From Pseudomonadota bacterium (GTDB taxonomy: Bacteria; Pseudomonadota; Gammaproteobacteria; Burkholderiales; Sulfuriferulaceae), in NCBI GenBank assembly GCA_021795395.1, contig JAJYPN010000029.1:1-35423 (forward strand): a stretch of DNA of 35,423 nucleotides, read 5' to 3'. The notes below the pieces were generated by a model. The model was given only the letters and a program-made list of their open reading frames with translations. It was not told the origin of the DNA and made no database searches. Positions 1-35,423 of this stretch are shown piece by piece; position 1 is the first letter of the stretch, and each line of letters opens with the position of its first letter. The position numbers and the translations under genes are program-made.

Positions 1-2
1 AT

Positions 3-491
3 GCTGCGGGTGGACGTACTGGCCAGATCCATTATAATCCCAGAGGCGAGGTGGTTTCGGGGCGCAGTGCGGCGTTCGATACGTTGCTCGAATCGGATGA
101 TGGTGGGTACTCAGGCAGCGGCGAACCCAGTTCCGTCGGACTGCCCGATCCTTCGGCGCAGGCGCAGCAACACCTGGCGCGGCAGTTGACGCAAGTACTG
201 CGTAACCTGCGAGATAACATAATTGCTAATTCATCGAATAAGGACTCATCACCACCAACAAATGGAAATGATCCTGATTCGGCAAAAAATTTAACGCCGA
301 TCAACCCAGGAAAAAACTGCGACGGTAATTGCAAACCTTGCCCGCCAAATCAATATTGGACACATCAAGGAGATGCCCATGGTTCAGTCGGAGGCGTTCA
401 TTATCATGGCATAGTTTGGAACCAAAATCCGAAAACCTGCATGTGTTATCCGAACCGGATATCTGGCCCAACACCAAACAATCTTCGGTAA
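3..491 (+). CDS. RHS-family protein, C-terminal end with toxin-like tip (5' cut by window edge)
   Basis: The frame is open to the left edge, so this is the end of an RHS gene starting outside the window, or another orphan cassette. The first ~40 residues match the RHS repeat of the complete carrier at 32019-34595 (GQIHYNPRGEVVSGRS). A shared linker follows (SVGLPDPSAQAQ, then ARQLTQVLRNLRD), and then a variable tip of about 95 residues. The tip is Asn/Pro/Ser-rich at first and ends in a compact block with CKPCPP, VHYHGIVWNQNP and CMCY. The same His/Asn-Gln/Cys pattern appears in the tips at 2870, 34595 and 34903-35139, so it is probably one toxin fold, activity unknown. Base composition turns AT-rich after the linker, as expected for an exchanged tip. 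RHS tips are typically toxins neutralised by the adjacent gene, here at 498. The RHS assignment is strong; toxicity is inferred. Confidence 0.8.
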   Translation, partial: AAGGRTGQIHYNPRGEVVSGRSAAFDTLLESDDGGYSGSGEPSSVGLPDPSAQAQQHLARQLTQVLRNLRDNIIANSSNKDSSPPTNGNDPDSAKNLTPINPGKNCDGNCKPCPPNQYWTHQGDAHGSVGGVHYHGIVWNQNPKTCMCYPNRISGPTPNNLR

Positions 492-497
492 TGAAAA

Positions 498-971
498 ATG
501 AACTATTTGAGTTTAGATAAACTGATGACTCAGTTCCGGCTTGCGAGTAGAGAGCTATTCAATCATTTCTTCCATATTGTAAATCCGTATGAAAATAATG
601 GTTGGATTATTGCAGAACGATTTGCCACCGTTGAAGAAATTTTGTTTCAAAAACTTGTAACTGAGCCTGCATCATTGCCGAGCATTAGGTATGGTGACAT
701 CCAAGCTGATATAAAGGTTGAGTTAAACAGTTGTGAATTTGCTCCAACAATGTTTAATCGTGATGTGGATTCTGGTTATTGGGACTTTCCGTTAACTGAG
801 ACTAATAAGGAAGCCGAGCTGGTTTTCATAAGCTTCTTTGACTGGAATGTACTTGATTACCGCGACAATCAATATGTACGCGTTTTAGTGCAAGCTTGGC
901 CGGGGCACTCTGATATTGTAGGAAAGCATGGCTTAATTGAGTCGCAGTATGTGCAGTTTACTAAAAGGTGA
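498..971 (+). CDS. putative immunity protein for the upstream RHS tip
   Basis: 157 residues, starting 6 bases after the RHS stop, so the two are almost certainly co-transcribed. The protein is acidic and aromatic-rich with no signal peptide or membrane segment, as expected for a cytosolic immunity protein. Recognisable blocks are RLASRELFNHFF near the start, EPASLPSIRYGDIQAD in the middle and SGYWDFPLTE followed by FISFFDWNVLDYRD near the end. I have an impression of similar proteins next to RHS toxins elsewhere but cannot name a family. The function is inferred from position. It shows no visible similarity to the putative immunity proteins at 1629, 2871 or 34632. The coding sequence is AT-rich compared with the RHS core, which suggests it travelled with its tip. 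Confidence 0.65.
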   Translation: MNYLSLDKLMTQFRLASRELFNHFFHIVNPYENNGWIIAERFATVEEILFQKLVTEPASLPSIRYGDIQADIKVELNSCEFAPTMFNRDVDSGYWDFPLTETNKEAELVFISFFDWNVLDYRDNQYVRVLVQAWPGHSDIVGKHGLIESQYVQFTKR

Positions 972-1043
972 ATGGCCCCGTGGGGATATCAGGTTTTTTG
1001 TGTGAGAGCAAACGAGGGTCAGTGTAATGTGGGGGCTGAACCC

Positions 1044-1153
1044 GATTCCCATCTGCTCACCGACATCGCCGACGGCCTTGGCAACCGCATCCACTTTACC
1101 CTCGATGCTGCGGGTAGACGTACCGGCCAGATCCTTATAATTCCCGTAGCGAA
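1044..1153 (+). pseudogene. RHS core remnant, frameshifted (orphan cassette 2)
   Basis: From about 1044 the sequence encodes an RHS repeat piece (HLLTDIADGLGNRIHF, then TGQIL) that aligns with carrier residues encoded near 34060-34150. Against the carrier, one base is missing around 1130-1140: the stretch after CAGATCC reads LIIPVAKW where the carrier has HYNPRGEV. The reading frame therefore shifts into that of the tip ORF at 1154. Nothing upstream of about 1044 resembles RHS, so the fragment is cut at both ends and cannot be delivered by itself. It looks like a silent tip donor or a decaying copy. Confidence 0.75.
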
Positions 1154-1618
1154 GTGGTTTCGGGGCGCAGTGCGGTATTCGATACGTTGCTCGAATCGGA
1201 TGATGAGGGGTTTTCAGGGAGCATGAACGTCTATCAGTACGCAAATTCCAACCCGCTGACGTTTATTGATTCGCTAGAATTGAATGGGGTGCTGCCGCTG
1301 CCAATACCCATGCCACCGCCGCCTGTAAATCCGGGTGGAGGTGCGGGTGCGACTAATGGTGCCGCACCTCTGCTCTTTAATGGAAGTAGGGAGCGACCTG
1401 CTGGGAGACCGGATCGACCTTCTGAAAGGCCAGATCGGCCAAGCGATGACCCGTGGCCGAAAGAGAATAAAAATTTCTGCATTCGCACATATGCAATCTG
1501 CCAAAATGAAGGCTGGACTGGAAATTGTCAGTCATGCCTTGATCGTTGTCTTGGATCACGGAGCGGGAATTGGCCGTTTCAGATATGCCATCGCAAAATG
1601 AACAGTTGTGAAAAATAG
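1154..1618 (+). CDS. orphan RHS tip ORF with cysteine-rich toxin-like C-terminus
   Basis: 154 residues from a GTG that is really an internal RHS codon; no ribosome binding site supports independent translation. It begins with the RHS repeat end (VSGRSAVFDTLLESDDEG), but after FSGS it jumps to NVYQYANSNPLTFIDSLEL, the usual closing motif of a full RHS core (normally ...DPLGL). The other copies here continue into the GEP-SVGLPDP linker instead. A Pro/Gly-rich spacer and an Arg/Pro repeat (GRPDRPSERPDRPSDDP) lead to a 48-residue tip with seven cysteines, including the spacing CQSCLDRC and the motifs FCIRTYAICQ and GNWPFQIC. This tip is unrelated to the other four. A Cys-rich, possibly metal-binding toxin domain is inferred. 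The putative immunity gene follows at 1629. Confidence 0.65.
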   Translation: MVSGRSAVFDTLLESDDEGFSGSMNVYQYANSNPLTFIDSLELNGVLPLPIPMPPPPVNPGGGAGATNGAAPLLFNGSRERPAGRPDRPSERPDRPSDDPWPKENKNFCIRTYAICQNEGWTGNCQSCLDRCLGSRSGNWPFQICHRKMNSCEK

Positions 1619-1628
1619 GGACTGTCGA

Positions 1629-2006
1629 ATGTCTCCCTTAGAAGATGCTTTCGACTTTCTCTTTGAGTTCGATGATGGGAACATCGAACTTGAGATACCG
1701 ATTACGCCGAAGTATGTTGAAAAAATCAGACTACTTTCAACGGATTTATTAGCTAAAGGCGTAGACGTATCTGGCTTGTCGATGCCAGAAGTCAATGCGC
1801 TTCTGAGCGAAATGGCTAGTGTAAACACTAGATGGAATCATTCCTTACAACAATGTTTAGATCGAGCATATCGACTTGCTGAAGAGAATTTGTTAGACGA
1901 TGCTGCCCAACTGTTAAACTCTTTTGCAAAAGATTGCCCTTCCGGCTTCTACGGGAAGATTGCTCTTGATGTCAAAGATGAAATTATTGGGCGTAAGTCG
2001 GAGTAA
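1629..2006 (+). CDS. putative immunity protein for the cysteine-rich RHS tip
   Basis: 125 residues from ATG 1629. A GTG at 1608 in the same frame would overlap the tip stop (1616-1618) and add seven residues. The protein is acidic and helix-rich: an N-terminal block with FLFEFDDGNIELEIPI, a central helix around VNALLSEMASVNTRW, and a C-terminal helical pair (QCLDRAYRLAEENLLDDAAQ, then SFAKDCPSGF) resembling a single TPR-like hairpin. It has no signal or membrane segment. The immunity role is inferred only from its position immediately behind a toxin-like tip. No family recognised. Confidence 0.55.
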   Translation: MSPLEDAFDFLFEFDDGNIELEIPITPKYVEKIRLLSTDLLAKGVDVSGLSMPEVNALLSEMASVNTRWNHSLQQCLDRAYRLAEENLLDDAAQLLNSFAKDCPSGFYGKIALDVKDEIIGRKSE

Positions 2007-2115
2007 TCCCGACACCAAACAATCTTCGGTAACAAAAAAATGGGGTCTCACAATCCAACATTTGTTGATTGAAATGTAGAGCAATAAAGAGCAATAAAAG
2101 AATAAAGGGGATGAA

Positions 2116-2247
2116 TAAAGGGGACGCTACCCTTTTTCCGCCCTCTGTTCTGTGATAAAAGGGACGCTACCCTTTTCAAAATAAAATAATGTGATAAAAG
2201 GGACGCTACCCTTTTCAAAATAAAATAATGGGTAGCGTCCCCTTTTT
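2116..2247 (+). repeat. REP-like hairpin cluster with a 39-bp perfect tandem repeat
   Basis: Three copies of GGGACGCTACCCTTTT on the plus strand and one inverted copy (GGGTAGCGTCCCC) at 2230. The two central copies lie in an exact 39-base tandem duplication (2152-2190 and 2191-2229). The first copy continues into CCCTCTGTTCTGTG, which recurs inverted at 35341-35370. Each unit can fold as AAAAGGG paired with CCCTTTT around a GACGCTA loop. The cluster ends exactly where the RHS sequence of cassette 3 begins. No associated transposase is present in the window. Confidence 0.85.
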
Positions 2248-2249
2248 TC

Positions 2250-2453
2250 TGCAAAGCCGTCACCCGCTATCGTCACGATGCCGCGGGGCAACTCGCTCAA
2301 GTAACTAATCCCGATGGCTCGACTGTCACATACACTTATGACGCCGCCCATCGCTTAACCGACATCGCCGCCGGTCCTGGCAACCGCATCCACTTTACCC
2401 TCGATGCTGCGGGTGGACGTACTGGCCAGATCCATTATAATCCCAGAGGCGAG
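2250..2453 (+). pseudogene. RHS core remnant, 5' truncated at a repeat (orphan cassette 3)
   Basis: Homology to the carrier starts abruptly at AAAGCCGTCACCCG (carrier position about 33967), directly behind the inverted REP-like unit. It runs without frameshift through two RHS/YD repeats (AVTRYRHDAAGQ, YTYDAAHRLTDIA, IHFTLDAAGGRTGQ) into the ORF at 2454. The frame is open only back to 2229, where the repeat supplies a stop (2226-2228). There is no start codon before 2454 and no promoter visible, so this is a silent 5'-truncated copy. Confidence 0.8.
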
Positions 2454-2870
2454 GTGGTTTCTGGGCGCAGTGCGGTATTCGATACGTTACTCGAATCGGA
2501 TGATGATGGGTACTCAGGCAGCGGCGAACCCAGTTCCGTCGGACTGCCCGATCCATCGGCGCAGGCACGGCGACACCTCGCGCGGCAGTTGACGCAAGTA
2601 CTGCGTAACCTGCGGGACAGGATGTGTCCTAAAGAACGGCCATGCGATCCACCAGAAGGTACCCAATGCTATGATAAGGTCGATTATGGCAAACCTCATG
2701 CAGGATTAAGCCCTCATTATCACGTTTTTCAAATGCAGAAAAAACGATCTGATGGGATATGTTTCTGGAGATATCTTGGCGGAAAGGTTGGTGTTGGAGT
2801 TTTTTCAACCCCACCTGAAGGTTTAAAACCTTGCTCGTCTTATCCAAATTTTATCGGTAGAGGTTCATAA
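2454..2870 (+). CDS. orphan RHS tip ORF, His/Cys-motif toxin-like tip
   Basis: 138 residues in the intact frame of the RHS remnant; the GTG at 2454 is an internal RHS codon rather than a convincing start. Order: RHS repeat end, shared linker (GLPDPSAQARRH, LARQLTQVLRNLRDRM), then a tip of about 83 residues. The tip has CPKERPCDPPEGTQC, LSPHYHVFQMQ and GICFWRYLGG, matching the H-x-H ... C/C-F-W pattern of the carrier tip, although the Asn-Gln-x-Pro element is replaced by QKKRSDG. The tip is AT-rich compared with the RHS part. The stop at 2868-2870 abuts the TTG start of the next gene, so toxin-like tip and immunity gene form a tight pair. Confidence 0.7.
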   Translation: MVSGRSAVFDTLLESDDDGYSGSGEPSSVGLPDPSAQARRHLARQLTQVLRNLRDRMCPKERPCDPPEGTQCYDKVDYGKPHAGLSPHYHVFQMQKKRSDGICFWRYLGGKVGVGVFSTPPEGLKPCSSYPNFIGRGS

Positions 2871-3479
2871 TTGAACAGTCAGCATGCAAGTTCGTTAATA
2901 TTGGGATATCCGCGATATATAGTCGGTTTCGACTTTCGAATTGGTAAACAGGATCAAGATATATTTCCTGCAACTATTGATAATCAAGTCTGGCCTCGAC
3001 AACCGATCGATCATGCTTCGCTGGATGAAAATGGTTTTAATTTGTTTGATGGACCTATCAAAAAAATCACTACTGGGCGACCTCAAATTAATTCGGTTCT
3101 AGTCGCTTTTGATTTACCAGTGATTTTTGTAGATGCGCTAGCTGCTACATTTGGAATAGTTCCTCTGCCGGTTAATTTATTGTCTGCTAGGGCATGGATA
3201 TTTCTTGGTTTTGACATAATTGATGCCAGGACACAATCCAGTGGCATCTATAGCTTTGATTGGGCAGAAGAAGAATTCACTTTTATCATCAAAAAACTGT
3301 CTTTGCAACTAAATAAAAATGGACTTGTTGATAATGAGACAAATGCCATTAAAGCAGCAATATTTTTTGATTCGCTTGTAAAGGAACATGCGCCATTTGC
3401 TCCATGTGGTGTATGGGTTAATCGAAAAAACGACTTATGGGATTCTAAAGGCGAACTTGGTCAAAGAAGTCGACCTTAG
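2871..3479 (+). CDS. putative immunity protein for orphan RHS tip 3
   Basis: 202 residues; the likely start is TTG at 2871, directly after the tip stop with no gap, so expression would rely on translational coupling. No family recognised. The protein is soluble with no signal peptide. Visible blocks are YIVGFDFRIGKQDQDIFPAT at the N-terminus, FDLPVIFVDALAATFGIVPL in the middle, and FDWAEEEFTFIIKKLSLQL and HAPFAPCGVWVNRKNDLW near the end. It is AT-rich like the preceding tip. The immunity role is inferred from arrangement. It shows no obvious similarity to the genes at 498 or 34632, although the tips they accompany look homologous. Confidence 0.6.
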   Translation: MNSQHASSLILGYPRYIVGFDFRIGKQDQDIFPATIDNQVWPRQPIDHASLDENGFNLFDGPIKKITTGRPQINSVLVAFDLPVIFVDALAATFGIVPLPVNLLSARAWIFLGFDIIDARTQSSGIYSFDWAEEEFTFIIKKLSLQLNKNGLVDNETNAIKAAIFFDSLVKEHAPFAPCGVWVNRKNDLWDSKGELGQRSRP

Positions 3480-3489
3480 AGAAGTATGG

Positions 3490-3565
3490 GAAGCAAGACG
3501 TACAGCTACTATCCCAATGGCGATCTGCTTACGATGCTACGGGTAGACGCAGACCCGATGGGAGG
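3490..3565 (+). pseudogene. RHS core scrap with internal deletion
   Basis: The sequence encodes KTYSYYPNGDLL, matching carrier residues STYRYYPNGDLH (near 33795). It then continues at once into ATGCTACGGGTAGACG, which matches the carrier-type DAAG-R repeat that lies about 300 bases further along in intact copies. An internal deletion has thus joined two separate RHS repeats out of frame. No tip follows. This is a non-functional relic. Confidence 0.6.
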
Positions 3566-3595
3566 GTCAGCCCAACATTCCTACATTTCTATGGG

Positions 3596-3633
3596 AAAAA
3601 AGGGGACGCTACCCTTTTCACGTCCCCTTTTTT
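3596..3633 (+). terminator. REP-like hairpin with 13-bp stem, probable bidirectional terminator
   Basis: AAAAAAGGGGACG at 3596-3608 pairs perfectly with CGTCCCCTTTTTT at 3621-3633 around the loop CTACCCTTTTCA. The T-run on the right and A-run on the left give intrinsic-terminator character on both strands. It is built from the same core as the other GGGACGCTACCC repeats and would end transcription of the orphan RHS cassettes. Confidence 0.6.
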
Positions 3634-3657
3634 CTCTATAATATTAGCCACGAATGA

Positions 3658-3771
3658 CTGCTGAGAAACATTCCGATGAATAAGAAGATCCTGTGCCGAT
3701 GGCTTCAAGCTGGGTACATTGATGAGGGAACCTTGTTTGCAACGGATGCGGGAACCCCGCAAGGGGGGTAA
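3658..3771 (+). pseudogene. group II intron reverse transcriptase/maturase fragment
   Basis: One frame reads LLRNIPMNKKILCRWLQAGY, then IDEGTLFATDAGTPQGG and a stop. This is the characteristic segment of bacterial group II intron-encoded reverse transcriptases (LtrA-like) just before the catalytic palm, where ...WLKAG...T..GTPQGG.ISP is typical. Only about 37 codons survive. The rest of the RT, the maturase domain and the intron RNA ends are not seen nearby. It is a relic of a mobile intron that once inserted in or next to the RHS island. Confidence 0.8.
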
Positions 3772-3889
3772 TAAACGAGCGGATTAGCCAGACTTGAAAT
3801 ACAGTAATAACAGCCTACTCTTTTTTATCACAAATTATCAAAAGCCATATTCGTGCTGCTACCGCTAAACTGATCGTATAAAAAATTAC

Positions 3890-3918
3890 TTGACCTTTAT
3901 AGTTTTTGTACATACGAC
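3890..3918 (+). promoter_or_regulatory. possible promoter of the decayed brnT gene
   Basis: TTGACC (3890-3895) is followed 17 bases later by TACGAC (3913-3918), 6 bases before the ATG at 3925. The -35 is good and the -10 is weak. Confidence 0.3.
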
Positions 3919-3924
3919 AAAGAT

Positions 3925-4095
3925 ATGGGCATCACTTTCGACCTTGCCAAAGATGCCATCAACATCGAAAAAACATGGTATATCGCTTGCCGATGCAGTC
4001 GGGTTTGAATGGAAGGCGCCATAACTTGGCCTGACCAACGGCGTGAATACGGAGAACATGGAAACGCAGGCTGCTATTCCGGAGCCTTTGTATTT
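3925..4095 (+). pseudogene. brnT: brnT-like toxin pseudogene (two frameshifts)
   Basis: From ATG 3925 the reading is MGITFDLAKDAINIEK, the N-terminal signature of BrnT ribonuclease toxins (F-D-x-x-K-x-x-x-N-x-x-K-H-G). A run of six A at 3968-3973 has one base too many, so the expected KHGISLADAVGFEWKA continues in the next frame. A second indel near 4018-4020 again shifts the frame before TWPDQRREYGE, the conserved W-x-D-x-R-x-x-Y-G-E block. The C-terminal strand region is then lost, and the sequence runs into the end of opgG on the other strand. No brnA antitoxin is present. The gene is dead. Confidence 0.7.
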
Positions 4096-5712
4096 TCAGG
4101 TCGGATGATACTGATATAGCCAGGTTTCGGTGAGCGTCTGACCGCCGCTGCGCAGAAAAAGCCGGATTTCGACGGGATCTGAGCCTGCAGCGAGCGGACC
4201 GATATCGAATAAGGTGCGCCAGTGGGCCGGCCCGCCATCGGGAACGATTTCCGTCCCGACATTGCCGATTTTGCCGCGCGTCACCGTCAATACCGCTTCT
4301 GGCGTCGTCCCGGCAGGCAATTGCTCCAGCGCACCGCCACGGAACTCCACTTCGAACTTGTGCACACCCGGCGGCCGTTTTGCCGGCTCGCCGCCACGAC
4401 CGATGCGTGTCGCGACGCACCGCGCCAGCTGGTTTTTAAAAGGCTCCTCTTTCATCCAGTGCAACCGATAGTGAAACCGATGGCTGGAGCCTGCCGTCGC
4501 CTTGGCGCTCGGCACCCACATCGCGATAACGTTATCGTACAGCTCTTCGGTGGTATGCAGTTCGACCAACTGTACCGTGCCTGTTCCCCATTCTTCGAGC
4601 GGCTCTATCCACAGACTGGGACGCCGCTCGTAGTGAACGGCATCCAGATAGCGGTCGAAATGGCGTTCCCGTTGCATCAGGCCGAATCCGCGCGGATTGT
4701 GATCGGAAAAATACGACACATTGATTCCGGCAGGATCAATCAATGGCCGCCAGACATGTTCGTTGGCACCGGTCCATAATGCCAGGCCGTCCGAATCGTG
4801 AACCTCGGGACGCCAGTCGATCTGGAAGTGCTTGTCTTTTTCCGAAAACCAGTACATCGACGTCGCCGGCGCAATGCCGAAACGCTCGATATCCTTGCGC
4901 AGAAACAGGTTGGACTCGATATCCATGACCACGCCCTTTTCCCGCGTCATGATGAAACGGTAAGCGCCGGTGACGCTGGGGCCATCGAGCAGTGCGTATA
5001 CGATCACCGTATCCGAACCGGGTTTGGGCGCTTCGAAATAAAAACGGGTAAAAACGGGAAATTCCTCGGGTCGATCGGATTCCACAGTATTGACAGCCAG
5101 ACCGCGGGCGGAGATGCCGTATTGAAAATCGTCGCCGATAGCGCGGAAATACGATGCGCCCAGGAACGCTGCCCAGTCGTTGTTCTGCCAATCGAGATGC
5201 GACTGATCGCCCAGGCGGCTTTCCTGGATTTTAAATCCGGCATACCGTGTTTTCGGCCCGAGCTTTTGCGCCGGGCTGTCGGCAGGCATCTCGAAATGGC
5301 GTTTATCGAACAGAATTTCGCGGGCAACGGTATGGGGATGGTTTTTATCCGCGATATTATCCAGACGGAACATCGCTACCGGATACTGAAAAAATTTTCC
5401 GGGATGAAAAAAGGAAATCGGGTACTGACCCGGCCCGTTAGCGAACAATGCGTCTTCAGGTTTAAAACGTATCTTGCCGTGCGCATCCCAATCGATTTGC
5501 CCGAGTACATCGCGATCGGGTTGGAGATCGGGTTGATAGGGGTTTTTCGACATGGCCTGCGCCACTTTGATCAAGCCTGCCCACGAAAAATCGGTAGCAG
5601 GACCAAATGCGAGTCCGGTATCGGCTGCCAGGGCCCTGCTCCATGGTAAAGCGGTACTGGCAGCGGCCGTAGCCAGCATGGTGAGAAATTGGCGTCGATT
5701 GAGTTCAGACAT
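4096..5712 (-). CDS. opgG: periplasmic glucan biosynthesis protein OpgG/OpgD (MdoG family)
   Basis: 538 residues from ATG 5712, with AAAAGG about 9 bases upstream; a TTG two codons earlier is less likely. The MdoG-family body is clear: FAKR-like FDKRHFE, ASYFRAIGDDFQYGISARGL, then EEFPVFTRFYFE, SMYWFSEKDKHFQIDWRPEV and VQLVELHTTEELYDN. Family members act in the periplasm on beta-1,2-linked glucose chains of osmoregulated periplasmic glucans and are now known to include beta-1,2-glucanases. The N-terminus NRRQFLTML followed by a hydrophobic stretch and ALAAD is a twin-arginine (Tat) signal, which in E. coli is a feature of OpgD rather than of Sec-exported OpgG. It lies 87 bases downstream of opgH and is probably co-transcribed with it. 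G versus D cannot be settled by eye. Confidence 0.88.
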   Translation of the reverse strand: MSELNRRQFLTMLATAAASTALPWSRALAADTGLAFGPATDFSWAGLIKVAQAMSKNPYQPDLQPDRDVLGQIDWDAHGKIRFKPEDALFANGPGQYPISFFHPGKFFQYPVAMFRLDNIADKNHPHTVAREILFDKRHFEMPADSPAQKLGPKTRYAGFKIQESRLGDQSHLDWQNNDWAAFLGASYFRAIGDDFQYGISARGLAVNTVESDRPEEFPVFTRFYFEAPKPGSDTVIVYALLDGPSVTGAYRFIMTREKGVVMDIESNLFLRKDIERFGIAPATSMYWFSEKDKHFQIDWRPEVHDSDGLALWTGANEHVWRPLIDPAGINVSYFSDHNPRGFGLMQRERHFDRYLDAVHYERRPSLWIEPLEEWGTGTVQLVELHTTEELYDNVIAMWVPSAKATAGSSHRFHYRLHWMKEEPFKNQLARCVATRIGRGGEPAKRPPGVHKFEVEFRGGALEQLPAGTTPEAVLTVTRGKIGNVGTEIVPDGGPAHWRTLFDIGPLAAGSDPVEIRLFLRSGGQTLTETWLYQYHPT

Positions 5713-5799
5713 AGGCAAACCTTTTAATTATTCGATAGATTTACTGCAACATGGCCGAAGCTTACGCTTCAGCCATGAAAGAAAAGTCGAGCAACCGGA

Positions 5800-7695
5800 T
5801 CAGACCCAGGCTCGAACCAGCACAGCAGGCATGATACGTTCTTCCGGAGTAAGCAGCCAGCGGTGCCGGCGGAGCAGGAGGCCAAGTCTGGATTCGCTGG
5901 TAAATACCGTCAGCGGGGCCGCGAACAATAAAGGCAAGCCGACCGGCAACAGCCACCAGACGGCATCGCGATAGGTAGCAAAAGTCGCCCCAAGTCCTGC
6001 CGCCACTGCGAGCATTACGGGCATGAATCGGCGCAGGGCGTCGCCCCAGAGAATGGAATGCGCTTCGCGCATCGGCGATTTCCAGTCCAGATTCAAACCG
6101 GTCAACGCAGTCACGACAAACAAGGTATGTGCGATCATACGGATGGGTGCCTGTAGCGCGGACAAGACGGCTTCGAATACGGAGCTTTTGATCAATGCAA
6201 CGCTGCCGCCGTAAGTTCCCTGCTCGCCTTTGAGGATGATGGTGGCAACCGCCAGCATGCGGGGTAAAAACAGCATGCCTAACGTAAGCATCCACAGCAG
6301 TTCTAGCGTAGACGACATGCCCAGCCAGGAAAACAGATGCGCCGTTGCGCCATGCGGTTCGAGCAAGCGCAGGCTCAGGCTGGTCAACAGAAAAGCCAGC
6401 CAGAGCGGTGCCGAAACATACGCCATCGCACCGGTCAACAGCATGGCGCGATGCACCGGTTGAAAACCGGGCTCGGTAATCAGCCGCGCATTCATCAGGT
6501 TGCCTTGGCACCACCGACGGTCGCGTTGCAGCTCTTCCATCAGATTGGACGGTTGCTGTTCGTAACTGCCCTCGAGCTCCGTCGTGAGCCAGGTATGATA
6601 ACCGGCTCTGCGCATCAATGCGGCCTCGATGAAATCATGTGACAGGATTTCACCGGACAGACCGCCCTTGCCCGGCAATTTGGCCAAAGCGCAATGCTTG
6701 ATAAAAGGTTCTACGCGGATAATGGCGTTATGCCCCCAATAATGCGACTCGCCCAATTGCCAGAATTGCATTCCGGCGGTAAAGAGTCGCCCGACGACGC
6801 GTCCGGCGAACTGCTGGGCGCGAGCATGCAAGGTCTGCACACCGCACGCTCGCGGAGCCGTCTGGATGATTCCAGCTTTGGGGTTCGCTTCCATCATGCG
6901 CACCAGCGAAGTAATGGTATCGCCCGTCATGACGCTATCGGCGTCGAGTACGACCATGTAGCGGTAATTACTGCCCCAGCGGCGGCAGAAATCCGCAACG
7001 TTACCGGCTTTCCGGCGAGTGCGGTGCTGACGCAACCGATAATAAAAACGGCATCGGTCTCCCAGTTGCTCCCTGAGGGCCGACCATGCGGCAAACTCCT
7101 GCGCGCGCAGAGCTGGATCGTACGTATCCGACAACACATAGACATCGAACAACGCGGCGCCATCGCTCTCGGCCAGAGACTCGCAGGTCGCGCGTAAGCC
7201 TGCAAAAACCGGGCCTGCCGGCTCATTACAGATCGGCATGATGACGGCAGTACGCGCGTCATCGTTCAAAGCCAGGCCTGCGGCCGATTTTAGCGATAAG
7301 GCATGAGGATCGGGGCGCCATTGCACCCACAATCCCATCAATGCCGTTACAAAACCCGCCGTGACCCAGCCGAACAACAGGACAAAAAGTGCAAGCTGGG
7401 CAAAATGCATCACGGGATAAGCGCTGGCGACAGTTTGAGTATGGAATAGCAGATCTGCCGCAACCAGCGTGCTCGCAGCCACCATCGCCATTAACGCCAT
7501 ACGGCGTACCGATGCCGCGCGTTTCCAGCCGGACTGTAGCGAGGCCACCTCCTCCAATCGTTCTTCTGGCCGGAATAACGCCAGCCACAGGCCTTTCCAG
7601 AAACCCGTCCACGGCTTGGGCGTCATGCTGCTGCGACGGAGGGGAGGAGCGATTCTGCTCGCCTGAACTACGGATTGAATGTCGTATGGATTCAT
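5800..7695 (-). CDS. opgH: glucans biosynthesis glucosyltransferase OpgH (MdoH)
   Basis: 631 residues. An inner-membrane GT2 glucosyltransferase that builds and exports the beta-1,2-glucan backbone from UDP-glucose. Two membrane helices (about residues 65-125) precede the catalytic domain, with MPICNEPAGPVFAGL, the D-x-D motif VVLDADSVM, the general-base region EILSHDFIEAALMRRAGY and the Q-x-x-R-W motif QRDRRWCQGN. At least four hydrophobic segments follow, including one at LLPVGLPLLFAAPL. E. coli OpgH is about 850 residues; this one is shorter at both ends, so the long N-terminal cytoplasmic region that binds FtsZ in E. coli is mostly absent. It is first in the opgH-opgG unit and diverges from the small-RNA candidate at 8050. 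Confidence 0.92.
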   Translation of the reverse strand: MNPYDIQSVVQASRIAPPLRRSSMTPKPWTGFWKGLWLALFRPEERLEEVASLQSGWKRAASVRRMALMAMVAASTLVAADLLFHTQTVASAYPVMHFAQLALFVLLFGWVTAGFVTALMGLWVQWRPDPHALSLKSAAGLALNDDARTAVIMPICNEPAGPVFAGLRATCESLAESDGAALFDVYVLSDTYDPALRAQEFAAWSALREQLGDRCRFYYRLRQHRTRRKAGNVADFCRRWGSNYRYMVVLDADSVMTGDTITSLVRMMEANPKAGIIQTAPRACGVQTLHARAQQFAGRVVGRLFTAGMQFWQLGESHYWGHNAIIRVEPFIKHCALAKLPGKGGLSGEILSHDFIEAALMRRAGYHTWLTTELEGSYEQQPSNLMEELQRDRRWCQGNLMNARLITEPGFQPVHRAMLLTGAMAYVSAPLWLAFLLTSLSLRLLEPHGATAHLFSWLGMSSTLELLWMLTLGMLFLPRMLAVATIILKGEQGTYGGSVALIKSSVFEAVLSALQAPIRMIAHTLFVVTALTGLNLDWKSPMREAHSILWGDALRRFMPVMLAVAAGLGATFATYRDAVWWLLPVGLPLLFAAPLTVFTSESRLGLLLRRHRWLLTPEERIMPAVLVRAWV

Positions 7696-8014
7696 GGCTA
7701 TAACGTAAGTAGTGATGTTGCCTGCCTATAAAGCAATATTCGGGCCTGATGATTTCGCTGATTACAATCCGTTGATTATCAAAAGCAAAACAGATTTACA
7801 AAAAAAATAGAGGCGATTTCGACTTATTCGGTCGCGAAATTTGTCTCCGAATCACGACGGCAAATCCCCATCAGGATTGCTAAAATTGTTTAAGGTTATG
7901 AATATAAATAATTTTTATTTGTCGTTATTTGACGACATTTAAAATTAACCGTATGTCTGTATTTTTATCGCTTGTGTTGGCAATGAATTTTTTAAAAATA
8001 AAATATAAAAAACC
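7696..8014. other. AT-rich gene-free stretch upstream of opgH
   Basis: No ORF or RNA signature is visible. The stretch is strongly AT-rich from about 7890 to 8014 (long A and T runs). It must hold the minus-strand promoter of opgH, but I could not pick a convincing -35/-10 pair. Confidence 0.4.
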
Positions 8015-8043
8015 ATGAACTTTTTCTTCAAGCGAGTTATCAT
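8015..8043 (+). promoter_or_regulatory. candidate sigma70 promoter of the small RNA at 8050
   Basis: ATGAAC (8015-8020), a 17-base spacer, then TATCAT (8038-8043). Transcription would start about 8050, exactly before the first hairpin. The -10 is good and the -35 moderate. Confidence 0.45.
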
Positions 8044-8049
8044 AGAGTC

Positions 8050-8146
8050 AGGTAGCTACACGCTACCCCGTCTCTACCCCGGGACGGGTTCTAACGCTAG
8101 TTAGAACATTTTACCTCGGCCACTCCCCCTTGGCCGAGGTTTTTTT
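8050..8146 (+). ncRNA. candidate structured small RNA, four consecutive hairpins
   Basis: About 97 nt made almost wholly of stem-loops. Hairpin 1 is GGTAGC/GCTACC (8051-8056 with 8062-8067). Hairpin 2 is CCGTC/GACGG (8068-8072 with 8083-8087). Hairpin 3 is the perfect GTTCTAAC/GTTAGAAC with loop GCTA (8088-8107). Hairpin 4 is the terminator at 8113-8146. No ORF is present. The loops are C-rich (TACCCC in hairpin 2, CTCCCCCT in the terminator), and such unpaired C-runs can pair with Shine-Dalgarno sequences, as in known C-rich regulatory RNAs. A promoter sits at the right distance upstream. It does not match any small RNA I can name. An untranslated leader of the gene at 8431 is unlikely because the terminator intervenes. 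Confidence 0.55.
8113..8146 (+). terminator. strong intrinsic terminator
   Basis: ACCTCGGCCA (8113-8122) pairs perfectly with TGGCCGAGGT (8131-8140) around CTCCCCCT, followed by a run of T to 8146. This is a textbook rho-independent terminator with a 10-bp GC-rich stem. It ends the small RNA candidate and insulates the gene at 8431. Confidence 0.9.
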
Positions 8147-8430
8147 CGTCATTCCCTTTTAAAAATTTCATTAACGCATTGATAATTCATATCTATTTTT
8201 AAACTTATCGCTACGCGCAATCCAGGTTGACCTCATATCCGTTCGATACCATTTTTCTGACCCGCCATTCCGCTATCTATCCCTACTTACAAATATTCTC
8301 TTGGCTTCCGTGTTTTTATGTTTAATACCGCACGGAGCAAACCTTGGATTCCAGATAATTTGTTACGTACTTAACATTAATTCCGTATTTCTGTTGAAGA
8401 ACGTAATTTCCGGTTTCAAAGGGAGCAGTC

Positions 8431-8787
8431 ATGAGTCATTCATCCGATTTATTAAAGGAGCCCGGTGTCGTCGGTGCAGGACTTTATTCGCGTAAATATT
8501 TGCTACGCGAACTTGAAGGCACGTTCTCATCGAACGAAGGCGTCAGAATGGCAACTTTTTGCGCAGCGATTACCCAGATCATGGAAACACAGGGTTTGCT
8601 GCTTGATCGCATCACAGCTAAACAGGGCTGGGAAAACTGCACAGGCTGGGTTATGTGGGGAAACGAAGCCAGCATAATCACCGTAGGTGAAAGCATGTGT
8701 GTAGTCAAAACTCAGACCGCTTCATTCAACAATCTGGTTTCGATCATGAAAAAAGCGCTGGATAGCGTGGACGTCAGACAAAGATAG
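8431..8787 (+). CDS. DUF2173-like protein, first of three tandem paralogues
   Basis: 118 residues; GGGAG lies 7 bases before the ATG. A small soluble protein whose layout matches its two downstream neighbours: an N-terminal LLKEPGVVGAG block (equivalent to L-x-x-x-x-G-V-x-G-A), a helical middle with FCAAITQIMETQ, a short basic/Trp segment (KQGWENCTGWVMWG) and a C-terminal strand ESMCVVKTQTASFNN. I assign these to the DUF2173 family by pattern. That family is small, roadblock/profilin-like in predicted fold, and often found in chemolithotrophs and methylotrophs, with no settled function. It is the most divergent of the three. The next gene starts 10 bases later, so this is an operon. Confidence 0.6.
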   Translation: MSHSSDLLKEPGVVGAGLYSRKYLLRELEGTFSSNEGVRMATFCAAITQIMETQGLLLDRITAKQGWENCTGWVMWGNEASIITVGESMCVVKTQTASFNNLVSIMKKALDSVDVRQR

Positions 8788-8797
8788 GAGTCGCATT

Positions 8798-9136
8798 ATG
8801 CCAACACTGGATCAGCTCATGTCGCTACCCGGCGTACAGGGAGCGATTGAATTTACCGATAAAGGCGAACTGGGCGCCATGCGCGGATCGCTGGAACCCG
8901 ACTTCGCCGAGATCGTAGCGCAAATGTGCGCGGCGAATATGGCCATATACCGGATGCAGGCGACAGGATGGTTCAAGCATACAGGTCAGCAAGGCTTTTT
9001 GCCGGAGCGCGGGTTTGCCTTCATCAGCCTGGATCACGTCATGATGGGAGTCGATAATAAGGCCGTAATCGGGCAAAGCGTCGATTTCGATTACGACCGG
9101 GCTTTTCGTCTCTTCAACGATCAAACCGAGGCCTGA
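8798..9136 (+). CDS. DUF2173-like protein, second tandem paralogue
   Basis: 112 residues; AGGAG is 7-8 bases before the ATG. It shows the clearest family signature of the three: LDQLMSLPGVQGAIEFTDKG at the start, then AQMCAANMAIYRMQATGW and a Gly/Phe-rich segment (QGFLPERGFAFIS) before a terminal VGVDNKAV-like strand region. It has no signal peptide or membrane segment, and no catalytic residues can be proposed. It is separated by 10 and 2 bases from its paralogues, so the three products are likely made in similar amounts and may form a hetero-oligomer. That is inference. Confidence 0.65.
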   Translation: MPTLDQLMSLPGVQGAIEFTDKGELGAMRGSLEPDFAEIVAQMCAANMAIYRMQATGWFKHTGQQGFLPERGFAFISLDHVMMGVDNKAVIGQSVDFDYDRAFRLFNDQTEA

Positions 9137-9138
9137 CC

Positions 9139-9474
9139 ATGACGGATTTGGCAAGTTTGCTTGAAATCGACGGCGTTCTGGGCGCCCTGCGCTTCCGTGA
9201 TGACGGCGTCTTGATCGAAGCGGTGGGCGAACTCGATCGCATACATACCGATTTGGCTGCCGAATTCTGTTTGGCCAATAACCGTATCACCCAATTAAGC
9301 AGCGACCTGTTGACGACCATCTCCGTCAAACCCGGCTGGGCGCGGGAAGGCTGGATGATGATCGGTAGCAGTTTGACCATCTGCACGATCGCGAATGTCG
9401 CCTGCTTCATCAAAAACGATCATACCGCTTTAAACAAGACCTTGAATACGTTATCAGAATTAAAAAGCCTTTGA
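9139..9474 (+). CDS. DUF2173-like protein, third tandem paralogue
   Basis: 111 residues, starting 2 bases after the previous stop. The same architecture is visible: LASLLEIDGVLGALRFRDDG, then LAAEFCLANNRITQLSSD, KPGWAREGWMMIGS and ANVACFIKNDHTALNK. The middle Cys-Ala-Asn element and Trp-containing loop line up with the second paralogue, and the C-terminus with the first. The lipoprotein gene at 9524 follows after 49 bases on the same strand, probably in the same transcript. Confidence 0.62.
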   Translation: MTDLASLLEIDGVLGALRFRDDGVLIEAVGELDRIHTDLAAEFCLANNRITQLSSDLLTTISVKPGWAREGWMMIGSSLTICTIANVACFIKNDHTALNKTLNTLSELKSL

Positions 9475-9523
9475 ATAAACAACGCTTGTAGATAGTTAAA
9501 ACATTTTAATCAGGGATGAAATC

Positions 9524-11281
9524 ATGAAATCAAAAAAAAAGGTGTTGAGTCTAGCGGTACTGGCAAGCCTGACATTAAGCGGCTGCGGTGGCGGAGGTGG
9601 AGGTGGCAGCGCGCCGAGCGCACCCCCGGCCAATAACCCGCCGCCTACGGTGCCGGTCACGAACAGCCCGCCGCCCAATACTTCACTGCAAAGATGGGCA
9701 CCCTATTTCAGCATTACCGGAACCGCTTCGGGGTCGACTACTACCTATACCAATGCCAATCTCAGTGTCGATTCCATACTCAATCCTAGTGATTATAAAT
9801 TGATAAGCGCCAGCAATTTCGATGCCTTGAATACTTACACCAATATCCAGAACATCGATTCCAGCGGAATTTTGACGCCATCGGGGTCCGGATACACCTT
9901 GAACGGCGCGAGATATTTCTTTTATTCCAGCCAGGGCAAACTGTATGCGCTCGATCTTACTTCTCAAACCGTACCGGCACCGGTCCAGCTCGGCACGCTG
10001 GCAGGCTTGACCGAAGTGTGCGGCATCCAGGCGGAACAGTCGGACGGCGCCGGCCTAACCGGCAACGTCGTCGTCAGCGGCGCCACTTCGGGGACGACGC
10101 CAGCCGCTTGCACGGCACCGCAAACCTGGGTAGTGCCGTTCAATACCCCTGCCACGACTTCCATTCCCATGCAGCCGCATACTTTTTTGGTGACTACCTT
10201 CATCAACAGCAGCATGCAGGCCACCGGATTCGTGATAGGCACCAATAACAGCGCGCAATCGGCTCCCAGCGTCAACGTCACGAACGATCTTACCCAGCCG
10301 GGAATCGTGACCAGCATCCCCTACAACCCAGGCGTAGGCGACTCCCTCGCCTCCGAACGGGGCGGCGATGCGTTAAACCAGTTCGTCTGGGTGGATACGA
10401 CCAATTCCAGCGGTAATACCGAAAAGCTGTATCTCGTCTCCAGTAACGGCAATGCAATTCAGGTGTCGGGCGGCGGTTTTCCTAACACGAATATATCCAG
10501 CAATAGCGCCGCCGACGAGAACGGCAATCTGTATCTGGTAGCCACCTCGGGAACCAGCGGAAATTACACGCTGACGGTATACAAGGTGACGCTGACGAGC
10601 GCCCAGGCCAGCGTCATTTACACGTTGCCCGGTATCACCAGTACTACCGTCTCGTCCAACATTACCGTCAAACCCGACGGGTCGGGAGGCATGCTTACCG
10701 CCATCGAGCCGGGCACCGCCAACCCGGTGCAGAACATCGTATTCAATACTGCAACCGGCGGGGTACTCCATAACTATGCTTCGCTCCCCAGCAGTAATTC
10801 CTATCAATTCATAGGCCAGGATACCTCGGGCATCTTCAATGCCGAAGATGCGAGCAATATCGCTCAAAATGACCTGTATGCGGTGAATCTGGGGAGCGGA
10901 ACGCCAGTCAAAACCTTGCCCAATCAATACATGATCAGCCCGATTTGGGGAAACAATTTCATCAATCCGACGAATCCATATTACCAATCCTACGAATCGC
11001 TGCTGGCGGCAGCGTATCAGCCGGGAACGCAAACTTTGAGCGGTACGGCATCGGTGATCGAAACGCAAACGTATACGACGACAGCCGCGTTTGCCCTGCC
11101 GTCCGGCACCGCTTCATTCGTCCCTGCGTACATCAGCACCAGCCCGCACTACATTATGGGCATGAGTTCGGGTACGTCCGATATGCTGTTCGCAGTCGTG
11201 CCGTCTACCAATCTCTCCAGCCCGGCGCAACCCCAGATTCTGGAAACAAACTCTGGCTCCACCAAATGGAATGGATATTGA
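9524..11281 (+). CDS. large outer-membrane lipoprotein with glycine tract, paralogue of 13078-14769
   Basis: 585 residues. It starts with a lipoprotein signal (KKKVLSLAVLASLTLSGC, lipidated Cys21). Position +2 is Gly, so outer-membrane sorting is expected. Seven glycines and a Pro/Ala/Asn linker follow. The mature part is rich in Ser, Thr, Gly and Asn, with short repeated beta motifs such as YFFYSSQGKLYALDLTSQ, ENGNLYLVATSGTSGN and NDLYAVNLGSGTP, as in beta-propeller or WD/PQQ-like sheets. It ends PHYIMGMSSGTSD...STKWNGY. The same elements in the same order occur in the minus-strand protein at 13078-14769. Surface binding or scaffolding is a guess. No enzyme motif seen. Confidence 0.75.
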   Translation: MKSKKKVLSLAVLASLTLSGCGGGGGGGSAPSAPPANNPPPTVPVTNSPPPNTSLQRWAPYFSITGTASGSTTTYTNANLSVDSILNPSDYKLISASNFDALNTYTNIQNIDSSGILTPSGSGYTLNGARYFFYSSQGKLYALDLTSQTVPAPVQLGTLAGLTEVCGIQAEQSDGAGLTGNVVVSGATSGTTPAACTAPQTWVVPFNTPATTSIPMQPHTFLVTTFINSSMQATGFVIGTNNSAQSAPSVNVTNDLTQPGIVTSIPYNPGVGDSLASERGGDALNQFVWVDTTNSSGNTEKLYLVSSNGNAIQVSGGGFPNTNISSNSAADENGNLYLVATSGTSGNYTLTVYKVTLTSAQASVIYTLPGITSTTVSSNITVKPDGSGGMLTAIEPGTANPVQNIVFNTATGGVLHNYASLPSSNSYQFIGQDTSGIFNAEDASNIAQNDLYAVNLGSGTPVKTLPNQYMISPIWGNNFINPTNPYYQSYESLLAAAYQPGTQTLSGTASVIETQTYTTTAAFALPSGTASFVPAYISTSPHYIMGMSSGTSDMLFAVVPSTNLSSPAQPQILETNSGSTKWNGY

Positions 11282-11463
11282 TATTGATACGCTGTAATCA
11301 ATCTTAGCGCTTTACTTCCCGGGCCTGCCGATAGTTCTTACGATATCGTCAGGTCCAGAATTTCAGTGCGCCGGATGGCGGATCGGTCTCGATAATTTCG
11401 CCAAGCGCTGAAATAAGCTCATAATGTCCTGATTGTGACGCTATCATTCCATACCGAGGCCGC

Positions 11464-12282
11464 ATGACTACCCCACCCAAAAAAGAATTGAGCAAACGCC
11501 AGCAGTTGCGTATGACCGATAAAAGCATGGCGCCCGATTTCCTCGACGCTGCGCTCGAATGGCGGCGGCTTTTCGCCGAAATATGGGGCACCTTTCTGCT
11601 GGTACTGGTCGCCGCCGGCGCGGTCGTCGTCAATGCGGTCAGCAAAGGCGCGGTACCGTTGAGCATGCAAGTGATCGCACCCGGCCTGATGGTGATGGCG
11701 ATCATTTATTTCATGGGCACCGTCAGCGGCGCTCATTTGAACCCGGCGGTGACGCTCGCTTTTGCCGTGCGGCGCAATTTCCCCTGGAAACGCGTTCCCG
11801 GCTATCTTGGCGCCCAGATCGTCGGAGGCATCGCTGCCGCCTGGTTTCTGCGCAGCATGTTCGGCACCGTCGGATTATTAGGCGCAACGGTACCCGGTCC
11901 GGGTATCAGCAATTGGCAAGCGTTCGCGATGGAAACGGTACTGACGGCCGGTTTGGTGAACACCATACTCGGTACCGCGGCCGGCGCGCGCAATATCGGC
12001 ACCAACGGCGCGCTGGCAGTCGGCGGCTACATCGCGCTGGCGGGCATGTGGTCGGCCCCCATCAGCGGCGCTTCGATGAACCCGATACGTACTCTGGCGC
12101 CCGACCTGATGCGAGGCGATTTAAGCACTGCCTGGATCTATATAGCCGGCCCGATACTCGGCGCGCTGATCGGCACCGGCTTCGAATGGCTGCTCAAAGG
12201 CAAAGCGACGACCGAAGGTTCGCTAGCCGCACAGGGCACCATGGACAAGGACGACCCCCGCGGCGATCAAAAAAAGCAGTAA
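11464..12282 (+). CDS. MIP/aquaporin-family channel
   Basis: 272 residues. Six hydrophobic segments after a 35-residue charged N-terminal tail, and a charged C-terminal tail (MDKDDPRGDQKKQ). The first pore loop has the canonical motif SGAHLNPAVT; the second reads SGASMNPIRT, that is NPI in place of NPA with the following Arg kept. The helix 1 element AEIWGTFLLVLVAAGAVVV is typical. Family members pass water, glycerol or small uncharged solutes across the inner membrane. The altered second motif and the small residues around the Arg prevent assigning a substrate. It is a single gene between the lipoprotein and the toxin-antitoxin pair, with no operon partner seen. Confidence 0.9.
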   Translation: MTTPPKKELSKRQQLRMTDKSMAPDFLDAALEWRRLFAEIWGTFLLVLVAAGAVVVNAVSKGAVPLSMQVIAPGLMVMAIIYFMGTVSGAHLNPAVTLAFAVRRNFPWKRVPGYLGAQIVGGIAAAWFLRSMFGTVGLLGATVPGPGISNWQAFAMETVLTAGLVNTILGTAAGARNIGTNGALAVGGYIALAGMWSAPISGASMNPIRTLAPDLMRGDLSTAWIYIAGPILGALIGTGFEWLLKGKATTEGSLAAQGTMDKDDPRGDQKKQ

Positions 12283-12318
12283 TATAATGAGAATATCGCA
12301 ATTTAAATTCTTCTCTAT

Positions 12319-12347
12319 TTGACATGGGTCGTTTTGATAACTATAGT
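12319..12347 (+). promoter_or_regulatory. near-consensus sigma70 promoter of the phd-vapC pair
   Basis: TTGACA (12319-12324), exactly 17 bases, then TATAGT (12342-12347). Transcription should begin near 12354. This rules out the upstream in-frame ATG at 12323-12325 as the antitoxin start and supports GTG 12381. Confidence 0.75.
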
Positions 12348-12380
12348 CGCCAACATGACCATCGACGGCGGAGCTCCCCC

Positions 12381-12611
12381 GTGCACACTATTCAAGCCTC
12401 TGACTTCAAAACTAAATGCCTTGCTTTAATGGACGAGGTTTCGCGTACTGGTGAAACATGGATAGTCACCAAAAACGGGCGCCCGATAGCGGAATTGCGA
12501 CCTTATTCAAGCGGTCGGACCGAGTCGCCTTTCGGCCTGCACCCCGATCTCGAAATCACAGGCGACATCGTGTTGCCGCTGGAAGATGCCGACTGGAAAG
12601 CCGCCGAGTGA
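12381..12611 (+). CDS. Phd/YefM-type antitoxin
   Basis: 76 residues from GTG 12381, which has GGAG 8 bases upstream (12370-12373). The region before it contains the promoter, so longer versions are excluded. HTIQASDFKTKCLALMDEV, then GETWIVTKNGRPIAELRPY, is the standard Phd/YefM fold: N-terminal dimerisation and DNA-binding, ending in the K-x-G-x-P-x-A motif. An acidic toxin-binding tail follows (GDIVLPLEDADWKA). Family members neutralise the partner toxin and repress their own promoter. The stop overlaps the toxin start by 4 bases (GTGA). Confidence 0.88.
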   Translation: MHTIQASDFKTKCLALMDEVSRTGETWIVTKNGRPIAELRPYSSGRTESPFGLHPDLEITGDIVLPLEDADWKAAE

Positions 12612-13009
12612 TCATACTCGATACCCATACCTTATTATGGATGGATCGTAACGACACATCGTTGGGGGCTCAATCGCGCAGCCTGATAGAAAATATGTGG
12701 CGGACGAATACGGTGGCTGTAAGCGCAATCAGCTTTTGGGAAGTAGCCATGCTTGTCCAGCGCGGACGCATACTATTACCCGTAGCTACGAATATCTGGC
12801 GTGCAGATTTGTTGCAAGCAGGTATTCGGGAAATCGCCATTGATGGGCGCATAGGACTGCTGGCGACTACTTATACCGAATTGCATCGTGATCCGGCGGA
12901 CCGATTTATCGTTGCAACCGCCATGACGCACCATGCATTGCTCGTCACCGCAGACAGCAAAATCCTTGCGTGGAAAGCAAAATTAACCACGCAGGATGCC
13001 AAAGCCTGA
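12608..13009 (+). CDS. vapC: PIN-domain toxin (VapC-like)
   Basis: 133 residues from GTG 12608, overlapping the antitoxin stop by 4 bases, the usual arrangement. All PIN-domain acidic residues are in place: Asp5 (ILDTHTLLW), Glu45 (SFWEVAML), Asp98 (RDPADRFIVATA) and Asp116 (LLVTADSKI). These bind Mg2+ for RNA cleavage, typically of tRNA or rRNA in this family. The protein looks intact and active. Pairing with a Phd-type rather than VapB-type antitoxin is common in this PIN subgroup. A hairpin follows at 13024-13055. Confidence 0.88.
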   Translation: MIILDTHTLLWMDRNDTSLGAQSRSLIENMWRTNTVAVSAISFWEVAMLVQRGRILLPVATNIWRADLLQAGIREIAIDGRIGLLATTYTELHRDPADRFIVATAMTHHALLVTADSKILAWKAKLTTQDAKA

Positions 13010-13023
13010 AGCATTAAACCATC

Positions 13024-13055
13024 TGTCCCGCCCATTTCAAACTATCGGCGGGACA
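13024..13055. terminator. hairpin between convergent genes, possible terminator
   Basis: TGTCCCGCC (13024-13032) pairs perfectly with GGCGGGACA (13047-13055) around a 14-base loop. No real T-run follows on either strand, so termination would be inefficient or factor-assisted. It lies between the VapC gene and the convergent lipoprotein gene. Confidence 0.4.
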
Positions 13056-13077
13056 AATTGCTTATCCCCTACGCATC

Positions 13078-14769
13078 TCAATACCCGCTCCAGAATACGG
13101 TGGATGTATTCGTGCCGAGCGGTTGCACCTGCGCATTTGCTGCCGACGATGCAGGTACGGCTGCAAACAATACGCCGGTGGAGTTTTGCATGCCCATGAT
13201 GTAATGGGGCGTACTGTCCAGCGCAGCGATAGTAAAGGGTAACGAATTGGGTACGCTGAATTGACCGGTGGTCTGGTAAGTCTGTGTTCCGATTACCGAC
13301 ACCACGCCGCTGGAGCTGTCCTGCGCCAGGAACGATCCATAGGCGGCGCTGTCGAGATTCGGAAGCTCGATCTGGTTGCTCGACCACAACTGCGTAAGCC
13401 CGATCTGATTCGATAAAATAGGATTAGGGCTACCGGTTGTCAGATTGACCGCATATACGTCGTTTTGCGATGAAGCGACGGCATTGATGACGCCCGAACC
13501 GTCGAGTCCGATAAATTGCATGGCGCTACCGGCATTTCCGGCAAAATTGTTTAGCGGTTGAGCGCTCTGACCCGCCAAACTCAATTGGTAATTCTGGTTC
13601 GTTTGCGGAGTGCCGCTACCGGTAACTGTCAACATGCCGTAGGTTCCCTGCTGATTGACCGAAAGTTTGGTCGAGATCGGGCCGGCGCCAGTCACAGAAA
13701 ATGAAGCAGTAACCGGTTGCGCAGCGCCTCCAGCAATGGGCGCCCGAAATACCTGAACATTAAACGGCGCTGCAGTGCCGGTTATCGCAACCAGGTACAG
13801 ATTTCCGGCGCCGTCGGTGGCCGTATTGTTGGACAGGTTGCCGGGCAAACCCGTGACCGCTGCCGCTGTCGCACTGGTGCCGTTCGGGGACACGGAGAAC
13901 AAATTACTCGTGGTCGGCGTCGTGCTGTGGTCATAAACCCAGACGAATTGATGCGTAGCGTCTCCGCCCCGGTCGGATGCCAGCGATTCGGTGGCAGAAT
14001 TGTAAGCGATCCCACTAACCGGCGTCCCCATGCTTGCCGGATCGGTCGTATAATTCACGCTGGAAGTGCCGTTGCTTTGCGTCACGCCTATGACATAGCC
14101 CGTGGTTTGAATGTTACTGGAATTCGCCGAAATGAACGTGGCGACCAGAAATTCATGAAACGTCAACGGAGTAATGGCTGTAGTAGAGGGAGTACCGAAT
14201 GGCACGACCCACGTCAGGAGCGAAGTACAAGCGTTACCTGAAGTTACTCCGCTTACGATCACATCACCAGTTGTGCCCGAGCCATCGAACTGTTCAGCCT
14301 GTATACCGCAAACCTGCGTAGCGCCTAGAACGCCAAGCTGAACTGCTGCCGGCTGCGATGCCGTCAGATCGACGGCATACAGCTTGCCGCCGCTGGAATA
14401 AAAGAAATAGCGCACGCCCTGCACGGTAAATCCCGAACCGGTCGCTGACAACATTCCGCTGGAATCGATATAGGATAGGGAAGTCTGCGGACCGTCGAAC
14501 GCGGCGGATGTGATCGGGAGGGTTGAAACAGGCCTTGTGATCGAATCCACTTGCAAGCTTCCGTAAACGGGGGTGGAACCGCCGGTGGTGATGCTGTAAA
14601 ACGGCGCCCACAATTGCGGCGGATTGTTAAGAACGTTGGTATTCGGCGGCGGATTGCTGGCTGGCGGCGCAACGGGCGCTCCGCCTCCGCCTCCGCCTCC
14701 CCCTCCTCCGCATCCCGATAACGCCAGGCTGGACAAAATGACCGCTGATAAAAGTTTTTTTGGTTTCAT
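13078..14769 (-). CDS. large outer-membrane lipoprotein with polyglycine tract, paralogue of 9524-11281
   Basis: 563 residues. The lipoprotein signal KPKKLLSAVILSSLALSGC puts the lipidated Cys at 20. Ten glycines come next, encoded by a GGCGGA-type hexamer repeat (14680-14709), then a Pro/Asn linker. The mature part follows the same plan as the paralogue: QLWAPFYSITTGGST (versus RWAPYFSITGTASG), GVRYFFYSSGGKLYAVDL, VCGIQAEQFDGSGTTGDVIV, ASDRGGDATHQFVWVYD, and a C-terminus PHYIMGMQNSTG...STVFWSGY. Repeated short beta motifs suggest a propeller-like fold. It faces the first copy across the aquaporin and toxin-antitoxin genes. Function unknown. Confidence 0.75.
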   Translation of the reverse strand: MKPKKLLSAVILSSLALSGCGGGGGGGGGGAPVAPPASNPPPNTNVLNNPPQLWAPFYSITTGGSTPVYGSLQVDSITRPVSTLPITSAAFDGPQTSLSYIDSSGMLSATGSGFTVQGVRYFFYSSGGKLYAVDLTASQPAAVQLGVLGATQVCGIQAEQFDGSGTTGDVIVSGVTSGNACTSLLTWVVPFGTPSTTAITPLTFHEFLVATFISANSSNIQTTGYVIGVTQSNGTSSVNYTTDPASMGTPVSGIAYNSATESLASDRGGDATHQFVWVYDHSTTPTTSNLFSVSPNGTSATAAAVTGLPGNLSNNTATDGAGNLYLVAITGTAAPFNVQVFRAPIAGGAAQPVTASFSVTGAGPISTKLSVNQQGTYGMLTVTGSGTPQTNQNYQLSLAGQSAQPLNNFAGNAGSAMQFIGLDGSGVINAVASSQNDVYAVNLTTGSPNPILSNQIGLTQLWSSNQIELPNLDSAAYGSFLAQDSSSGVVSVIGTQTYQTTGQFSVPNSLPFTIAALDSTPHYIMGMQNSTGVLFAAVPASSAANAQVQPLGTNTSTVFWSGY

Positions 14770-15105
14770 GGATGACCGCCCTGAATAATTTACTTAAAAA
14801 GTATGATTGTATTATGTGATGCTACGTTCGCGAGCGCCCACTCGCTTAATTTAAACCTCAGCATTTTAATTATAGCGGTTGGTCTGATTTCGCTTCTGTT
14901 TGATACCGCACTTAATCGATTTTATTGGGCCGATCGCTGGAGCCGGCCGCTTTCTTCCTAAACTAACACTTGATAATCAAGTACTTATATCAATACAACC
15001 TACCTGCCTCACGGTCGTAAATTACGGAAGCGTCGAAGACCGCTCGCTGCGATTCCGGTAAAGGTGGTTTATAATAGCCGGTCCAGCTTGCCATGAGATC
15101 TATCC
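14770..15105. other. gene-free divergent region between lipoprotein and panD
   Basis: No ORF of note. It contains a perfect palindrome ACTTGAT-A-ATCAAGT at 14968-14982, a possible operator, and the panD promoter described separately. The minus-strand promoter of the lipoprotein presumably lies at 14780-14900, where the sequence is AT-rich. Confidence 0.4.
15047..15075 (+). promoter_or_regulatory. candidate panD promoter
   Basis: A perfect -10 TATAAT at 15070-15075, with a weak -35 CTGCGA at 15047-15052 and a 17-base spacer. Predicted leader is about 24 bases before the panD ATG. Confidence 0.45.
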
Positions 15106-15498
15106 ATGCAGAGAACCATGCTCAAATCGAAGTTGCATCGTGTACAGGTCACGCATTCCGAACTCCATTACGAGGGCTCGTGCGCCATAGACGATACGCT
15201 GCTGGAAGCGGCGGACATCCGCGAATACCAGCAGATCGATGTTTACAATGTCACTAACGGCGAGCGTTTCAGTACCTATGCCATTCGCGCCCGGCGCGAT
15301 TCGGGCATCATTTCCGTCAATGGCGCGGCAGCGCATAAAGCATCTCCAGGCGATATTCTGATTATCGCCGCATTTGCTGCATATGACGAAAGCGAATTAG
15401 GGAATTACGCGCCGCAACTGGTTTACGCGGACGAAATGAATCGGATCAAAGACCGGCGTTGCGGCATTGCAGTACAAACCTCGGCAGCAGAGGGATGA
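15106..15498 (+). CDS. panD: aspartate 1-decarboxylase precursor PanD
   Basis: 130 residues, the normal length. It makes beta-alanine from L-aspartate for pantothenate and coenzyme A. The proenzyme cleaves itself between Gly24 and Ser25 in the intact motif [10 protein letters not shown], leaving a pyruvoyl group at Ser25. The N-terminus [21 protein letters not shown], the substrate-binding region [12 protein letters not shown], and [20 protein letters not shown] with the downstream Tyr are all conserved. It is monocistronic. It converges with queC, leaving only 10 bases between the stops and no obvious terminator. Confidence 0.97.
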
Positions 15499-15508
15499 AG
15501 GGCGACGT

Positions 15509-16189
15509 TCAAGCGCGGTACCGCGTGGGATCCGGAATTTCCGCCTGCTGGAACCCCAGGCGCCGCAACCGGCAGGAATCGCATACGCCGCAAGCCCGCC
15601 CTGAACTGTCGGCCTGGTAACAGGATACGGTCATACCGTAATCGACGCCTAGCCGGGTACCCAATTGTATGATTTCGGCTTTGGAGAGCTGGATCAAGGG
15701 AGCATGGATATGCAGTCTTTTGCCTTCCACTCCGGCTTTCGTCGCCAGATTCGCCATGGTTTCAAAGGCGGCAATATATTCCGGGCGGCAATCGGGATAG
15801 CCGGAATAATCCACAGCATTGACGCCGATGAATATCGCCGCGCTTTTCAGAACTTCCGCCCAGGCCAGCGCGACCGAGAGCATGATGGTGTTGCGGGCCG
15901 GAACATAGGTCGCAGGTATGCCCTCGGCAGGAATTTCCGGTATAGCCATCCCGACATCGGTCAAGGCAGAACCGCCGAACATGGCCAGATCCATCCGGAA
16001 GATACGGTGATCGGCCGCATTCAGCGCCGTCGCCACCCGTTGCGCCGCCAGCAATTCGGCGCTATGGCGTTGCCCGTAATCGAAACTCAGCGCATGACAA
16101 ACATAACCTTCCCGTTTCGCCAGCGCCAGTACCGTAGCGGAATCCAGGCCGCCCGAAAGCAGTACGACAGCAGGTAACGAGGGCTCCAT
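15509..16189 (-). CDS. queC: 7-cyano-7-deazaguanine synthase QueC
   Basis: 226 residues from the ATG at 16189, whose A is also the last base of the queE stop (TGATG), so the two are translationally coupled. A longer in-frame extension to 16213 would lie inside queE and is unlikely. QueC converts 7-carboxy-7-deazaguanine, ATP and ammonia to preQ0 in queuosine synthesis. The ATP-pyrophosphatase P-loop SGGLDS is at residues 12-17, and FDYGQRH and [13 protein letters not shown] are conserved. The zinc-binding cysteines are in SCYQ and [11 protein letters not shown] near the C-terminus. It is the last gene of the long minus-strand run. Confidence 0.96.
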
Positions 16190-16836
16190 CAATGTCCGGC
16201 CTCCTCGTTCCACAGGATTTTATGCAGTTGCAGTTGCATACGCACCGGCAAGCGGTCGCGCAGTATCCATTCCGCCAATGAAGTCTGCGCGCTGCCGTGT
16301 ACCGGCGAAAACAGCACCGGGCATAACCGATCCAGCCTGTGTTCGACTAGCATATCGCGCGCCCAGAGATAGTCGGCTTCGTCAACGATGACGAACTTGA
16401 CTTCATCGTGCGGCGTAAGCAGAGCGATATTCGCCCAGCGGTTTTTACAACTTTCGCCCGAGCCGGGCGTTTTGATATCGACGATGCGCGAGACGCGCGG
16501 ATCGACTTCGCTGATATCAAGCGCTCCGCTGGTTTCGAGCGACACATCGTAACCGGCGTCGCATAGCGCTGCCAGTAAAGCGATGGCATGTTTCTGCGCC
16601 AGGGGTTCGCCACCGGTTACGGTCACATAATGCGGCTCAAATTCGGCCACCCGAGCCAGTATTTCAGGCAACTCCAGCGATAGGCCGCCGTGAAACGCGT
16701 AGGCGGTATCACAATAGCCGCAGCGCAGCGGGCAGCCGGTCAGCCGCACGAAAACGGTGGGCAATCCGCTGCGGCTGGTTTCTCCTTGCAGGGAATAAAA
16801 AATTTCGGTGACTCGTAAGGCAGGCGTTGCCGTCAC
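16189..16836 (-). CDS. queE: 7-carboxy-7-deazaguanine synthase QueE (radical SAM)
   Basis: 215 residues from GTG 16836, overlapping the cpoB stop by 4 bases (GTGA). QueE catalyses the radical SAM ring contraction of 6-carboxytetrahydropterin to 7-carboxy-7-deazaguanine. The 4Fe-4S cysteines are Cys35, Cys39 and Cys42 in [32 protein letters not shown] before it and [11 protein letters not shown] after it are characteristic. It is adjacent to queC, but queD and queF are not in the window. The tol-pal-cpoB-queE-queC order is common in gammaproteobacteria. Confidence 0.96.
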
Positions 16837-17648
16837 TGCAACAGCTCCAGACGCTTTTTGGCAAGCTCCGCCGCCGGCGTTGCAGGAAACCTGGCTTCCA
16901 GAGTCTGCAGGGTCTGCCGTGCAGCCGAAAGATTGCCTAGTTGCACTTGGGCACTGGATATGTTCAGCAATGCATCGGGCACTTTGGAACTGCCGGGAAA
17001 AGTCTTAATAAGCTTTTGTTGTGTTTTCACCGCATTCTTGTAATCGCCAACAGAATAGAAGGCATTACCTATCCAGTATTCCGCGCTGGGAACCAGCGCG
17101 CTGTTCGGGTTGGTTTTGATAAATTTGTTAAAGCTGGCGATAGATGCCAGATAATTACCCTGTTTGAACAAATTCAAAGCGGACTGGTAGCCGTGCGTTG
17201 CCGCAGAATTATCGCCGGAAGCTGCCTGATCTTGCGGAGGTGGAGGCGGAGGCGGAGGCGGAGACGTCGACGCCGCTTCCTGTCCGTTACCCGGCGCCGA
17301 AGCGGAACTGTCGTTATGCTGCAAGGCATGCAAACGGGCGTCCAAATCCTGATACAACTCTGTCTGGTGTTTTTGCGCGGTTTCGAGGTCGTGCGCCTGT
17401 ACATCGAGTTGTCCGCGCAAGTCGGTAACTTCCGCTTTGAGCGTATCGATTTCCGTTTGCAGATTCAGCAGCGAGGAAGATTGCGGCTGCTGTGCTTCCA
17501 TCGTGCTCAAGCGCTGGCTGATAGCGCCCATCTGCTGTTCCAGTTCCGCCAGCCGGCGCGAAGTATCGTCGTCACTGGCTTGTGCCGGCGATACCGTTGC
17601 CAGACACAGCAAACCCAACATTAAATACGAAACAGGCTTGATTTTCAT
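16833..17648 (-). CDS. cpoB: cell division coordinator CpoB (YbgF), TolA-binding TPR protein
   Basis: 271 residues. The Sec signal peptide (about 1-24, ending SPAQA) sends it to the periplasm. An N-terminal trimerising coiled coil with heptads runs from about 30 to 110 (RRLAELEQQMGAISQRLSTM). A low-complexity Ser/Pro linker carries ten consecutive prolines, and the C-terminal half has TPR units (YQSALNLFKQGNYLASIASF, YWIGNAFYSVGDYKNAVKT). CpoB links PBP1B activity to the Tol system during septation. It is separated from pal by 3 bases. The proline tract arises from a TCCGCC-type hexamer repeat in the DNA and is longer than usual for this family. Confidence 0.94.
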   Translation of the reverse strand: MKIKPVSYLMLGLLCLATVSPAQASDDDTSRRLAELEQQMGAISQRLSTMEAQQPQSSSLLNLQTEIDTLKAEVTDLRGQLDVQAHDLETAQKHQTELYQDLDARLHALQHNDSSASAPGNGQEAASTSPPPPPPPPPQDQAASGDNSAATHGYQSALNLFKQGNYLASIASFNKFIKTNPNSALVPSAEYWIGNAFYSVGDYKNAVKTQQKLIKTFPGSSKVPDALLNISSAQVQLGNLSAARQTLQTLEARFPATPAAELAKKRLELLQ

Positions 17649-17651
17649 ACC

Positions 17652-18206
17652 TTATTCGCTCTGCGGAACGATGTCGGTGCGGCGATTTTGTTGCCATGCG
17701 CTTTCGTCGTCGCCTTCTGCACGCGGTTTTTCCTTGCCGAAACTGACCGCTTCCATTTGCGCTTCGGGCACGCCCAGCAGATTCAGCGCCTTGCGCACTG
17801 CATCGGCACGACGTTGACCCAGAGCCAGATTGTACTCGGCGCTACCGCGATCGTCGGTATTTCCTTGCAGGGTAACTTTCACATTCGGGTGAGCGTTCAG
17901 GTAAGCCGCATCAGCTTCCAGCACCGAATGGTATTGATCGCTCACATCATATTGATTATATTGAAAATAAATGCTTTTCTGAAAAAGATTTTCCGCTTCG
18001 CTGCCGCCATTTGCCTGCCCGGAAAGTTGAGACTGGTTCAGCGCATTGGCTTCGACTGCCGCTTTATCGGCAGCGGCTTTGGCTGCAGCAGCGCGAGCGG
18101 CGGCATCCTGCTGGGACGAATCGACTACGGGAGCCGGTTTTTTTTCCGCGGTAGAACACCCTGCAAGCAAGCCTACGACAACCAGACTTAATACTGCTTT
18201 TTTCAT
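17652..18206 (-). CDS. pal: peptidoglycan-associated lipoprotein Pal
   Basis: 184 residues. The lipoprotein signal ends at LLAGC (Cys17) with Ser at +2, giving outer-membrane localisation. An Ala/Lys-rich linker is followed by the OmpA-C peptidoglycan-binding domain: YFQYNQYDV, then HPNVKVTLQGNTDDRGSAEY, NLALGQRRADAVRKALN and NRRTDIV. These contain the usual diaminopimelate-binding Asp and Arg. Pal tethers the outer membrane to peptidoglycan and interacts with TolB. The gene lies 65 bases after tolB. Confidence 0.96.
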   Translation of the reverse strand: MKKAVLSLVVVGLLAGCSTAEKKPAPVVDSSQQDAAARAAAAKAAADKAAVEANALNQSQLSGQANGGSEAENLFQKSIYFQYNQYDVSDQYHSVLEADAAYLNAHPNVKVTLQGNTDDRGSAEYNLALGQRRADAVRKALNLLGVPEAQMEAVSFGKEKPRAEGDDESAWQQNRRTDIVPQSE

Positions 18207-18271
18207 TTACTGCTCCTTGTTTTAATAAAATATGCCACCCTGTTTATCTTCTCGACCCGATGCCGAAACGA

Positions 18272-19534
18272 TCATTTTCCCCACGCAGGCTCTTCCAGAT
18301 CTCCGGCCACATCGGATAAATGAACCTGCGTTTTGCCATCGGAAGAAACCAGTGCCAATACGCCATGGCCGTTTTGTCTGGCGGCGTACACGATCATTTT
18401 TCCGTTGGAGGCAAAACTCGGGGATTCATCGAAGCTGCCACGAGTCAAAACTTGCGTCTGTCCGCTGGCGATATCCATCACCGCAATGCGAAAGCGGCCG
18501 TTGGTACGCTGGACGTAAGCAAAACTTTTGCCGTCAGGGCTCCATGCCGGCGATACGTTATAGTTGCCCTGGAAAGTCATGCGCTTGGCCGTGCCGCCTG
18601 ATGCAGGCATCATATAAATCTGCGGGCTGCCGCCGCGCCCCGAGGTAAACAGCAAGAATTGCCCGCTCGGGCTCCAGTCGGGTTCGGTATCGATACCGCC
18701 GCCGAATGTCAGGCGTTTCAGTCCGCTGCCGTCGGCATTGATCTCATAAATTTGCGAACCGCTGTTATCGCGCGTCAACACCAGCGCAAGCTTGCTGCCG
18801 TCGGGCGACCAGCTCGGCGCACTGTTGCTGCCCTTGAAATTGGCGAGCACGCGCCGCTGGCCGGTCGTCAGCGATTGTACATAAATCACCGGCTTTTTCT
18901 TTTCGAACGAGACGTAAGCGAGCTTGCTGCCGTCTGGCGACCAGGCCGGCGAGATGATAGGTTCTTTCGATCTCAGCACCGTTTGTACGTTCTGCCCGTC
19001 GGAGTCGGTAACCTGCAGGCTGTATTGCTTGCCGCGTTTGATGACATAGGCGATATGGCTGGAGAAAACCCCGGGCGTCCCGGTCAGTTTCTCGTATACC
19101 ACATCCGCAATTTTGTGCGCTACCGCCCGCAGCTGCGCGGCGTTGGCGGTATAACTGTAGCCGGCCAGCTGCGTCTGCTTGATGGCGTCCATGAGCCGGA
19201 AACCGACCTCGACCTGCCCGTTGCTCAAGGGGCTTACCTTGCCCAGCACCACCGCCTCCGCCCCGCGCTGACGCGCTACCGAAAACCGCGGATCGATGGA
19301 TTCGGTCAGCGGCGGCTGCAAGTCGGAAATATCCACCAGTTTTAGTTCGCCGGTACGCGCCAGATCCGCGCCGACCACGTCGGTGATGACACGGTACGCG
19401 TCGCCGGCTCCGGCAAACGGCGAAATGGCAACCGGAATCCTGCTTTGTTCGCCGCCGCTGATGTCTATCGTCATCGCCGCCCTGGTCAAGAGCGGAAACA
19501 GCAATAACAGAACAAACCCTAATCGCATTATCAA
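18272..19534 (-). CDS. tolB: Tol-Pal system protein TolB
   Basis: About 420 residues. The start is either TTG 19534 (GAGG 6 bases upstream) or ATG 19528 (12 bases from GAGG); spacing favours TTG. A Sec signal (about 1-20) leads to a periplasmic N-terminal domain (RIPVAISPFAGAGDAYRVIT, DLARTGELK) and a six-bladed beta-propeller with repeated S-P-A-W-S-P-D-G-x-x-x-A-Y motifs (PAWSPDGSKLAYVSF, PSWSPDGSKLALV, PDWSPSGQFLLFTS, PAWSPDGKSFAYV). It binds Pal and TolA. A 174-base spacer separates it from tolA; I see no gene or terminator there. Confidence 0.97.
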   Translation of the reverse strand: MIMRLGFVLLLLFPLLTRAAMTIDISGGEQSRIPVAISPFAGAGDAYRVITDVVGADLARTGELKLVDISDLQPPLTESIDPRFSVARQRGAEAVVLGKVSPLSNGQVEVGFRLMDAIKQTQLAGYSYTANAAQLRAVAHKIADVVYEKLTGTPGVFSSHIAYVIKRGKQYSLQVTDSDGQNVQTVLRSKEPIISPAWSPDGSKLAYVSFEKKKPVIYVQSLTTGQRRVLANFKGSNSAPSWSPDGSKLALVLTRDNSGSQIYEINADGSGLKRLTFGGGIDTEPDWSPSGQFLLFTSGRGGSPQIYMMPASGGTAKRMTFQGNYNVSPAWSPDGKSFAYVQRTNGRFRIAVMDIASGQTQVLTRGSFDESPSFASNGKMIVYAARQNGHGVLALVSSDGKTQVHLSDVAGDLEEPAWGK

Positions 19535-19708
19535 AACATACCTCGCTTAATTTCGAACTTATTGAATTCTATTGCCAAATCGCTGCGATTGCCAGTGCCG
19601 GATCGATGTTGATGGCTCATTAATGAAATTACCATTCGCCGCGCTTCGCGCCTGGCATCCACCGCGAATATGCAGTAACGTCTGTTCCTGTTATGCATTA
19701 ACGAGCCC

Positions 19709-20614
19709 TTAATCCGGAGTAAATTTCAAATTCAGATCGCGAAACTGCTGCGCCAGCGCGGCATCCGGCGGCAACGGCAGCGGCGAAGCTTTCAGGATAG
19801 CGCGCTCGACCGCATCGTCGTAGGCGGGTTGACCGCTCGACCTCACCAGTTTCACGTTCACGACTTCACCGGTCGGCAACACGGTAACATCGATTCCTGC
19901 TGTCGGATTGCCTTGCAGACCGTCCGGCAAAATAATCATGCTGCGGACCTTGGCCTTGATTTTTTCGATATAGGCTGCTTTCATTTGCGCCAATTCGGCC
20001 GATTGTTTGCTCGCCAGCGCCGCTTGACGACGGCTGGCCAAGGCATGAGCGGATTCGTTCTGAAATTCCGCGCGGGTTTGCTGGGCGACCAGTTTGCGTA
20101 GCGCCGCCTGCTTTTTCTGCAGCAATTGTTTTTCCTGCGCCAGTTTCTGTTGTTCAGCCGCTTTCTGTTCTGCAAGTTTTTCCTGGGCTAATACAGCGGC
20201 CTGCTGCTTTTGTAATAATTGCTGCTGTGCCAGTTTTTTCTGCTCGCGTTTTTTCTTTTTTTCCTCCGCCCTTTTTTCTTCCTGCTGTTTTTGCAACGCC
20301 TGCTGCTGAGCCAGCAATTCCGCATCGCGCTGCTGCTGCGCAGCGAGTTTGCGCTTTTGCTCCAGGGCGATATCGGGATTCGGCGCTACCGGCTCGGCTT
20401 TAACCGGTTCGGGCGGTTCCGGCTTGACCGCCGCGCGGGGTTGAGGGGCGACAACCGGCGCTGGCGGAGGCTGCCACAATTCGACCATTACCGGTTCGGG
20501 CGCGTGCGTTTTCCAGTCGAGACTGAATACAAGCAGCACAAAAAACAGCACATGCACCAATATCGCCAGCATTGCCGCCAGTCCGCGCTTAGGCGATGGT
20601 GGCGTCGCACGCAT
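19709..20614 (-). CDS. tolA: Tol-Pal system protein TolA
   Basis: 301 residues from ATG 20614, 2 bases after the tolR stop; the open frame runs further upstream through tolR but that part is not TolA. One N-terminal membrane helix (AAMLAILVHVLFFVLLVFSL), a Pro-rich segment (QPPPAPVVAPQPRAAVKPEP), a long Gln/Lys/Ala/Glu helix of about 130 residues, and a C-terminal domain (GIDVTVLPTGEVVNVKLVRS, AYDDAVERAILKASPLPLP). It spans the periplasm and transmits energy from TolQR to Pal/TolB. The helical domain is shorter than in E. coli (421 residues total). Confidence 0.95.
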   Translation of the reverse strand: MRATPPSPKRGLAAMLAILVHVLFFVLLVFSLDWKTHAPEPVMVELWQPPPAPVVAPQPRAAVKPEPPEPVKAEPVAPNPDIALEQKRKLAAQQQRDAELLAQQQALQKQQEEKRAEEKKKKREQKKLAQQQLLQKQQAAVLAQEKLAEQKAAEQQKLAQEKQLLQKKQAALRKLVAQQTRAEFQNESAHALASRRQAALASKQSAELAQMKAAYIEKIKAKVRSMIILPDGLQGNPTAGIDVTVLPTGEVVNVKLVRSSGQPAYDDAVERAILKASPLPLPPDAALAQQFRDLNLKFTPD

Positions 20615-20616
20615 TT

Positions 20617-21036
20617 TTATTGCGCCCCCTGCGCGGCGAGCAGACCGACGCGCTTGACCTGATTTTGCTGCATCAGGTTCATTACGTTCATGACCTTGTC
20701 GTAGCGCACGCTCTTGTCCGCGGCGATCACGACCGGCTGATCGGGCTTGTCCAACTGTTTTTTCTGGATCAATGCCAAGAGTTGACTCTGATCGACCTCC
20801 TGCTGATCGCCGCCTTTGGCCCGGTCGCGCACGGTCATCTGTCCGTCGGCGTGGATCGTGACCTGCAAGGGCTGCAACGCGATCGTATCGGTTTTGGCTA
20901 CGCTGGGCAGATTCACTTCGCCCGGGTTGATCATGGGCGCAGTAATCATGAAGATCACCAGCAACACCAGCATCACGTCGATATACGGCACGACGTTGAT
21001 TTGCGCGACTTGTTTGCGGGGGCGGCGGGAGCTCAT
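20617..21036 (-). CDS. tolR: Tol-Pal system protein TolR (ExbD family)
   Basis: 139 residues, overlapping the tolQ stop by 4 bases. A short cytosolic basic segment, then one membrane helix carrying the essential proton-path Asp ([20 protein letters not shown]). The periplasmic domain has the usual [10 protein letters not shown] and [19 protein letters not shown] elements. It works with TolQ as the proton-driven motor energising TolA. Confidence 0.97.
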
Positions 21037-21722
21037 TTTTTATGCGCTTGACGCTGCAGGATATTGGAAAATTCTTCCATGAAGCTTTCGTAGCGATTGG
21101 CCAGCCGGTCGATATCATGGGTGAAATGATTGTACGCGATGACCGCCGGTATCGCCGCGAACAGACCCATGGCGGTAGCGACCAGCGTTTCGGCGATGCC
21201 TGGAGCGATATTCGCCAGCGTAGTCTGCGCGACATTCGCCAGGCTCCTGAACGCGTTCATGATGCCCCAGACCGTGCCGAACAGACCGACGTAAACGCTC
21301 ACCGAGCCGACCGTTGCGAGAAATGATAAATGCGATTCCAACCCGTCCATTTCCCTTTGATACGAAGCGCGCATGGCTCGGCGCGCACTCTCGGTCATGG
21401 CGGACGCGTCGGCGCCGGGCTGATTTTTCAGTTTCATGAACTCGCGAAACCCTGCTTCGAAAATCCGTTCCATTTCGCTGGTATGGTTGGGGTCGCGCGC
21501 GATGCCCTGATACAGCTGATTGAGATCTGCGCCGTTCCAGAATGCCTGTTCGAACGCCTGAACCTTTTTAGTGGCGCGAGCAATCTGGAACAGCTTCTGG
21601 AATATGAACCACCACGACATCAGCGAAGCGATCAATAAAACTGCCATGACGAATTTGACCGCCAAGCTGGCGCTCGACACCAATGCCAGCATCGATAAAT
21701 CTTGCGATATGCCTATATCCAC
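21033..21722 (-). CDS. tolQ: Tol-Pal system protein TolQ (ExbB family)
   Basis: 229 residues from GTG 21722, inside the last 10 bases of ybgC, so coupled to it. Three membrane segments: [20 protein letters not shown] near the start, [20 protein letters not shown], and [20 protein letters not shown]. The conserved Thr and Gly pattern in the latter two forms the proton channel with TolR. A large cytosolic loop lies between helices 1 and 2. Confidence 0.97.
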
Positions 21723-22126
21723 TTTGATTTTTCCAGTAATTGCAAAATATGATCCGGTATTTTAACCGGTTTAAATGTCATTGCGTTGACGCACACCACT
21801 TCTATCTCGCCTGCTGCGAGTACGCAGTCACGCTCGATGCGTTGCGCGAAGCGCATCCGGGCCGGAGTCAGACGCTTGATGCTGCTGTACACCGCCAGAT
21901 CGTCGTCGTATCGCGCCGGCTTGAGATAGCTGACCTCTACCTGCCGTACTGCGAACACGACCGCGTCTTCGGCCAACAAGGTGCTTTGGTTCATTCCCAG
22001 CGCGCGCAGCCATTCGGTGCGGGCACGCTCCATGAATTTCAGGTAATTGGCGTAATACACCACACCGGCGGCATCGGTATCTTCGTAATAGACCCGTATC
22101 GGCCAGAAAAATTCATGTTCACGCAT
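21713..22126 (-). CDS. ybgC: acyl-CoA thioesterase YbgC
   Basis: 137 residues. A hotdog-fold thioesterase of the 4-hydroxybenzoyl-CoA thioesterase type. The catalytic Asp18 lies in [19 protein letters not shown], followed by [12 protein letters not shown]. YbgC heads tol-pal operons in proteobacteria and is thought to act on acyl-CoA or acyl-ACP linked to phospholipid metabolism. It overlaps the ruvB stop by 8 bases and the tolQ start by 10 bases, which ties the ruv and tol gene sets into one transcription unit. Confidence 0.95.
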
Positions 22127-23156
22127 CCGGCACGCTCCATAGATCGGTTTTACCGGGCACGCTCAGACCGAAATGCCGGTACGTCATCCAGGTCGCGATG
22201 CGGCCGCGCGGCGTACGCTGCAAATAGCCTTGCTGGATCAGGTACGGCTCCAGCACGTCTTCAATGGTGTCGCGCGCTTCGCCTATCGCCGCCGCAAGAT
22301 TATCGAGCCCTACCGGACCGCCGTCGAATTTCTCCAGCACCGCCGACAATAATTTTCGATCCATGATATCGAGCCCGGCGTGATCGACGTCGAGCATCAG
22401 CAAGGCATCGTCCGCCACCGTGCGGGTGACGACCCCGTCGGCGCGCACTTCGGCATAATCGCGGACGCGGCGCAACAACCGGTTGGAAATACGCGGCGTA
22501 CCGCGGGAACGGCGGGCGATTTCGAACGCGCCTTCGTCGGCCATCGTCATTTTAAGCAATAATGCCGAACGCTGTACGATGCGCGTCAATTCTTCCGCGC
22601 TGTAAAACTCCAGCCGCGCCACGATACCGAAGCGGTCGAGCAGCGGATTGGTCAGCATGCCTGCCCGCGTCGTCGCGCCAATCAGCGTAAACGGCGGTAG
22701 ATCGAGTTTGACCGACCGGGCGGAAGGTCCTTCACCGATCATGATATCGAGCTGGAAATCTTCCAGCGCCGGGTACAGAATTTCTTCCACCACCGGGCTC
22801 AGCCGGTGGATTTCGTCGATAAACAACACGTCGTTCGGTTCCAGATTGGTCAGCAAGGCGGCCAGATCGCCGGCGCGTTCCAGCACCGGACCGGAAGTCT
22901 GGCGCAGATTCACCCCCATCTCGCGCGCCACGATATGCGCCAGCGTGGTTTTGCCCAGTCCGGGCGGCCCGAACAGCAGCACGTGGTCGAGCGCCTCATT
23001 GCGCTTGCGTGCGGCTTCGATGAATATGGACAGCTGATCACGCACCTTTTCCTGGCCGACGTATTCGGCCAGCATCTTCGGCCGCAGGGCGCGTTCGATC
23101 TGTTCTTCGACCGAATTTTGCGCGGCGGGAGCGATCAGGCGGTCCATTTCTATCAT
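22119..23156 (-). CDS. ruvB: Holliday junction branch migration ATPase RuvB
   Basis: 345 residues from ATG 23156. The hexameric AAA+ motor drives branch migration with RuvA. Walker A GPPGLGKT is at residues 63-70, Walker [13 protein letters not shown] follows, sensor 1 is [10 protein letters not shown] and the arginine region is [19 protein letters not shown]. The C-terminal winged helix ends ...[20 protein letters not shown]. Full length. It lies 13 bases after ruvA. Confidence 0.98.
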
Positions 23157-23169
23157 GCGTCGGTTCCCA

Positions 23170-23748
23170 TTACGATTTCGACAACCACTTCAGCGCCGAG
23201 CGGATGCCGTCTTCCACGCTCGCGCTGACGACGATCTGGCGCACTGCCCCTGCCGCTTCGCGCTCGTTGTAACCCAACGCCAGCAAGGCGTTGAGCACGT
23301 CATCGCCGGTGCCGACAGGCGCAGGACGCGTACCGGCAACGGGTGCATCGAGCAATTTGCCCTTGAGTTCGAGCAACAGGCGCTCGGCAGTTTTTTTGCC
23401 TATGCCGGGGATTTTTGTCAGCTGCGCGACATTTTGCGACGCGACGGCCTGCGCCAATTCGGCAGTATCCAGACCCGAGAGCAGCGCAAGGGCCATTTTT
23501 GCACCGACGCCGGTGATTTTGATCAACTGGCGAAACGTCACGCGCTCGGACTGTGTGGCGAAACCGTATAACAACTGCGCATCTTCGCGCACGACGAAAT
23601 GCGTATATAAAACGACCGGCTGACCCAACGCAGGCAGATGATAAAACGTGCTCATGGGTACATCGATTTCGTACGCGACTCCGGCGACATCGACCAGAAC
23701 CTGGGGGGGATGCTTCTCGATCAGGGTGCCGCTAATTTTACCTATCAA
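23170..23748 (-). CDS. ruvA: Holliday junction branch migration protein RuvA
   Basis: 192 residues from TTG 23748 with GGAAGG about 6 bases upstream; the protein starts [11 protein letters not shown] as the family does. It binds the four-way junction. Domain I is an OB fold, domain II has the two helix-hairpin-helix motifs ([15 protein letters not shown] and [19 protein letters not shown]), and domain III ([16 protein letters not shown]) contacts RuvB. It is downstream of ruvC. Confidence 0.97.
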
Positions 23749-23779
23749 TCCGTACCTTCCGCTATCTGTAATGAGATGA

Positions 23780-24298
23780 TCAAATCAGCCTGCCGTTCCT
23801 CACCCGATACCCCGCCGTCGCCAGCGCGCCCAGTCCCTGGCCACCGTGCGCATGGCAAATGGCGCAAGCCAGTGCATCGGCAGCATCGCTGGAAGGAGCG
23901 ACGGGTAAATTCAATAAGCGTTTCACCATTTCCTGCACCTGCTCCTTGGCGGCATGGCCGTTGCCGACCACCGCCTGCTTGACCTGCAAGGCGGTATATT
24001 CGGCTACCGGCAATGCTTGCAGCACCGCCGCGCAAATCGCCGCTCCGCGCGCCTGACCAAGCAATAAGGTCGATTGGGGATTGACGTTGACGAACACTTT
24101 TTCAATCGCGACGTGCTGCGGATTATGCAGGGCAATCACCTCGCCCAGGCACGATAATATCACTCCCAGCCGTTGCGGCAACTCGCCCTCGCCGCTTTTG
24201 ATACAACCGCTGCCAACGTAAACCGGACGGTTGGCTATCCAGTCGATGATACCGAAACCCGTCATCCTCAAACCGGGGTCTATACCTAGAATACGCAT
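23780..24298 (-). CDS. ruvC: crossover junction endodeoxyribonuclease RuvC
   Basis: 172 residues from ATG 24298, with AAGGG about 8 bases upstream. A longer in-frame extension to 24337 adds an unconserved basic leader and is rejected. The catalytic acids match E. coli numbering: Asp7 (ILGIDPG), Glu66 (VAIEKVFV), Asp138 and Asp141 ([10 protein letters not shown]). It cleaves Holliday junctions with RuvAB. It is the first gene of the 12-gene minus-strand run; yebC is not immediately upstream here, having been replaced by the toxin-antitoxin pair. Confidence 0.97.
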
Positions 24299-24490
24299 TG
24301 TAACCCTTATCCTGAACCGGACCGAAAGCGTATGCACGCACTTTCCACTTACGCTATTTTACCTGTTTCCGGTCGGTTGCAAGTAACTTCCTGATCGTTG
24401 CTTCGAGAATCGATGAAGCCTCCGGCTTAATAATCAGAAGTGAGACGCTCAAATGGCGACGCAAGCGTTATGCCGGCCCTTAACGATTAA

Positions 24491-24540
24491 ACAAAAGGGA
24501 GTAAACAAAGGGTAGCGTCCTATTTATCCGTCCCATTTAT
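24491..24540 (+). repeat. REP-like unit, degenerate
   Basis: ACAAAGGGTAGCGTCC, partly degenerate on both sides (CTATTTATCCGTCCCATTT). Same core as the other GGGACGCTACCC repeats, here in the inverse orientation, upstream of the TumE-like gene. Confidence 0.65.
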
Positions 24541-24554
24541 CCGAGAAAATGACC

Positions 24555-24579
24555 AGCCATGATATAATTAATCATGGCT
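24555..24579 (+). promoter_or_regulatory. perfect palindrome over -10 box and start codon: probable autoregulatory operator
   Basis: AGCCATGAT (24555-24563) and ATCATGGCT (24571-24579) form a perfect 9-bp inverted repeat around ATAATTA. It overlaps a consensus -10 TATAAT (24563-24568) and contains the ATG (24574) of the toxin gene. Transcription would begin at or just before the ATG, giving a leaderless message. The HTH partner at 24870 is the likely binder. Confidence 0.6.
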
Positions 24580-24873
24580 GACGTGAAGATCATTGATGAG
24601 TCTCACAAAATTTCTGACAAGCGCGGGAACGGGAAATTACGCCGGGAGGTCTGGATTGATGATCTCACCAGAAAGATTACCCGGTACAATCTGGCCTACA
24701 TCAATCACAGCATTCATCCCGGTGACAATGGGCGCGTGGTTGGTTACGACAATGCTCACGATGGTCACCATCGCCACTATTTTGGTGCCGTGGAACCTAT
24801 CGAGTTTGTTAGTTTCGAAAACACGGAAGAGCGCTTTGAACAAGACTGGATTGCCCTGAAGGACAACAAATGA
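24574..24873 (+). CDS. TumE-like (DUF6516) toxin of a toxin-antitoxin pair
   Basis: 99 residues. A small soluble protein with KISDKRGNGKLRREVWID, then ITRYNLAYINHSIHPGDNGR and a His-rich segment (DNAHDGHHRHYFGAVEPIEF). The N-terminal K-x-R-x-x-E-x-W-x-V/I and central R-Y-x-x-x-Y pattern, and an HTH partner downstream, match the DUF6516/TumE toxin group as I remember it. There is no ribosome binding site, and the start lies directly downstream of a TATAAT box. The stop overlaps the next start by 4 bases (ATGA). The biochemical activity of the family is not well established. Confidence 0.68.
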   Translation: MADVKIIDESHKISDKRGNGKLRREVWIDDLTRKITRYNLAYINHSIHPGDNGRVVGYDNAHDGHHRHYFGAVEPIEFVSFENTEERFEQDWIALKDNK

Positions 24874-25244
24874 CCAAGCTCACTATCAAGACCGAAACGG
24901 AAGAAAATTTCTTCAAGCGGGGCCGCCAGTTGGCAAAGGCGGCAGATCGCGGCGAACAGCTACAGGACGCGCGCATTGTTAGCTTTGAAGACCCTGCTGA
25001 CATAATAAAACTCATCACGGTGAGTCGCCTGGCGCTGTTCCGGGCAATAAAAGAGAAGCCAGGTTCGATTACCCAGATTTCGGAACGACTGCACCGAGAC
25101 CGCAGTGCGGTGAAGCGCGATATCGATGAACTGGAACAGGCAGGGCTGGTAACGATTGCCGATAAAATGCTGCCTGGCCATGGACGAATGAAGGAAGTCC
25201 GGGCTACTGCCAGTCGATTCAGCTTACAGGCCGAGGTGGCTTAG
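24870..25244 (+). CDS. winged-helix antitoxin/regulator (HVO_A0114-like, MarR/ArsR-type HTH)
   Basis: 124 residues. The N-terminal third (FFKRGRQLAKAADRGEQL) is typical of this antitoxin type. A winged HTH follows: LITVSRLALFRAIKEKPGSI, TQISERLHRDRSAVKRDIDE with recognition helix DRSAVKRDIDELEQAGLV, and a basic wing. It overlaps the toxin gene by 4 bases. It probably binds the 24555-24579 palindrome and neutralises the upstream protein. The role is inferred from architecture and pairing. Confidence 0.75.
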   Translation: MTKLTIKTETEENFFKRGRQLAKAADRGEQLQDARIVSFEDPADIIKLITVSRLALFRAIKEKPGSITQISERLHRDRSAVKRDIDELEQAGLVTIADKMLPGHGRMKEVRATASRFSLQAEVA

Positions 25245-25290
25245 CCGGTATTGAAAATTAAAGGGTAAGCGAAACGATGCAGGCATGGCC

Positions 25291-25354
25291 TTAAAAAAGG
25301 TAGCGCCCCTTTTCTCCTCCTTTCCCCTTAAACAAAGGGTAGCGTCCCCATTTA
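25291..25354 (+). repeat. pair of REP-like units
   Basis: AAAAAAGGTAGCGCCCCTTTT and AACAAAGGGTAGCGTCCCC in direct orientation with a pyrimidine-rich spacer. The family core is slightly degenerate in the first unit. They lie in the spacer between the toxin-antitoxin pair and the aldo/keto reductase. Confidence 0.75.
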
Positions 25355-25471
25355 AAAAATTCGTAATAAACTTGTAATATCAACTAGTTGCACTTATCGG
25401 CCTTTTAAGTCAATATTCAAACTAAAACATAAAATACTGAAACCCTCGAAAATCTATAGGATCATGACAAC

Positions 25472-26311
25472 ATGCTTCCCACTTTAGGTAAAAAGATACT
25501 GGGACGCATCGGTTTTGGCGCGATGCGTTTACCCGGAATGCGAGATGTGCCGGCCGATGCCGAGTTAGCCCGCAATCTTCTATCTCGTGCAGTAGCTCTC
25601 GGCGCCAATGTAATCGACACTGCGGACTATTACGGCTCGGGATTGGCGAACAGGTTAATCGCTGAAGCACTTAGCCCCTATGCAGAAAACCTCATTGTCG
25701 CGACTAAGGTTGGCGTCAAGGCAGGCGCAGGCGGCCGACTTGAACCCGCTGCTACACCGGACGAGATACGGGCGGCAATAGATCGAAACCTGGAGACGTT
25801 GGAAGTACAGGCAATTGATCTTGTATTCCTGCGACTTGCTGGCGGACCGTTGGCGGATTCAGGGGTTCCGATTCAGGAATCTTTAGAATGTTTGGCTAAT
25901 TTGCAGCAGCAAGGCCTGATCAAACATGTCGGTCTTAGTAGCGTCACCGTAGACCAACTGGAATTGGCCAGCACAGTGGTTCCAATAGAGGCAGTGCAAA
26001 ATGTTTATTTCATAGGAAATACCACTTCTAAAGAGGTGCTCCTAAAATGCAACTCTACAAATATTCCCTTCTTTTCCTATTTCCCTCTGGGTATGGGGAA
26101 ACTCATACCGGAAAAAGCAAATTTAGGTGCGTTGGCTGCGACACATAATGTGACGGAACCACAAATTGCACTGGCTTGGCTTTTGGCACTCTCTCCAATG
26201 ATGGTACCTATTCCGGGCACTTCGCAGCTCAATCATCTGGAAGAGAATATGGCGGCAGTAAATATTAGCCTATCATCTGACGAAATCTCTGCGTTGTGCG
26301 ATGTCGTCTAA
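25472..26311 (+). CDS. aldo/keto reductase, PdxI/YdbC-like
   Basis: 279 residues. A TIM-barrel NADPH-dependent oxidoreductase: GFGAMRLPGM, then NVIDTADYYGSG with the conserved Asp and Tyr, IVATKVG with the catalytic Lys, and the NADP-binding end SPMMVPIPGTSQLNHLEENM. The usual catalytic His after strand 4 is absent: DLVFLRLAGG instead of D-L-x-x-L-H. This is also a feature of E. coli PdxI/YdbC (pyridoxal reductase), whose ...NLR... and LQQQGLIKHVGLS-type segments it resembles closely. Pyridoxal reduction is therefore the best guess, unproven. It is a single gene flanked by repeats. Confidence 0.82.
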   Translation: MLPTLGKKILGRIGFGAMRLPGMRDVPADAELARNLLSRAVALGANVIDTADYYGSGLANRLIAEALSPYAENLIVATKVGVKAGAGGRLEPAATPDEIRAAIDRNLETLEVQAIDLVFLRLAGGPLADSGVPIQESLECLANLQQQGLIKHVGLSSVTVDQLELASTVVPIEAVQNVYFIGNTTSKEVLLKCNSTNIPFFSYFPLGMGKLIPEKANLGALAATHNVTEPQIALAWLLALSPMMVPIPGTSQLNHLEENMAAVNISLSSDEISALCDVV

Positions 26312-26407
26312 CACAACGCTCCATTTTCGTCCACGCATACGTTGAATGAATTCGTCCGGGTGGTGCGCCAAGGTGGGCTGGGATGGCTTAATTATCGGAC
26401 TTTGAAT

Positions 26408-26839
26408 ATGCGCATCGAGCTCAAAACCCATTTCGACAAATCGCTTCTTAACGAGGTAAACCGACTGCTGCCGCAGTTGTCCGGTTCCGCCAAACCCCTG
26501 ACAGAGGCGGAATTAAAGGCGATCCTGGATTCGGACACGACGCACTTATTGACCGTGGAAGACACCAGTTACCTTTGCGGCATGCTCACGCTGGTGGTCT
26601 TCCGGATACCGACCGGCATCCGCGCCTGGATTGAAGATGTCGTGGTCAGCGAGGCCCATCGCGGACAAGGTATCGGAAAGATGCTGGTGAATGCCGCAAT
26701 CGATCTTGCCCGATCGAAGGGAGCTGCCACGATCGATCTGACTTCGAGACCATCAAGGGAGGCGGCCAATCGGTTGTATCAGAAGCTGGATTTCAAGCCG
26801 AGAGAAACCAATGTTTACAGGATCAATCTCCAATCATGA
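26408..26839 (+). CDS. GNAT-family N-acetyltransferase
   Basis: 143 residues from ATG 26408; a TTG at 26342 would add 22 residues of unconserved sequence. The core GNAT elements are clear: WIEDVVVSEAHRGQGIGKML contains the acetyl-CoA pyrophosphate loop R-G-Q-G-I-G, followed by ATIDLTSRPSREAANRLYQK and GFKP-like DFKPRETNVYR. The substrate is unknown. It is not obviously co-transcribed with its neighbours. Confidence 0.85.
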   Translation: MRIELKTHFDKSLLNEVNRLLPQLSGSAKPLTEAELKAILDSDTTHLLTVEDTSYLCGMLTLVVFRIPTGIRAWIEDVVVSEAHRGQGIGKMLVNAAIDLARSKGAATIDLTSRPSREAANRLYQKLDFKPRETNVYRINLQS

Positions 26840-26887
26840 TGACGACACCTGTTTTCTCCAACCTGGTCGAGCGGCACACAAAAACAT

Positions 26888-26950
26888 AAAAGAAGACGCT
26901 ACCGTTTGTATATCTTATATTGTCCCCTTTATAACACTTTTATAACCTAA
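26888..26950 (+). repeat. degenerate REP-like unit
   Basis: AGAAGACGCTACCGTTTG followed by TTGTCCCCTTTATAAC. The family core has decayed, and it separates the convergent GNAT and methyltransferase genes. Two TATAAC-type boxes here look coincidental. Confidence 0.45.
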
Positions 26951-26978
26951 ACTCGGCTGGAGCAGTCTCGACGATCAA

Positions 26979-27830
26979 TCAGTAAACGAATCGTTCGTGT
27001 AATGATTCCAGATTCAATTCCCGCAGGATGTATTCCAGACGTGATTTTGCATCCTTGCGTGGCTGACCGACATGGCGAGCGATGATCAGCTCGTTTTTCA
27101 TCGAGTGTTCCCAGCCTACCAGCTCCGTCACCGTCACTTGATAGCCCTGCGATTCCAGCAGCAGACAGCGCAAAATATTGGTCAGGTGACTGCCGAATTC
27201 ACGAGTGTGGATAGGATGACGCCAGATCTCCGACAAAGGTGTTTTACCGAACGACTCATTTTTGTGAGTATTCATCACGGCTGCTACTTCGGCCTGACAG
27301 CAGGGAACGAGCACCATGAAACGGGCTTTTTTGTGCAAGGCGAATTTGATCGCATCGTCGGTCGCCGTATTGCAGGCGTGCAAGGCCGTGACGATGTCGA
27401 TCCGTTCCGGCAGTTGCGTGGTATGAATGGAGGCTTCCACCGACAGATTCAGGAACGACATTCGGGCAAACTTTAACCTGGCTGCCAGTTCCTGCGATTT
27501 GACGACCAGGGCTTCGCGTGTCTCGATGCCGTAAATATGACCAGTTTCACGCGACTTTAAAAATAAATCGTACAGAATGAAGCCCAGATACGACTTGCCG
27601 GCACCATGATCGGCCAGCGTCAATTCAGCTTGGTCAGCGAGTAATTCCTGCAGCAGGGGTTCAATGAAGTGAAACAGATGATAGACCTGTTTCAGCTTGC
27701 GACGGCTGTCCTGATTGAGCTTGCCGTCGCGGGTCAGGATATGCAACTCTTTCAACAGCTCGATCGACTGATCGGGTTTGATTTCGGGAATGATACGCAT
27801 AGTGGCTTGAGGGTAGGCTGACGGCGACAT
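26979..27830 (-). CDS. class I SAM-dependent methyltransferase (METTL25/Methyltransf_32-like)
   Basis: 283 residues from ATG 27830; ATG 27800 (TMRIIPEIKPD) is an equally plausible start. The Rossmann SAM-binding motif reads LADHGAGKSYLGFILYDLF, motif II follows at YGIETREALVVKSQELA, and DIVTALHACNTATDDAI and ARFMVLVPCCQAEVA are the segments typical of this group (the Asp/Asn-His-Ala and V-P-C-C elements). Similar proteins modify RNA or protein, but the substrate here cannot be told. The C-terminus carries an Arg/Lys-rich stretch (GQPRKDAKSRLEYILRE). Confidence 0.8.
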   Translation of the reverse strand: MSPSAYPQATMRIIPEIKPDQSIELLKELHILTRDGKLNQDSRRKLKQVYHLFHFIEPLLQELLADQAELTLADHGAGKSYLGFILYDLFLKSRETGHIYGIETREALVVKSQELAARLKFARMSFLNLSVEASIHTTQLPERIDIVTALHACNTATDDAIKFALHKKARFMVLVPCCQAEVAAVMNTHKNESFGKTPLSEIWRHPIHTREFGSHLTNILRCLLLESQGYQVTVTELVGWEHSMKNELIIARHVGQPRKDAKSRLEYILRELNLESLHERFVY

Positions 27831-28035
27831 TATGCTATAAAAAACCTCGGGTGGGACAACGGGATCAATGCTCGCAAGATTCGATCAATTCGATAGCAGA
27901 GGCGGTGATTGGAAGCTAGCCATGCAGTATGTCAGTGGCAGCAAAACCAAAATTGTGGATATCCGGCATGGGTTCGCGATTGCGACGGACCGTCATCTTG
28001 TTGGAATTCAAGATTTGATCGCGTCGCGCAGGTTG

Positions 28036-28698
28036 TCAGGTCTCCGCGTGTCTTTGGCGCTGCAGGATAATGTGCATGGCCCTCTCCGACGCTACGAATT
28101 TCACACATTCGTATCCCAGAGCCCGCAAGTCTATCCCTTCGAATAACGGCTCTCCCCGACCGAGCAGTACCGGCGAGATGGCAACGTGCAGTTCATCAAT
28201 GAGCCCCTTACGTAGATACTGACGTATGGTATTCGCCCCTCCACCGATACGCACATCCTTTCCCGCGGCGGCTTCCCGTGCATGGTCGAGTGCCTCGCCA
28301 ATGCCGCCAGTCATGAAGTGGAACGTCGTGCCGCCTTCCATTTCGATAGATGGACGAGCATGATGGGTCAAAATGAAAACTGGAGCGTGATACGGTGGAT
28401 TGTCTCCCCACCAGCCTTTCCAGTTTGTGTCCGGCCAGTTCCCGCGAATGGGCCCGAACATATTCCTCCCAAGAATCCAGGCACCGACATTCTTGAAGCC
28501 ACGGGCGGCGAAATCGTCGTCAACCCCCATCGTACCCCCGTCCTGGCTAAACACGGTCCGCTGGAACGTGCGTGTTGTGACTAACCACTGATGCAGTTCC
28601 GCCCCTCCGACGCCGATCGGATTGTCGATGGCCTGATTCGGACCCGCTCCATATCCGTCAAGCGAGATGGTAAAGCCTTCAACGCGAACTTGTGTCAT
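28036..28698 (-). CDS. dihydrofolate reductase-like protein (RibD C-terminal domain family)
   Basis: 220 residues; GGAG is 8 bases before ATG 28698. The fold is clear from VEGFTISLDGYGAGPNQ, GAWILGRNMFGPIRGNWP, PVFILTHHARPSIEMEGGT and VRIGGGANTIRQYLRKGLID, then ELHVAISPVLLGRGEPLFEG. Such stand-alone RibD_C proteins are NADPH-dependent reductases of unknown substrate and are not the true folate enzyme. Single gene. Confidence 0.88.
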   Translation of the reverse strand: MTQVRVEGFTISLDGYGAGPNQAIDNPIGVGGAELHQWLVTTRTFQRTVFSQDGGTMGVDDDFAARGFKNVGAWILGRNMFGPIRGNWPDTNWKGWWGDNPPYHAPVFILTHHARPSIEMEGGTTFHFMTGGIGEALDHAREAAAGKDVRIGGGANTIRQYLRKGLIDELHVAISPVLLGRGEPLFEGIDLRALGYECVKFVASERAMHIILQRQRHAET

Positions 28699-28763
28699 CG
28701 TTTATCTCCGTTTAGACGTCTAACTGGCAAAGCGGGAGGGGTTCTTACAATCCAGCAGGTGTC

Positions 28764-28856
28764 GATTGAAATATAAAATGTAAGAATTGACCCCGATTTC
28801 ATGCTCGATTTCATGCTATTGAAAAGGTAAAATGGACGACCTGACCCCAATTTCGG
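28764..28856 (+). repeat. second intergenic repeat type (GTAAGAATTGACCCC / GACCTGACCCC)
   Basis: Contains GTAAGAATTGACCCCGATTT, a direct duplication of CGATTTCATGCT, and GACGACCTGACCCCAATTT. The unit differs from the GGGACGCTACCC family but has a similar A/T-flanked CCCC design. Its right part encodes the last dozen residues and the stop of the minus-strand gene at 28816. Confidence 0.55.
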
Positions 28857-29418
28857 GCGGGCAGAGAATGGAGAGAATATCTCTACGCTTTGCCAGCGAT
28901 TGTTCAACCAAGGTCACTGCATTCTGGTCCAGAGGTGCCGCTGTAGCATCGGAATTTAAGGATAGCAGTAATGACACCGAAGCCTCCGCCAACCTCAGGT
29001 CCGCTTCGAGCAACTGTGCAAGCATCCTGTCCAGATCGCGATGACGAGCAATCATGCGGTCATCCAGCGGAGATTCTGCACTTCGTACTGCGGTTTCCAA
29101 CGCTTCGATAATATGTTGCTTGCGCACAATTTCTTGCACTGTCTTAATCGATTCAGGGTCTGCAATCGGTTTATCGCGAGTTGGCGGCGGAAGGTATTCA
29201 CGACGAAATGCTGTTTCGCGTTCAGCTAATATCTTGCGGGCTTGACACAGCAGTCCGGATATCTCGTTTCTGACAAGTTCGTCGTCTGCGCGTAGTTGAT
29301 TTTCTGTCTTATATGCGTTGTAGCCCCAACCGTAGAAAAGCTCTACCACAAAAGCGCGAATTACCCCTGCATCGGTAATGCGGTTGGGAATTGTTTTAAG
29401 GTTAAGTTCATGAGTCAT
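28816..29418 (-). CDS. uncharacterised helical protein, partner of the SPFH protein
   Basis: 200 residues; GGAG is 11 bases before ATG 29418. Almost wholly alpha-helical with coiled-coil character from about residue 45 to 150 (RNEISGLLCQARKILAERET, ESIKTVQEIVRKQHIIEALE, RHRDLDRMLAQLLEADLRLA). No signal, membrane segment or known motif. I do not recognise a family. It starts 22 bases after the SPFH gene, so the two are very likely co-expressed and may act together. The last residues (EIGVRSSILPFQ) are encoded by an intergenic repeat, so the original C-terminus has probably been replaced. Confidence 0.6.
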   Translation of the reverse strand: MTHELNLKTIPNRITDAGVIRAFVVELFYGWGYNAYKTENQLRADDELVRNEISGLLCQARKILAERETAFRREYLPPPTRDKPIADPESIKTVQEIVRKQHIIEALETAVRSAESPLDDRMIARHRDLDRMLAQLLEADLRLAEASVSLLLSLNSDATAAPLDQNAVTLVEQSLAKRRDILSILCPPEIGVRSSILPFQ

Positions 29419-29440
29419 ATAAAATTGCTCCCCCTTTGGA

Positions 29441-30289
29441 TTATTGCGTCAATCCTGAAACTTTACCGATATCCAGGGTTCCGAGAGCAGTACCGACATT
29501 AAAACCCACCCCGGCTGCGGCGTTGGGAGCAGAAACCAATCCCTTTTCAGTCATTTTGAGTGCTAGATACATCTGAGCTGCTTCTTTTTCGGTTAAGCCA
29601 AATGCCCGCAATGAAATCATTTCGCGCATACGCACATCCTGAGGAAGAATTAACACTTTCACATCGTTCAGATGTACGCCATAAATAGCCAGGAATTCGG
29701 TAAGGTGAGTTTTTGCAAGCTCTACAATTTCATGAATACGTTCATTAATACTTTCCATAGGCGTTAATTGTACAATCTGGTTAATGGATTGCTCAATTAC
29801 GGGTCCTGCATACGCCGCAAGCTCCGCTACCGGAATACGATCTCCGGCAATGGGCATATGTGTAATCAGTTTTACAGCGTCTTCAGGGGTGTCTACATGG
29901 ATATAATAATCCACTACATACTCCATAAGCGCCATTTCCTTTGATGTCGCGATACCTTTATTTTGTACCAGCAGCTTGCTGCGCTGAATATATATGGCCT
30001 CATATTGCCATGGCGAATTACTGCCAAAAAAACCTTGCACGATACTGCCGATTAACGGTTTGTCCGGGGTAATCAGTTGATGTTGTCCGGTTTCGTATAC
30101 ACCAAGCACAGCACCACGCGATTTGAGTACGCAAAAATGATTACTTTCTACAGTCAAGAGAGATCCTGAAACAATACTGCTGTCCGGGTTTTTCCAGGCC
30201 ACTGTATCAAGGCCCATTACGTCGCGCCCGTTGTTGTCCAACGTCGTAATAACGGTACGTCCTGTTACGCCTGCAGTTCCAAACGCCAT
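29441..30289 (-). CDS. SPFH-domain protein (stomatin/prohibitin-like, soluble type)
   Basis: 282 residues, with GGGG 8 bases before ATG 30289. The SPFH core is recognisable: LLTVESNHFCVLKSRGAVLG, VYETGQHQLITPDKP, then YIQRSKLLVQNKGIATSKEM, VDYYIHVDTPEDAVKLI and YGVHLNDVKVLILPQDVRMR. There is no N-terminal membrane anchor, unlike classical stomatins, so it may be cytosolic or peripheral. The C-terminus is Gly/Ala-rich (APNAAAGVGFNVGTALG). SPFH proteins assemble into large rings on membranes, and this one is the first gene of a two-gene unit with the helical protein. Confidence 0.8.
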   Translation of the reverse strand: MAFGTAGVTGRTVITTLDNNGRDVMGLDTVAWKNPDSSIVSGSLLTVESNHFCVLKSRGAVLGVYETGQHQLITPDKPLIGSIVQGFFGSNSPWQYEAIYIQRSKLLVQNKGIATSKEMALMEYVVDYYIHVDTPEDAVKLITHMPIAGDRIPVAELAAYAGPVIEQSINQIVQLTPMESINERIHEIVELAKTHLTEFLAIYGVHLNDVKVLILPQDVRMREMISLRAFGLTEKEAAQMYLALKMTEKGLVSAPNAAAGVGFNVGTALGTLDIGKVSGLTQ

Positions 30290-30556
30290 AGCAAATCCCC
30301 TAACTTATTGATAAAATAAACGTAATATTTTCACTCCTTTGCAGCATGCGTCCGGTAGACTCTAGACTACAACTGAAAAGTAGCCAGATTTGCATTGTAT
30401 CCACCATAACAACGTCGGCACATACCCGTCTGGTTTATTGTCTATTTGGACGGCTAACTCTAACATAAACGTGCGCAAACGGCGGCACAAATAGTGTGCT
30501 TCACATAAAATATATCCGTCAAAATATGCATTTCAGATTTCCTTTGATTTCACTGC
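30290..30556. other. gene-free stretch upstream of the SPFH unit
   Basis: No ORF of substance. A CTGAAAAGTAGCCAG-type string at 30373-30387 is reminiscent of insertion-sequence ends, but no transposase is nearby. The minus-strand promoter of the SPFH gene must lie here. Confidence 0.35.
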
Positions 30557-30712
30557 CTAGGACCTTGAATCGCAACTCAAAATCATTTGCAGTTTTACCG
30601 CGGAATCGATCTTGGCAAATAAGTATGCGTAGCCAATCTCTTTAGCAAAATCATGTTCACCAACCTCTTGTTTCGAAGAGTGCAGTCTAATTACAGTATT
30701 TTTAAAAAGGGG
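30557..30712 (-). pseudogene. possible 3' fragment of an unidentified gene
   Basis: On the minus strand a frame reads TVIRLHSSKQEVGEHDFAKE, IGYAYLFAKIDSAVKLQMIL, SCDSRS and stop. The amino-acid use looks protein-like, with a regular hydrophobic pattern. It has no start and is cut at its 5' side by the REP-like repeat at 30704-30750. I do not recognise a family. It could be chance, but a repeat-truncated gene end fits the rest of the region. Confidence 0.3.
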
Positions 30713-30750
30713 ATTAAAAAGGGGGATAAAAAGGGGACGCTACCCTTTTC
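30704..30750 (+). repeat. REP-like unit with two partial copies
   Basis: AAAAAGGGGATTAAAAAGGG, then GGATAAAAAGGGGACGCTACCCTTTT. Two truncated AAAAAGGGG starts precede one full hairpin unit. Confidence 0.8.
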
Positions 30751-30897
30751 TATCTTAACATAGCCGATTTCGCTTACAACCGCCCGTTTCCGCATATCCC
30801 GTCTTCCGGTTTTCTCACTTTGCTATAATCGCCTATCCTCGTCAATTAACGCTCATCAGTGGTTCAAAACTGCATCCTGGATTAAGTACTCATCAAT

Positions 30898-31869
30898 ATG
30901 CCCAAACCCTCTGGCGAATATAAAGCGACATTCTGGCTGCCTGGCGGTCACTTGCAAACGCTGTATCCCTACTTCTTTGCGCCCAGGCCTACGCTTGCGT
31001 ACCGGCGCGAACGCTGGGAGTTGCCCGACGGCGATTTCCTCGATCTGGACTGGATTGACAATGCCACCGAACAACCCTTACTGGTTGTTTTCCATGGGCT
31101 TGAAGGCGATTCGCGGGGCTATTATGTCCTGTCATTGATGCAGCAAGCCCAACAGTTGGGCTGGCGCGGTGTGGCGATCAATTTTCGCGGCTGTTCGGGC
31201 GAGCCCAACCGGTTGCCGCGCGCGTATTTCGCCGGCGATAGCGCGGAAATCGGTTATGTGCTGACGCGCCTGCGCCGGCAATTTCCGCACGATACAATAT
31301 TTAGCGCTGGGTTTTCGCTGGGTGCCAATGCCTTGCTGCTATGGCTGGGCGAACAGGGAGAACGCGCGCTAGCGATCATTCAAGCGGCAGCCGGCATTTC
31401 CGCACCGCTGGACCTGACCGCCGCCGGCAATGCCCTCGATCGCGGCCTGAATCGCTGGATTTACACCCGCCATTTTTTAAAAACGCTCAAGCGTACAGCG
31501 TTACAGAAGCTGAAACGATTTCCCGGCATTTACGATGCGGATAAAGTCCGCGTTGCGACCACCTTGCGCGAATTCGACGATGTCGTCACGGCACCCCTCC
31601 ACGGCTACGCCGGCACCGACGATTACTGGCATCGCGCATCGAGCTTGCCCGGCCTGGCACGGATCAGCGTGCCGACTCTCGTCCTCAACGCACGCAACGA
31701 CCCTTTCGTACCCGGCAGTTCGCTGCCAGCCCGATACCAGGTATCCGCAGCGGTGACGCTGGATTTCCCCGATTACGGCGGTCACGTCGGATTTCCATCA
31801 GGTTTGCGAGGTGCTAACGGCAACTGGCTGTCCAAACGGATTACAGATTACTTGCAAAATCAGCGTTGA
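30898..31869 (+). CDS. YheT-type alpha/beta hydrolase
   Basis: 323 residues. The catalytic triad is visible: Ser140 in SAGFSLGANALL, Asp268 in NARNDPFVP and His296 in YGGHVGFPSG. The N-terminal FWLPGGHLQTLYPYFFAPRP and FHGLEGDSRGYYV are the hallmarks of the YheT/ABHD1-3 carboxylesterase family. The YheT substrate is unknown in bacteria; short-chain esterase activity has been shown for relatives. It is a single gene, with a weak hairpin (ATCCCGA/TCGGGAT) after the stop. Confidence 0.93.
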   Translation: MPKPSGEYKATFWLPGGHLQTLYPYFFAPRPTLAYRRERWELPDGDFLDLDWIDNATEQPLLVVFHGLEGDSRGYYVLSLMQQAQQLGWRGVAINFRGCSGEPNRLPRAYFAGDSAEIGYVLTRLRRQFPHDTIFSAGFSLGANALLLWLGEQGERALAIIQAAAGISAPLDLTAAGNALDRGLNRWIYTRHFLKTLKRTALQKLKRFPGIYDADKVRVATTLREFDDVVTAPLHGYAGTDDYWHRASSLPGLARISVPTLVLNARNDPFVPGSSLPARYQVSAAVTLDFPDYGGHVGFPSGLRGANGNWLSKRITDYLQNQR

Positions 31870-32018
31870 CAGCCCGGGCCGATCCCGACGGCATTACGGA
31901 TCAATCATCGGGATGAACGATTGTTTCAGACAGATCTGATTACCCGCGTCCAAACATCATCAAGCTGCAACACGCCTTATGTACGCTGGTCGTATCTTGT
32001 CGCGCAGGGTAAAGCGGT

Positions 32019-34595
32019 ATGAAGTATTTCTGTGCATGCCTGACGCTGCTCGCAAGCTTGTATACCCTGTCTGCCTATGCGTCCGGCGAACCGGTCTGGC
32101 AGGAACTTCAAGGCCAGACGGGCGCCGACCCGTATTCCGCCTGCCGGGCCGGCACAGCGGCGCTCGATGCGCTATGGTATCTGAAACAGGTAGAGTTTAA
32201 ATACGTCATTTACCGGATGTATAACGTAGCGTACTGCTATGGCACCTCCGTTTTGTTGGGTTTAGGCAAGCCGGAACCTCAAATGGGGTATTTGAACAGC
32301 GCCGATTGCATCGCCCACTGCGAGCCGCCGTTTATACCGCCCCAGTGCCGGAATTATGTCCCCTGCATTCCCGGCGTGCCGGTGCAAAAGAATGTCGGCA
32401 TCTCCGCCGGCAATCATCCCGGCGACGGCTCCAGTCCTTTATGCAATGGCAGCGATCCGATCAACGGCGCGACCGGCAATGAAGTGCTGCAGGAAACGGA
32501 TTACCGGTCGGCCAACGGGCTACTGGTTTTCCGGCGTACTTACAACAGCGCGCTCGGCATAGCACCCATGCCCGAGGTTTCTTCGGTCGGTCCAGCCTGG
32601 CGACACAGCTACGATCAGGCGATATACCAGTCTGCCTCGACTCATCTCACCGTCACCCGGGCCGACGGCAAGAGCTACGCATTTCATCGGGTCAAAAGCC
32701 GGTGGGTCGGCGACGCCGATGTAATGGATACGCTGGTACAGCTCCGCCGCTCCGGCCATCCCGACGGCTGGCGATACACGACCAAAGACCGGGCCGTGGA
32801 GCGCTACCATGCCGACGGCCGGCTGATTTCCATAACCCAGTCCAGCGGCTATGCCCAGACATTGACTTATAGCGACGGCACTGCGGGAGCCGGCGGCGGT
32901 TACGTGCTGGCCGATACGGGAGAGACTACCTCAACCGTACTCCCGGCAGGACGACTGATCCGGGTCAGCGACAGCAGCGGGCGTAGCCTGCAATTCGGCT
33001 ACGACGGCTCGGGTCTACTGGTCAGATTGATCGATCCGGCCGGAGCGGTTTATGGATACCATTACGACAGCCATCGGAACCTCGTCGCTATCACCGAACC
33101 GGATGGTGCAAAACGCCGTTATCTGTACGACGATACGCGCTTCCCCCACGCCTTGACCGGCCTGATCGACGAGAACGGCCAGCGCTATGCCAGCTGGACG
33201 TACGATGCGAACGGCCGCGCCATCTCCAGTGTACAGGCCAACGGCGTGGACAAATACACTCTGGCTTATGCCGCCGATAGCTCCGGCGTCCCGCCCTCGA
33301 CCCTCATTACCGACCCGCTCGGTGCATCGCGCACCTGGAAATTCGCCCAGGTTCAGGGTGTATTCAGGAACGCCGCCGTATCGCCCGCCTGCGATACCTG
33401 CCCTGCCAGCATCGCGCAATCCCTGCGCTACGACGCAAACGGCAACGTCATCTCGCGCACCGATATCAATGGGCTGGTCACTACGTACGTGTTTGACGAG
33501 ACGCGCAATCTGGAGATACGCCGCACCGAAGCGGCGGGCACGACTCAGGCGCGGACCATCCTGACGAACTGGTCGCCCGATTTTCGCCTGCCCGTGTTAA
33601 TCATTGAGCCCGGTCGCGTCATCCGTTACCGTTATGACCGCTCGGGCAATGTGCTGTCGCAAACCATCAACGACAATCTGCACGGCATGAGCCGGATACG
33701 TCTGAGCTACACGACCGCCGCCGATCGCACGCTACCCAATCTGCTCAAAACGCTCAGCGCATCCAACGGGAAGGCGATGGAAACCTCGACGTACCGCTAC
33801 TACCCCAACGGCGATCTGCATACCGCCATCAACGCGCAGGGACAAGTCGTGACCGTGACGAACTATGACGCCAACGGCCATCCGTTGTCGTTTATCGGCC
33901 CCGACGGCGTGGCCGTCACGCTGGATTACAGCCCGCGCGGCTGGCTGCGAAGCAAAACCGTCGGCAAAGCCGTCACCCGTTACCGCCACGATGCAGCGGG
34001 ACAACTCACTCAGGTGATGAATCCCGACGGCTCCACCGTCGCATACGTTCATGATGCCGCCCATCGCCTCACCGACATCGCCGATGGCCTTGGCAACCGC
34101 GTTCACTTTATTATCAATGCGATGGGTATACGTACCGGACAGATCCATTATAATCCCAGGGGCGAGGTAGTGTCGGGGCGCAGTGCGGTGTTCGACACCT
34201 TGCTCGAATCGGATGATGAGGGGTTTTCAGGCAGCGGCGAACCGGTTTCCGTCGGCTTGCCCGATCCTTCGGCGCAGGCGCAACAACGCCTGGCGCGGCA
34301 GTTGACGCACATGCTGCGCAACCTGCGGGACAGGATGTGTGGCGATGGGGATTGTCCGCCTTGTAAAACTGTAAGCGGTAAAATCGTTCCAGTAGGTACG
34401 GTTGCTTATAGGCCTTTAGATTCGCCAACTAAACCTCAACATGGAATTGACGGACCGCACTACAATATTCTCAGGGCTAATCAATCTCCGAGCAATACAT
34501 CTAAGCCATGTTGGTGTTTTTGGCAGCCAATAGGCAGTGTCCGACCATCAGAATTACCATCCGATGCAATCCCAATTGAACCATTTGCCAATTAG
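32019..34595 (+). CDS. RHS-repeat polymorphic toxin carrier with His/Cys-motif tip
   Basis: 858 residues. A Sec signal (KYFCACLTLLASLYTLSAYA) is followed by a Cys-rich N-domain. The DUF6531-type entry (NGSDPINGATGNEVLQETDY, GLLVFRRTYNSALG) leads into about fifteen YD/RHS repeats (YDSHRNLVAITEPDG, YDANGNVISRTDING, YDAAHRLTDIADGLG-like HDAAHRL). The repeats stop abruptly at NPRGEVVSGRSAVFDTLLES. There is no canonical RHS closing core (P-x-G-R-F-x-S-x-D-P-I-G-L ... D-P-L-G-L). A linker (SVGLPDPSAQAQQ, LARQLTHMLRNLRDRM) and a tip of about 80 residues follow, with CPPCK, VGTVAYRPLD, GPHYNILRANQSPSN and CWCFWQPIG. Export and toxicity are inferred. The immunity gene follows 36 bases later. Confidence 0.88.
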   Translation: MKYFCACLTLLASLYTLSAYASGEPVWQELQGQTGADPYSACRAGTAALDALWYLKQVEFKYVIYRMYNVAYCYGTSVLLGLGKPEPQMGYLNSADCIAHCEPPFIPPQCRNYVPCIPGVPVQKNVGISAGNHPGDGSSPLCNGSDPINGATGNEVLQETDYRSANGLLVFRRTYNSALGIAPMPEVSSVGPAWRHSYDQAIYQSASTHLTVTRADGKSYAFHRVKSRWVGDADVMDTLVQLRRSGHPDGWRYTTKDRAVERYHADGRLISITQSSGYAQTLTYSDGTAGAGGGYVLADTGETTSTVLPAGRLIRVSDSSGRSLQFGYDGSGLLVRLIDPAGAVYGYHYDSHRNLVAITEPDGAKRRYLYDDTRFPHALTGLIDENGQRYASWTYDANGRAISSVQANGVDKYTLAYAADSSGVPPSTLITDPLGASRTWKFAQVQGVFRNAAVSPACDTCPASIAQSLRYDANGNVISRTDINGLVTTYVFDETRNLEIRRTEAAGTTQARTILTNWSPDFRLPVLIIEPGRVIRYRYDRSGNVLSQTINDNLHGMSRIRLSYTTAADRTLPNLLKTLSASNGKAMETSTYRYYPNGDLHTAINAQGQVVTVTNYDANGHPLSFIGPDGVAVTLDYSPRGWLRSKTVGKAVTRYRHDAAGQLTQVMNPDGSTVAYVHDAAHRLTDIADGLGNRVHFIINAMGIRTGQIHYNPRGEVVSGRSAVFDTLLESDDEGFSGSGEPVSVGLPDPSAQAQQRLARQLTHMLRNLRDRMCGDGDCPPCKTVSGKIVPVGTVAYRPLDSPTKPQHGIDGPHYNILRANQSPSNTSKPCWCFWQPIGSVRPSELPSDAIPIEPFAN

Positions 34596-34631
34596 GTTTG
34601 CCATTAATACGGGCTATCGAGGATATAATCC

Positions 34632-34898
34632 ATGAAATATTGCGATGGGCAGGACGTTAAGTTGGACGACAAGGTAAAACTCGGTGATGACTCCGAAGGG
34701 GTCGTTGTATGTTCTATTGATACTGGTGAATATAGCAAAGAGCATCCTGAAAGCGCGTGGGGCTATCTGAAAAAAGGGGTAATGATCTTATTTCCAAAAT
34801 TTGGCCTCATTCATTATGAAGTACCAGAGGAAGGCTTGCAGTTAATTGCACGATCAGTTTGCAATTGTCGCCGTAAGGCAAAACGGGATCGCATCTAA
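34632..34898 (+). CDS. putative immunity protein of the RHS carrier tip
   Basis: 88 residues; GAGG is 10 bases before the ATG. A small SH3-like all-beta protein by pattern (DVKLDDKVKLGDDSEGVVVC, SIDTGEYSKEH, WGYLKKGVMILFPKFGLIHY). I recognise this as a recurrent protein type downstream of RHS tips with the ...NQxPxN...CxCFW motif, though I cannot give a family name. It sits 36 bases behind the tip, on the same strand. It is unrelated by eye to the immunity candidates at 498 and 2871. Confidence 0.7.
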   Translation: MKYCDGQDVKLDDKVKLGDDSEGVVVCSIDTGEYSKEHPESAWGYLKKGVMILFPKFGLIHYEVPEEGLQLIARSVCNCRRKAKRDRI

Positions 34899-34902
34899 CA
34901 AT

Positions 34903-35139
34903 CCCAAGGCGTATTCAAGAATGCCGCACGGTTGCTTATAGACCGTTAGAAATCATTCCTGAAGCTCACATTAAGCAACACGGTATATTTAGGTCACATC
35001 ATAACTTGTTGATCGCCAATCAATATCCATATCCAAAGTGCGATTGTTTCTGGGCAAAACAATCACGCGTAGCGAAACCTGCCGAAATCCAACCCTCGTG
35101 GATACCGAGCCAAATTAAGTCACTAAATTTATGCATTAT
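34903..35139 (+). pseudogene. orphan RHS tip remnant, fused to a deleted core fragment
   Basis: CAAGGCGTATTCAAGAATGC encodes QGVFKNA, matching the carrier core QGVFRNA (near 33354). A few bases later, in another frame, comes TVAYRPLEIIPEAHI, HGIFRSHHNLLIANQ and PKCDCFWAKQS, a clear homologue of the carrier tip (TVAYRPLD ... NILRANQ ... CWCFWQ). An internal deletion of about 1 kb of RHS sequence has therefore joined core to tip out of frame. The tip runs to about 35139, where transposase sequence begins. No immunity gene remains. Confidence 0.72.
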
Positions 35140-35298
35140 AGCGTAAATGCGGCAGTCGCGCTGTTCGTTGGCATCGGCCAGTGTGCTCTTGGCAACGTTG
35201 CCACGAATGCCCAAATGGTAGAGCTTGGCTTGATGAGCGCGCAAACAGGTTTCGATGTCGCGCAAGCTCTCGCGGTAAGTCAGTTGTGCGAGAATAAA
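35140..35298 (-). pseudogene. IS4-family transposase fragment
   Basis: The minus strand reads FILAQLTYRESLRDIETCL, then KLYHLGIRGNVAKSTLADAN and EQRDCRIYA. This is the conserved N-terminal segment of IS4-type (DUF4372) transposases (normally ...Q-L-T-Y-R-E-S-L-R-D-I-E ... S-T-L-A-D-A-N-E-Q-R-D-W-R-I-Y-A). About 53 codons remain. The 5' side is cut by a REP-like unit at 35296 and the 3' side by RHS tip sequence. No inverted terminal repeats can be seen. Confidence 0.85.
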
Positions 35299-35403
35299 GG
35301 GGACGCTACCCTTTGTTTAATATCGTGTTAGGTCTGATTACACAGAACAGAGGGTGAAAAAGGGTAACGCCCCCTTTTATTCCTTTTATTTTTATTCGTC
35401 CTC
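35294..35403 (+). repeat. REP-like units, one with the extended CCCTCTGTTCTGTG arm
   Basis: AATAAAGGGGACGCTACCCTTTG at 35294, then CACAGAACAGAGGGTGAAA followed by AAGGGTAACGCCCCCTTTT (35341-35377). The second is the inverse complement of the extended unit at 2118-2155. A T-rich tail with two more CCTTTTATT/CTCTTTTATT steps follows. Confidence 0.8.
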
Positions 35404-35423
35404 TTTTATTCGGCGTGTACCGG

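Follow-up and report, generated by a model that had tools for sequence, protein, structure and literature searches.

Tight coevolution is the usual assumption for toxins and the proteins that confer immunity to them, and the DNA described here raises the question of whether one small toxin domain can be paired with several unrelated antidotes. The window (the whole 35,423 nt stretch that was analyzed) is an entire contig from a 2.54-Mb assembly of 57 contigs. All of its RHS parts lie on the plus strand; the left end starts inside an RHS lead-in, and an RHS repeat gene is found near the right end. An initial annotation had described four RHS tips and three retained downstream genes, and all of these are present, as listed here.

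1-215, plus strand: shared RHS lead-in DNA before tip T1 (nucleotide identity)
3-491, plus strand: orphan RHS lead-in and tip T1 (C type), with the 5' end lost at the contig end
498-971, plus strand: Imm-C family gene of 157 aa, the putative immunity partner of T1 (E 3.1e-12 in the leave-one-out HMM test with three relatives, all of other species)
2404-2870, plus strand: orphan RHS lead-in and tip T2 (B type)
2871-3479, plus strand: Imm-B family gene of 202 aa with a TTG start, the putative immunity partner of T2 (leave-one-out E 2.7e-15)
32019-34595, plus strand: RHS repeat protein, 858 aa, with C-terminal tip T3 (A type, about 34329-34592); PF05593 (1.5e-43), PF20148 and a tip model
34632-34898, plus strand: Imm-A family gene of 88 aa, the putative immunity partner of T3 (leave-one-out E 3.7e-32)
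34877-35146, plus strand: tip remnant T4 (A type), an open frame with no lead-in and no CxxC

The fourth tip had been placed with its end at 35139, but its stop codon is actually at 35144-35146. Since T4 has no RHS lead-in or CxxC, and no immunity-like gene follows it in the window, it is only a remnant, and the window holds three pairs (one each of the Imm-A, Imm-B and Imm-C type) plus this remnant. A fifth, unrelated orphan tip (1154-1618) with its own downstream gene (1608-2006) has the lead-in DNA in common with the others, lacks the CxC tip, and retains an Rhs_assc_core remnant (E 4.9e-4, below the cut-off). The sequence GGGACGCTACCCTTTT is found at five plus-strand positions (2121, 2161, 2200, 3603 and 30734), mostly beside the orphan cassettes, with a near copy seen by eye around 35300; it may be a repeat element or a site of recombination. 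The last bases of the contig (35364-35423) resemble, by eye, the start of an RHS lead-in, and positions 1-60 lie inside one. Assembly has therefore probably stopped within RHS repeats at both ends, which may be parts of a single longer array. Elsewhere in the window, two similar glycine-rich lipoprotein-like genes face each other (9524-11281, plus; 13078-14769, minus), and between them are an aquaporin-like gene and a Phd/PIN-like pair at 12324-13009 (all by eye).

The tip domain has the order CxxC, HxH or HxN, NQNP and CxC-[FY]-W, beyond which the extensions differ in length and sequence. In an alignment of 39 tips, where each column is counted over the tips that have letters there, each Cys of the CxxC is present in 35/36, a G-T pair in 29/33 and 31/33, and a Tyr in 25/31; the His is invariant (39/39, as HxH or HxN), and the Q (38/39), P (37/39), C-x-C (38/39 and 39/39), F (34/39) or Y (4/39), and W (33/39) are strongly conserved. 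The CxxC and CxC together give four Cys, the upstream CxxC being absent from the pattern as first described. The exact motif H-x-[HN]-x5-Q-N-P-x2-C-x-C-[FY] is found once in the window, in T1, and in none of 100 shuffles. T2 and T4 carry degraded versions of the domain; in T2 the first Cys of the CxC is replaced by Gly and the QNP is lost.

The proposal that the four RHS tips share one pattern was upheld by profile cross-detection and hhalign, as well as by the shuffles. A profile of A-type tips built without T3 recovers T3 at 1.1e-29, T4 at 1.9e-16, T2 at 6e-5 and T1 at 1.1e-4 (20.1 bits), and a profile of A and B tips recovers T1 at 3.3e-6 (25.4 bits). As a control for motif selection, profiles were run against 4151 decoy frames that included the chance motif loci, and the best chance frame with the same motif scored 17.0 bits in the first of these T1 tests and 15.2 bits in the second. 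A profile of 23 A tips detects T4 at 3e-16, ten of ten B tips (5e-20 to 7.6e-5) and four of four C tips (2.2e-6 to 3.1e-4); its best chance frame reached 16.9 bits (E 0.0012), against 20.2 for T1 and 18.8 for L043. With the A and B profile, the C tips are found at 2.7e-8 to 6.9e-6 and score 24.3 to 32.0 bits, against 15.2 for the best chance frame. Two decoys that scored higher than the best chance frame seem to be pieces of tips (L057 and L026). On these scores, T1 can be taken as a probable member of the family, though it is less securely placed than T3, T4 and T2.

Profile-profile comparison, the check suggested with the initial annotation, shows that the A, B and C subfamilies match each other (hhalign, B-A 7.6e-15, C-B 6.4e-9, and C-A 1.1e-9 over 30 columns), with profiles built from 10 of the 23 labeled A tips, 4 of the 10 B tips and all 4 C tips, and with E-values that apply to single comparisons. 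By BLASTP, T2 matches T3 at 3e-6, and T1 and T2 give no convincing match to each other (best E 0.049). The tip from Nitrosospira bridges these two, as it has 14/23 residues in common with T1 (E 2e-6) and a GTQCY...PHYH element in common with T2.

For a census, the motif was scanned over one genome per species in 84,980 species. The scan pattern was built on the tips of T1, Nitrosospira and genome G123 and requires QNP and C-x-C-[FY], so sequences like T2, T3 and T4 are missed and the counts are lower bounds. It returned 37 loci, and after the frames were read, 32 were accepted as tips of the family and five were rejected as chance occurrences. The motif loci on viral contigs were also judged to be chance (4/4). 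The 32 tips sit at the ends of mostly RHS-like frames (by eye), some of them cut by contig ends, and 29 carry the upstream CxxC, which was not part of the scan pattern; the three without it are L056 and two tips with late-starting frames, L026 and L057. Hosts are found in the Pseudomonadota, Acidobacteriota, Nitrospirota, Myxococcota, Bacteroidota and Lentisphaerota, and there is also a Sulfurovum, the phylum of which we take to be Campylobacterota. The family is rare in random samples; a six-tip profile applied to 274 genomes of the class found it in G123 and G239 besides the genome of the window. When a 34-tip profile was applied to 19 census genomes, it reported 21 places, which are the known ones, a second tip of the G123 type, and a new tip in Jannaschia (L082) that the motif scan had missed because it reads NQDP and CxCRW.

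A putative immunity gene lies directly downstream of the tip in the three pairs of the window and in all 31 census tips that have downstream DNA, the remaining tip (L035) ending at its contig end and being left out of this count. These 31 genes belong to Imm-A (21), Imm-B (7) or Imm-C (3); in order of size, the typical lengths in the three families are about 80, 155 and 200 aa. They are on the same strand as the tip, 29/31 begin within 50 nt of the tip stop (the exceptions, L051 and L036, are at 101 and 198 nt), and 10/31 overlap the stop, judged by the start codons that the script chose. Sorting was first by eye and then by leave-one-out HMMs against 98 proteins, with groups that include Burkholderia arboris, G239, Nitrosospira, G123 and the window (24 A, 10 B and 4 C). 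All 38 members were recovered, at 3.9e-10 or better for A, 1.9e-4 or better for B and 1e-8 or better for C; the two weakest, L038 (1.9e-4) and L055 (9.4e-5), are both Imm-B. Non-members gave E-values of 0.1 or worse, apart from L015, which is a duplicate of the L037 gene. The protein encoded at 1608-2006, in the unrelated fifth cassette, scored E 0.49 with Imm-C and is not among the A or B matches listed. In L028, the gene starts 3 nt before the end of the tip stop and encodes a 180-aa protein that matches Imm-A (5.7e-17), with two such domains visible by eye.

The downstream genes had been said to lack a common motif, and this held at the level of profiles; they form three families, and profile-profile comparison (20 A, 8 B and 4 C sequences) gave no signal between them, with E-values of 0.59 (A-B), 0.058 (A-C) and 0.82 (B-C). 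For the three window genes and five relatives, the Pfam search reported no immunity family even at E-values as high as 1. Imm50 and Imm53, the partners that would be expected for the toxin family Ntox24 (PF15529), are presumably included in Pfam, and in matching no Pfam immunity family the partners described here are unlike those of Ntox24.

Each tip-immunity pairing of the window recurs in other species. The Imm-A gene of T3 is 67% identical to the gene after a Bradyrhizobium tip (L034). In Nitrosospira, the B tip belongs to an RHS protein, and the Imm-B gene behind it aligns with that of T2 at 26% identity (E 3e-9). In B. arboris, an A tip lies on a 1989-aa VgrG-like/Rhs protein and is followed by Imm-A (8e-5); the start of this protein resembles VgrG by eye, which points to type VI secretion in that case. 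G123 (G123:C275; L037/L015/L019) shows an A tip and Imm-A, then a B tip and Imm-B, and then another RHS frame. The frame directly after the Jannaschia tip L082, a single case that was used in building no profile, is Imm-B (1.5e-21), and the Imm-A and Imm-C profiles are silent there. We consider it very probable that there is one tip family with three immunity families.

Imm-A also occurs by itself. A search of plasmids with Imm-A gave four records, and no tip was seen beside the gene in the three that were opened, the fourth being of the same species and identity as the first. Tipless copies are carried by a Cupriavidus metallidurans megaplasmid, by a Caballeronia plasmid, where the gene adjoins a PAAR-like frame (by eye), and by the IncP plasmid pEG1-1 (L085, 2501-2734), where it occupies a cassette position between an integron integrase and aadA9, qacE delta 1 and sul1. 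These plasmid genes look like orphan immunity genes. In the same search, one Imm-C query had no match and one Imm-B query gave only Nitrosospira.

The DNA before the tips indicates how cassettes might be exchanged. Over 190 nt in three copies, the lead-in of T1 (24-213) is 94% identical to that of T2 (2427-2616) and 88% identical to that of T3 (34140-34329), T2 and T3 being 86% identical, and near the tip start the identity drops to about chance. This layout is as expected if tip and immunity gene swap together via recombination in the shared lead-in. RHS repeats and a variable C-terminal domain after a conserved lead-in, as in Rhs polymorphic toxins, are present. The sole long RHS gene of the window (32019-34595) begins with a signal-peptide-like sequence (by eye), and its shortened lead-in also precedes T1 and T2. 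Rhs_assc_core (TIGR03696), the autocleavage domain, was not reported for it at E up to 1, and several census relatives carry a DPxGL-type core sequence (by eye).

The model of the T3 tip is all-beta (pLDDT 88.6, pTM 0.76, with pLDDT ≥90 at 68/89 residues), is predicted to have no helix of four or more residues, and has no clear match in the PDB. No model of Pfam, NCBIfam or PADLOC exceeded its cut-off for the tips and immunity genes tested, PADLOC being applied to the window proteins. With E-values allowed up to 1, Ntox24 was reported in 12 of 34 tips (best 0.0052), in all of them short of its curated cut-off of 24 bits; L058, for example, scored 16.4 bits over profile positions 43-90 of 91. 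T3, T1 and T2 had no Ntox24 match in the Pfam search. Metal binding through His and Cys had been suggested. For the Cys this is plausible, through CxxC and CxC. The invariant His seems a better candidate for the active site. Given the sub-threshold Ntox24 matches and the all-beta fold that is described for Ntox24 and predicted for T3, we favor a small, RNase-like toxin whose four Cys would form a structural metal site, the RNase step being put forward tentatively. That the tips are toxins of some kind is, in our judgment, highly likely.

Other readings of these pairs need to be weighed. The tips might have in common only a short Cys/His motif, such as a metal-binding end cap, mounted on different toxins, and the differing toxic parts would then explain the differing immunity genes. 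The short stretch shared by the C and A profiles and the variable extensions after CxC-[FY]-W fit such a scheme; however, the T3 model places the shared core in one well-predicted all-beta domain with little room for a second toxin, and in T1 and L051 there is little else between lead-in and stop, and we regard it as quite unlikely. A little less improbable, though still unlikely, is that Imm-A, Imm-B and Imm-C have one fold in common and have diverged too far for sequence profiles to link them. Imm-B is itself very divergent, as its weakest leave-one-out value indicates, yet the family lengths differ widely and the profile-profile comparisons are silent.

The downstream genes might instead be unrelated cargo and confer no immunity, which would agree with the tipless copies of Imm-A, and their immunity role is, after all, deduced from sequence. 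Against this, every census tip with downstream DNA, and L082 as well, is followed by a member of one of only three families, with the constant strand, close spacing and overlaps given above, and the G123 array repeats the tip-gene order; we consider the cargo explanation highly improbable. One toxin domain with three putative immunity families is the reading we prefer.

How the antidotes came to differ can be approached from a tree of the tips, a weak one as it is based on 79 columns. The three immunity labels need six changes on it, against a mean of 12.7 for shuffled labels (0/200 as low) and a minimum of two, so immunity type is clustered on the tip tree, though not perfectly. The clearest sign of antidote replacement comes from L041 (Lunatibacter, Imm-B) and L031 (a myxobacterial bin, Imm-C), which have different immunity families and alike tip ends (FGGCCG.PGAPC), and are grouped with support 93/76. 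In addition, the tip of L055, which is paired with Imm-B, lies near the A-type tips, the A profile detecting it at 5e-20. It is in our view evenly balanced whether this amounts to an unnamed toxin domain (about 55-90 residues, all-beta, four Cys) that occurs in at least seven bacterial phyla and has itself changed little while unrelated proteins took the place of its antidote on more than one occasion. If true, it would offer a natural test set for the blocking of one toxin surface by unrelated scaffolds.

The tip family, the three immunity families, the recurrent pairs and the junction where lead-in identity ends are read from the sequences themselves. To account for them together, we propose as the probable overall explanation an Rhs-delivered antibacterial tip with exchanged cassettes and three putative immunity families. 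The window would represent the displaced and current toxin cassettes of one Rhs polymorphic toxin; all but one unrelated cassette would share the small C-terminal toxin domain (about 55-90 residues, all-beta, with an invariant His and four Cys that probably hold a structural metal), and each complete cassette would have arrived with an immunity gene of its own, drawn from one of three families that look unrelated. The Rhs shell would deliver the tip into competitors, where its target may lie in the cytoplasm and, in line with the proposal for Ntox24, would most likely be RNA, and the downstream protein would bind the tip and block its action. Homologous recombination in the shared lead-in would exchange each tip along with its immunity gene, and in the longer run different inhibitors may have come to be paired with similar tips.

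With three immunity families in pairs that recur across phyla, stepwise inhibitor replacement (a second gained, the first lost) can be weighed against subtype-specific recruitment. Annotation gains a toxin domain and three immunity families, all without a name, and one of these immunity families turns up with no toxin as its neighbor, in one case next to an integron integrase. The literature searched contained no description of the tip family, and the family and its three partners appear to be unnamed.

The principle is not new. Several different neutralizers for one compact domain had been called unusual, but such cases are already documented: in Zhang et al. 2012 (PMC3482391), individual toxin families are each assigned several immunity families, Ntox24 being paired with both Imm50 and Imm53, and Liu et al. 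2026 (PMC13392607) describe, in the part that concerns us, one nuclease toxin with two structurally distinct immunity proteins. The latter, Tde5 with Tdi5a and Tdi5b, resembles the present case in that one toxin (there) or one tip family (here) has distinct immunity proteins. As described there, however, the two Tde5 immunity proteins are encoded behind one toxin and bind together, whereas here there is one per complete tip, and Tde5 is a beta-beta-alpha-metal DNase, whereas the T3 tip is predicted to be all-beta. HNH/Endo VII and beta-beta-alpha-metal nucleases in general (of the Tox-SHH, Tox-GHH or Tde5 type) carry a metal finger that includes a helix; the T3 tip, as predicted, may lack one, and no Pfam match connects the tips with them. 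The relevant entries of Zhang et al. 2012 give Ntox24 as all-beta, with Y, H and H in the table and a single conserved histidine in the text, and as conceivably a metal-independent endoRNase; they also pair it with more than one immunity family. The all-beta T3 model and the conserved Y and H of the tips may be counterparts of these features; the tips are unlike Ntox24 in scoring below its cut-off and in having CxxC and CxC, which are not listed for it in those entries. Compared with Rhs polymorphic toxins as outlined in the same source (PMC3482391), the tip and immunity families differ in having, among the members scanned, no Pfam, NCBIfam or PADLOC model over cut-off (PADLOC for the window proteins), and the main gene of the window in having no detectable Rhs_assc_core, while the RHS repeats, the exchangeable C-terminal toxin, the adjacent immunity gene and the cassette array with a shared lead-in are all alike.
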